Source of the DNA: Tomocerus qinae
Lineage: Eukaryota > Arthropoda > Collembola > Entomobryomorpha > Tomoceridae
Reading direction: 5' to 3'
Length of the DNA stretch: 64,000 nt
Assembly (NCBI GenBank): GCA_020055645.1
Contig: CM034546.1
Coordinates: forward strand, 31,930,001 to 31,994,000
Both the position numbers and the translations under genes were made by a program. A model generated the notes under the pieces. The model was not told the origin of the DNA. It worked only from the letters and a program-made list of their open reading frames with translations, and did not search any database. This document shows positions 1 through 64,000 of this stretch, piece by piece. Numbering within the stretch: the first letter of the stretch is position 1; each line of letters opens with the position of its first letter.

Positions 1-2484
1 CTTAGCATTTCTATATGCTGTACAATAATGATGAATTAAGTTTTTCGGGGCAATTTTTACAATAAAGTTTAAAATTTTGGACTGAAAAATCGTATTTTTT
101 AATATTGAATGTTATATATGATGGCAGTATTATATGAGATCTTCTGTAATAATAAACTAAGACCATGGTTCCCTAAGGCATACCCGAGTTAGAATGTGTC
201 TTTCTTCCAGCTTCGTATAACAATGTCTGCTTACACTACAATATAATTTTCTAACTGACAACATAGTTAGGTAAACGATTTAGTGGAAGCGTAATAAAAA
301 GCGAAAATATACTAGCTAAAAGTTGGTGAAAACTTTGTGTTTAGATTTTAACACGCAACATATGTGTAACTTAGCATTTCTATATGCTGTACAATAATGA
401 TGAATTAAGTTTTTCGGGGCAATTTTTACAATAAAGTTTAAAATTTTGGACTGAAAAATCGTATTTTTTAATATTGAATGTTATATATGATGGCAGTATT
501 ATATGAGATCTTCTGTAATAATAAACTAAGACCATGGTTCCCTAAGGCATACCCGAGTTAGAATGTGTCTTTCTTCCAGCTTCGTATAACAATGTCTGCT
601 TACACTACAATATAATTTTCTAACTGATAACATAGTTAGGTAAACGGTTTAGTGGAAGCGTAATAAAAAGCGAAAATATACTCGCTAAAAGTTGGTGAAA
701 ACTTTGTGTTTAGATTTTAACACGCAACATATGTGTAACTTAGCATTTCTATATGCTGTACAATAATGACGAATTAAGTTTTTCGGGGCAATTTTTACAA
801 TAAAGTTTAAAATTTTGGACTGAAAAATCGTATTTTTTAATATTGAATGTTATATATGATGGCAGTATTATATGAGATCTTCTGTAATAATAAACTAAGA
901 CCATGGTTCCCTAAGGCATACCCGAGTTAGTATGTGTCTTTCTTCCAGCTTCGTATAACAATGTCTGCTTACACTACAATATAATTTTCTAACTGATAAC
1001 ATAGTTAGGTAAACGGTTTAGTGGAAGCGTAATAAAAAGCGAAAATATACTCGCTAAAAGTTGGTGAAAACTTTGTGTTTAGATTTTAACACGCAACATA
1101 TGTGTAACTTAGCATTTCTATATATGCTGTACAATAATGACGAATTAAGTTTTTCGGGTCAATTTTTGCAATTAAGTTTAAAATTTTGGACTGAAGAATC
1201 GTATTTTTTAATATTGAATGTTATATATGATGGCAGTATTATATGAGATCTTCTGTAATAACAAGCTAAGACCATGGTTCCCTAAGGCATACCCGAGTTA
1301 GTATGTGTCTTTCTTCCAGCTTCGTATAACAATGTCTTCTTACGCTACGATATAATTTTCTAACTGATAACATAGTTTGGTAAACGGTTTAGTGGAAGCG
1401 TAATAAAAAGCGAAAATATACGCGCTAAAAGTTGGTGAAAACTTTGTGTTTAGATTTTAACACGCAACATATGTGTAATTTAGCATTTCTATATGCTGTA
1501 CAATAATGACGAATTAAGTTTTTCGGGGCAATTTTTACAATAAAGTTTAAAATTTTGGACTGAAAAATCGTATTTTTTAATATTGAATGTTATATATGAT
1601 GGCAGTATTATATGAGATCTTCTGTAATAATAAACTAAGACCATGGTTCCCTAAGGCATACCCGAGTTAGTATGTGTCTTTCTTCCAGCTTCGTATAACA
1701 ATGTCTGCTTACACTACAATATAATTTTCTAACTGATAACATAGTTAGGTAAACGGTTTAGTGGAAGCGTAATAAAAAGCGAAAATATACTCGCTAAAAG
1801 TTGGTGAAAACTTTGTGTTTAGATTTTAACACGCAACATATGTGTAACTTAGCATTTCTATATATGCTGTACAATAATGACGAATTAAGTTTTTCGGGTC
1901 AATTTTTGCAATTAAGTTTAAAATTTTGGACTGAAGAATCGTATTTTTTAATATTGAATGTTATATATGATGGCAGTATTATATGAGATCTTCTGTAATA
2001 ACAAGCTAAGACCATGGTTCCCTAAGGCATACCCGAGTTAGTATGTGTCTTTCTTCCAGCTTCGTATAACAATGTCTTCTTACGCTACGATATAATTTTC
2101 TAACTGATAACATAGTTTGGTAAACGGTTTAGTGGAAGCGTAATAAAAAGCGAAAATATACGCGCTAAAAGTTGGTGAAAACTTTGTGTTTAGATTTTAA
2201 CACGCAACATATGTGTAATTTAGCATTTCTATATGCTGTACAATAATGACGAATTAAGTTTTTCGGGGCAATTTTTACAATAAAGTTTAAAATTTTGGAC
2301 TGAAAAATCGTATTTTTTAATATTGAATGTTATATATGATGGCAGTATTATATGAGATCTTCTGTAATAATAAACTAAGACCATGGTTCCCTAAGGCATA
2401 CCCGAGTTAGTATGTGTCTTTCTTCCAGCTTCGTATAACAATGTCTGCTTACACTACAATATAATTTTCTAACTGATAACATAC
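1..2484. repeat. 369-371 bp satellite with 740 bp higher-order repeat
   Basis: Head-to-tail units begin near 1, 370, 739, 1108, 1479, 1848 and 2219, so there are about 6.7 copies and the array runs off the left edge. Units 4 and 6 share private variants (an extra TA, GGGTC instead of GGGGC, GAAGAATC, CGCGCTAAA), and units 5 and 7 share others. The pair 4+5 is therefore repeated as 6+7 with a 740 bp period and almost no differences. Small open frames inside are by-products of the repeat. The array stops abruptly at about 2484 inside a unit. Confidence 0.95.
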
Positions 2485-2757
2485 CTAGATAGGTAGACGG
2501 CCATTCTCTGAAAGTGTCAATGTTAATAGCACAAACCTAGTAAATTTCGAAGTAAATTATTATTTCATGGAAAACAGAAAATCATTTATTATTGGCTCTT
2601 TCGACGTTTCTTTAAGTCATCTGTGAATTGGTTCCATGTTCTTTTAGTAACTGCAACTTGTGTCAAGAAATAAACAAAAATCAAAACGTAGCAGTCACCT
2701 ACTGAAAGCAGAACACAGTAAAATGTTTATAAAATCCCCATTATATGTACATTTATT

Positions 2758-5700
2758 TTAAAACTGATCTTTAATAAACATACTTTTATCCCATAGCCGC
2801 ATAGAAATCATATTTGCTGATTGTAAATTTCCACTAAAGATACACGATGTGATCAAAGACGTCCCCACCAAAGGAATAGTTACTATCGGTTCAATTATAA
2901 AATCCCATACAATTGGACTTACTTCCTGCAGAAAATTAACAAAACGGTCTGTTGAATGCTAAGAACAACTAATAGTATTAATTTCAAATTGAGTTTTCTA
3001 AATACCCAACGCTTGTCGATTTCAATTTTAATAGAGCTTCCAATTCTTTCGACGACAATGCCCAAGAAATTGAAAAATGTCCAAAGGAAAATGGCATACG
3101 ACATACCGTGCCATACGAAAATGTAAGCGAATATTACAAATGCAGCAAACATTTTTCTTACTTCATTATTAATTTTTCTTTTTGTGTCCAAAAATTTCAC
3201 AGTCGGAATGTAAATGTATCTATATAAATCGATTATAAATTATTGCATTGTAAAGTATTGTACATAAAAAATGGACTAGGTAGGTTTAGATTTTGTTCTT
3301 CAGTAACCGAATGAGAAAGTAATAAAGACCCCGGTCAATCCCTTTCCAAAGAACGGAATATCGGTGAATGCAACTTGTACAAGGTGGAAGTGGATACATT
3401 TCAATCCCGTCTACTTCCGCAATAAAGGAAGAAAAACCAAACTTGACTTGGCATTTAAGCGTATATATTTTGCCTGAATTAATAGCACATGACATGTTAT
3501 AGCAGTTACAATTATTATATTATTACTGTGTACAATGATTGTTTATAATAAATTTACCAACGTAAATTTATTATAAACAATAATAAATACTTGTTGATAA
3601 ATAAATAAAATGGCTGTCTGATAAATACTTGAAAGTGTTCTAAGCCCTGTAACTCCTGAACAGAGGCTGCTATGAAAATGAGATAACCACCATAGGAAAG
3701 ACAATCGTATTTTCAACAAAATGGGCTATAATAATAATTTTTAAAAACCTTTGTTACACACATTAAAAATGGGAAAGTCAAAGGCCAATTTCCCTTGTTA
3801 AAAATCTCAAATAAACACAAAATTACTTATTTAATTCGCTTCCGTCTTCTGTGATTTTGGTAACGATTTTTCAACCGAATTGCGATTGAATAAAATGCAG
3901 ATTGAAGCCATTAAAAACCTGTTGAAATGACATTCTTGGGTTTCAAAGACCACCATTTAGACTAAGTTGTTGAGTAAAAGTTTGTTAAAGTCTCTTGACA
4001 AAGCAACAATAACTGCACAAATTTTAACAAAGCTGTAAAAACTACTAAAAGTGCTGGGCCGTTCCAGTCGTTCCTCTAGACACTAGTCCATCGTTTAGGA
4101 TTCTGATTTACAGTTAAAATTATTTGTCTTGAAGGGCAGCTCTCAGACCAAGTGTTCTTTTTTCAGAAAATTCTGCATCTCTTAAATGTTTCATTAGTTC
4201 ATTACCTTTAAATAATGATCATTGGAACCCAATCGGGCTAGCTCAGAAAAATCCAAAAGGAAATTCATTCTGCATCAGCTACAGACTGATGTAAACAATT
4301 TATTAAAGACCTGAGACGTTTGGTTTCCTTCGGACGATAAAATGTCTTTAATTTCGCTCTTTCAAATATGCCAATGTGGTGTTTAAAGTCTTAATTTTTT
4401 CTAAACGTCTAATGTCTAAACCAAGAGGGGTAAAATAGTTTTATAACTATTTTCGTACTCTTTTGAATGTTATCTATCACTTTTCATTATCATCGAAAGC
4501 TTAAGTTACTATTCCTAAAAGTGTCACCGTTCCAATTATGTCAAGTATACACACAATTATAGGCTATTTTGATATTTTTTTGTCGAAATGCTGACCCTCT
4601 GTAATAAGAGTCACCAAAATTATTATTATAACCCATTTTGTTGAAAATACGATTGTCTTTTCAATGGTGGTTATCTCATTTTCATAGCAGCCTCTGTTCA
4701 GGAGTTATAGGACTTAGAACACTTTCATGTAATTATCAGACACCCGGTATACGTATCAACCGCAAAATGCTTACAGTATATTTTAGATGTGTGATTAGCC
4801 ATTTTAATACTATGTAATAGAGCTAATGCAACTTTTTTTATTTATTGCATACTATATTCTTTGTAGGAGTTAACAACTAATATATGGTATTTATTCGGAT
4901 CGTACCTTTGTAATTGAAAACAGATTACAATATACAATATGCTTACCAATCCAGTAAATGCTTCCACACACAACCCAAAGATTGACCTTTTTCAAAGCTT
5001 GCTCTGAGAATGCCAGAGGTCGAACGTAAATGTAATGGAATATAAATTCCAACAATAGTGTAATACCCATCACGCGGAAAAACAATAACAATACAGACCG
5101 TTTTGATTTAACATTAACCAATTTGAAACTGGTTTTCGGTAGCAGTTGGTTTTGAACCTGCGCCACAAACAACGAAATTATTTTTTCATACTGGGCTTCC
5201 AAAGCCTTCTAATATGCATGCATGTTACTAAATTTAAAAAAAATTTAAGTTTAGTTGACCATGTATCAAGAATTAAATTGTAAGATTTAATATTCGAAAG
5301 AGTGTAACCCACGTGCTTTTCATAATGGTCGTACATGATTAAAGGTCCAAAGACAATCAGAGGAAAGTAAAAACAATAAGTAATGCCACTCCATAAATTT
5401 CCAAGAGAGTTAACTTCGTTCTGAGGCCGGTTCCAAATTTCAAAAACGAAACTGACACATCTGCAGCAATTCCATGAATTTACAATGATAAAGTGATGTT
5501 CTCCCTCTTCCTCCACGCCAATTAGAGACATTAACGTCTGAATATAAAATTAAAATAAAATAGATTGCATAGTCATTCACAGTCAAATATTTTATAAATC
5601 AATTTGCAAAGTATCTAAAGCAATCACGGGACGAAACTTTTAATTACATTTAAATGAGGATTATGCAGGTACACGATTATTCCAATTGTGTAAACCCAGA

Positions 5701-6498
5701 TAAGTAATTTGCTCCTTATTTTCATTAGAAACCAATATGTCGTAGGTTGTAAAACTAGGCATACCATCGGCAACCAACCGACAAGAGATCCCAAAAAGAG
5801 AAATGACATCAATGGAGAAACTAGTTTTAAAAACTATAACAATTTTTAAAATATAATTAAGGTTTGAATTCATGTCACACATTTATACAAATATTTACTC
5901 TAAAATTCAGAATGTATTTTTCTTACGTACGAATCAGGAACATATTTTGATAGACAGAGAAAAGCAGCATACCAATATATCAGTTTATTTAAAAACAATG
6001 GATAAAACATTTCCCATTGATAATCAGAATCATCTCTGCCACGATTCAAAAACTCGGTGAAATATCCAGAATTTATTTTTGGATTCATTTGAATTTTCAG
6101 AAGGTCTGCAAATCAAAATTTAAAATCAAAAATACTATTAATAATTGATATATTTATCAAAAAACCAAAACTACTTGCGTTTTAAAGTTGGACATCACTT
6201 AATTTTAATTTATTTATTTGTTCGTTTAAATTTCGAAATAGTTTTGAAAATATATGGAATTAATTATAGAGTAAATACCTTCTGCAGCCCAAAAAATGTG
6301 CATAGCCGAGTAAATAACTCCTCCAACATACCCAAAGAGGCAAATCAATCTGATTAAAACAATTAAATTCACCAACAGTTTACTTTCGGGTAAGTAGGAA
6401 TCCTCGGACCCTTTAGTTTTCGTTTTTGTGTGCCCATTCAAATCCATTTTAGCACTTTTAGATATATTCTTGTATTTATTTGCAGATAAACAATTCAT
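2758..6498 (-). CDS. HHAT: Hedgehog acyltransferase (HHAT/rasp), MBOAT family, 8 exons
   Basis: Predicted ER membrane O-acyltransferase that palmitoylates the N-terminus of Hedgehog ligands. Exons read on the minus strand: 6498-6279, 6105-5927, 5833-5648, 5537-5313, 5208-4906, 3441-3308, 3219-2923 and 2833-2758. Phases agree throughout (1620 nt, 539 aa; family about 500 aa). Hallmarks in order: DDSDYQWEMF near the N-terminus, the KIRSK-type segment, YCFYFPLIVFGPLI, the IDRGLYYFLIRYIYIP block (conserved Asp) and the FVWHGMSY block with the MBOAT histidine. Multiple hydrophobic segments fit a polytopic protein. Most introns are 87-173 bp. The fifth is 1464 bp and contains a TIR element. Two start codons are possible (6498 or 6447). 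The acceptor at 3441 and the last exon are the least certain: the final intron could instead be 40 bp, giving a different short C-terminus. Family assignment is by remembered alignment with human HHAT. Confidence 0.88.
3540..3577. repeat. Perfect 16 bp-arm hairpin
   Basis: GTTTATAATAAATTTA is followed after 6 bases by its exact reverse complement. It lies in the long HHAT intron just outside a TIR element. No function is visible. Confidence 0.7.
3612..4747. mobile_element. Non-autonomous TIR DNA transposon in HHAT intron
   Basis: About 135 bp at the left (from GGCTGTCTGATAAATAC) is repeated inverted at the right (ending in ATTATCAGACACCCGG). The 1136 bp element has no transposase frame. The right end is followed by TA, as expected for a Tc1/mariner-type insertion, but the left flank does not show a clean TA. 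It accounts for most of the 1464 bp intron. Confidence 0.8.
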
Positions 6499-6823
6499 AG
6501 CAGAGGGACAGAGGTTACTTACTATTGAATGGAACTGTTATTCCTGCTTAATGAACTTAATACAACAACATTACTTTGCTTTTGTGTGTTTGGAATTAAC
6601 CTTAGAAATGCTACAATATTTTTCCTCGTGTAAAAATTACCATATCATTTCGTAACATATTTATTGGATGTTGCTAAGTACGATTTCTTTGGTTTCGATT
6701 TGTAACAAAATTTACAATTACTACATTGAATTTAACACAGTCCAAATATTTTGTACTAGACAACTATGAAACTCCGCAGTTCAAACATGAGCAGGGCAAT
6801 GGGCAATGTAAATTGGTAATTTG

Positions 6824-7297
6824 CAGGGCATGATAAAGGCAAAAGGCTACCTTTTTGCCTTTTTGGTTGCCTTTTTGCCTAGCAAAATTAGCAAAAGGGT
6901 AACCTTTTTGCCTTTTCGGCTGCCTTTTTGCCTAGCAAAATTAACAAAAGGGTAGCCTTTTTGCCTTTTTGGTTTCCTTTTTGCCTAGCAAAATTAGCAA
7001 AAGGGTAACCCTTTTGCCTTTTTGGTTGCCTTTTTGCCTTGAAAAATTAGCAAAAGGTTAACCTTTTTACATTTTTGGTTGTTTTAAAATAAATGAAATA
7101 AATTGCAATTTCTATGTTATACAGAATAAAAGTCATAGAAAATGGTAATATTATCGTGTCATGTGAAAACAAGGTTTGTAACAACCTCGTATTTATTTAT
7201 AAATCAGCTTCACATGTAACGAATGTCATAGGGAAAAGGCAAAAAGGTACAAAAATGTGTCTTTTCCTAGCGAAAAGGCAACCTTTTTCATGCCCTC
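6824..7297. mobile_element. hAT-type MITE with internal minisatellite
   Basis: Begins CAGGGCATGA and ends in the near inverse TCATGCCCTC. It is flanked by 8 bp duplications GTAATTTG (6816-6823) and GTAATGTG (7298-7305), 7 of 8 matching. It is 474 bp with no coding capacity. About 240 bp inside is a 53 bp tandem repeat. The paralogous position downstream of the second gene copy (about 12850) lacks it, so it inserted after the local duplication. Confidence 0.85.
6832..7080. repeat. 53 bp minisatellite (GCAAAA / GCCTTTTTGCCT)
   Basis: Units start near 6881, 6934, 6987 and 7040, giving about 4.6 copies. Each unit holds two GCCTTTTTGCC blocks and the inverse GCAAAAGG motif, so the array is rich in small hairpins. 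It is built from the subterminal sequence of the surrounding MITE. Confidence 0.9.
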
Positions 7298-7764
7298 GTA
7301 ATGTGATACAAGATATTTTATAAAATCCTTGGGATTGGTCAAATAACCTAAAGTAAAGAAATTTCATTCTTAACAAGAAAATGAATAGTCCAGATCAGTA
7401 GACACCAGGACGGTGTAAGAATTTCTGAGGTTAAAGGAAGAAACCTCAAATGTTGGTTCTTATCTGTCATTATACTATAAAGCTGAGCTCTTGTGGTTCA
7501 GTGGCTTACTTCCTCCTTAGGTAGTTTTGTAGGTGGAATCAATGCTTTCATAATTATATAACCAATAAATGATAATAGATACTGCATACGTATTCGGTAT
7601 AAGTCCTCAGTCAGTACTAAACATTCTTCTAGTTTAGTTTGTAGCAGTATTAAAAGTTCATGTGTTCCAACGTTAAATTTTATTAGTTAAATAGAGTAGT
7701 TATACATTCATTATCAATAGATTTAAAAAAATTATTTTTTAAGAAAATGGTCATTTAGTTGAGA
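7298..7764. other. 3' flank of the proximal duplicated gene
   Basis: No gene is visible. The stretch aligns in pieces with about 12870-13470, the 3' flank of the distal paralogue (for example the TGTGGTT..AGTGG..TTACTTC run at about 7490 and 13100). It is therefore part of the duplicated block. Confidence 0.6.
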
Positions 7765-10700
7765 CTATTTATCATCATTGTTAGTAGATACATATTGAAC
7801 AGGGTCACCTCCATTGGGTGGCAGATCTGTTGCAAAATTAGTCTTTGTCATCGGTTTACCTACACCGTCTGGCCGCTCTTCACGGAGTAACACACCGCGA
7901 ATTTGTCTCCATTTCGGTGTTAATGGTGAACCAATATAAGCTCCTTCCATACAAGAATCCAGATAGATACTCGCACCTCCGCTAACAAATGCTCCAAAAA
8001 GCTGTCTGAATACATCATTTGATGTGTCTGAGTCATCTGCATTAATCCTATTGACAATATTTCATGAATGAATCAGTAAGGGACAATTATTTTAATAAAA
8101 ATTTCATTTAGGCACATATCATTGTCTAAGAACAACTAAACAACGTGTACTTATAAGCTTACCATGTACTCATGATAAACGAAAAAATATCTTCATGGTA
8201 ATTGGCGTGGAAAACCGGTACAAAGGCTGACGTTTGGCCAGGAACGATTCTTGTGCAAAAGGCATTGACAGTGTTGACTATTTTCCAGTGTAGATCTATT
8301 GCTAAGTTAAGGTCGTAATCTATTTCAGCGGCTTCTTTGATCCGGTAAATGTTGTAAGGTTTTGCGTCCATGATGACTTTCACTTTAAACGGAAACAGGT
8401 ATAGCTTTCTTTGCATATGTGTTATTAACTAAATAAAACAAACAAATATATCATGGTGCTCATTATCAAAACTTTTATACACGTTCCCCAACTCAGATGT
8501 TGTTGCTTGTGACACGAGAGAAGTGCCAGTATTTTTATAATATGGCATTTGCATTTTGAAAATATGAAATAAGTACAAAATATTAAAACTAAATGCGGCA
8601 TACGTCAGTTATCTGTATCGGAGATGTATTTGAGTTGGACAATGCCTCCTCGACGCGACTAATTACACCCAAAATGCCGAGATTACGCACACGACGAAAA
8701 TCTAGGCGATTTCTATCATTTAACCCGTCTCGACAAATCTTCAAACTTTGTAAGAATTCATTATTTAGTCCCCACTTATCCTTTGGTCTTTTAGCGTTGT
8801 CTTTCCAAATATCCATGAGTGTGGGCGTTTTCAAAGCTTCCAGTAAATAATATTCCATTATTCGATTGACGGCAGGTGCAAGCAAGGGGGATACTTGAGG
8901 GCATGCTTTGATAAAAATCTCTTCCACCAAGTGCATAATTTCTAACCTCCAAACTCCTTCCAGCCTCTGAGCATAAGGAGGATCACCAGTAAAGGAATCA
9001 TCCACCAATCCATTAGGTCTTACTTCACCATGCCATTCAGTTCTAGCAGTCCCCATAACGTGGTTCAAGTATTCACATACCTTATCATTGCCATTGTCAC
9101 AACTGTCTATATTAAATTAAAATGTTTTTAATGATTGACTGCATTATAACAATTCAAAACAAATAGACCAACTTGGAGGTTTTGGAATTTCAGGTGAACA
9201 GTCCGTAGCATCGTATCGAATGTTTGCGAAATTAGTATTATTAGCGTCTGGACCATGACTGGGGTAATTTGGATCATTGGGGAAATAGTAGCCAGGATAT
9301 GGAAATAAACCATAGGTCGGGGGTAGATAACTATTCGTTGGAGAAATCGGGTAGCCTGGGTAACCTGGTTTAGGTGGTTTTCCAGGTGATCCAAAATTGG
9401 TTAATAATTGTGGATCAATTATTCGAAAGTCGATCAATTGACTAATATTTAGATTTGTGCTGCCAGGTATTATATTTCCATAATCTTCATCTGGACAATC
9501 GTACCATGTGTAGTCCGTAGTACTTAAATTCATAAATAACTTGCCGAATTCTGGATCCGAAAATGGCTCTTTTACTGTACACACATATCCAGTATTATCA
9601 GTATCCACTGCAGTTGGTCTAGGGACAAATGTTACGTTTATTCGGAGTGGTGCAATGGAAAGACAATATGCCTTAGGATTATAGGTTAGCGTATGGTAAG
9701 GTGAACATGGATCAGTTACAGTTGGTACACATGGTGTACAGGATGTAGCGGGTGATGTTACTACACATGGTGGTATTGGTCCGCTTTGAAGTTTCCCAGT
9801 TGGTACAACCATGAAAGCGAAAGAAGCTCCGGTAAACCGAAAAACTCCGCGCCTATAATTAATATATGCAAACTTAGATTCATAGTATATATCCTTGAAG
9901 GCATACGGTAGTCGTCTGAGTTTCCAAATAAGGTTACCGCATAAATCTGAAAAAGAATGGTAATATGTTAAAACAGAATATGTTTATAAATAAATTGTTT
10001 ATGTATTTTACTAGTTCCTCGCAGTACTTCTATTGAATTTCAAAAGATATTTTCACGTAACATTTAGTTTAATTTCGAAATATTTTAAAATAATCCCAGT
10101 GCGTAGTTCATTGCAAACATTTATTTTTCCCTCTTTTCATGGCAGTTTCAAACTATTAGAATTATGTATTATTTGATTTTTTTTGTATTAAGGTTGGTCT
10201 TACTGTTACATCTAAGAACTTATATTACCACTAACCCTACGAAAAATAAATACATATATACAGGTATAATGTAGGTAAATTTATTGTTTTATCACGACTA
10301 TAATATAGTAATAGTTAATTTAAGTTCGAAACAAATTCAAAAATTGGTGATGGAAATAACCCGAGGAATGTGATAAGGTCTTTTAATCGATGTGGAGGGA
10401 CTACGTGACGATAATAGGCTTATTTTTTGTAATATTTAAAATACAATAAAAATAATGGAAGGAATGGAATGGAATTATTCAATTTAAAATGGCATAAACT
10501 ATTAAAACTCGTCTACCTTCTCTCCAGTAACCACAGTATCCTTATCCATTACTTGCGTTTTTGGATCCTTGGGTCTTATGTTGAATGTCTTACACTCATG
10601 TTCAAAAACTTGAATTTCCGTCGGGTCAACAATAAAAATTCTTTTACGATAATTGTAATTAGAGTATTCGACTACGGGTTCCAATTTTGTGTGTACAAAG

Positions 10701-11092
10701 GCTCTGTGGAATATAACAATGTGGCACAGATGTCATTACAACGACCAAATTAACATACCTACATATTTGAATCAATCTCCTTGTTATATTACATGCATCC
10801 AAAATAATAAGTATTAATAATAGTGAGTGGTATTATTCAGAACGTAACTTACGGCCCATTAATACAAAGTATTCCTTGTAGTCCTCTTAAATCAACCCAT
10901 TCAGCATTACGTGTATCCAATATGGGTGCATCAGTCTCATCCCTATTTAACCTGACTGTGACATATAACTCATAATAGTCAACGAAATTGCACACTGATT
11001 TACTAAAGCTGTAACTTACAGTTCTTTTAAAGATATTCGCAAGTACCTACCAGTGTTATAAAAAGTCGAATATATATTATATTTCTCCACAT
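7765..11092 (-). pseudogene. Proximal copy of unknown secreted-protein gene, frame-broken
   Basis: Six exons correspond one to one with the intact paralogue: 11092-10853, 10703-10517, 9946-9173, 9106-8604, 8428-8163 and 8047-7765. Exons 4 and 5 have exactly the same lengths as their partners (503 and 266 bp). Two differences break the frame. A net 4 bp gain in the signal-peptide part of exon 1 (about 11050-11075) leads to an early stop. One base is missing in exon 3 (about 9896) where the intact copy reads DDYRMPSKEM. The exon 3 donor is also weakened (AAGTTGGT against AGGTAGGT). Downstream exons stay open and well conserved, so loss is recent, or one of the breaks is a sequencing error. Function is unknown in both copies. 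Confidence 0.75.
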
Positions 11093-12183
11093 ATCTACGG
11101 AGTTACTTATTTATAGTATGAGTCAATGTACTTGCTCTTCACAGTAATAAGGAAGTAACAAATCATAAACACAGCATTACAAAAGTATCTAATTAAATAA
11201 CTCTTTTTAAAAAAGCGTATGTTAACTATCTAAGCTTGATGAAGTAAAACATTTGCTCATTGAGCACGTTTTGTAAATAGAAATCAATCTAGGTATTTAG
11301 AATGTCTGAGAATGGGTGCAAGAACGTATTTAGGTGCTAGAGCTAGACCCCATAAATATTTTGAAACGCACTAGATATTGTAGATATTAACAGGTTTTTA
11401 TCAACAAAAGATATTTAATTCCAAATTGGGAAAATATAATCTCATTTTCATATGACATCAATTTCATGTATCTCATTTCCGACCATTTTCTAATCTGATC
11501 GAACGCTTTTGAATCTGTTCGAGTATTTCCGAATCTTTTTTTTTTGCTATAATGAACCTTAGGATCTGAGATTATTTTATGCATGGTTACAGAAATCTTT
11601 CACTGCACTACTGAAATGAACTTTTTCTTTTTAAATAACCTAAAATTAAATCTGCCGAACTACACATAAGTGGGTGATGACAGATAAATCACGTATTGAG
11701 ATTGAGAAGGGGTATTGCTCCACCCTAAATCTACAGATAAAGATTATTTTGTGAAAGAAGATTAAAAATATCTTCTTTTTTACAAATATATTGTCCTAAT
11801 TTGTTTGATTTATGCAATACCAATTTTTAGAATTTAGCATGCCCTAGTTGCAATTTCAAGATACGCCCTTTAATGTGTGTATTTATTATTTAGTATATGT
11901 TTATAACAATTAAATAGTAATAAAATTAGAATTTGTAGTAATACAGCTATCGTCAATTACTCCTGGATTTTACTACAATCGAACTGAAACGTGGGTATGC
12001 CTGAATGCATTTTCTTCCTCATTGCTTTACGGTTAAAACTTCGGCTACGTACACATCCGGACTCGGTCAACAACATTTTCAACTTTGTATATTTGGCTCA
12101 CATTATTTGGAATTCTATTGAACGTTGAATACATTTTCAGTGACTGCTAGTACTTACAGTAAATAAGTAACTGTAGAATACTG
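11093..12183. other. Upstream flank of proximal copy, with insertion
   Basis: Flank at 11093-11314 and 11875-12180 aligns with 20520-21030 upstream of the distal copy, for example the shared GTGTGTATTTATTATTTAGT run at 11874 and 20727. The segment at about 11315-11874 is absent from the distal copy and interrupts AATG, which is found at both of its ends. It begins GGGTGCAAGAACGTATTTAG and ends in an inverted CGTATCTTG-like motif, so it is probably a 560 bp non-autonomous element. No gene is seen. Confidence 0.6.
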
Positions 12184-12343
12184 ATCAAGAGCGTATCCAG
12201 AACACAAGTTAGGGGGTGATTGAACATGTAACAAGAATTTTCTTATGTATAAAAAAACTTTTTATCAATTTTGAGAAAATTTCTAGTTTTTTGGGAGGTT
12301 AAGGGGGTGCTTTATCACCCTAGCATCCCCTAATTACCTCATT
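12184..12343. mobile_element. Short element fragment at duplication junction
   Basis: Starts AGCGTATCCAGAAC and carries inverted GGGGTG/CACCCT blocks, ending CTCATTGATGCC. It sits exactly where the paralogous flank stops and the HHAT exon 1 fragment begins. GTATC(T/C)AGAA-like ends recur at about 15340, 33590 and 49540, suggesting one interspersed family. Confidence 0.45.
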
Positions 12344-12520
12344 GATGCCCAAAAAGGCAAATTAATCTGATGAAAACAACTAAATTCGCTAAAAGTTTAA
12401 TTTCAGGTAAGTAAGATTTATTTAAATCGTCATTTCTCATTTTTGTACGCCTATACTTTATTTTAAAACTTCTAGGTCTATATTTGTATTTATATGCAGT
12501 TGATTAAGTGAATAGTGGTC
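12344..12520 (-). pseudogene. Duplicated fragment of HHAT exon 1
   Basis: The minus strand reads SYLPEIKLLANLVVFIRLIC, against SYLPESKLLVNLIVLIRLIC in the real HHAT first exon. The copy then runs directly into the element at 12343 and loses the rest. Homology continues into non-coding sequence upstream of exon 1 (12520-12960 against 6500-6820 and 7306-7400). It has no downstream exons and cannot encode the enzyme. Confidence 0.85.
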
Positions 12521-13471
12521 ACGCAGAACAGAGCGACAGAAATTAATGATCAATTGTTTACTGTTTTTCCTCTTTAGTTTTTATACACTTAATACAATGT
12601 CACTATTTTGTGTGTTTGTAATGTATTTAACCTTAGAAATAATACTACAATTTCCACCTCATATTGTCTAGCCATTTCATAAGACTGATTTAGATGATCC
12701 TTTGATAACATTTTTTGGTGTACATGTTCCGATTTTGTAACTTGATTTAAATATTGCAACATTACCGTTCAGAAACTAACATGATCCAGATTAGTACAGG
12801 GAATAACCAAAGTCTGTACATAAGGAATGCAAATTGACATTTTTTCAGTTTTTAATTTTTATAAATCCTTAGAAACGGGCAAATGACCTAAAATTTACCC
12901 TGAAGTGAAGACAACTTCATTCTTAAAAATCAGAACATCTCAGGGGGACATACATAGTAACTTACGAGAAGCGATTTTTCGTATGTCTAATCACTAGTGA
13001 TCGGGACTGTGTTTGAATTTCTAGGGTTTAAGGAAGAAACCTTAACTGATGCTTCTTATCGGTTATTACTTAAAAACTGGGCTTCTGTGGTTTAAGTGGT
13101 TTACTTCTTTCTTAAGTGGTATTTATGCATAGCTTTAATAGTTATGAATAATAAATTAAATCAAATTACATGTGATTCGCAAATATGTGTGTGAAGTTAA
13201 ATTAAATGGTAATTTAACTCCTGTACTCTAGATTAGGTTATACATTATTACAATTAAGGCACAGAAATTCATTTTTCTATTTTACTTATACAAACTTAAT
13301 GGTGAGATTTATATATGAATGCATTCCTTGCTAAATCTTCTCCGTAATTCGTAGCCATACACTGAAGGGAATTCAAATGCCATGTTTTGCAGAAAAAAGT
13401 ACTTTATACATACATGACCAACATATTAAAATAAAAACTTTATTTTTTAGGGAATGGTAATTTAGTTAAGA
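12521..13471. other. Paralogous HHAT-upstream / gene 3' flank
   Basis: No gene is visible. 12521-12960 is the second copy of the sequence between HHAT and the first secreted-protein gene, without the hAT MITE at the matching position. 12960-13470 is 3' flank of the intact copy. Confidence 0.6.
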
Positions 13472-16400
13472 CTATTCATCAACATCAACATTGTTAGTAG
13501 ATACATATTGAACAGGTTCACCTCCATTGGGTGGCAGCTTTGTTGCAAAATTAGTCTTCGTCATCGGCTTACCTGCACCGTCTGGCCGCTCTTCACGGAG
13601 TAATACACCGCGAATTTGTCTCCATTTTGGTGTTAATGGTGACCCAATATAAGCTCCTTCCATACAAGCCATTAGGTATCTACTCGCACCTCCGTAAACA
13701 AATGCTCCAAAAAGCTGTCTGAATACATCATTTGATGTATCTGAGTCATCTGCATTAATCCTATTGACAATTTTTCATTAATAAATCAGTAAAGGATGTT
13801 GAGAAATTATTTTAATTAAAATTCCATTTAGATACACATCATTACAATTGAACAACACATATCGATAGCTTACCATGTACTCGTAATAAATGAAAAAATA
13901 TCTTCGTGATAATTGGCGTGGAAAACCGGTACAAAGGCTGACGTTTGGCCAGGAACGATTCTTGTGCAAAAGGCATTGACAGTGTTGACTATTTTCCAGT
14001 GTAGATCTATTGCTAAGTTAAGGTCGTAATCTATTTCAGCGGCTTCCTTGGTTGGGTTAATATCGTAAGGTATTCCGTTCATCATGACTTTGACATGAAA
14101 CGGCAACGTGTATTTCTTATTTTGCAGACGTGATACTAACTAAAAACAAAAAAATGTATAACGGTGCTAATTTTTAAAACTGTTATACACTATTCTCACA
14201 TAGTTGTAATATGATGAATTAAAATTGAAATCGCCAGTAACGTGTTTGTTAGTGACAATGACATAATGTCATTGACATTGGAGTGCTAGTATTATTATTA
14301 TTTTATAAATTATAATATATTATGGCCTTTGTATAAATTAGTAAATTAGAAAATATGAAATAAGGACGAAGTATTATGCCAAAATACCTTATTTATCGTA
14401 TTAGGGGGTGTAGTTGGGTCTGCCAATAACCCGTTATAGAATTTAATTTTGTCCAAAGTTTCAAGACTACGCACACGACGAAAATCTAGGCGATTTCTTT
14501 CATTTATTCCGTCTCGACAAATCTTCAAACTTTGTAAGAATTCATTATTTAGCCCCCATTTGTCCATTGGTCTTTTAGCGTTGTCTTTCCAAATATCCAT
14601 GAGTGTGGGCGTTTTCAAAGCTTCCAGTAAATAATATTCAATTATTCGATTGACGGCAGGTGCAAGCAAGGGAGATACTTGAGGACATGCCTTGATAAAA
14701 ATCTCTTCCACCAAGTGCATAATTTCTAACCTCCAAACTCCTTCCAGTCTCTGAGCATAAGGAGGATCACCAGTAACAGAATCATCCACCAATCCATTAG
14801 GTCTTACTTCACCATGCCATTCAGTTCTAGCAGTCCCCATAACGTGGTTCAAGTATTCACATACCTTATCATTGCCATTGTCACAAGTGTCTGTATTAAA
14901 TTAAAATGTTTTTAAGAATTGTTAGCCAGAGTTCAACCAGCCCGTGAGTATACAGTTGCTAGGGGTAAAAGTGGCTAGTGGGCGGGTAAATTGTTAGGTA
15001 GATAGTGGGCAAAAGGGGCAATTTAAAAGTCAAAATGGGGCTAAGTAATACCGTAAAGGATGTAAAAATTGGCGCAAATTTTTGAATTTTAATTACTTTT
15101 GCCCACTACCCCATTTGCCTGGGTAGGTGGGCAAAATGGAAAAAAGCTGGCTAAAATAGAACTCTGTTGATAGAAAGCATGCATCCAGAGGGGAGACATA
15201 AATATTGGGCTAGAGCACCACTAAATTCCAAGCCAAAAAGGGTTTTTGTCCGAGAAGGATAAAATTCGGAAAATTTTTGTTTATTTTTGACAAAAAATCC
15301 TCTTTTTCTTGAAAAAGGGGAGCTCTAGCCCCTGCCCCCATTCTAGATACGTTCTTGATTAACCGCATTATAACAACTCATAAGAAAGTAACAAATAGAC
15401 CTACCTGGAGGTTTTGGAATTTCTGGTGAACAGTCTGTAGCGTCGTATCGAATGTTTGCGAAATTAGTATTATTAGCGTCTGGACCATGACCACCAGGGA
15501 AATTTGGATCATTAGGGAAATAGTAGCCAGGATATGGAAATAAGCCATAGGTCGGAGGTAGATAACTATTTGTTGGAGAAATCGGATAGCCTGGGTATCC
15601 TGGTTTAGGTGGTTTTCCAGGTGATCCCAAATTGGTTAATAATTGGGGATCAATTATTCGAAAGTCGATCAATTGACTAATATTTAGATTTGTGCTGCCC
15701 GGTATTATAGATCCATAGTCTCCATCGGGACAATCGTACCATTTGTAGTCTGTGTTGGTTAAATTCGTAAATAACTTGCCGAATTCTGGATCCGAAAATG
15801 GCTCTTTTACTGTACACACATATCCAGTGTTATCAGTATCCACTGCCGTTGGTCTAGGGACAAATGTTACGTTTATTCGGAGTGGTGCAATTGAAAGACA
15901 ATATGCCTTAGGATTATAGGTTAACGCATGGTAAGGTGAACATGGATCAGTTACAGTTGGTACACATGGTGTACAGGATGTAGCGGGTGATGTGATTACA
16001 CATGGTGGTATTGGTCCGCTTTGAAGTTTCCCAGTTGGTACAACCATGAAAGCGAAAGAAGCTCCAGTTTTAAAACTAAACACTGAGTACCTCGAGCTAA
16101 CATATGCAAACTTAGAGGCATAGTACATTTCCTTCGAGGGCATTCGGTAGTCGTCAGAGTCTCCAAATAAGGTTATCCCGAAAATCTAAACAACAATAGG
16201 TAGGTAAGTAAAATACCAAGTACCGTTTTAATTTTTTAATTGGTTTGCTCAAAATTAAATAGTAGGGGATACCCGGATAGTCTACCCGCATATCTTTGCA
16301 GATTTGGAAGGAAACGGGGGAATAGACTAGTTACGGTCTTTTATTCAGTTTGAAATCAATATGATAAACAGTTATGTGACAACTCAAAGGAAACGGAGGA

Positions 16401-19400
16401 CGAAACGAAAACCCGCTGCTTAAGGGTGACTTCCCTTGCGCAGAAAACAGGTCACAGTCACTTTACAGCTAAAATTATATATTCTAAAAATTGACTGGCT
16501 AAGGAACCTGAATAGGGAATTTTTGAAAAATGTAATTTAAATTCGAGAAATCATTTTTAGAAAATAAAAAATTTTAGTAAGTAATCTGCCACGTTAGATT
16601 TTTTTTAAATTTTAAATTGTAGCAAAGGCCAAGTACTATCTATAGATTTTTGAACATTGCTCTTTGTACTTCTATATCTGTACGCTTATCCAAGGAGATT
16701 TCCTACTCAAATACATTATGAGTACATGTGGTAGTCCAGAAGAGCACGGGTGCCAGTAGCGCTAATGGCTAGTCCACAGGAGCACTGCTCTTGGGGCTTA
16801 GCCATAGGAGCTATCGACTTTAGTCCATAGGAGCAGCTCTGATTTCTGAATTATAAATATTATTATTAGTCATCATATAATTAGTCAGTAGGTTAATATT
16901 GCATGAAAATACTTTGGACACAGTAAAATTAATAAGTAACATCATTAAATAGACAAGTGAATCAGAGTAAAGGAGATTAATCGCAGTGAACATTAATACA
17001 ATTATTGTTGCCTACATGACACTTGGTACTACAAGGAATTTTTTTTCCTGCATGCGCATATTTTAGTTCCACAACTGCAAATTAAGACTCTGAAATATGC
17101 TGTACTTGGAATACTCGACGTCCGATACCTAAGCCTACAGCTGGGTGCCCGATTTATGCCAGCGGTCCTATGAACAGAGTGCAAATTGACCTAATCGACT
17201 TGAGGTCTAAAAGTGACAGTGAGTACAAATGGATCACTTACAATTTCAATTACAATGTGATAAAAAGGAATCATAGACTCATGGGTAAAATGGCCGCTAA
17301 CTTCTATCAAATACATAAGTGTATTAAGGTCCTTCACTTCCCACAATGGTCAATCTATTTGTAAATGTAAGACTAGTTGTGGAACTAGAATTTGCGCAAT
17401 CAGAAAAAAGTACCTTGTAGTACCAAGTGTCATGTAGGCAACAATAATTGTATAATGTTCACAGCGATTATTCTCCAAAGCATTATTAACCAACTATTAG
17501 CAATATTAACCTACTGATGTATTATATAATGACTAAAAATAATATTCCAATATATAATCGCAGACTGAGAAAAATTTCCTACCTATATAACTATGTATCA
17601 GAGGTGGGCGCGGCCCGGCCCGCAGGCCGGGCCGGGCCGGGCCGAAACAGCCGGCCTGCACATTTTTCGACAAAAGGCCGGCCGAAGGCCGGCCGAAATT
17701 TTTAATATTCCTATCCAGGCCGGCCGAAGGCCGGCCGGTATCTAACGTAATTTGATAACAGGCCGGCCGAAGGCCGGCCGGTATTTGATGTACTTGATAA
17801 CAGGCCGGCCGAAGGCCATTGGGCCGTATTTTAATGTTAATGGTACCAGGCCGGCCGAAGGCCAGCCGATTTTATCGAAATATTACCAGGCCGGCCGCTT
17901 TATCAATGCTGCTCATGTGATTAGTATATATATACTCACGTGATTAGTATATATATACTCATGTGATTAGTATATATATGCTCACGTGATTAGTATATAT
18001 ATACTCATGTGATTAGTATATATATACTCACGTGATTAGTATGTATATACTAACGTGATTAGTATACATAATATATACTCACGTGGTTAGTATATATATA
18101 CTCTCGTGATTAGTATATATATACGCACGTGGTTAGTATATATATACGCACGTGGTTAGTATATACGCACGTGGTTAGTATATATACTCACGTGGTTAGT
18201 ATATATGCTCACGTGGTTAGTATATATATACGGAGATGGGCAAAAGTAACTAGGAGATTTATACTGTGTTAGTAACCAATCTAACTCCAGTTCGGGATAC
18301 CGGGAACCATGGCAATACTAACACTCCTTGGATTGTATTTTTGGACACTGCTATGCATAAGCCCTATGGCCTAGTTACTTTTGCACATCTCTGTATACTC
18401 ACGTGGTTAGTATATATATATACTCACGTGGTTAGTATATATATATACTCACGTGGTTAGTATATATATACTCACGTGGTTAGTATATATATACTCACGT
18501 GGTTATAGTATATATATACTCACGTGGTTAGTATATATATATGTATACTCACGTGGTTAGTATACATAATATATACTCACGTGATTAGTATACATAATAT
18601 ATACTGTAATGAAGCTCCTCACTACGGGGTTATGGGGATGAATGTAGCTAGTTCAGATAGTATGAGCAATTGGTAGGTCGCCCAGGCGCCAGGATGACAT
18701 GATGACAATGACATGACCGACGAAATAATGACGACTCACCACTCTTGGACTACATGTCAACGGCCAACTATCCAATCTTTATTTCAGACTTCTTCCTCCG
18801 ACTCGATCTCTGTGAGTCTCTATCCGTGACTGAGTACTCTTTCATACATTTACATTGCTTTTATTAAGCTACAGACTCATTCGGCTGAGCTCACTCACTC
18901 TTATTGGCTACGCCAATATTCAAACATTCCTCTTAGCGCTATGACTACTTTACTACTAGAGTACATACTATTGCAGGACACAACATGATACTACTTACAC
19001 CTAAATAACCATTACAATACTCACGTGATTAGTATACATAATGTATACTCACGTGGTTAGTATACATAATATATATTCACGTGATTAGTATACATAATAT
19101 ATACTCACGTGGTTAGTATACATAATATATACTCACGTGACTAATGCATATCTAATCACGTGACTTTTTTAACTGGCATGTTCAATTGTTATTATAATTA
19201 CTTATCGTAATCAGCATAAACTGTATAAAATGAATCTCAGGCCGTGCCGGGCCGGGCCGAAATCGCGCGGCCTGACATTAACAACGTATAGGCCGGCCGA
19301 AGGCCGGCCGAAATTTTTAAAAAGTACTTGTAGGCCGGCCGGAGGCCGGCCGCGCTGTTGTATACATAGTATCAGGCCGGCCGAAGGCCGGCCGCTCAGA

Positions 19401-20519
19401 AATTTTTTTGCTATATGCCGGCCGCAGGCCGGCCGAAATTTTTAAAATTTTTGAATGTACATATTCGGCCCAGGCCGGGCCGATGAGTGTTCAAAAAAAA
19501 ATGGCGGCAGGCCGGGCCGGGCCGGGCCGAAAAAATATTTGCCCACCTCTGCTATGTATGTCTGGTAGGGCAAATTTGAATTTTACCGCGTGGTTCCAAG
19601 GATTTTATTACTAAATAATACCTTTTAAAATTGAGTCGCATATGCTGGAGCTACTAGTTTTTAATAAATGCATACTGTTAATGCAAAGAAATCAGAACTG
19701 CTCCTATGGACTAAAGTCGATAGCTCCTATGGCTAAGCCCCAAGAGCAGTGCTCCTGTGGACTAGCCATTAGCGCTACTGGCACCCCTGCTCTTCTGGAC
19801 TACCACATACATACCTATCTATTTTTGGGGTAAGTAGTCCTTAAATTCTGTCTTATTTGTAATATTTGAAATACAATAAAAATAATGCATAGAATTTAAT
19901 TGTGTAGTACATATTTAAAACTCGTTTACCTTCTCTCCAGTAACTACAGTATCCTCATCCAAATGGTCTGGTCTTTTATTCGGGTTCGGGGGTCTAATGT
20001 TGAATGTCTTACACTCATGTTCAAAAACTTGGATTTCCGCCGGGTCAACAAAAAAAATTCTTTTATGATAATTATCATCATAGAACTCTGAAATGGTTTC
20101 CGCTTTTGTGTGCACAAATGCTCTGTGAAAGTAATAAAGTAGCACAAATGTTAAATTATTACTACGACCAAATTAACAAGTTTATATCTTTGCAGCATTA
20201 TCTCCTTCTATAATACTGATTCAAAATAATAAATGCTATTAATAACAGTGAGTGATAGCATTCAGAACGTAACTTACGGCCCGTTAATACAAAGTATTCC
20301 TTGAAATCCAGATGATCTTAAATCAGCAAACCCAGCTTCACGTGTTTCCCATATCGGTATGTTAGTATCATCCCTACTTGACCGGACTGTGAGATACAAC
20401 TCATAATAGTCAGCGAAGTTGCACACTGATTTACTAAAGCTGTAACTTACAGTTCTTTTAAAGATATTCGCAAGTATCAATGGTAGGAAAAGTCGAAAAT
20501 ATATTATATTGCTCCACAT
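13472..20519 (-). CDS. Large secreted protein of unrecognised family (intact copy)
   Basis: Exons: 20519-20278, 20122-19930, 16185-15405, 14890-14388, 14139-13874 and 13760-13472. All junctions are GT/AG and phases agree (2274 nt, 757 aa). The start at 20519 gives a signal peptide (MWSNIIYFRLFLPLILANIF). Exon 3 encodes a Cys-rich stretch (PPC, SCTPC, DPC, YC) and then a Pro/Gly/Tyr-rich linker with GSPGKPPKPGYPGYP (residues about 330-385). Exon 4 starts DTCDNGNDKVCEYLNH, followed by a helical, Trp-rich block (EWHGEVRPNG, EGVWRLEIMH). I do not recognise the family. A signal peptide without an obvious later membrane span suggests an extracellular or structural role (inference). Intron 2 is 3744 bp and filled with nested mobile elements, which may affect splicing. 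The proximal paralogue is broken. Confidence 0.85.
14927..15166. mobile_element. 240 bp hAT-type MITE in intron
   Basis: Begins CAGAGTTC and ends GAACTCTG, with flanks TTGTTAGC (14919-14926) and TTGATAGA (15167-15174), 6 of 8 matching. Inside, GTGGGCAAAA-type motifs recur on both strands. The matching intron of the proximal paralogue lacks it. Confidence 0.75.
15175..15352. mobile_element. Short interspersed element next to the MITE
   Basis: Inverted GGGCTAGAGC / GAGCTCTAGCCCC blocks lie at the two ends, and ATTCTAGATACGT lies at the right end. It is absent from the proximal paralogue's intron, where ATGTTTTTAA runs straight into the conserved TTGA..GCATTATAACAA stretch. Confidence 0.5.
16850..17570. 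repeat. Foldback with about 200 bp arms
   Basis: The left arm (about 16850-17085) reappears inverted at about 17380-17570, including TTGTTGCCTACATGACACTT and TAGGTTAATATTGC. The spacer (17090-17370) has no recognised gene. Confidence 0.75.
17605..17893. repeat. GGCCGGCCGAA-type GC-rich array (left)
   Basis: GGCCGGGCC runs, then AGGCCGGCCGAAGGCCGGCC blocks recur every 40-60 bp. Each block is a self-complementary hairpin. This is very GC-rich inside otherwise A+T-rich DNA. A matching array lies at 19228-19533. Confidence 0.9.
17915..18603. repeat. About 23 bp minisatellite carrying CACGTG
   Basis: Units of the type TACTCACGTGGTTAGTATAT, with A/G and length variants, are repeated some two dozen times. 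The array is interrupted by a 163 bp element at 18231-18393 and continues beyond the LTR at 19017-19155. Most units contain the palindrome CACGTG next to alternating TA. Confidence 0.9.
18231..18393. mobile_element. 163 bp MITE inside the minisatellite
   Basis: Ends are CGGAGATGGGCAAAAGTAAC and the near inverse GTTACTTTTGCACATCTCTG. The target duplication cannot be read cleanly because the flanks are TA repeats. The ends resemble hAT-type CAGAGATG termini. Confidence 0.7.
18605..19016. mobile_element. Solo LTR (LTR retrotransposon fossil)
   Basis: A 412 bp block begins TGTAATG and ends CATTACA, flanked by ATAC on both sides (18601-18604 and 19017-19020). There is no internal region or second LTR, so this is what recombination between two LTRs leaves behind. 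The superfamily cannot be told from the LTR alone. Confidence 0.75.
19228..19533. repeat. GGCCGGCCGAA-type GC-rich array (right)
   Basis: Mirror of the left array: GGCCGGCC hairpins spaced by short A+T-rich stretches, ending in GGCCGGGCCGGGCC runs next to the right terminus of the hAT element. Confidence 0.9.
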
Positions 20520-23030
20520 ATCTTCCGAAATTACTTTTAATATATGAGTCAATGCACTTATTCTGCACACAATGAGGAAGTAAGTAAACACAACATTACA
20601 AAATTATCCAATTAAACAATTCGTTTTTAAAACTAAAAGTTAATTATCTATTCTTCACGAAGTGAAACATTTGCTCATTGAGCACGTTTTGTAATTAAAA
20701 ATCATTTTACAATGTCTGAGAATGTGTGTATTTATTATTTAGTATATGTTTATGACAATTAAATAGTAATATAGTAAGAATTTGTAGTAATACAGCTATC
20801 GTCAATTACTCATTTTACTACAATTGAACTGGTACGTGGGTATGACTGAATACATTTTCTTCCTCATTGCTTTTACGGTTAAAACTTTGTTAAGTATGTA
20901 CACATCCGGACTCGGTCAATACCATCTTCAACTTTATATAATTGGTGAACATTATTTGGAATTCTAATTGAACATTGGACATTTTCAGTGATTGCCAGTA
21001 TATAGTAAATAAGTAGCAATGGAATATTATGTAGTTGTGCAACACGGATAATAGCTATATAGGTACGGTGATACATATTTTTTTCGCATCTCTCATCTGG
21101 AACACTAGTAAATAATGGCAAGTCCTTCACTTCTCAAAGATGTGAGAAGGTTGAAACTTCTACAAAAAAAGCTTCACATCATTCTTTTATCCTAGAGCTC
21201 AACTATTAAGTCACTTGACATTTATTGGACTATGGTGACAATTTTATTGTACCTGAAGGTTTATTTTAATTTTTATGATAATAATTGTAATAGTGCTCTG
21301 CTGTTACTGTTATTATCATAAAAATTATTTATTACATGTATGTATGAACCATACATAATGACTAAAAATGATGTACATGCACAAAAGCAAATAATATTAA
21401 ATATAGCGAGTAGAATATTTACCATACATAATATATTTCCTGACTTTCCATGGTTATTATTTAGTAACTAAATATAGATGATAAAACTTTGTACCAAGAA
21501 TGTAAAAATAGTTTGATTGTGTTTTCCTTACACATTTTAATTTAATCTATTATATTTAACCACAATGTAGATTTCAGTTACAAACTGTATAGCCTTAACC
21601 TACAAATGACTTACAGTTATTTTAATACTGTGAAATTTATTTTCCTTCTATGACTCTACCTTTAATATGTATATTTCCATGATATCATTCTACTACTTGT
21701 TAATACATCGTAAAGGGATTATTGGGATCAATCTTAACATAACTGACTTTGCCAATAAATTAAATTCTCTTGGTCGGGAATCTCCGTCGTAATGAATGAC
21801 AAGCTAGTGAATAATTAATATTGTACTAAATATTTTTCTTAGAATTTTGGCACAAAAATGGAATCTTCATTTAATTCCTTTCTATGTACGTAAATATTAA
21901 ATATACAGCATTATTGGAGATATGTTCGAATAAATACGATGACAATAAATTACTTTGATGAAATCGATATCTCCTGACAATACAATCAACCATGGATTTA
22001 TTTCATTTCTATTGTTTGTATTCATAAGGCCTTTTCGACCAATGCAAATATTTATTTGGTACCTATGTAAGGTAAAATATTTTTTTAATTTGGGTATGAA
22101 AATAAATAATGAAAAAATTTTTATTGGAAACGGGAGAAGTAAATCAGAAACGACCTGAATGATTTAAATATCGTTTGTAATATTTTCTACTAACTATCAA
22201 ATTGTTACAATAATTTTGCAGATTTAAAATCAGTTGTTGTCATTGTAATGTACAGGAAAATCAAGTAAATATTAACATCACTGAATTTGACTGTGCTGGC
22301 GACAACAGCTTAAACTATTAGTAGCAACAGATCGCATTTTTTCCAGATTATGAGGAATGGTTTTTATATTTATGTTTTGGTATTCAATGATTACTTAATA
22401 ATCGTTACTCAAATTGTAATTCCTATTAACAATTTTGACATTTCGGAATGACTTCAGTATTAACGTAAGGAAAACATCAAAGTAATCATTATTAGAGTTC
22501 TATATTTTTATATTTCTTTACAAACAGGATGAGATTAGGGAATAGTAATTAATTCCTGCTTCAATATATCAATATTTTAAGTAAGGTTATTTAGTATAAA
22601 AATAGCATGTAAATACACTCCTTCCAGAGCTGTTTGCAATAATAGGAGACAATGACCCCAAATATTTTAGCATTTTTACTTCGACTTAGGCGAGCATACT
22701 GTTTAATAACTAAAAAATAAATACTGAAATACTGTTTCTCGGAAAACGACCGAGATTAATATAATATAAGCTTAAGTATATTAGCAAACACTAAATGACG
22801 AAAAGAAACCATAGAATAAATCAACCACACAACATTAGCTTAATATATACCATTTGAGTAAAGACCAGTTTGATTACCACATAATATTATTTATACGGTT
22901 GGGTTTTAAAGCATACGTAAAAAACGATAAAATTTTGTATAAAACGCAGAGTTTTGTGTAGATCATGTATTAAACTAGATCCGGACCTGATTGTTTCAGT
23001 ATCAGAATCATTTTATTCCATCATCAAAGA
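20520..23030. other. Intergenic region upstream of the secreted-protein gene
   Basis: 20520-21100 is the duplicated upstream flank shared with 11093-12180 and is the likely promoter region, but no clear TATA box was assigned. A hairpin of about 20 bp arms lies at 21268-21328. From 21330 to 23030 I see only A+T-rich sequence and no supported gene. Confidence 0.55.
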
Positions 23031-23588
23031 ATGTCGAAAAAAATTTCAGTTGGTACCATTATCTTTTTGGTTTTGGTTTTCACGGAGCTTTCAAGCACTT
23101 GCGAGAATCGTATTGACGGGAGGAAATTATGCAGAAAGAGAAGTGTCCAGAGCAACGGCAGCGCAGGTTAATTCTTTCTATTTTATATAAATTTGTTTTA
23201 ACATAAAATTGTCCAATGAACTAAACCAAAATATAATATTAATAATTGGTGATTAATAAGACTATTCTGTTTTTATTTAGATTCAAGAAATTTTACTTTC
23301 TTTCGATGTAAAACTGACTCAGGAGTTGAACGATGAATTTAGCGGAATGAGTACTGCAGACAAACAGGCCTTTTACAAGATTTGCGTAAAATGAATCAAG
23401 CGGCTGAGGCAGAATACAAATCTCTCCGAGGAACAAGCGGCTCTAGTCAACAAGAAGTTATAAAAACTGTAGCGGATAAAGTTAGTCAAGATTTCAGTGG
23501 AAAAACTTGGTTCAAACGTCTTCAATCTTTAGCTGGAGATAAAATTACTCACCTTGTCAACAATCCAACTGAAAACTCAGACATTTAA
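23031..23588 (+). pseudogene. Small secreted helical protein, apparently frame-broken
   Basis: Exon 1 starts ATG at 23031 with a signal peptide (MSKKISVGTIIFLVLVFTEL) and ends at CAG 23166 before GTTAAT. Exon 2 starts after TTATTTAG at 23281. The sensible reading of the exon junction (EREVSRATAAQ then IQEILLSFDV) is in a different frame from the signal peptide. After QAFYK (about 23380) the frame must change again to reach RKMNQAAEAEYKSLRGTS, which runs to the stop at 23588. Two small indels would explain this: one between signal peptide and body, one at about 23375-23380. About 130-140 aa, rich in helix formers. I do not recognise the family. It could be a decaying gene or sequence error. 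Confidence 0.45.
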
Positions 23589-24193
23589 AAATGTAGTTAG
23601 TCCCTAAAATAATTAGGTCGCAAGACACTTTAATGTGAATTTTAATTTATGGAAAATTTCAGCTTAATTTGTTAATATAAAATTCATTGACTTTCATTGT
23701 ATATGTTGAATCGGAAATATTTTATACATATAAACTAGACTAACTTTATTGATTTAATTAAATGTTTTGAAACGTGCATCAAACATTTATTACAATAGCA
23801 CCTTCCATATTCATAATACTTCAGAGATGATACGAGATACACCATAATATTACAACAACTCGTAAATGAGAACATTTATTTATACCGTGCGTTAACAAAA
23901 ATGTTCTTATTTTAAGGGTATTGGCAAAAGAAAAAAAAACACGCAATAATGTTTTTGACTAAAAAGGGTTGTCAAAAATATGTTGACAATTACCATACGC
24001 CACAAATTTATTTATTTTAAAGGGCAAAAAGTTTATTTCAAAATGTAGTAAAAATGACAAAAAAATTACTTACACGTTTCCTATAAAATTCAAAAAATAT
24101 TTGTTTCCTTAGATTTTTTTGCTGACTAAAGGATTAACTTAGCGTACAGAAATCCTACATAATGTATGACAAAGCAGTCGTAATGATAATGGA
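23589..24193. other. Intergenic, nothing recognised
   Basis: A+T-rich sequence with no supported frame, repeat or RNA. Confidence 0.5.
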
Positions 24194-24386
24194 CCATTTG
24201 CGTATTCACCTAGCGCCAACTTAACTGACATTGTTCCAACTACTAGTAGCCAACTGAAATAGGCGCGGGTAAATTGAGTAAAGTAGAAAAGTTCTATTTC
24301 ATTTAGTTAACCCGCGCCTATTTCAGTTGGCTACTAGTAGTTGGAACAATGTCAGTTAAGTTGGCGCTAGGTGAATACGCAAATGG
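24194..24386. repeat. Near-perfect 193 bp foldback
   Basis: Arms of about 78 bp (24194-24272 and 24308-24386) are almost perfectly inverted. They start CCATTTGCGTATTCACC, contain CTACTAGTAG, and have a 35 bp spacer. No clear target duplication was seen. It could form a long hairpin if transcribed. Confidence 0.85.
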
Positions 24387-24594
24387 ACCATTTAGCAGTT
24401 GTTTTCGGCTGTTCGTTAATTATTGTTCGTCCAGTTACAGATAGCGACTTTAGCGGTAATCTTTACAGTCGTATTATGTCAATGCAGTGGTGTTTAAACC
24501 CAACATGCTTTCTATACTATAAATTTTTTAACATTTACTCCCACATCATGGTAGTGTCTGAATTCTAAACATAAACTTTATTTTAAATGGTATG

Positions 24595-24826
24595 ACAAGA
24601 TTCAACCTTCTATGGACAATGAAAATCGGAGAAAGAAGATTAGAGATAAGGAATATAATATAGCGCCGAATTGGTTGATTAAGCACGTGTAGGGACTGAG
24701 GATACACCTATACGGCGTATAGGTATATTCCTCGACGTGGTCAATCGATCATTAAACTGGTATTATATTACTTATCTGTAATCCTTTATTCTTGCTCTAC
24801 ATTGTCCATAGAAGGTTGAATCTTGT
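24595..24826. mobile_element. Foldback MITE, family copy 1
   Basis: Ends ACAAGATTCAACCTTCTATG and its inverse. The whole element is one imperfect palindrome centred on ACCTATACGGCGTATAGGT (about 24715). Related copies are at about 44320-44560 (whole) and 43168-43282 (right half). The 24595 and 44320 copies lie in the same place relative to the two receptor genes, so this insertion is older than the duplication. Confidence 0.8.
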
Positions 24827-25309
24827 ACTATCCTTTGCGATTTGCCATAGACTGAAGAAACGTATGAAAAAATATCCATATATAATGTGCAGAACAATGA
24901 TACAACAAGGTAGTCAAATTTTTGCCCCGTATCTGTTTTGATTGGCTTTCTCGGTACCTCGCATCACATGTCATTGGATGAAGGGAGGAGCTTAGGCCTT
25001 CGTCGCATGTTTACAAAACCACAACCCACTGTACCCCTTTTAGTATATGGTTTCTGCATACATCTTAAGTAAGAATAAACATTTGTTTTTTTCTTGCTGG
25101 TGAAAGTTTAATCTATGGCAATTTGCAATGTTTCCACAATAAGTAATACTTTCATTGGAACACAAAGTTTTAATAGGTAAAATTTTATTTGACTTTATTA
25201 TTGCCTTTATTATCGTCATATTCTGAGCCATTAGTTAGTCACATTTAAAAAAGGACATCTTTCATGGCATAAACAAAAACAATCTTATATGATACAGTTA
25301 TGGATTAAC
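24827..25309. other. 3' flank of receptor pseudogene
   Basis: 25080-25309 matches 44570-44769 downstream of the intact receptor gene. 24850-25070 has no counterpart there. No gene is seen. Confidence 0.55.
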
Positions 25310-28300
25310 TTACTTAAACACTATTTTTGTATTATACGTCGTTTTACTTTCGACTGCGAAACAGTCCGCAAACATTCTGAGTTTACTGCCTTTCAGTGTT
25401 TCCTTTACACTTGACATAAATTTCAATATATTAACTGCAATAAATACTCTAATCTCCCAAAAAAAGGCGAGTATTAATGTCATTGCAACACAAAAAATAA
25501 TACAAAAGATTGTAATAACATTTGAGTTATGAAACGACAAGGGCCGAGGGGATTTGTCCCAGCATGTTTTACATTTAGTAAAGTTGTGTGAATTGAAGTG
25601 ATCCATCCATAAGTTATAAATTCCGGAATGGCTCATTGTAATCAAATTTGTTTTTAGAGCCTGCGCCATCAATGGTATGTTATCATTGACAATCGTCGTG
25701 AATACAGGGGCTGATAAAAAGTTATTTTCTTTTCCGACATATAATGTTTTTTCTGGTTTAACTCCTCCACTGTCTGGATTCCAAAAAGAATCATTGAGAA
25801 AGCGATGCAAGGACGAACTTTTAGCAACCAAAACAGAATTATTGCATTCTGCAATCCATTTCAGTGGATTAGTGTAAGCACGTCCCGGCGGGCCTAAAAA
25901 TTGGTCGTGCAGGTTCTTAATGGTCTCCATGGTGCCATTTAATGAATATTCATAGCGATAAATGTAGTTAAACTCATATTGAAGTTGAAACATGCTTTCC
26001 TCTTTAATAGATTGAAGGTGTAGAATAGCTGCTTCGACCGTGCTTTGGTTAACCTGATCAAATGTCTTTTCAGTATAAGACTTGTTACATATATAATTAT
26101 TCATTTTTCCAAAGGCATAACGTCCGGTAAAACTGGGAATAGTGTAATTTATTTTGTAACAGTCATACAACCTGAGTATCCTATTTTGACGATGTTTGGG
26201 GATGAAAAAAGGATTAAATTCATTGCCGTAAGTAAATACACCAACAGCAGAAATATCAGAAAGATTAGCCAAATGTTCAATTGATTCTATTTTCTTTACG
26301 GGACGTGGCTCAATTAAATCGGAAATGACAATTCCCTTATACCCATTTGTTAGTACAATAAACATAAGTAACATTGGGCCAATCAGCAATTTAAACCAAA
26401 CCTTTTTGTTAGCTTCTGCCGACAACAAGTAACTGACTTCCGACAGATAAGCAAAGCAAATCATAGGGAAGGGAATACTTTTCTCTTTTTTACAAAACGC
26501 TACACCGTAGACTAAGGCAATTGCAGATAATATTGAAATGATGATGCCTAACCACGCATAAGGTTGAAATGGTCGAATGTAGCCGTAAAAGGACATGCTC
26601 TCATCTTCCAAGACGACACAGGAAATTAAATTAATAGAATCTTCCAATGTTGTAATTGTTGTAATATAAGAATTAGTATCTGGCTCCCCTGTATTGAAAA
26701 CTATTTGTACAAAGTTCGGTTTCTCTTTGAAACAGTCCAAATACCCATATCCAATACATCCACATACTTTTAATGTGGCGTTTGAAAATCGACTTAGAAT
26801 AACGGAAGAAATTGGCACTCCTATTCCGTTTTCTTCATTAAAGTCATAATTAGTAAAATATACATTCTGAAGTAGCGATCCACAGTTACTGCTTTTATCT
26901 TCTGATATAGAAACACTATCATCTAAAATGAGCACTGCGACTGTATTTGCAACGGAGCTTTGATCGATGAAATGGTCTATTGCCAAAGCCGACGGTGGTT
27001 TATGGTCAAACCTATTCTCCGAATACAAAGACACGAGGTTGTAAGTGTAACATGAAGAAGGCGAAATCTGCCGGGAATCAAATTGAGGACACAAGAAGTA
27101 GATAGCTGGGTCACTTTCATCGTACATTGGTATTAAGAACCAGGGTTTCATCCAGAATTAATTATAAATCAAATTCGCTCTTTGATTCCCTTTTTCTGAA
27201 ATACCGAGAAGAAAGTTGGAGTTTGACTGTGCCAGATCAGAAATAGCTTTGTCAACGAGCAAGTATACAGTAGTATGTTTCCCAATCTCATACAAACTAA
27301 GCTGCACCGTCAAATATAAAGGCTCAATAAATCCAACGTTATCTAAAATAGCTTCAGTGAAATAATTAATAAGCATCAGATCCATGATATTCTCTGGAAA
27401 ATAATTGAACACAATATTCTGTACACACACAAAACGGCTAATTAGAGGTGGTGATGACACTTTTAATTTCCTTTTCTTCAAACTCTCCATACAATAGTCG
27501 AGTCGTTGCATTTGCCGAGGTGAGTACGTGTGTCTTGGAGCTCCTACAATTTCGTCATTTTTGGGTGTAAAAGTACAGCTACCGGACTGAAATTAGATTC
27601 ATCAGGTGCTCCACGTCAAGATCTCTCTGGACAGGTGATCGACAAATAAAAAAGGTCAGTCTTTTAATTCGAAAACATTGCGATTTCCCAAATTTTGGCA
27701 TGGATTGTCTTGTGTGGAAAATGGCTGACCAGAAGAGTGACCACGATGATAAACCAAGAATATGCAAATTATCTACATGCAAAGTCGCTTATCAAAGATA
27801 GAGCAAATGTAAATCTCGTCGCCCGCTTCACTTTACTCACATGCATTCATGTAAGCTATCGACATAAACACACGTACTCATACTCGAAATGATATGCACG
27901 ACTCGGCTCCCCCAACTTCTGTGTTGGGTGTAGGTAAATTAATTATACATAGTTGTTATATTAATGATTTAAGCAAATACCATTTGGCCATAATATTGTA
28001 ATTGCATTACAAACTAAATTATATGTATACTTTCATTCCTAAACCACCTTCGAATAGACCGTAAGGTGAATGTGTAAGTCCATGCGCGGGTTGTTTCTGC
28101 TGCAAACGGCCTCATTCCTTACTATAAAGTCTTTCCCTATATGTAATAATACGTACTTATATTCGATATCTATTTTGCATCTGCAATAATTAATAAATAA
28201 AATACCAGTGAATTATATTTATATTGTCTGTAAAGCTATCCTATAATATTTGTACTTAATGGCTATAATTCCAGTTGATATTATGATGTGTACTTGTATA

Positions 28301-28656
28301 TGTAATGATACTTGACTGCCTATGGCCTTTCCGAAAATAAAACCATTACCATTACCATTACCATTACCATTACAATAGAAAATACCTTTGCTGTATTTAT
28401 TTTCATAATTAGGTTCAACCAGAACTTCCATCGGCTCGCAGAACTTATTTTCGTCCTGAACATTGAGTCTGGTGTAGTCGAAAGGAATATCTATTGCCTG
28501 TAGTTCCTCATTTAATAATTCTTCTCGGTTATTTAAATGTTGTTGCGGAAAAATCAAATTAATGTGGCAGTTTTTCTCAAAATGAACAACTTCTGACAGT
28601 TTCCATCCCAAAGTCAACTCAGAGATTGTAATCAGGGAAGTCAAAATTGGAAACAT
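25310..28656 (-). pseudogene. Divergent ionotropic receptor, pseudogene copy
   Basis: Collinear with the intact 817-codon paralogue at 44770-47223, but interrupted. N-terminal part 28656-28373 starts MFPILTSLITISELTLGW (signal peptide). A retroposon splits the frame at 27498-28370. The middle part 27497-27158 ends at a TAA where the paralogue has TTA (ANLIYN-stop against ANLIYHLFW). The remaining 613 codons, 27151-25310, are open. They include the TM1 (AWLGIIISILSAIALVYGVAF), the second membrane segment (LLIGPMLLMFIVLTNGYKG), the S2 half with EPRPVKKIESIEHL, and the final TM with ITIFCIIFCVA. The long conserved 3' part suggests recent inactivation. Confidence 0.85.
27498..28370 (+). mobile_element. 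Non-LTR retroposon with (CCATTA)n tail
   Basis: The insertion splits the receptor frame, with TACAATAG duplicated on both sides (27490-27497 and 28371-28378). The right end is a five-fold CCATTA tract after GGCCTTTCCGAAAATAAAA, as expected for the 3' end of a target-primed retroposon. It is 873 bp. No reverse transcriptase was recognised, so it is either 5' truncated or non-autonomous. Confidence 0.8.
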
Positions 28657-30076
28657 TTTGTCAGATAACAAATTTAATTCACTTAAGTACAATTTCCAAA
28701 TTGCAGAGATAATATTGTCTTATTTGTATTGCACATGGAATTTTAAATATTTTCATGTGATTACTTTAATTGTGTAGTGATTCATTCATTTGTTTCTGCC
28801 AGAAAATACGTTTTTGAAAATAGCTTCATTTCATATTTAATAGTTATACCATTAATTCTAATGAATTAGAAATTTTTTACACCTACTGTAATTGTTTGCC
28901 CGTAGTTAGAATAGTATGATATCGGAGTGGGATTATTAATTTGGTATTGTCTTGTTCTTGTTAGTTAAAATTCCATCGTACAATGGAAAACGTCCATATA
29001 TCCTTATATAACAAATGCTTCACTTCACATCCATCAGTTGTCTCAAATGTCAAATCATTTTAGAAACACGTTGTACAAATTATAATGGTTTTGCATAATG
29101 AACTGTTGAAAAAAATTACCTTTTTATTTGGCTTTATGCTTACATTATATTATTATTACTTGTTGGCTGGGAAAACATTGATATGTGAAGGAATCGTGAG
29201 TGACGGAAAAACAGAAAGCACACAATGCAATGTATCTAATGAGTTGTCTATTGCCCGACAATCTAATTGTCTTTACCATAAACAAAAAAAATAAATCGGA
29301 TGTTTCTTCTCAAATTTGTTTCTTTATGTATTCACTATTGATTTTATTTAACGTTAAAATCGACTATGAGGAAACGAGGCAAATACATAATGTTGTAAAA
29401 TTATTTGCTTTATTTCGCCAGTCAATATTATTATCAAATACTGGGAAATGATTTTACGAGATTTTTATCAGAAAATTCTTTACGTTTTAAAGTCGTTGCA
29501 CGCCACTAGCCATTATGAAAAATATTTTTGAACAATAGAATGCAGGCACTAATTACTAAAAAGTCAATATTGTTATTTAAAAACAGAAAACAATGATTTT
29601 GGAATGGATTGCATAGCTTGGATTATTTTTGCATTCTTTCACCTTTATTGTATATTTTAATGGCATACATTATAGTATAAATTATACCCGGTATGAATTT
29701 AGAATTGTCACATGAAAATTCCATCACAATATGTTAGCCATCGGATACAAACCAATAGACTAGTGTATTAACAGTTCAGAAAAGTAGTAAGGCTAGTAGA
29801 AAGGAATAGCATTGCTACTATTCTGCCATCTTACGTGGCCGCTTTATTGCATTTATACCGTTGGTACACATATAGAGATCGTTAAAAAATTACACACACT
29901 ATTATTATATAAATACAAGGAGTGGAGTACCACTATTTACGATTAACAGCCTGAATGGTAGGTTGCAAATAATTTCTGGCTTGTTTCTATTAAATCTATT
30001 TTATAGTTGTTAAACATTTTAATTTTTCTAGGAGCAAGAACTGAAAATATTTTTGTCGGTTTGGTTGCTCTGCGAA
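28657..30076. other. Duplicated upstream block of receptor copy 1
   Basis: Aligns with 47194-48343 upstream of the intact receptor gene, and its distal part (about 29660-30076) also with 43450-43757. It contains only short open frames that are not preserved between copies, so I call no gene. Confidence 0.7.
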
Positions 30077-30929
30077 TCACTCTATAATATAATCTTCTAG
30101 TTTGAATTGCATTTCAAAATTTCCATAGGGATGCTTGTTTATATCATGGCGTGTTAATAATATAATCTTCTTGTTCGGGTTGTGTAGGGAAAATTTCCGT
30201 AGGGATACTTGTTTATATATATTATATCGTGTGTTAATTTGTTGAACTGAGCGCTGTTCTGTGCTGTGAGATATGATGATGAGCACTTTGAGCACCGTTC
30301 AGGGCTGTGGGATGTAATTATGAGATTTTCGTGCTTTTAGATGCTTTCACGAATTTATTATTTCCGTATTTTGATTTGCTTTTGTTTCTTGGTGACATTG
30401 TAATTGAGAAAACTAAAACTGTTGCTAAATTTCGTGTTTTCGTATTTAATGCGTTGGTAATTGCATTCACTTTTCTTTTCAAAAGCTGGAACTTTTTTTG
30501 GTTGTAATATCCGCCACCTTCAAAGTTCGTCACAATTTGCTACAAGCGCTCACTGGTAAGTATGTTTGAAGATTAAAATAATACTCTTTTATTTTATGAT
30601 TTATTTGAAAGTAAAACTTGAATTCAAAATGCGTGAGTAAAAGATTTATTCGACGTGAATCCATTTTAACATTTTACAGTCTAAAAGATATTTCAGTCTA
30701 AAATTTTAACATTTACATCGCATCATAGATATATTGTACCAGAAATCTAAACCCACTTTATAATACATATATTTGATTAAAAGTGATTCAATTTATTAAT
30801 CATTGTATATTTTTTATTTCAGAAACAGCTTTTTTAAAAGTTAAACAAAATTTAAAACAAAATTTTTTAATTTATCATTAAATGTTAACAAACCGCTTGG
30901 CGGTTACTTGCCGAAAGGCAGGCTTGACC

Positions 30930-31520
30930 TCTTAACGGTCCATTGCCAATTCAGGCTAACTTGACCTCTAAACGGTCTATTGCCAATAAAGCTAACTTGA
31001 CCTCTAAACGGTCTATTGCCAATAAAGCTAACTTGACCTCTAAACGGTCTATTGCCAATAATGCTAACTTGACCTCTAAACGGTCTATTGCCAATAAAGC
31101 TAACTTGACCTCTAAACGGTCTATTGCCAATAAAGCTAACTTGACCTCTAAACGGTCCTTTGCCAATAAAGCTAACTTGACCTCTAAACGGTCCTTTGCC
31201 AATAAAGCTAACTTGACCTCTAAACGGTCCTTTGCCAATAAAGCTAACTTGACCTCTAAACGGTCCTTTGCCAATAAAGCTAACTTGACCTATAAATGGT
31301 CGTTTGCTAAAAAGACTAACTTGACTTATAAATGTCCTTTGCCAAAAAGGCTAATTTGACCTTTACACGGTCCATTACCAATAAAGACCAACTTGACCTG
31401 ATCACGGTCCATTGCAACTAAAGACTAACTTGATTTCTAAACGGTGCATTGCCAATAAAGGCCAATTTGATCTTCAAACGATCCATTCCCAATAACTGCC
31501 AACTTTGTCTTAAACGGTTC
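30930..31520. repeat. 36 bp minisatellite, about 14-16 units
   Basis: Units of the form CTAACTTGACCTCTAAACGG plus TCTATTGCCAATAAAG are near-identical from about 30950 to 31290 and degrade to about 31520. Stray units reappear at about 33985-34040. Because 36 is a multiple of three, both strands show long repetitive open frames. These are not genes. Confidence 0.92.
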
Positions 31521-32473
31521 ATCACTATCACTACTATTAGATAAACGGCAAAAGTCAGTCACGTGACAATTCCGTTTGTATGTTTGTACTTCCGCGTGTT
31601 GATTTGCCGTAATTCTAAAACGCAGCCAAGCACATAATAACACACATAATGGGGCAAATTCCAACACGTCCAAAGCAGAACAGTTGGTGGCACTACACAA
31701 CTATGCACTGCGCGGTCTATAGTCTCCTACCACTTACAAGGCACAAAAAATTTCATAACAGGAACAATGCATGCATCACTCTATAATATAAACGTGATCG
31801 AAATATTTTTGTATGAACGGATGTTTGTATGTACGCCATATATATAAAAACTATACTATAAATAATCTATATGAAGCATTGTCTATACCGTCAATGTTAA
31901 AATAGTCCTATTCCATGTTCGTTAAACCTGAACTGTAATATATTTACACACAGTAACTACCACCCCATCTCCATATAAGAATTTAAATTTTTGCTTGGTT
32001 TAGGACTAGCCATGTGATATGATTTTCATTGTAGTTTTCTCAATGTTTCATATAGATGTTTTATATAGTCATGATAAATATTTGGTTTGTTTGCTAAAGA
32101 ACGCTTGGCGATTATAAAATCATTAAAGTCACAGTTGTGATATGTGGTTGGTGGAACTCCTTCCTTCAATGAAATATACTGTCTTGTTCTGTATAAAAAT
32201 TTTTCAGCTTTCAGTGCGCTCAAGGTTTCTATTACTTCTATGTGCGGGAAAATTCAATTTGGCCATTTACATTGATGTTTTGAATTTTGAATTGGTTTAT
32301 TAAAAGTTAGATTCCCAAAAAAGTGAGTCAATTTTCGATTCTGTAAAGCAAATTTTGCACCGTTTAAGGCAGTGTTGCAGATTTCAAAAGACTGTTTAGT
32401 TTTTGCCACAAATAGGGACGCTGCTAGGTAACCAGCAAAAATTATCATAGAGGGTGAATGGGAATCGCGAAAA

Positions 32474-32810
32474 TTCGTACTTTTTTGGGTAAGTCCTAAA
32501 GGATCTGAGATTACTGGTCCTACACCCATGTAGTAAATGTAAAAAAGATTCTTCAAAACTTATTCTAGAGGTTATACTTTGAAAACTTCACATTTTTGTC
32601 TCTGGCTTGAAGATATCATCGTTTGTAACTTGAAATTGATACATAATCCTGTATTTGAATTTTATGATCCGTGTATCTTTCAATCAAAGACAAAATTGTG
32701 AAATTTTTAAAATATAACCTCTAGAATAAGTTTCGATGAATCTTTATTGAATTTACTTTATGGGTGTTGGATAAGTAATCTCGGATCCTTTAGCACTTTC
32801 CCAAAAAAAG
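32474..32810. repeat. Foldback element with about 90 bp divergent arms
   Basis: The left arm (TTGGG..AAGTCCTAAAGGATC...) is inverted at the right (GGATCCTTTAGCACTTTCCC). Both arms share the AACTTATTCTAGAGGTTATA motif and flank a 90 bp core. The sequence just right of it (CCCAAAAAAAGTTAA, ATATGATAGTCAAG) recurs beside the foldback at 36663-36950. Confidence 0.75.
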
Positions 32811-33739
32811 TTAATGAGGAATATGATAGTCAAGAGATCATTTACGTTTGTATGCACCAGGACTTTAAGCTCGCGGTACCTCAGATTTGGAAATCTCTGT
32901 GATGATCATCAAAATACATGTAAAAATTGCTTTACAACTCTTGGAATTCTGTCTCAAGCTCTTACCCGATTTTCTTGTGAGGTACATTTTTGGAATCCTG
33001 AATATGATGTCGACCATCACAATCTATAAAATATATGATATACATTAATGGTATAATAGTATGTTAAAATTTCATCTTACTACTACCTAGGGTCAATAGG
33101 CATCGAAAAATTTTAATTTCCAGTGTAATAGGCCCCGCCCACTGGCTAATTTCCACACTTTAGCTCCGCCAATTAGCCACGCCCCCGAATGGATCTTGAC
33201 ATTCTATTGGCTGAGAACACGTAAGCTTTGGGGTACTTTGGGGGCAGGGCGAGGGCCGATTTCCACAGCAACCATGAAGGTTGCAAGAGATTTTCGGTGT
33301 CTGAGTCAATATGTTTGTATTAAAATAGCATACTGGCGATCGGTAATATACTCTGGCCACCCACTAGGGTCACATTTTTAACTTATGGGATATAAGGTTA
33401 CGTTACTTTGAGAGGGGTGCTGCACCCCCTCCCCCGCTGGACACGTCCAAGCACGTACTACGTGCTTGGAAATGAGTATGGACTGTTGCCAAAAAGGAGT
33501 GGACGCTACTCACGTTCAAATTTTACTCTTTTTCGAGTAGAGAACAAAACCTACAGCAAGCCGTAATAAAAGCTCTAGCGACCAAATTTCTAGATACGTG
33601 CCTGTTGATTACTAAAATCTACAGTAATTCAAATTAGATCAATATTTGGTAGTAACGGAGTGAAATATTTTCCGCAAACAATTTATAGGAAACGCAATTG
33701 AACTTTTTAATACCCATTTTCTACATTGACTATCAAAAT

Positions 33740-33970
33740 GGAACTAACGCGCGCGGTATCTCAGCAACCAATGGACCCGATTTATCCCAAAATCAATAGG
33801 GATTGACAGTGGTCCATGTCCATAGGCATTGTTTTTGCCAAGTTTGGTCAATATCTGTCTTTGCATTCGAAAGATATCGTGGGTACAGAAGGATGGACGT
33901 ACGGACAGACTGTGCGGTTCTGTAAGCTCGGTTCCTCAGGCAATGAGCTAAAATTACAATAAAAAACACT
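33740..33970 (+). repeat. SINE-like interspersed repeat
   Basis: Contains CGGTATCTCAGCAACCAATG, a GGACGTACGGACAGACTG run, and ends GCTAAAATTACAATAAAAAA. This layout is seen in short retroposons of invertebrates. There is only one copy in the window, so the family cannot be confirmed here. Confidence 0.35.
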
Positions 33971-34176
33971 CAATTTTCTAATTAATCGCTTGACGCTACA
34001 TTGCCAATTAAGGCTAACTGGGTCTTAAAATGATCCATTGTCAAGTGATGGCAAGTATAAATAATGGTGGTTAAAAGTATCCGAGTCAAAAATGTGGTGG
34101 GTAACTGTGACCCTAGACCGTACTAAGGCGAAGTTTTGGAATATTTTTTGACTATATCAAATACATTCTACCCATC

Positions 34177-34617
34177 CAAGGTGTCGAGTGTGCCGTAAAT
34201 GCCGCATGCCGTAAATAGAATTTACGGCATTTGGTATTTGGCGGCATGCCGTAAATGCCGTAAATTATTTTTTACGTTTTTAGCTGTATTTATACATAAA
34301 TTGATGTGGTAAGTGAGTAAAAACACGCTAAAAGTGATTTCATATATTAATATTGTGTATTAACATCATTATATGCTACTCCTTGTGGCTGAGAAGCTTT
34401 GAAAAGTGAAAACTCATTTTATAACTTATGACAGTTGTCATTTATTATAAAATGATCAAAATTATATTTTTTGTTCTTCCAGTAGTTGAATATTACTATT
34501 AAACTGTCAATGCCGTGTATTATGTATTTTACGGCTTTTACGGCATTTACGGCATTTACGGCATTTACGGCATGCGGCATCTGAAAATAATTTACGGCAT
34601 GCCGACTTTATACTCTG
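34177..34617. mobile_element. 441 bp hAT-type MITE packed with GCCGTAAAT motifs
   Basis: TACCCATC is duplicated exactly at 34169-34176 and 34618-34625. The ends (CAAGGTGT and ATACTCTG) are imperfect, but the subterminal TTTACGGCATGCCG blocks are inverted at both sides. GCCGTAAATGCC / TTTACGGC occurs at least eleven times. Confidence 0.8.
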
Positions 34618-34821
34618 TACCCATCGTTCAATATTGCCCCGGAATGCACACTAGCTTTATTTATAACAGGACTTGGGTCCTGTGACCGGTACATTATATT
34701 AGTGATAAACCCAATTGAATGCTGGTGTAATTGGTTTACTAGAAAACCATAATTCTTACAAAATTGTTTGTAGATGCACTAGCCCCATGTAGTACAGGAC
34801 CTGGGTCCTGTGACCGCCTAG

Positions 34822-36212
34822 TAAGCTAATAAGCTACTTCATTGGACGTTTTAAATATTTCATCACTTACCTTGCATTTCTAAGATTTTCCTTCATATAA
34901 TATTGAACTCGTCCTGTCCAAGGATTATCCTGCAATAAAATGTATACTTGTAATACAGTATGTTAATATTAGCAGGTGGTTAATAAATAAGGGTAGTTTA
35001 TCCATTTTAAGGCGACCGAATGCGTGACTACGTCGAGCATATTATGTACATAAAATATGAGTATAACCTTGTGTGAAAACTTCGGTTGGATTCTACGTAA
35101 AAAATAATAAATTACCTAGTCAGATAACCACCTAACTTTCATAAATGTTAAATATTAAATATTCTTTAATGTTATAGTTGGCTATGAATTAGTAAATAGG
35201 ATATAAATATTTTATCTATGACAGTAACACAGAAATAAGGCAGAAAAAATGTTCTGCAAGAAACTATTCGTGCTTTCCGTCCGTTTGCTGCTATCGAAGT
35301 CTTTACTTAATGTTTAGTTTATACATAATATTCTTTTGGCGACTGACAGCCACGAAACAGAAATTTAGGTTGCTTTAAATTAGCGTTATCATAGGAATGA
35401 GTATAACTGATAAACGGGCTTTGAATAGGCTGATATAAGACAGGCAAACAGTAATTCAATTAGGATCTTATTTGGATTGGATATCAGACTAATTATGTTT
35501 TTAGAGAAATCTACGACGTCAATGTTAGCTTTGGGCTTTGAGCATACTAAAGACTCGTATTATTAAAATACATTCAAACCAAAACAATTTATTTAACGGG
35601 ATACTGAACTAATTTTAAATGCTCCTTAATTACAATTGAAACTTGGCTTTCATTTTTAACTAAATATGTAATCTACGCTGTCTCTAAAATTACACAAATA
35701 AATATTCGTTGCAAATTATGCATTTTTAAATAGTTAACGTATCTTTAGATAATTTTGGAAATTAAATAAATGTAAACGCCGTATTTTACATTTGTCATAA
35801 GACGGAAAATCCGCTCCGTCAATTATTAAATATTATTTTTTCATAGGGAGACATTCGAGGCAGGCTAACTGCTCTCAGGATTTGTCAATCCCTATGATAA
35901 GCATTCCAGTCTTAGTTCAAAAGTCTCAGGGAGGATTTCTCAGAAACTTGAAACTTCTTGAAACTGGCAAAATATTATAGACTGTACTGGTAAAGAATTA
36001 ATCCATGGAGTGTGCATTAGCTCAACAACTCTGTCGGAGGTCCAGTTCTCTTGCTAGACCCCGAAGATTCTGTTGTGACATTGTTTGGTTATCAATATTC
36101 AATTGTCAATTTCAGTTTCCGTACATACAGTGCAGTAGTGCATAGTAGTATAGTGTACTACTCTTTCCAATTTGTCATATAGTAATACACAATGTGACTG
36201 AATACCGATGCG
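34822..36212. other. Continuation of the duplicated receptor flank
   Basis: 34822-35870 aligns with 48350-49420, and its first part with 43760-44110 (AAGCTACTTCATTGGACG in all three). 35870-36212 has no counterpart. No gene is seen. Confidence 0.7.
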
Positions 36213-37886
36213 CAGGGCCGTCCCGAGGCATGTGCCACCCGTGCACCCGCACTGGGCGGCAAATTTTAGAGGGCGGCAAAATTTTTGGTGTAGACTATAT
36301 AATTTGGCACTTTATTGAAATTAGAAAAGTTAAAATATTGGATGAAAATAGAATATTATAATCTGAATAGGAATATTATAATCTGAATAGGAATTAGAGA
36401 AATATTTTAGTCGCAAGAAATCCTTGATCTTCTATTTGTTATAGCAAACCAAAATAAGGTGATGATTGATTACTGTGATGAAACATGAGCGCTAAAACAA
36501 AAGACTGAGTTAGATTAAGGTTCAGGGGTGGTTTAAAATACGGGGAAATTCAAAGAGGGGCAGGTAATGGGGAAGTATCTATGGCTACGATTTAAAATAC
36601 ACAGAGCCATAGAAATTTACTCTATGACAATACAGCAAAATGAATAGGGCATAAAAGTGACGATTTTTTTGGGAAACTTAAATCTAGTCCGAGAATATTG
36701 GTCGTAGAAAGACGAAGTTGGTCTCTGAAAACGCAGAAATAGTCAATTTATAGCAGCTTGCACTTAGATTCCTAATTTTTACCTCTGGTTACGAGATAGT
36801 AATTAAAATTGCAATAACTCGCAAACGAAGGTAAAAGGTAGGAATCTAAGTGCAACCTGCTATAAATTGACATTTTCTGCGTTTTCAGAGACCAACTTCG
36901 TCTTTCTACGACCAATATTCTCGGACTAGATCCAAGTTTCCCAAAAAAAGTTAAGAGCGAATATGATAGTCAAGCCCAATCGTCAATAGAAACCATACCT
37001 ACCTCATAATTGAATTTAAAAATGGCAAATAAAGAACAAGAGCAATAAGAGCATTCAAGTCTTTAATATAAATGTTTTTAGAAGTAAACTGATATATGTA
37101 GTTGTCACTAAAGAAACGGTCAGATAAATTGTCTAGAGTATAGGCGGAAAAGACAGCATGAAGAAGAATTACTGTGCAGTTTGAAAAATTCGTTGGATAA
37201 GTTTTTGATAAAAGTTCCAAAGAATGACAGTAATGAGAAAGCCCTGAAAACTCTGAACACCTGAAACACCACTGAACACAAGCTTTAGATGTCAAAAACA
37301 CCAAGGCCGTATTGAGGGGGGCATTGGGGGCAAATGGAAAAAGAAAAAAGGAAATTTTTTCTCAAAATACCAAAAAAAATTCGCGCTTCGCGAGATTTTA
37401 TGTGCATTTTAGGCTATTTTTGACTTATTTTAGACATAATAAGCCAAAATTTTTAGCGCCTCGCGCGAATATGCCTAATATATATAGTCTTATCATATCA
37501 TTGCCCCCTCCGAACGAAATCGACTTCTAAATACGGTACTGGTCAACACACCATCCGTATCCGAAATTGGCCCAACAAATGACATGAAGGAGGACTCAAA
37601 ACTTTAATTGCAAATGCCGATATGTATGTAAAAAAGCATTTTTGTGGTTTTTTGTTTCTTTTTAGTTACCATTGTAAACAAAAATAAACAGTGTCCCTTG
37701 TCCCTTTTTAGGGAAAAGAGAGAGGTGGCATTATTGCATTATAATTAATTTTAAGTTCAATTAATTTTAAAATGTATATTACTACTACATGTGACCCAGA
37801 AATAAAATTGCCAACCAGAAATAAAATTTTTATTAAGGGCGGCATTTTCTATTTTGCACTGGGCGGCATTTAACCTAGGGACGGCA
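36213..37886. mobile_element. Non-autonomous hAT element with perfect 8 bp TSD
   Basis: CCGATGCG is duplicated at 36205-36212 and 37887-37894. The left end is CAGGGCCGTCCCGAGG, the right end CCTAGGGACGGCA. CTGGGCGGCA(AA/TT) motifs repeat just inside both ends. Inside are a foldback (36663-36950), a short element with GGCCGTATTGAGGGGGGC (about 37304-37545) and an open stretch of 101 codons (36999-37304, minus) of unknown origin. No transposase was seen. Confidence 0.82.
36663..36950. repeat. Foldback with about 130 bp arms
   Basis: GGGAAACTTAAATCTAGTCC at the left is mirrored by GGACTAGATCCAAGTTTCCC at the right. The arms include GAAAGACGAAGTTGGTCTCT and its inverse. The same outer flank as the foldback at 32474-32810 follows on the right, so both belong to one family. 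Confidence 0.85.
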
Positions 37887-38372
37887 CCGATGCGTATTAC
37901 TAATCCAAAGGATTGAATTACTACTGGTACCACCAACTACAACCACAACACTCACCTTTCATTTTGTGAATAAATGGACATTTCGCAGGTAAAGGTTGCA
38001 GAGATAGAAAAATATTTCCGACATGGGGGAAAATTCTAGGGATGAAAAATATTTTTAGAAATTGAAAACAGCTCCAGGGACAGAATTTTTTGGGATTAGA
38101 AATATTCCAGGGATGAAAAATATGGTTTTGTTTACAACATCCCTAAATAATCCCACTTTATCGTCAACATTTTACTTAACGCATAATAGCATTACATTAC
38201 ATATTAACAATAAAAACTATAAAATAAAATAACCAATTAAAAAATTAAAAACTCAAAAAGAGACGCGAGGAAAACTAGAAAACAAGGAAAATCAAAGTTT
38301 CTGGTTAATTAAAATATGGCGTAATTAAATAAATATTTATGCCCAAGTCGCCCGGTTGAAATTACGGCTAAA
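37887..38372. other. Spacer with repeated GGGATGAAAAATAT
   Basis: The motif (A)GGGATGAAAAATAT occurs at about 38038 and 38110, with CATCCCTAAATAATCCC at about 38140 inverted. This is possibly a short degenerate MITE. No gene is seen. Confidence 0.4.
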
Positions 38373-40071
38373 TCCTAGTATACCGACGCTTAACGGAATA
38401 GACCGATATATAGCTCATTCGAAAGATCTTGTCGAGTACATCACGAATATGGTATTGGTTTTTGGGGGAACCCCCCAAATAAGAAAGTTATGGTCGGTTA
38501 AAGTTGAAAATATGACTATTTCGATGCCTATATTTTTAGAAAACGAAGGGTTACAAGTTCTTTAGGACATCGTTGTTTTGCTCTTCATGGTGAATTGACA
38601 TGTAACTATGGCAACGTAGCTAATTACAGCATGCAGGTTTGGTTTTGTAAAATTCTAAATTACGCTTTAACTTCTATTTTGGGTTTTTTCATTGTTCTAA
38701 CTTCAATTTTCATCATCATCATCAGCCTAAGGTTTCTCGGGTATTAATTAACAACAATATACCAGTGTTGAGGGAGTTGGCAATGGGCCCGTATTTGAGG
38801 CCTGCGCCCAGTACTATCACTTTGTAGTGAGGCAGTACACCCCATATAACATGTATACATATATACAGACTCATGACAATGTACTTATTCGCTGCAAGCA
38901 ATTTAACTGGTTGTAGAAGGCCAAATTGGCCATTATCATTTTACTACATTTTAGGAGAACCTTTTTGAATCAGTCAACCAATTTTCAATAATATTATGAT
39001 TTACATTTTTTGTATTATTTTCTTTACTAATAAACGTAATAAACCTAATTAAAATTGATGAAAATTAAACATGGAACGTGGTCACATTTAGCTTTTTTTT
39101 AAAACAACTAATTAAAAATGATGAAAATCGAAGTTACCATAATGAAAAAACCCAAAATAGAAGTTAAAGCGTAATTTAGAATTTTACAAAACCAAACCTG
39201 CATGCTGTAATTAGCTACGTTGCCATAGTTACCAGTGTACAAAATTTACCACTTTTTACCCTTTTTTACCATCACAGTGGTAAAAATGCACTTAATGGTA
39301 AAAATGCATTTAATGGTAAAAATGGTAAATTTTAGCGATTGATTAGACAGCTGAGTACAGATACACTAACTAGACTTCCTAAAATATAAGTTTTAAAACT
39401 ATATTTTCTATGAAATATTTCCAATTAGCCCCTTAAGCAATTAAATTAATCATATTTATTTGATTGTACACCAAAAATTATAAAATAATGAAGAAAAAAG
39501 ATTGTATTTGGTATCGCCCATTTAAAATTGATGCTAATTTAATTGCAATTAATTTCTCAATCGGCAAGGGTTGCTAACGCCCCCATTGGTTGATTCCTAC
39601 TCTGATTGATGAACACTTATCAATTTGTGACAACAATGATCATCTGCTAAGCTATTTCATACTTTGGCACCGAATTTTATTCAAAATTCAAACACGAAAT
39701 TTAAATTAAACTATTTTTTACCATTTATACCATTTATACTACTTACCACTACTTTTTAGGTAGTGGTATTTAACGTTAAATACCATTAAAAACCACTTAC
39801 CACTGGTAAGTGGTAAATGGTATTTTGTACACTGATAGTTACATGTCAATTCACCATGAAGAGCAAAACAACGATGTCCTAAAGAACTTGTAACCCTTCG
39901 TTTTCTAAAAATATAGGCATCGAAATAGTCATATTTTCAACTTTAACCGACCATAACTTTCTTATTTGGGGGGTTCCTCCAAAAACCAATACCATATTCG
40001 TGATGTACTCGACGAGATCTTTCGAATGAGCTATATATCGGTCTATTCCGTTGAGCGTCGGTATAATAGGA
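38373..40071. mobile_element. Large foldback element (about 350 bp arms)
   Basis: From TCCTAGTATACCGACGC the left arm (to about 38715) is repeated inverted at 39115-39224 plus 39835-40071, ending GCGTCGGTATAATAGGA. The right arm is split by a hAT-type MITE (39233-39834). The core (38720-39110) has no transposase. Arms differ by only a few percent, so the element is fairly young. Confidence 0.85.
39233..39834. mobile_element. 602 bp hAT-type MITE, perfect TIR and TSD
   Basis: Ends CAGTGTACAAAAT and ATTTTGTACACTG are exact inverses. ATAGTTAC is duplicated at 39225-39232 and 39835-39842. GGTAAAAATG(C) and TACCACTT/ACCATTTA motifs recur many times in the first and last 120 bp. It sits in one arm of the surrounding foldback, and the other arm shows the empty site. 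Confidence 0.92.
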
Positions 40072-40775
40072 ATGTTCCTAAGTTTTCAAATGCTATTTAA
40101 TAAGCCAAATTACGATCATTACGAATTGTCCCCTTTTGCCAATCATTTCCATTCAATCACGACTCACCACCATTCAACCTTCTTATGTTAATTTCCATTA
40201 TTGTTTTGATGTTGATGTTATAATAATATGAGACGACTCATTTCGGTTGTTCAGAGAAATTGGGCCTCCGCATTTTGTTTTTAAGGTACATGCATATATT
40301 ACTTGTGCAGTTAATGGGAGGAGGAGGTAGTCAAAAGTGTTGCAGTCAGCACTTGTGTTACACTTGAGGGAGTGGGTTTTGCGTTACGTAATATATGCAG
40401 GTTCCCTAGGCTCTCCTACCTTACATACATACATAGAGACATAGATAGATACATAGATAGGTTGGTAAGTTTTTTTCCTTCTGTGTTTATTATATAGAGA
40501 TATATAAATTTCTATTTTTGTTTGATGTTATAATATAAGCCCCCAGTATCATTGCTGAATTTCAAAATGATTATGCATAATATTATCATTGTCTAATTTC
40601 GAAATAAGCTAATGCTTATTACCCATATTGGACTTTCTTGTTTTATGAAACATGCATTGTATGTATACGAACATGTGCATTGCAACAAAATGGCATAGAT
40701 AGATACATAGATAGATAGATAGATACCTGCGACATAGGAATAAATAATTTTATTATATAGAGATAAATGTATGTA
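40072..40775. other. Spacer with GATA-type microsatellites
   Basis: ACATAGATAGATACATAGATAG tracts lie at about 40430-40460 and 40695-40730. Otherwise A+T-rich, with no gene. Confidence 0.6.
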
Positions 40776-43095
40776 CAGTATGGCACATTAAAAAGTTATC
40801 ATAGGAATTTGTATGTATAAGCAATGCATGGCTATTTTACTATAGACTAATTACAGATAGCAAATTTTTACTAATCAGCGGTGCTCTATCTTGTCCTGGA
40901 GTTGAAATGCATAAAGCTAATTGCTCATGCTCAACCCAGTTCCTCCTTGTTCATCCAGTTTCACTTCAAACATTTAAGATGCAAGAGAACAACTGATGAC
41001 AATTAACCAAACAACGGAAATTTTGGAGTGATTCAAGAGTCCAAGGATTGGGGTAGAAAATCGAATAGAAGATTACCTCAATCAAGAGGTAGGCATCTCC
41101 CACACCAGCGTATACAAAGAATCTTATCCAAAGCCAAATTTTACTAGCCAAACTTGTCTCTTTTTGGGCCTTACTTTAATGATGCCGTTGTAAATGGACA
41201 CTGAGAGGGCCGATCTCTTTTGTGCATTGCAACTGCAGGACAAGATATTGACAAGAAGACATGCACTTCTGATTACTAAAAGTTTGCAAGTCAAATTAGC
41301 CTGTAGTATGAATTGCTTATACACACTGAAGTGACTCTTCTTTCCCTAAGCCAGAGCACTCCGTTATATGTATTAATTTATTATTATTATGATGGAATAC
41401 GCATATTATATTATTAGCCAATATTATAGTGTTATTGTGATCAGTGATGATTATGATGATGTTGGTTACTTACGCTACCTTCCCTACACTGTGCCAAATG
41501 TAAAGGATCCAATAAACCGGATGTCACACAGATCAGGATGTATTTATATTTAGTGCACTATTTATTGATTGAAGATTACAATTAATTAACCGAATTGAGA
41601 TAGGAAAGAAAGATGGGAGATTAAGTCTTCCTCCAGCTGGTCCTCCTGCACGTCCAACTCCTTGCTCGTTCTTCTATTCACTGACGGCTTCGTCTACGAG
41701 TTTCCTCGTAAGTAGCAGACACGAAGCGAGTCTTTGCCTTGCTGTAGAATAGTTCTATGTTGAGTTGTTGTTGGGGCTGGCGCTGTAGTCCCTCCAATAT
41801 CCCCCGTTTGAAATGGAAGTGTACTGGGCAAGTCCTCTTGTGAGGTAACACTTCCAACTAAACATCTTCTGAAATAGTCACTAACTATGACTGTTCTTCA
41901 TGTGGGTGATGGTCCGGATTTGCTAGAAAGCCACTAACTGTGGCTGTTTCTACAAAAATCAAATATTCATAACCATTAGCTATGGTTGTGATACCATGAA
42001 AACGAAAAATGTTAAATTTTTCTTGAGTGAGATCAAGTAGTTTAGTTATGAGTTGAGTGAAATAGGAGAAATACGAGCAAGGTACGGGAGGATACAAGTA
42101 TAATTTGCATAAATGTTAGTGCCGTCGTGGCTTCTAGCTTATTTGCATAGGTATGTGATAATATCTAGCTTTTTAGACAAAAACATGGCGCCTGGCGCAA
42201 TGATTAACATTAAATTCCGTTTAACACAATTAATTTAGCACATACAACAATAATAATCAATAAATGGCATAATAAAATGATTTATGTAATTGTATATTAT
42301 GTTTGTGTTTGTATTTGTATCTTACGCGAATTGTAGGTGTTACACTTAAAATAGTCTTGTATTTTGTACATCTGAAATCTTCAAATTGTAAAGAATGAGT
42401 ACTTCAAATGACGTACACAGGTGAGTTTCCGTAAAATAAAGATGGTAGCGTAGGTCAAGGTAAGCGAGCCTGAAAATATCCAATAATATTAGTAATGGAT
42501 TCAAATACCACAATAAAATAAATACTAAATTAATTTTGTCACGTTTGACTCAACACTCGGTGGGGAAAACCACGTTGGGCGACAATTGAAGTGACTCTTC
42601 TTTCCCTAAGCCAGAGCACTCCGTTATATGTATTAATTTATTATTATTATGATGGAATACGCATATTATATTATTAGCCAATATTATAGTGTTATTGTGA
42701 TCAGTGATGATTATGATGATGTTGGTTACTTACGCTACCTTCCCTACACTGTGCCAAATGTGAAGGATCCAATAAACCGGATGTCACACAGACCAGGATG
42801 TATTTATATTTAGTGCACTATTTATTGATTGAAGATTACAATTAATTAACCGAATTGAGATAGGAAAGAAAGATGGGAGATTAAGTCTTCCTCCAGCTGG
42901 TCCTCCTTCACGTCCAACTCCTTGCTCGTTCTTCTATTCACTGACGGCTTCGTCTACGAGTTTCCTCGTAAGTAGCAGACACGAAGCGAGTCTTTGCCTT
43001 GCTGTAGAATAGTTCTATGTTGAGTTGTTGTTGGGGCTGGCGCTGTAGTCACTCCAATACAAACTCCTATGATAACTTTTTAATGTGTCACACTG
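40776..43095. mobile_element. Tc1/mariner-type remnant interrupted by LTR element
   Basis: Left end CAGTATGGCACATTAAAAAG and right end CTTTTTAATGTGTCACACTG are inverses for about 30 bp. TA flanks both (40774-40775 and 43096-43097). Its own sequence is 40776-41326 plus 43057-43095. Plus-strand traces near 41060-41110 (ISHTSVYKE-like) recall a transposase helix-turn-helix, but no full transposase remains. Confidence 0.7.
41327..43056. mobile_element. Small LTR retroelement without coding region (TRIM-like)
   Basis: Two direct repeats of about 470 bp (41327-41800 and 42587-43056), beginning TGAAGTGACTC, enclose about 785 bp without gag or pol. The flanks CACAC and CAAAC look like a 5 bp target duplication inside the mariner remnant. 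The LTRs differ at only about four positions (about 99% identical), so insertion is recent. It looks structurally whole for a non-coding element that would depend on another element's enzymes. Confidence 0.8.
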
Positions 43096-43106
43096 TATAT
43101 ATAAAC

Positions 43107-43165
43107 ATGAACTGTCATTTCACTTTCTGTTTTAAAACATTTCTCACAAATATCAGGTTTATTCG
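43107..43165 (-). pseudogene. Single zinc-finger relic
   Basis: The minus strand reads DICEKCFKTESEMTV, close to finger 4 of the gene at 52756-53532 (CDTCEKCFNTGSELTVH). It is an isolated fragment next to the right end of the mariner remnant. Confidence 0.7.
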
Positions 43166-43167
43166 GC

Positions 43168-43430
43168 TTATAGGTATATTCCTCGACGTGGTCAATCGAT
43201 TATTCCGCCGGTAGCATATATCTTATCTCCAATACTTTATTCTTGGTCTATTGTCCATAGAGAGCTGAATCTTGTATAATCAGGGTTACCAGGTATACTT
43301 AAATGGAAAATATAATACTTAGATTAGACCCAATACTTAAAATATTTGCAAGTAGTTTAAAATACTTAAATTATACTTAAATTTACTTAAAGGAGATTAA
43401 ATCGGAAACAATGAAATAACGCGATCCTTA
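43168..43430. other. Half foldback MITE plus hAT-like end
   Basis: 43168-43282 matches the right half of the MITE at 24595-24826 (TATAGGTATATTCCTCGACG). 43285-43400 starts CAGGGTTACCAGG and holds several ATACTTAAA(T) repeats, resembling one end of a hAT-type element. No gene is seen. Confidence 0.55.
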
Positions 43431-44110
43431 AATATAAAAATTTTCTCAAATTTTTTAAATATTTCAATGGCATATATTTAGTATGAATTTAGAATTGTCG
43501 AATGAAATTTCCATCACAATATAGAGATCATTAAAAAAATTACACACACTATATATAAAATACAATTTGTCTTGTTTCCTAGGAGTGGAGTACCCCTATT
43601 TGCGATTAACAACTTTATGTAGTCTGAATATAAGTTTGGCAGAAAATTTCTGGTGTATTTCTATTAAGTCTATTATATAATTGTTAAATATTTAAATTTT
43701 TCTAGTAGCAAAAACTGAAAATATTTTAGTCAGTTTGGTTGTTCTGCGAATATGGCAATAGGAAGCTACTTCATTGGACGTTTCAAATAATTAATTACTT
43801 ACCTTGTAGTTCTAACATTTTTCTCATATAATATTCAATTTTTCGTGCCTATAGATTATCCCCTAGTAATGTGTATATTTGTAATACAGTATGTTAATAT
43901 TAGCAGGTGGTTAATAAATTATAGATAAGTAGAGTAGTTTATTACTGCGACCGAATGCGTGATTATGTCTAGCGTATGTACTATGTACATAAGAGTATAA
44001 CCTAGTGTGAAAACTTCTGCTGGATTCTACGTAAAAAATAATAAATTACCTATAGTCAGACAACCGCCTAACTTTGATAAATGTTAAATGGTCTAATATC
44101 ATAAGTTACC
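43430..44110. other. Partial third copy of receptor upstream block
   Basis: Aligns with 48010-48720 and with 29660-30076 plus 34822-35150. It directly adjoins the 3' flank of the intact receptor copy. There is no receptor coding sequence in it. Confidence 0.75.
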
Positions 44111-44319
44111 ATTATTGTAATGAGATAATAAATTGATGTTCTTCAATTTTCTAAATAGAATGATGTTTGTGTGAATTGGTTGTTCCAACGAAATTATTCT
44201 CTGAACAAGCAATTGTTACTGTATTATTAGTTACCTATACTATAAATTTCTTAACATCTACTCCCATATGGTAGTGCCGGAATTCTGAATATAAACTTTA
44301 TTTAATTTGCATTACAATA

Positions 44320-44560
44320 TTCAATATTCAACCTTCTATGGACAATGAAAATCGAAGATAAAAGAAGAGATTAGAAATACTACAACGTAGCGCCGAATTG
44401 GTTGATTGAGCACGTCTAGGGACTGGGGATATACCTACACCGCGTATAAGTATATTCATCGACGTGGTTAATCGATCATTTAACTGGTATTATATTATTA
44501 CTTATCTTTATTTATTTATTTATTCTTGGTCTACATTGAAGGTTGAATCTTTGCAATTTA
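44320..44560. mobile_element. Foldback MITE, family copy 2
   Basis: Same palindromic family as 24595-24826 (TTCAACCTTCTATGGACAAT at left, inverse at right, with slightly eroded ends) and in the same position relative to the receptor gene. Confidence 0.75.
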
Positions 44561-44769
44561 CAATGATTCCTTAATAAGTAATGATTCATTAGAATATAGT
44601 GTTTTAATAGATACAATTTTATTTGACTTTATTATTGCCTGTTCGTTCTATTCATAATTCTGTGCCATTAGTTAGTCGGCATTTTTCATGGCATACACAA
44701 AATCAATCTTATATAATACCTTCATGGCTTAACTTACTTAGAAACACTATTTTCGTGTTATACGTCGTT

Positions 44770-47223
44770 TCACTTTCGACTGCGACGTTCGAAACAATTA
44801 AACATTTTGAGGTTACTGCTTTGCAGCATTTTCTTTACACTTGACATAAATTTCAATATGATAACTGTTATGGAAATTTTAATCTCCCAAAAGAATGTCA
44901 ATATGAATATAGTTGCCACACAAAAAACAACACAAAAGATTGTAAAAACGTTTGAGTTATGAAACGACAAGGGCCGAGGGGATTTGTCCCAGCATGATTT
45001 GCATTTAGTAAAGTTGTGTGATTTGAAGTGATCCATCCATAAGTTATAAATTCCGGAATGGCTCATTGTAAACAAATTTGTTTTTAGAGCCTGGGTCATC
45101 AATGGTATGTTATCATTGACAATCGTCGTGAATACAGGGGCTGATAAAAAGTTATTTTCTTTTCCCACATATAATGTTTTTTCTGGTTTAACTCCTCCAC
45201 TGTCTGGATTCCAAAAAGAATCATTGAGAAAGCGATACAAGGACGAACTTTTAGCAACCAATACAGAATTATTGCATTCTGCAATCCATTTCAGTGGATT
45301 AGTGTAAGCACGTGCCGGCGGGCCTATAAAATGATCATGCAGGTTCTTAATGGTCTCCATGGTGGCATTTAATAAAAATTCATGGCGATAAATGTAGTCA
45401 AATTTGCATTGAAGGTCAAACATGCAACCGCTCTCCATAGATTGCACGTGTAGAACAGCTGCCTCGACAGTGCTTTGGTTAACCTGATCAAATGTCTTTT
45501 CAGTATAAGACTTATCACATATATAATAGTTTTTTCCCACGGCATAACGTCCAGTAAAACTGGGAATAGTGTAATTTATTTTGTAACAGTGATAATACTC
45601 AAGTATATCTTTCTGGCGACTTTTGGGGATGAAAAAAGGATTAAATTCATTGTCGTAAGTAAATACACCAACAGCAGAAATATCAGAAAGATTTGCCAAA
45701 TGTTCAATTGATTCAATTTTCTTTACGGGGCGTGGCTCAACTAAATCGGAAATGACAATTCCCTTATACCCATTTGTTATTACAATAAACATAAGTAACA
45801 TTGGGCCAATCAGTAATTTAAGCCAAACCTTTTTGTTAGCTTCTGCAGACAACAAGTAACTGACTTCCAACAGATAAGCAAAGCATATCATAACAAAGGG
45901 AATACTTTTCTCTTTTTTACAAAACGCTACACCGTAGACTAAAGCAATTGCAGATAATAATGAAATGATGATGCCTAACCAAGCATAAGGTTGAAATGGT
46001 CGAATGTAGCCGTAAAAGGACAGACTCTCATCTTCTAAAACGACACAGGAAACGAAATTAATAGAATCTTCCAATGTTGTAACTGTTGTAAAATAAGAAA
46101 AAGTAGCTGGCATATTCAGTGTATTGAAAGCTATGTTTACAAAGTTCTGTTTCCCTTTGTAACAATGCAAATGCTCACCTCCTTCTGTAAATACTACTAA
46201 TGTGGAGTTTGGGAATCGACTTAAAATAACTGAAGAAATTGGCACTCCTATTCCGTTGTCTTCATTAAAGTCATAATTAGTAAAATATACATTCTGAAGC
46301 GGCGATCCACAGTAACTGCTTTTGTCTTTTGACATTGAAACACTACCATCTAAACTGATCATTGCCAATGTGTTTGAAACGGAGCTTTGTTCGATGAAAT
46401 AGTCTATTGCCAAAGCCGACGGTGGTTTATGGTGCAAATATTTCTTCGAATACAAAGACACGAGTATGTAAGTGTAACGTAAAGAAATCGACTTCTGTCG
46501 GGAATCAAATTGAGGGCACAAGAAATAAATTATTGGGGCCCTTTCATCGTACATTGGTATTAAGAACCAGGGTTTCATCCAGAATAAATGATAAATCAAA
46601 TTCGCTCTTTGATTCTCTTTTTCTGAAGCACCGAGAAGAAAGTTGGAGTTTGACTGTGCTAGATCAGAAATAGCTTTGTCAACGAGTAAGTATACAGTAT
46701 GTTTCCCAAAATGATAAAAACCAATCGGCAAATCTGCATTTCCAAAAAATCTGACGTTATCTGAAATATTTTCAGTGATATAAATAATTTGCATCAGGTC
46801 CATAATGTTCTGTGGGTAAAAATTGATCACAATATTCTGTACACATACAAAACGGTTAATTACAGGTAGTGATGACACTCTTAGTTTCCTGTCGTTCAAA
46901 CTGTCCAAACAATAAAAAATACCTTTCCTGTAATCAGTCTTACGATAAGGTTTAACCAGAATTTCCATCGGCTCGCAGTACTTACTTTTTTCCTGAACAT
47001 TGAGTCTGGTGTAAGCGAAAGGAATATCTATTGCCTGTAGTTCCCCATTTAATAAATCTTCTCGGTTGTTTAAATGTTGTTGTGGTAGAATCAAATTAAT
47101 GTAGCAGTTTTTCTCTAAATGAACAAGTTCTGACAATTGCCATCCCAAAGTCAACTCATAGATTGTAATGAGGAAAGTCAAAATTGGGAACATGTTGTTA
47201 GATAACAATTCCCTCAATAACAT
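44770..47223 (-). CDS. Divergent ionotropic receptor (IR), intact single exon
   Basis: 817 aa with no intron, as is common in divergent chemosensory IRs. The start could be 47223 or 47193; the second begins a clean signal peptide (MFPILTFLITIYELTLGW). About 390 residues of extracellular N-terminal domain and S1 half follow. Then TM1 (about 412-435, AWLGIIISLLSAIALVYGVAF), a pore-side segment (about 441-460), TM2 (about 465-486, KLLIGPMLLMFIVITNGYKG), an S2 half with EPRPVKKIESIEHL (about 497-509) and WNPDSGG (about 671), and TM3 (about 758-780, VFTIFCVVFCVATIFILTFF). Glutamate-binding residues of classical receptors are not evident, as is typical of divergent IRs, so the ligand cannot be told. 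Probably a subunit of a ligand-gated cation channel in sensory neurons. A near-identical pseudogene lies 20 kb away. Confidence 0.85.
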   Translation of the reverse strand: MLLRELLSNNMFPILTFLITIYELTLGWQLSELVHLEKNCYINLILPQQHLNNREDLLNGELQAIDIPFAYTRLNVQEKSKYCEPMEILVKPYRKTDYRKGIFYCLDSLNDRKLRVSSLPVINRFVCVQNIVINFYPQNIMDLMQIIYITENISDNVRFFGNADLPIGFYHFGKHTVYLLVDKAISDLAQSNSNFLLGASEKENQRANLIYHLFWMKPWFLIPMYDERAPIIYFLCPQFDSRQKSISLRYTYILVSLYSKKYLHHKPPSALAIDYFIEQSSVSNTLAMISLDGSVSMSKDKSSYCGSPLQNVYFTNYDFNEDNGIGVPISSVILSRFPNSTLVVFTEGGEHLHCYKGKQNFVNIAFNTLNMPATFSYFTTVTTLEDSINFVSCVVLEDESLSFYGYIRPFQPYAWLGIIISLLSAIALVYGVAFCKKEKSIPFVMICFAYLLEVSYLLSAEANKKVWLKLLIGPMLLMFIVITNGYKGIVISDLVEPRPVKKIESIEHLANLSDISAVGVFTYDNEFNPFFIPKSRQKDILEYYHCYKINYTIPSFTGRYAVGKNYYICDKSYTEKTFDQVNQSTVEAAVLHVQSMESGCMFDLQCKFDYIYRHEFLLNATMETIKNLHDHFIGPPARAYTNPLKWIAECNNSVLVAKSSSLYRFLNDSFWNPDSGGVKPEKTLYVGKENNFLSAPVFTTIVNDNIPLMTQALKTNLFTMSHSGIYNLWMDHFKSHNFTKCKSCWDKSPRPLSFHNSNVFTIFCVVFCVATIFILTFFWEIKISITVIILKFMSSVKKMLQSSNLKMFNCFERRSRK

Positions 47224-49420
47224 ATTCGAATTGCAGAGATAGTCTTATTTGTATTGTACATGGAGTTTTAAATAGTCTCATGTGATTACTTTAATTGTAG
47301 GTTATTCATTTGATTAATTCTGCCAGAAAATACCCTTTGAATTGGTACATTCCATATTCAGTATTTACATACCATTAACACTCATGGATTAGTAATTTTT
47401 TACATCTACTGTGATTGTTTGACTGTAGTTAGAATAGTATGATGTCGGAGTGGGATTAATTTGGTGTTGTCTTGTTCTTTGCTACTTAAAATTCCATCGT
47501 ACAATGGAAAGCGGAACACCATCGTCCAATATCCTTATATATAACAAATGTTTCACTTCACACCCATAGTCAGTGTCTCAAATATCAAATCATTTTAGAA
47601 CAACGTTGTTCAAATTATAATTGTTTTATATAATGAACTGTGGAAAAAAATTACCTTTTTACTTGGCTTTATGTTTAAATTATATTACTTGTTGGCTGGC
47701 AAAGCATTGAGATGTTAAGGAATCTTAAGGAAAAACAGAAAGCAAACAATGCAATGTGTCTAATGAGTTGTCTATTGCCCGCCAATCTAATTGTCTTTAC
47801 CATAAACAAAAGAAAAAAATAAATGTTTCTTCTTGAACTTGTTTTTTTAGGTATTCCCATTTTATTTTATTTAACGTTAAAATCGACGTTGAGGAAACGA
47901 GGTTCATAGATTAAATGCTTTTTATTTCGCTAGTCAACATTGTTATCAAATGCTGGGAAATGATTTTACGAGATCTTGAAATGATTTTGGAATGGTTTGC
48001 ACAGCTTTATTTATTTTTGAAATTCGCCATCTTTATTTTATATTTTAATGGCATATATTATAGTATAAATTATTCCCGATAAGAATTTAGAATTGTCACA
48101 TGAAAATTCTATCATAATATAGAGATGATTTAAAAAAATTACACACACTATATTACATGAAATACAATTTGTCTTGTTTCCAAGGAGTGGAAGACTCCTA
48201 TTTGCGACTAACAACTTTTGGGTAGTCTGACTATAATGTTGCCAAAAATGTCTTGTTTCTATTAAGTATATTATATAGTTGTTAAATATTATTCTAGGAG
48301 CAAGAACTGAAAATATTTATGTCAGTTTGGCTGTTCTGCGAATATGCCAATAGTAAGCTACTTCATTGGACGTTTTAAATAATTAATTACTTACCTTGCA
48401 TGTCTAAGATTTTCCTCATTTATAATATTCAACTCATCGTGTCCAAGGATTATCCCCCGATAATATGTATATATTTGTAATATATTATGTTAATATTAGC
48501 AGGTGGTTAATAAATTAGTGTGGTTGTAGTTTATCCATTTTAGGGACACCGAATGCGTGACGGTGACTACGTCGAGCAAGCATAATATGTACATATGAGT
48601 ATAACCTAGTGTGAAAACTTATGTTGGATTTTACTTACGTAAAAAATAATAAATTACCTAGTCAGATAACCGCCTAATTTTCATAAATGTTAAATGGTCT
48701 AATATCATAAGACACCATTTTGGCAATGAGATAATAAATTAAATATCCTTTAATGTTGTAGTTGGCTATGAATTAGTAAATAGGATATAAATATTTTATC
48801 TATGACAGTAACACAGAAATAAGGCACAAAAAATGTTCTGCAAGAAAATATTCGTGCGTTCCTTCCGTTTGTAGTAATCGAAGTCTTACTTAATTTATAG
48901 TTTATACATAATATTCTTTTGGCGACTGACAGCCACGAAACAGAAATTTAGGTTGCTTATATTTAGCGTTATCATAGAAATGAGCATAACTGTTAAACGG
49001 GCTTTGAATAGGCTGATATAAGTAAGACAAGGCAAACAGTAATTCAATTGGGACCTTATTTGGAATGGATATCAGAGTATAATGATGTTTTTAGAGAGCT
49101 CTACGATGTCAAAGTTATAGCTTTAAGCATGCTAAAGACTCGTATTATTAAAATACATTGAAACCAAAACAATTTATTATATTTAACGGGATACTGAACT
49201 AATTTTAAATGCTCCTTAATTATAATTGAAACTTGGCCTTTATTTTCAACTAAAGATGTAATCTACGCTGCCTCGTTCTTGTATATTCGTTGCAATTTAT
49301 ACATTTTTAATCAGTCAGCGTATCTTTAGATACTTTTGGAAATTATAAATGTACTGACTGTACATTACATTTGTCATAAGATAAGATAATCCTCTCCGTT
49401 AATTATTAAATATGATTTTA
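47224..49420. other. Upstream block of intact receptor gene
   Basis: Paralogous to 28657-30076 plus 34822-35870, with no interruption at 48343 where copy 1 carries the 4.75 kb insertion. It must contain the receptor promoter, but no core element stands out. No gene is seen. Confidence 0.7.
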
Positions 49421-50340
49421 ATATTTTTTATGTATATAAGTTTGCAGTTAACTGCTACTCTAGAGAGCAATAATCGTAATTGTGCTGTCATGATTAACAT
49501 TTGGTTGCGCCCTCCCCCCTCCTTGGCTAAATTTCTGGATACGTGCCTGCATCTTGCACATTTTGGGAAGAATGTGTCTTTCCTCTATTGTTTCATTTGC
49601 TGTACTAACATTTGAAGGTTAAAGCAGCAATCTAAACGAAGATGTCTTTAGTGTTTTCACAAAGGTCAATATTAAACGGATAAGATGTCCGACAGATGTC
49701 TCAGTTAAATGAGTAACCAAATGCAACTTTCATGTTGTGATATTTACGTTTACTGAAGTCCACGCTGTAAGCGAATTTCTTAACAAATCTCTCACTTAAA
49801 TGATTTTTCTGTGCCATGAATACCTATAAAGTTAGTTCTCACAGTACCCCTGGTTGAATTCCTTGTCCACAAGTTTCACACTTAAGGGTGGTTAATAGTG
49901 GGGTAACTTGAACATAGAATTTGTGTCTATTATTAGGATTAGAGTGTAGCCCTTATTTATTTACCAAAAGTTTTCAAAATTTCCAAAAAGTGACGGAAGG
50001 TGAACATTCCGGACTTGTGATCTAAAAAATGTTTATCACAACTAGTTGTAGAAAATGCATTTAAATCAAGGTTTTGCATTATTTCCACAACTGGACATAA
50101 AATTTTCGTCAATGGGGTTGAGCAAACATAAATTTACCCAACGTTATGTAGTATGATTAACCTTAAATATCAAAAATTGATTACATTTTACACAATAGTT
50201 GGGAACCCGTATGCTGTAATTTGTATACGGCTATTAGAGTCATTATAACATCAGTGTATTGATAGAAAAGGGTAAGGGCCACCAACTCTGAGATGTAGCA
50301 AAACCCGTACTTGTAAACAGAAGTCATTTTTAATTTCTGT
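49421..50340. other. Intergenic between receptor and zinc-finger cluster
   Basis: A fragment at about 49505-49550 has the CTGGATACGTGCCTG end seen at 33590 and 15340. The rest shows no gene. Confidence 0.5.
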
Positions 50341-50470
50341 CTTGTTTGGTTTTTGAAAATACAAATATCGTGTCGCACTCATATGGTTTTTCGCCAGTGT
50401 ATGTGTGAGTTCTTCAATGGGTTTCTAAATCACGGGACTAAGCAAATCTTTTACTGTGAAAATACTATTC
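50341..50470 (-). pseudogene. Zinc-finger relic
   Basis: The minus strand reads a degenerate RFA-stop-SRDLETH then TYTGEKPYECDT, a C2H2 finger tail plus linker with stops. It is related to the RFAWSRDLERH finger of the gene at 53916-55931. Confidence 0.75.
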
Positions 50471-50613
50471 TCAAACAGAGAAGATAAAATGCTCTGAATA
50501 AAATTAAACATTGACAACAACAATTAACCACGTATTATTTTTTCATTTTCTGGTTCATCCCACCGGTTTTTATGGAAAGGAAATTATATATATTATATAT
50601 GAATATATATATA

Positions 50614-51727
50614 CAGGGTGGCGCAGAATGATGTATACATGAATTTTGACCTTTAATAACTGACGATCGGTTAAGTGTATTGCAATGATATGCACACCAT
50701 GCGAAAGAGCATACGTTTTTTAATCAGATTTCTGAGTTTGAAGACCCTCCGTCTCCAGGCACCGCCATAATCGCTCCAGCACTGACCGACCTGTTTTTTT
50801 TTAAATTTTTCTGATTTATTTCCCATTTCCGTAACGATGCTTTCGCATAGTTGCAATAATGTTGATGGCTTTTCGGAATGAACATTAACCTCGACGATTC
50901 CCCAAAGACTGAAATCACATGATATTAGGTCCGGTGATTTTGGTGGCCATGAAACCGGTGCTCCCCTACCAATCCATCTGTCAGGGAAGTGGGTATCAAA
51001 TCATTTGTGGAAGCCGGAATACGGCGGTGCCCCATCTTTCACAGTGACTAAAATATTGTGAATGTGATTTGGAATTACTTGAATTAAGTCATTTAGCATT
51101 GCTAAACACTGATCCCCATTGAAGGTTCCATCAAAAAACAGGTTAGAGGATTCCGCCTGACCACAATCCTGCCCGACAGCAAATTGTTTCACTCTTTAAC
51201 TGTGATGGAGTAACGAGTTACGAACGGTATTTAGTTAAATGACTTAATTAGCCAGCTATTAATTAATTCCAAATCACAATCGTTTAGTCATTATGCAAGG
51301 CGTGACATCGACACATTTCAGACTTGATGCTAGAGAATGGTTTGATACCCACTTCCCTGACAGATGGATTGGTAGGGGAACACCGGTTTCATGGCCACCA
51401 AAATCACCGGACCTAACACACCATGTGATTTCAGTCTTTGGGGAATCGTCGAGGATAATGTTCATGCCGAAAGGCATCAACATTATTACAACTACGCGAA
51501 AGCATCGTTACGGAAATGGGAAATAAATCAGGAACATTTAAAAAAAACAGGTCGGTCAGTGCTGGAGCGATTACGGCGGTGCCTGGAAACGGAGGGTCTT
51601 CAAACTCAGAAATCTGATTAAAAAACGTATGCTCTTTCGCATGGTGTGCATATCATTTCAATACACTTAACCAATCGTCAGTTATTAAAGGTCAAAGTTC
51701 ATGTATACATCATTCTGCGCCACCCTG
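50614..51727. mobile_element. Tc1/mariner-derived foldback
   Basis: Both ends are CAGGGTGGCGCAGAATGATG (inverted at right) with TA on both sides. About 385 bp at each end are near-identical inverted copies. Each arm holds the C-terminal part of a mariner-type transposase (FPDRWIGRG, WPPKSPDLT). The core (51001-51192, minus) adds FFDGTFNGDQCLAMLNDLIQ and KDGAPP. It is thus one transposase 3' half plus an inverted second copy of its last third. It is not functional, because the N-terminal DNA-binding part is missing. Confidence 0.85.
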
Positions 51728-51734
51728 TATATAT

Positions 51735-52755
<1,021 letters not shown>

Positions 52756-53532
52756 TCACACTCTTAATACTTTCTTTTCTTTAAGATGGGTTTTTACATG
52801 TTCGGTCATAGTGGAGGATTTAGCAAAACTTTTACCGCAAATGCCACATTCAAATGGTTTTTCTCCTGTGTGGGTTCGTCTATGGCATGTCAAACTTGAA
52901 GGATTGGCAAAACATCTTCCACAAAGTTCACATTTCAATGGCTTTTCACCAGTGTGGATTCTTTCATGTATTTTCATTTTAGCCAATTGAGCGTAATCTT
53001 TTCCACAAACTTTGCATTTAAATGGTTTTTCACCAGTATGGATTTTTAAATGCGTAGCCAAACTTGCAGACCATCCAAAGCATTTCCCACAAATGTCACA
53101 TTCAAAAGGTCGTTCTCCAGTGTGCATTATTAAATGACTTTTTAATTTTGAAGACTGCTTAAATCCTTTTCCACATGTTTCACATTTAAATGGGTTTTCA
53201 CCCGTGTGGATTCTTTTATGAACTGTCAATTCACTTCCTGTATTAAAACATTTCTCACAAGTATCACATTTATGTGGTTTTTCTCCTGTATGGGTTCTCA
53301 AGTGATTTTTTAAATGAGTAGATTGAGAAAACCCTTTGCCACAAATATCACACTTAAATAGAACTTCCCCCGTGTGGATTGTTAAATGAATTTTCAAATT
53401 ACTGCTAGCAGCAAAACCTTTCCCACAAGTGTCACATTTATATGGTTTTTCCCCGGTATGTATTCTTGTATGCCTTGTCAAATCACAAGAATTTTTAAAA
53501 CACTTTCCACAAAATTTACATTTATACTTCAT
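52756..53532 (-). CDS. C2H2 zinc-finger protein, 9 fingers
   Basis: 258 aa. The open frame extends further upstream without an ATG, so the start is the ATG at 53532 (MKYKCKFCGKCF). The paralogue at 55931 starts in the same context (ACAATG just before the first finger). Nine consecutive Cys2-His2 fingers follow with TGEKP-type linkers (HTGEKPYKC, HTGEKPHKC, HTGERPFEC), ending HLKEKKVLRV. There is no KRAB, BTB or ZAD domain, so either the protein is fingers only or an upstream exon was missed. Likely a nuclear sequence-specific DNA-binding protein, target unknown. It belongs to a local tandem cluster on the minus strand. Confidence 0.85.
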   Translation of the reverse strand: MKYKCKFCGKCFKNSCDLTRHTRIHTGEKPYKCDTCGKGFAASSNLKIHLTIHTGEVLFKCDICGKGFSQSTHLKNHLRTHTGEKPHKCDTCEKCFNTGSELTVHKRIHTGENPFKCETCGKGFKQSSKLKSHLIMHTGERPFECDICGKCFGWSASLATHLKIHTGEKPFKCKVCGKDYAQLAKMKIHERIHTGEKPLKCELCGRCFANPSSLTCHRRTHTGEKPFECGICGKSFAKSSTMTEHVKTHLKEKKVLRV

Positions 53533-53726
53533 TGTGCGGGTAAGATAGGATGTGATGTTTGAATTTGAAATAATATTTGGTAAACTGAGATAAACTATTT
53601 TCAAAAAGTCACGTTGTGGTTTTCTTTCAACTTTTTTCAATATAGACGAATAAATTATATTCGCAGTCAAAAACAAACATGAATAATACGCGGAGACAGT
53701 TTATAGATAGTTGAACAAAAAGAGTT

Positions 53727-53785
53727 TGGATTCTTTCGCGCTCCTGTCACTGAACACTACGCGACCAATCAAAACGTTTTCGCGG
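53727..53785 (-). promoter_or_regulatory. Conserved CCAAT-box promoter segment, 9-finger gene
   Basis: ATTCTTTCGCGC and, about 25 bp on, CCAATCAAAACGTT (plus strand) match 56238-56285 upstream of the 23-finger gene. Read in the direction of transcription this is an inverted CCAAT box (TGATTGG) followed by GCGCGAAAGAAT, about 200 bp before the start codon. Confidence 0.55.
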
Positions 53786-53915
53786 TGATTCTCTGTTCTC
53801 TCCGTGGTGGAAAACAAAATGTACACATGGCAATGCAAAGCATAAAGATTCATATAGAATCAAAGCCAGAATCGCCAAAAAAATCACTTAATTTTTAAAG
53901 GATTCACCATTGTAG

Positions 53916-55931
53916 TTACATTTTTTTTCCGCTGCAAATTGAAATGCCTTTGTTGATTGTAACAGTCTTTAAATGTTTTTCAAAGTAAGGGGAACTCAAA
54001 TAATGTTTTCCACAAACGCCACATTGAAATGTCTTGTCACCACCGGCAGTGTGTCTTTTTAAATGTCTTTTTAAATCACGGGGGCAAGGAAAACTTTTAG
54101 CGCAAATATCACATTTAAATGGTTTTTCCCCTGTGTGCGTTCTGATATGCCTTTCTAAATCTCGGGACCAAGCAAATCTTTTACCGCAAAGGTTACATTC
54201 CAATGGCTTTACCCCTATATGGATTTTTAAATGTGCATTCAAATTAGAAGTGTTAGCAAAACTTTTCTCACAAATATCGCATTGAAATAGTTTTTCGTCA
54301 GTGTGCAATTTTGTATGTTGTTTCAACATTGTGGGCGTAGCATAACTTTTCCCACAAATGTCACATTGAAATAGTTTTTCGTCAGCGTGGGTATTAGTAG
54401 TATGCGTTTTCAAATATGATGGCTTAGCAAAACTTTTCCCACAAATGTCACATTGAAATAATTTTTCGTCAGTGTGCAATTTTGTATGTTGTTTCAACCT
54501 TGTGGGCGTAGCATAACTTTTTCCACAAATGTCACATTGAAATAGTTTTTCGTCAGCGTGGGTATTAGTAGTATGCGTTTTCAAATATGATGGCTTAGCA
54601 AAACTTTTCCCACAAATGTCACATTGAAATAGTTTTTCGTCAGTGTGCAATTTTGTATGTTGTTTCAACCTTGTGGGCGTAGCATAACTTTTTCCACAAA
54701 TGTCACATTGAAATAGTTTTTCGTCAGCATGGGTATTAGTAGTATGCGTTTTCAAATATGATGGCTTAGCAAAACTTTTCCCACAAATGTCACATTGAAA
54801 TAGTTTTTCGTCAGTGTGCAATTTTGTATGTTGTTTCAACCTTGTGGGCGTAGCATAACTTTTTCCACAAATGTCACATTGAAATAGTTTTTCGTCAGCA
54901 TGGGTATTAGTAGTATGCGTTTTCAAATATGATGGCTTAGCAAAACTTTTCCCACAAATGTCACATTGGAGAGGGTTTTTGCCATTTTCGCAAAAGTGGA
55001 TTGCTAAATGGCTTTTCAATACGTAGGGACATCTAAAAGTTTTCTCACAAATGTCACATTCAAATGGTTTTTCCCCAGTATGGGTTCTTACATGATATTT
55101 TAAAGTCGAAGGCTTTGGAAAAATTTTCCCACAAACGTCACATTTTAATGGGTGTTTGCCATTTTCGCTAAAGTGGGTTTTCAATAAATGGCCTTTAAGT
55201 TGGTAGGCCCAAGTAAAACTTTCCTCACATACGTCGCATTGATGTGGCTTTTCGCCAGTGTGAGTTCGTAAATGTCTTTTTAAATCACGGGACCAAACAA
55301 ATCTTCTATTGCAAAAATTGCATTCAAATACCTTTTCCGCAGTGTGGACTTTTAAATGTTGATTCAATTGAGAAGTGTGAGCCAATCTTTTTCCACAAAT
55401 GTCGCATTGAACTAATTTTTCGTTCGTGTGGGTTTTCGTATGTTTTTCTAAACTGCTGGATGTGGCAAATCTTTTTCCACATTTGTCACATTGAAATAAT
55501 TTTTCGTCAATGTGGTTTTCTGTATGTTGTTCTAAACTTGTGAATGTAGCAAATGCTTTTCCACAAATGTCACATTGAAATAACTTTTTATTGGTGTGGT
55601 TTTTTATATGCTTTCTCAAACTTGATGGATTAGCAAAATGTTTTCTACAAATGTCACATTCTAATTGGTTTTTTCCATTTTCACTATTGTGGATTTTTAA
55701 ATGGGTTTTTAATTCATAGCGCCAAGTATATCCTTTCCCACAAATCTCACATTCAAATGGCCTTTCGCCTGTGTGTGTATTTAAATGATATTTCAAATGA
55801 GAGGATCTTGATAGAATTTTCCCACAAATATCACATTCAAATGACTTTTTGCTTGTATGGATATTTAAATGCGTAGTTAAATTCCAGGGCTTTGTAAAAC
55901 ATTTCCCACAATATTCACATTTACACGGCAT
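53916..55931 (-). CDS. C2H2 zinc-finger protein, about 23 fingers
   Basis: 671 aa starting at ATG 55931 (MPCKCEYCGKCF). Twenty-two complete Cys2-His2 fingers, plus a last one (CGVCGKHYLSSPYFEKHLK) that lacks its second histidine. Linkers are partly TGEKPF, but many are the unusual DEKLFQ or NEKLFQ type. Fingers 12-19 are four near-identical copies of a two-finger unit (KSFAKPSYLKTH, then KSYATPTRLKQH). Three insert-type linkers contain ENGKNPL. Probably a nuclear DNA-binding regulator, with no effector domain visible. The repetitive fingers imply repeated contact with the same subsite. Confidence 0.88.
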   Translation of the reverse strand: MPCKCEYCGKCFTKPWNLTTHLNIHTSKKSFECDICGKILSRSSHLKYHLNTHTGERPFECEICGKGYTWRYELKTHLKIHNSENGKNQLECDICRKHFANPSSLRKHIKNHTNKKLFQCDICGKAFATFTSLEQHTENHIDEKLFQCDKCGKRFATSSSLEKHTKTHTNEKLVQCDICGKRLAHTSQLNQHLKVHTAEKVFECNFCNRRFVWSRDLKRHLRTHTGEKPHQCDVCEESFTWAYQLKGHLLKTHFSENGKHPLKCDVCGKIFPKPSTLKYHVRTHTGEKPFECDICEKTFRCPYVLKSHLAIHFCENGKNPLQCDICGKSFAKPSYLKTHTTNTHADEKLFQCDICGKSYATPTRLKQHTKLHTDEKLFQCDICGKSFAKPSYLKTHTTNTHADEKLFQCDICGKSYATPTRLKQHTKLHTDEKLFQCDICGKSFAKPSYLKTHTTNTHADEKLFQCDICGKSYATPTRLKQHTKLHTDEKLFQCDICGKSFAKPSYLKTHTTNTHADEKLFQCDICGKSYATPTMLKQHTKLHTDEKLFQCDICEKSFANTSNLNAHLKIHIGVKPLECNLCGKRFAWSRDLERHIRTHTGEKPFKCDICAKSFPCPRDLKRHLKRHTAGGDKTFQCGVCGKHYLSSPYFEKHLKTVTINKGISICSGKKM
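54290..54975 (-). repeat. 171 bp x 4 tandem array inside zinc-finger gene
   Basis: GTGTGCAATTTTGTATG recurs at about 54301, 54472, 54643 and 54814, an exact 171 bp spacing (57 codons, two fingers). Copies differ at only a few bases, so the expansion is recent at DNA level and stays in frame. Confidence 0.95.
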
Positions 55932-56234
55932 TGTTGTGCTGGTGTGGGCAGGGCAGATATTAAGTGCTATTTATTTCTAATATTATTCGTAAGTTGGGAA
56001 TGCTGAGATAAACTTTTCTTTCAAAAGCAACATTCTAATCCAGTTTTTCTAATATGGACGATTAAATGATTTTACATATTAAAACGTCGGATGTTCAAAA
56101 CAAGCTTTAAGAAAAAATAAAATTTATTGTATACTATGATTTTGTGGGCTGAATAATAATATTTAGTATAAAACGAACATGAATGCAGATAATATTGTAG
56201 AAGAAGATTCAGTAAGAATTTTATTTACTAGATT

Positions 56235-56290
56235 TCAAATTCTTTCGCGCCTCTATTACTGTACACTGCATGGCCAATCAAAATGTTATT
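56235..56290 (-). promoter_or_regulatory. Conserved CCAAT-box promoter segment, 23-finger gene
   Basis: ATTCTTTCGCGC and CCAATCAAAATGTT match the segment at 53727-53785. It lies about 310 bp before the start at 55931. Conservation between paralogues whose other flanking DNA has diverged argues for promoter function. Confidence 0.55.
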
Positions 56291-58148
56291 CTATTTTACC
56301 CCTCGCCTTCGTCGCCTGTTTCTATACACTCCCCGTGCAGGCGAATATTCACGTACTACGTATCTCTCTGACAATAAACCAAAGCTTTGGTTTTGCTAAG
56401 CTAGACTCATGCACCAAAAACTCAAACTCAAACTCGCTTTTTCCTAAAGAAGTGACCAATAACCTCCATCAGATCTAAATGGGTACGTGTAGACAATAGG
56501 ACTTTTAACCAAAAAATGAACTTTTGGCATTCTTCCTTACATTATGAAATGAAAGATGGATAGAAAAGAATAATCACATCAAACGTCATATTTCTCTGAG
56601 AGTTAAATTTCCAGCTTAAGGTTGGGATAAGTTGTACTCTTTTACATTGAAATGTCTGTACAAAAATCTCGAGTACGGCTGAATTGAAATGAAAGGTTTT
56701 GTTTGATATTTAAAGTACGGATCTAGACCTCGGACCCAAGGCTCTTACATTTTCAAAATATGGCTTGGTGACCGAGAAATTGGCACCGACATTTTCGCGC
56801 CATTAAAAAAAACCGCGCGAAAATGTCGGTACCAATTTCTCGGTCACCAAGCCACATTTTGAAAATGTAAGAGCCTTGGGTCCGAGGTCTAGATCCGTAC
56901 TTTAAATTTCCATTAACACTTTTCACTTCCATTCAACCGTACTCGAGATTATTGTATACAGACATTTCAATGTATTAGCCTCCAACTTATCCCAACCTTA
57001 AAACCCTTTTTAATGACTTTACATTCTGTCTAAAGTAACTTAATATCGTATTAATCGAATTAATTCTCCGGGTTGTTATTGTTTCATTGACCTTTTTTAG
57101 CTCCTGAAAACTATGAAAATCGATTTAGTTAACCAGGGTGGTGAATTATTTCGATATGAAGAATATTTTTTTTACAAACAGCCAATTTTTATTAATTTAT
57201 TTAAAATTGAAAAAGTAACAATGGATAAACTGACCAAAAATTATACAAATAATAATAATAAATATAACTACTATCTGACCTGACCTGATGAAACTTAGAT
57301 TGGAGTGGTCAATTATATCTCATAGGCTATTTATTATTTTGCTCTTGAAAACGATAAAAATAGAAATAGTTAACCAGGGGGAGAACTATTTCAATATGGA
57401 GAATTAATTCGATTATTACGATATATGTATTAGAAGCATAACTAGGGATGGATTGAGCCTAGATTCAAACAACTTATGACGGGATACTTACCCATTTATT
57501 GTCAGTTAGTAATAATTTAAGTGACCAATCTTTTTCTCTTCGGCCACTCTCATTTAAGAATAACAATAAATCGCTTGAACAATTGTAGGGAATAAAAAAC
57601 TGAAAAGGCAGAGTAAGTGAATAAATACTGAAACGCTATTCGGGTAATTGGTATTTTACGAACTTCGAATTTTTAAATATTAAATATTTATTGGAAGACA
57701 CAATTCACAATATTGGTAAAAATAAATTGAGATAATAATGATACCTTCCTTAATAATTTTTTCAATCCCCGAGAAAATAACGCATTATAAATACTATTTA
57801 TACATTTTATCAATTCTCTAAAATTACATAGCTGTTATGAATGAGGTAATATATTAAAGTCATAATCATTTTAGCAATGCAAAGAATTAAAGTTATATAA
57901 AATCAAAATCAGAAAAATCACCAAAAAATCACTTTTTATTTTTAAAGGATTGACCATTGTGGTTCCATTCCAGCTGACCTGCGTACATACGGACTTAAAA
58001 GTGTGAACTTAAAACACTATTAAACTAAACAATGTTTTCCCGCTGTATGTTGAAATGCTTTTGGTGGTTGTATTAGTCTGTTGTCTGTAATTTTTTTGAA
58101 AGTAAACGGATAACTAATCTCAAAAAATGTTTTTCTCAAACGCCACAC
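56291..58148. other. Intergenic within zinc-finger cluster
   Basis: Holds a piggyBac-like MITE at 56620-56997. The remainder (57000-57950) is A+T-rich with no supported gene. 57880-58140 resembles the 3' flank of the 23-finger gene (AATCACTTTTTATTTTTAAA near 57930 and 53885). Confidence 0.55.
56620..56997. mobile_element. piggyBac-like MITE with TTAA ends
   Basis: GGTTGGGATAAGTTG at the left and its inverse at the right are each flanked by TTAA (56616-56619 and 56998-57001). Almost the whole 378 bp folds on itself (arms about 190 bp), with a CGCG core near 56810. There is no transposase. Confidence 0.85.
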
Positions 58149-59628
58149 TCACTCAGAGTCTCCACCGGCAGTGTGTCTTTTTAAATGTCTTTTTAAACTA
58201 CGGGGCCAAAAAAACTTTTATCACAAACATCACATTTGAATGGCTTTTCTCCTGTGTGCGTATTGATATGGCTTTTTAAATATATGGGCAAAGCAAAACT
58301 TTTACCACAAATGTCACATTCAAATGGTTTTTCACCAGTATGGATTCTTAAATGAATTTTTAAAATGGATGGCTTAGCAAATATTTTCTCACAAATGTCA
58401 CATTTTAAGGGGTTATGTTCCTCGCTAAAGTGGGTAATTACTAAATGCTTTTTTAGTTGGTAGGACCAAGCAAAACTTTGTTCACACGTGTCGCACTTAT
58501 ATGGCTTTTCCCCACTGTGAATTCTTAAATGTCTTTGTAAATCCAGAGACCAAGCAAATCTTTTCTTGCAAAATTCACATTCTAATGGCTTCTCCTTACT
58601 GTGGAATTTTAAGTGTAGATTCAATTGAGAATTGTGAGCCATTCTTTTTCCACATATGTCACATTGAAGTAATGGTTTGTCATTGTAGTTTTTCGTATGA
58701 TTTTCACTTGAAGAGGTACACATTGAAATTGCTTTGGCGCATTTATCAGTATTTGCATAATGCTCTTTTAAATGAGTGGACCTTGAAAAACGTTTTCCAC
58801 AAGTGCCACACTCGAATGGCTTGTCCCCAGTGTGAATTCCTAAATGCCTTGCCAAAGTCGAGGACAAAGCGAAAGATTTCCCACAAATGTCACATTCGTA
58901 GGGCTTTTCGCCAGTGTGGGTTCTTACATGCCTTTGTAAATCACCGGTCCAAGCAAAACTTTTATCGCAACTGTCACATTTAAAAGGTTTTTCCCGCTAT
59001 GCATTTTTAAATGCTGATTCAATTGAGAATTGCTACCAAAACTTTTTCCGCAGCTGTCGCATTGAAATAATTTTTCAACAGTGTGAATTTTTGTATGTTC
59101 TTTTACTCTCGAGGACGTAGTAAAATTTTTTCCACAAATTTCGCATTGAAATAGTTTTTCATTAGTGTGTAATTTTCTATGTGTTTTCAAACTTGTGAGT
59201 GTAGTAAATGTTTTGCCACAAATGTCGCATTGAAGTTTCTTTACGTCATTGAGGTTTTGTTTATGATTGTTCAAATTTGATGACGCAGAATTTTTCCCAG
59301 TGTGGATTGTTAAATGATTTTTTAAGTTACAGGATCTTGAAAACCGTTTCCCACAGATGTCACATTCAAATGGCTTATCACCGGTATGGGTTCTTAAATG
59401 ACTTGTCAAATTCGAGGATGTAACAAATGTTTTTCTGCATAAATTACATTCAAATGGTTTTTCGCCTGTATGCCGTCTTAAATGAATTTTCAAAACCGAC
59501 GATTCAGAAAAACATTTCCCACAAATGTCACATTCAAATGATTTCTCACTAGTGTGGGTTCTTAAGTGTGTTTTCAAACCATAGACTTTCGAGTACGATT
59601 TTCCGCATATGTCGCATTCAAATGCCAT
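58149..59628 (-). pseudogene. C2H2 zinc-finger gene, about 16 fingers, two frameshifts
   Basis: The start is ATG 59628 (MAFECDICGKSYSKVYGLKT). Seven fingers read open to HLKMHSGK. A missing G at about 58995 (GGGAAAAACC where GGGGAAAAACC is expected) shifts the frame. Continuing in the next frame gives CDSCDKSFAWTGDLQRH and eight further fingers. A second one-base loss at about 58203 (TTTTTGGCCCCGTAG) shifts before the last finger, whose tail (LKRHLKRHTAGGDSE) ends at 58149. Two spacer finger positions are degenerate (NSASSNLNNH and TDKCAKAIS). Both breaks are in homopolymer-like runs, so assembly error is possible. It is a close relative of the 23-finger gene. Confidence 0.75.
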
Positions 59629-61338
59629 TTTTCCAATTTGATATTGTTGGCCACAAGAAGGTATACAATGAAACAATTTGTATTCTGCCCCTGGTGAACA
59701 ACTGTGGCAACAAAATGATTTAGAAATATTTTTACAGTTAGTTGTCAGATTTGTCTTGAGTCTTAACGTAAATATAGATGACAAAACATTCCAATAAGTG
59801 TGTGACAAGTGACACCTCCTTTCGGTTGAAACAACTGCTCACTGCAACAAGAATTCCATTTTTATGAATTTTTTAATTAATATATATCAAGATGGCTATT
59901 ATTTTCAATGGCTGCACCATTATTGTTCAAAACTTACCGTAGTTTAATTAAATGTCATCTAGTTATTTCGTAATTTAGTACCAAATTATTTACTAAATTG
60001 ATACGAAATTAAAAACAGACACTACTTTTACCATTTCTTCCAACAAGTAATTATTTATTATCAATTATTATTATAATTACTTGTGTGTGTTATAATGTTA
60101 TTCCCTATATCATACCAAGAATCAACAGACATAAGTCATAAGTTGAACAGTTAGAATAAAATGAAGAAATTAATTTGCGTTCTATTCAATGATCAAAATC
60201 AAAAGTATCGAGCATTTTAATTTTTAATTCTGAACTGACTGAACTGAACTGAAATGTGAACAAACCTTATGATTTTTTACTTTCACATCTCACCTGATTC
60301 AAATATAAATTTTCGCGGTTGTAAAAGCATTTCCTTGAATTAAAGGGTTCGCTAACATATACATTCATGTTTTATACACTGAGACTACCGTAGTAATACG
60401 GCATGGTAATCATAGAGATTCGGTAGCTATAATTCATTGAGTGGAACACGAGTGCAAAAATATTATTAATCTTTTTATGAAATTAAAAAAAACTTAACCA
60501 CAACTAAATTTTAAAAATCATTTCTCCAAAAGCAATCTTTCAAGTTTCCAGTTATCCTGGAAACTTGCTTCACCTGATCATGTTGCTTCCGGAACAAATA
60601 TATTAGTCAATTCATCCTATGATTGAAAGTTAAATGAATTATCCATGATCAGATTGAGTAGGATAGTAGGATTACAAATGCATTGTCTTTAACCAAGCAC
60701 GTATAAAGAACTGAGTTTTTGAGGGCTGGCTGGGGTCTAACATTCCATATAGATGTTTTAATTATATATAAATATTCACAAAAAATTATTCGTTTTTTGA
60801 CGAAAATGAGTAAAAAACTCTTAAAAATGAAATATTTTGCCATTTTTGAGAAAAAATTCTTTTTTTTGGATTTTGGGGAGGGCTTCAGCCCTTAAACTTA
60901 AAGCCCCCCTCAATACGACCTTGTTTTTAACACAACAACAGTTATCCTCTGGTACACACACAGTATAGCCTAAGTGTCCAAATCCTACTCGAAAGGTCGA
61001 ACAAAAGGCAACAGAAACTTCAATGGAAGTAATAATAATAAAGTAATAACTACAAAAATGCATTCTTTAGGTTTTACATCCTATCGCCTCTTAAATCAAG
61101 TCCATAATACTGTGTTTAATGCGTCTTCTATCCACATACCTTTAAAAGTTCTAATTGCAAGTCATGAAGATAAACTTATAACGAGAATGATGAAAAAAAT
61201 ATTCTGTAATTGATCCAATTTGATGATTTGTGTTGATTAACATTTAAGATTGTAAAAAAGTAAGAAAACGGTACGATTTCGTGGACACGTTTTATTTTTT
61301 AAAGATATAAACAACAAATATTATAATAAATACAAAAA
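59629..61338. other. Intergenic between zinc-finger cluster and SMYD4
   Basis: 60720-60935 is an element fragment with AAGCCCCCCTCAATACG, the inverse of the end seen at 37304. A short hairpin at about 60540-60575 has CAAGTTTCCAG / CTGGAAACTTG. No gene is supported. Confidence 0.55.
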
Positions 61339-63833
61339 TCACAAGTGGATTAAATGCACAACAGTCCTCCGTAGTAAATCCTGACATACTTGAAATAAAG
61401 AATAGTTAGGTTGGAAATTCTGACTCAAAAAATCTGATTCTTCTGCCAGAATTTCGAATGCTTTTGCAAATTTCTCTTTTCTAATCAGTTCTTGAGCTTC
61501 CTCTACTCTCAGTCCCAACACTCCAAGTCTCATGGCCATAATTTCAGAATTTTTGGTGTTCACCGAATCTTTTTCTACCGGATCAATCACAGTAGAATCC
61601 ACAGAGTATTTCCTTGAACAAGCATAACAGCAGCAATCAAATTTGTAATTTTGTCGTAAATAATTTTGTCTATCTTCATACTTCATTCTGGTAAATGGAG
61701 CTTTGTAAGAAATAAGAATTTCTTCTCCAGCACAAAGTCTGCGTGAAGTTACCACTGAGGCTTTGTTGAGTTTTGTATGCTTGACGAATATTGCATTGGG
61801 ATCACAGGAATGGTTGCATAAAGCTACCAGGGGAAACACTCCTACAGCATATGCAGAAACAACCGGACTTTTTGACAGTGATTTTGCTTTGGCATTCCAG
61901 AACGGAAGGGAAAGCGACCCTAGAGTCGGAGTGTACCACTCGCTCAACGTGAGAATATTGTATTGCAGATTTTCAAAATGTTGCAGAAATAAAGATGAAA
62001 TGAAGTCTTTAAAGTCCTCTTGTGAAAGCAACTGACAGCCATTCACATCTTTGAAATAACCCGTCAATTCTTCCAAGATGTGTGTTAGTAAGAGACATTT
62101 GAATTCGTAAGGAACTTGTGGCTTGGAAGACTGCAATGATCCAAAATCATATTCAGTTGTATGTGGCACTAAATGGTACACAGATCTGTAAGAGTTGGAA
62201 TCGTAGACACAATTTTCATCAAATCCAGAAATTATTCCATTTTTCTTTGCAGTAGTTTCATTTTGACAATTTTTGGTTTCACCGTCGACGGAATTAGAAG
62301 TGACATAATCCAATGTGCCATTTTTGAAAAATTGGTATAGAGCAATAGGGCCAGTTTTGATTAAGATTCGCACTGCGAGAAGAATTTCATTACTATGAAG
62401 GGCTTCTGTGGAATGGAAATAGGGAAACAGGGCGTGCTCCAATTCATGGAACTCTTTCAACGCCTTCGTCAAGCACTCTTGGTCACAGTAGAATCCCTAA
62501 AATTTTTTAAAAAGTGTTGTCCATAAACATTTTGACAAATATCATAAAATTATCTTCATATTGATACAGATTATTATTATTTTTAATAAAGGCATATAAA
62601 ATATTATTTATAAGGGAGGTAAGGCAAATATTTAAAAAATATTTCGTAAAATATAATATAGTATTGAAAAATGTTGGAAAAAATAATTTCCTTCTCGAAA
62701 TTAGACTGGAATAAAACGTTTCTCTGATTTTTTTGGACGGCCTTGCTTGAAGATAAAATATAATAAATACAAATTAAAACTATGATTTAGTCTGAAAAAT
62801 AATTTAGGTGACTTACAAAAGTACATTGAGGACATGGTACACACCCAAAAATGGGCTTTGTGCAATAAGAACAATGTTCAGTATCCCAAAGCAAGGCTTT
62901 TTCCAGGACTGTACAGTACGGGGTCTCCACTAACACAGAAGTCCCTACAAGATTTATTAAAATTAAATAATTTATAATTAAATGTGCCTGAACACGGCAA
63001 AATAAAGAAATATTTCTTTCTTAAAAGGTTTTAATCACCTGCTGGAATATCTTTAGTAGCAATCAATCGTCTCCCACATTCTGGATTGTACTTGACGTCC
63101 ACAAAATTTTCTGCACATTTTAAGTTTGGATTTTTTGATTTTAGTTCGGAGAAATGCTTCTCAAAATATTCCAATCCTTCGTTTTCTATGCAATTCTTTT
63201 TCCCGTTTTCCATGTTCTTCTGTATTTTCAACTTTTCACATTTCGCCTGTCTATCTTTAAGCTTATTATGCATCTGCTCATCATATTTGTCATACTTAAG
63301 AGCAGAAAGTACATCTTGAAGTGCATAATGAGGCTCGTTTATAAAAAGAAATAGAGCTGATCGATTAGAGTAAGCCAGACCTAGTTCTTCTGTCTCATTT
63401 GGTGCAAATGCAAGTGCCAAATTATAACCTCGGAAAGCGTTAGAAATATCCTTCACTTTGTAAGCTCGGTTTCCAGTTTCTCTTAAAGCGGAAGAAATTT
63501 CTGACGATTTTTGAAAACCTGAAAAACAATTTTTAAATTAGAATATTGATTAATCCTTTTACGGTGAAAACTTTTCAAAATAACATTCTAAAAATTAAAT
63601 TAGACTGAATAATTACGTTCAGAGTTTTCGCATGAAATTGGCTGCCAATTGAAGTACTTTTTAAAGCATTTTATTTTTTCTAAATTATTCTGACATTTCC
63701 CGTAAATTTCCTTTGCAATGGGCAAATCCTTTTTCAGATTCTCATTGAAATTTGAGAGCACTAAATTATAATGGTCATTATCCAAAAAATAAGACCCTTT
63801 CCAAATTTCACGTAGAAACGATCCACAATCCAT
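61339..63833 (-). CDS. SMYD4: SMYD4-type SET and MYND domain lysine methyltransferase
   Basis: Exons 63833-63617, 63518-63039, 62944-62817 and 62496-61339. GT/AG junctions and phases agree (1983 nt, 660 aa). The ATG at 63833 is chosen because the frame upstream has no ATG. Exon 2 holds TPR-like helices (ALRETGNRAYKVKDISNAFR, NRSALFLFINEPHYALQDV) and the start of the SET domain (GRRLIATKDIPAG). Exons 3-4 hold the MYND zinc finger (CSYC, CVPCPQC, FYCDQEC). Exon 4 has the catalytic NHSCDPNA motif, the GEEILISY motif and the post-SET cysteines (FDCCCYAC). Introns are 98, 94 and 320 bp. The family methylates protein lysines in cytoplasm or nucleus; fly SMYD4 relatives act in muscle (family knowledge). 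The protein is shorter than vertebrate SMYD4 (about 800 aa) but all core motifs are present. Confidence 0.92.
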
Positions 63834-64000
63834 GCTGCACAATATTTTAATTTACAGTGAAACTTAAACTGTAATTGAAACGTCTACTTCTTAAAATAGA
63901 TACTTTAAATTAAGAAACTTATTTGTAGCTATTAAGTTTAAAGAATACTACCTCGAATAAGAGTTGGTAGCTAAATGTTCATTTTGGCAGAAATAGCATT
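63834..64000. other. Upstream region of SMYD4
   Basis: 5' flank only. It is A+T-rich, with no core promoter motif assigned, and is cut by the window edge. Confidence 0.4.

Follow-up and report, generated by a model that had tools for sequence, protein, structure and literature searches.

Family-specific subterminal motif arrays in hAT transposons and MITEs of Tomocerus qinae, with a period near 42 bp in most array-bearing families

The window, by which we mean the whole stretch of 64,000 nucleotides that was analysed (G000:C1:31930001-31994000), comes from a genome of 334 Mb in 115 contigs. Its open reading frames include some that we take, by eye, to be putative ionotropic-receptor-like, C2H2 zinc-finger and SET-domain-like sequences. 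It also holds five transposable elements, E1 to E5 (Table 1), which a preliminary description had presented as hAT-type MITEs filled with copies of a motif matching their own ends, each family with a motif of its own and all with the same architecture.

Table 1 Positions of the five elements and their internal arrays in the window
Feature	Length or units	Positions	Remarks
E1, hAT-type MITE	474 bp	6824..7297	TSD at 6816-6823 and 7298-7305, GTAATTTG/GTAATGTG, 7/8 matching
E1 53-bp tandem array	4.6 units	6839..7081	sister copy with one unit fewer
E2, hAT-type MITE	240 bp	14927..15166	TSD TTGTTAGC/TTGATAGA, 6/8 matching; GTGGGCAAAA dispersed, marginal in the window copy
E3, non-autonomous hAT element	1,953 bp	17599..19551	TSD CTATGTAT/CTATGTAT, exact; TIR CAGAGGTGGGC
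E3 left GGCCGGCC array	9 exact sites	17676..17896	spacing 11/31-32 bp, 42-bp lattice
E3 right GGCCGGCC array	7 exact sites	19291..19434	spacing as in left array
E4, hAT-type MITE	441 bp	34177..34617	TSD TACCCATC/TACCCATC, exact; GCCGTAAA blocks, opposite orientation at the two ends
E4 right 9-bp tandem array (TTTACGGCA)		34528..34573	unit number varies among copies
E5, hAT-type MITE	602 bp	39233..39834	TSD ATAGTTAC/ATAGTTAC, exact; TIR CAGTGTACAAAAT
E5 18-bp tandem array (TGGTAAAAATGCACTTAA)	2.6 units	39278..39324	tandem repeat in window copy

All five elements are multi-copy, with first-look candidate lists of 464 (E1), 425 (E2), 91 (E3, left end), 442 (E4) and 1,990 (E5), from each of which 40 were scored. 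Two features of the hAT superfamily, 8-bp target site duplications (TSDs) and short terminal inverted repeats (TIRs) of the CAG...CTG type, were found in the set. Within the window, TSDs were exact in E3, E4 and E5 and imperfect in E1 and E2, while at further copies they were exact in 28/30 E5 loci (24 distinct TSDs), 20/20 E4 copies when the boundary was searched (19/20 at fixed boundaries), 14/18 E2 copies and, by a strict scan, 10/29 other E1 loci, the rest of which were truncated, diverged or inexact. TIRs were clear in E3 and E5 and extended over 8 bp in E2; that of E1 is CAGGGCATGA, with GAGGGCATGA at one end of the window copy, and the E4 termini showed weak inversion only (CAAGG... versus CAGAG...). 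The ends of E5 had 1,360 matches genome-wide with at most two mismatches, compared to 1 for the reversed pattern. All five thus stand as genuine families of hAT-type MITEs, with many genomic copies and 8-bp duplications, as had been proposed. A de novo scan for hAT MITEs with exact TSDs, which covered 279,939 bases, returned 43 candidates as against 7, 0, 0, 0, 0, 0 and 0 with displaced TSDs, and nearly all of the 43 were copies of E1 or E5 from the earlier searches; a relaxed version of the scan was dropped as noisy (81 candidates versus 30, 19, 22 and 13 with displaced TSDs).

We assessed motif excess by comparing the commonest 8-mer of each element with 500 Markov simulations and 1,000 genomic segments. 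Enrichment was clear in E1 (11 copies, a count reached in 0/500 simulations and 9/1000 segments), E4 (11 copies; 0/500 and 3/1000) and E3 (26 copies; 0/500 and 0/1000, the segments used for E3 being 1,400 bp long and thus shorter than the element), fair in E5 (6 copies; 0/500 and 31/1000), and marginal in the window copy of E2, because its commonest 8-mer occurs only 3 times (11/500 and 90/1000). The commonest 8-mer of E3 sits in an inner TATA-type array, and GGCCGG or its complement is found at 46 positions. Motif copies lay within 120 bp of an end without exception in E4 and E5, for about half of the copies in E1 and for 30% in E3; in E2 this is trivially so, the element being only 240 bp long. 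The motifs therefore match the elements' own ends in the sense of a subterminal location, and not in that of the terminal tip. That each family has a different motif was borne out, while a shared architecture proved too strong a statement: E3 has a 42-bp lattice, which is not shared by E1, E2, E4 or E5, and the others have a 53-bp array (E1), a 9-bp array (E4), an 18-bp array (E5) or dispersed motifs (E2).

The preliminary description had allowed that only these single copies might carry arrays. Other copies of E4, E5, E2 and E3 have them too, so this doubt falls away for those four, and in E1 the long array belongs to one duplicated pair, with the motifs recurring elsewhere. The E1 motif, GCCTTTTTG, occurs in both orientations. 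The 53-bp array of E1 expanded late, in the window copy and its duplicate: a sister copy 450 kb away has the insertion site in common and differs in length (421 versus 474 bp) by one 53-bp unit, and extra units were seen only in these two copies. The 18 other copies of E2 that were compared have 2-6 occurrences of GGGCAAAA each. Among E4 copies, the number of GCCGTAAA occurrences (7-17) was correlated with length (429-495 bp; r = 0.93), lengths fell on 9-bp steps from 441 bp in 14/20 copies, and left and right blocks were both variable. E5 has GGTAAA motifs in the terminal 120 bp on both sides. The two E3 arrays are inverted relative to each other, the middle of the element (about 17912-19140) is taken up by a nested insertion together with a CACGTG/TATA array that is unrelated, and genomic matches to the left end include lengths of 312, 354 and 270 bp, that is, 42-bp steps. 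Since copies of E4, E1 and E3 differ by whole-unit steps, units have been gained and lost in tandem.

Transposase-bearing partners were sought among part of the 117 loci matching PF05699, the hAT C-terminal dimerisation domain (E 3.5e-17 in locus L081 and 1.1e-16 in L082). The left end of E3 matched four loci near such domains, and one transposase-bearing relative, at C4:33449674-33458159 (8,486 bp), is delimited by the exact TSD TTGGGCAT and the TIR CAGAGCTGGGCA and has GGCCGGCC arrays at either end. The search for a partner, which the preliminary description had called for, gave a transposase-bearing relative of E3, with the motif shared at both ends; for E1, E2, E4 and E5 it gave none among the loci examined, their ends being absent from the examined part of the 117 loci apart from one inserted E5. 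That E5 end lies 2.6 kb from the transposase at C1:19424610, which was rejected as a partner since this E5 copy was inserted separately, with an exact TSD of its own; the comparison covered the first 100 of the 1,360 E5 ends (C1 up to 22 Mb). An E1 copy near the PF05699 match in L016 was rejected likewise, as an insertion with its own TSD, AACATAAT. The C-terminal half of L081 matched Hermes transposase structures (E 1.2e-12). The Pfam profile of the BED zinc finger, PF02892, matched L082 at E 0.0063 and 17.0 bits, below the 20.6 cut-off, and gave no match in L081.

A second and a third family of transposase-bearing elements were closed by exact TSDs, at C1:12365491-12373787 (TTTAAACC; motifs GAGTAAAG and GAGTTGAG) and C1:14275797-14286114 (GTCTACAG; motif GATGACTT). 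Array pairs flanked 5/5 copies of the L106 family and 8/8 copies of the L107 family, oriented alike at the two ends, with one further 5'-type match of the latter unpaired. By their coordinates, four same-direction array pairs of the L082 family and inverted pairs of the L114 family had no PF05699 match between them, and an L106-type MITE at C5:23645958-23647154, with the exact TSD GTTGCAGT, has 42-bp arrays on both sides. Subterminal arrays were found at both ends in transposase-bearing and non-autonomous elements alike. Foldback or long-TIR elements carry tandem repeats inside long TIRs, which is not the arrangement seen here, as arrays of the L106, L107 and L082 types share one orientation at the two ends and the transposases are of the hAT type. 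E3 and the L114-type elements have inverted arrays, so that their distinction from the foldback type rests on the transposase.

To describe motifs across families, we examined the 3' flanks of 29 of the 117 PF05699 hits, most of them selected because their open reading frame was long or their score high. An 8-mer occurring at least 8 times in 500 bp was present in 10 of the first 27 flanks, compared to 5/120 control segments of 1.4 kb. The motifs were GGCCGGCC in L081, L105 and L116; GATGTG in L082; TTCGAA, in a short array, in L103 and L115; GAGTAAAG and GAGTTGAG in L106; GATGACTT in L107 and L128; GAAGAGTC in L108; TAATCC in L114; CGGATCG in L123; TGTTGGC in L125, where the array is single-copy; and other strings in L141 and L142. 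Transposase fragments of the three GGCCGGCC loci were 50-61% identical to one another. In 15 comparisons within this clade, identity was 89-99% in motif columns and 63-79% in other columns, with motif columns defined on one sequence per aligned pair and an alignment that may favour them. The earlier proposal that each family evolves its own site fits L107 and L108, whose transposase fragments are 62.7% identical and whose TIRs share the start CAGTGATGGGCG, while their motifs differ and their arrays gave no blastn match at E 1e-4. A global alignment of these two arrays was suggestive of homology, which was dropped because the blastn comparison was empty.

Motif-free autocorrelation gave a best lag of 42 in L081, L105, L106, L123 and L125, 43 in L082 and 41 in L114. 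L107, L128 and L108 had a best lag of 81-82 with 41 second, and L116 had a best lag of 83 with 41-43 next, its 29 matches falling just under the threshold of 30. Best lags away from 41-44 were found in L113 (34), L118 (32) and L126 (22, with 44 second), all counted as misses; the L113 and L118 arrays are inverted pairs, probably inserted foldback-like elements, and were kept among the 12 array-bearing families. Strong periodicity was seen in 13/27 initial flanks, compared to 12/147 control tiles, and in 15/29 after two flanks were added, 14/29 being under the threshold. Seven of the first ten families had periods of 41-43 bp (the GGCCGGCC clade, L082, L106, L107/L108, L114, L123 and L125), and the two flanks fetched later as a test of the period rule gave 44 bp (L141) and 41 bp (L142). 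A period of 41-44 bp was thereby found in 9/12 array-bearing families and 0/12 periodic control tiles (Fisher p = 3.4e-4), a comparison in which the threshold, the family grouping and the reading of 81/82 as twice 41 in L107/L108 were chosen after the data were seen, flank lengths (1.4-2.1 kb) exceeded those of most control tiles (1.4 kb), and the merging of L141 with L106 (common string GAGTTGAG, no blastn match between them) would give 8/11. Lags in the control tiles were 18 (four tiles), 20, 31 (two), 32, 34 (two), 36 and 40, and four of these tiles had a secondary lag at 41-44 with at least 20 matches.

Sites in the GGCCGGCC clade formed mostly 11-bp doublets with the next doublet 30-32 bp on, or 40-42 bp over a missing site, the exceptions being a gap of 46 (E3 left) and a gap of 4 (L105). 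The first site stood 77-78 bp from the tip in 3/6 arrays. Across the six arrays, site positions were in register with a period of about 10.5 bp (R 0.87-0.98) and kept phase across missing sites. Such helical-turn phasing was clear only in this clade; other short periods fitted better in L107 (13.5 bp) and L082 (6.15 bp), and several divisors fitted the exact 42-bp spacing of L106 equally well.

These results give no support to the runaway multiplication of binding sites that was first envisaged: the arrays are orderly, they stand at both ends of three TSD-closed transposase-bearing elements, and their period is 41-44 bp in 9/12 families. Because orderly arrays also occur in transposase-bearing elements, they are not a peculiarity of MITEs. 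We consider it most likely, with a probability of roughly 70%, that the family-specific subterminal arrays in these hATs and MITEs are binding sites of the elements' own transposases, ordered and with a period of ~42 bp in most array-bearing families. The elements themselves are DNA transposons of the hAT type or MITEs derived from them, and the motif arrays inside the inverted termini would be putative subterminal repeats to which the family's transposase binds during assembly of the two ends. The ~42-bp period, about four helical turns, may reflect transposase geometry; array units would be gained or lost through slippage or unequal exchange; motif and DNA-binding domain would change together; and MITEs would inherit the arrays and retain them by need. 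In addition, the arrays seem to act as seeds of longer tandem DNA.

A host protein, such as a transcription or chromatin factor, might bind the motifs in place of the transposase. If a single host factor were bound, a single motif would be expected, whereas the motifs differ among families within one genome and track the transposase clade, and we regard host binding as improbable. Scarcely better placed is the view that the arrays are neutral products of slippage, without function and hitch-hiking on the elements. It would suit the varying unit number between copies, the long E1 array in one duplicated pair and the 12/147 control tiles that are also strongly periodic, but the arrays stand at both ends and are kept in MITEs, the common period is lacking in control arrays, and conservation is higher in motif columns than in the remaining ones.

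We tentatively suggest, at somewhat less than even odds, that a large animal hAT group may combine a fixed ruler with a free password: the ~42-bp spacing would be set by the geometry of transposase assembly and survive deep divergence, the motif would change with the DNA-binding domain, and MITEs would spread with the full lattice. The period could instead have been inherited from a single ancestral array and maintained by concerted evolution and duplication in tandem rather than through selection for the spacing, in which case the motifs may still bind. Most 42-bp families do fall into a single detectable group of transposases (25-63% identity), and tandem exchange is visible among copies. 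Yet the transposase of L114 is hardly related (best E 9.6e-6) and its array nonetheless has a period of 41 bp, blastn at E 1e-4 joined none of the array flanks compared between motif groups except L126 and L142, over 44 bp, and sites in the GGCCGGCC clade remain in phase across missing sites; common descent of the period therefore seems to us unlikely. A common ~42-bp lattice under different motifs would be a constraint on the assembly of the transposase complex that can be read from sequence. For many hAT families, motifs could then be read from genomes and the specificity of each transposase, as well as that of domesticated BED proteins, predicted from them, and MITEs would be easier to connect with their drivers.

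Neither a hAT repeat of 41 or 42 bp nor a shared ~42-bp period under different motifs came up in searches of an open-access library; subscription papers and Repbase reports were largely outside the scope of this search, which makes it weak evidence of absence. The comparisons that follow draw on portions of the cited papers. Hermes transposase binds AAG(T/C) subterminal repeats through BED domains, with 17 and 14 sites in the two ends (PMC10368747). As in our elements, these are short sites of a hAT concentrated near the tips, and they are opposite in sense at the two ends, resembling the same-direction arrays of three families here; in contrast, the first Hermes sites are at the tip whereas arrays of the GGCCGGCC clade begin about 70-120 bp in, and the portion of the paper drawn on describes no ~42-bp tandem lattice (PMC10368747). 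Ac transposase binds AAACGG subterminal hexamers, and Ac/Ds, also a hAT with 8-bp TSDs, has multiple hexamers in the terminal 200 bp that are common to autonomous and non-autonomous elements; many Ds1 elements, however, have fewer than three hexamers, and fixed-period long arrays are not described in the sections considered (PMC3260210). The hAT-derived Kat1 has a TGAATT hexamer six times, with polarity differing between the ends, and its subterminal repeats may enhance cleavage, but it is domesticated and has few copies, and a regular array is not described in that part of the account (PMC4763223). Proteins with hAT-derived BED domains vary widely in specificity: the related domains of hAT-19 and CGGBP proteins have diverse, often CGG-containing motifs, and the motifs of four hAT proteins match their own subterminal regions, although this was a protein-binding-array study and the sections considered give no array spacing (PMC8097297). 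Beyond the hATs, Muta1 and other Aedes MULEs carry tandem repeats in a subterminal position, in autonomous as well as derived elements (PMC5225508), and the tandem repeats of Galileo hold sites for the THAP domain of its transposase (PMC3688188). Both differ from our elements in belonging to other superfamilies and in having the repeats inside long TIRs (PMC5225508, PMC3688188), and Muta1, with 9 copies of 12 bp and an 8-9-bp TSD, differs further in its 12-bp unit and 3-4-bp spacers (PMC5225508). Subterminal repeats of hATs are already known, and the part that may be new is the common ~42-bp period under changing motifs.

Overlapping matches to the 42-bp array of L106, a hAT transposase family, formed long runs at two loci on contig CM034546.1 (G000:C1), C1:86612223-86616889 and C1:32084797-32086677; both appear to be satellite-like DNA grown from hAT subterminal arrays. 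Seven ends of the hAT-type MITE E5 recurred on one strand every ~4.3 kb at C1:17307288-17333107, indicating that an E5 copy is trapped in a tandem array, and eight matches to PF05699, the hAT dimerisation domain, spaced ~2.8 kb apart at C1:61451937-61471616 indicate a tandemly arrayed transposase gene.

The MITEs E1 and E2 each had a near-identical copy ~450 kb away (96% and 100% identical, respectively), and the E1 insertion site was the same in both places, so window 6824-15166 and C1:31482915-31495520 probably represent a segmental duplication. Two pairs of near-identical reading frames, at window 8589-9812 and 14346-16143, suggest local duplication. Within window 17912-19140, the non-autonomous element E3 contained a nested insertion with ends GGAGATGGGCAAAAGTAACTAG...CTAGTTACTTTTGCACATCTCTG. 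A 36-bp array at window 30923-31495 was open as a repetitive reading frame, KANLTSKRSIAN.

Repeat arrays in the window and in the flanks of two hAT transposase loci (L113, L118; transposase orientation)
Array	Position	Unit and extent
Satellite-like	window 1-2483	369 bp, 6.7 copies, 97% matches
CACGTG/TATA arrays, within E3	window 17912-19140	21-28 bp
36-bp	window 30923-31495	15.8 units
L113, inverted tandem pair	about 1050-1640	34 bp
L118, inverted tandem pair	about 1140-1380	32 bp

Five control tiles had periods similar to those of L113 and L118 (31-34). The inverted array pairs at these two loci resemble foldback-type elements.
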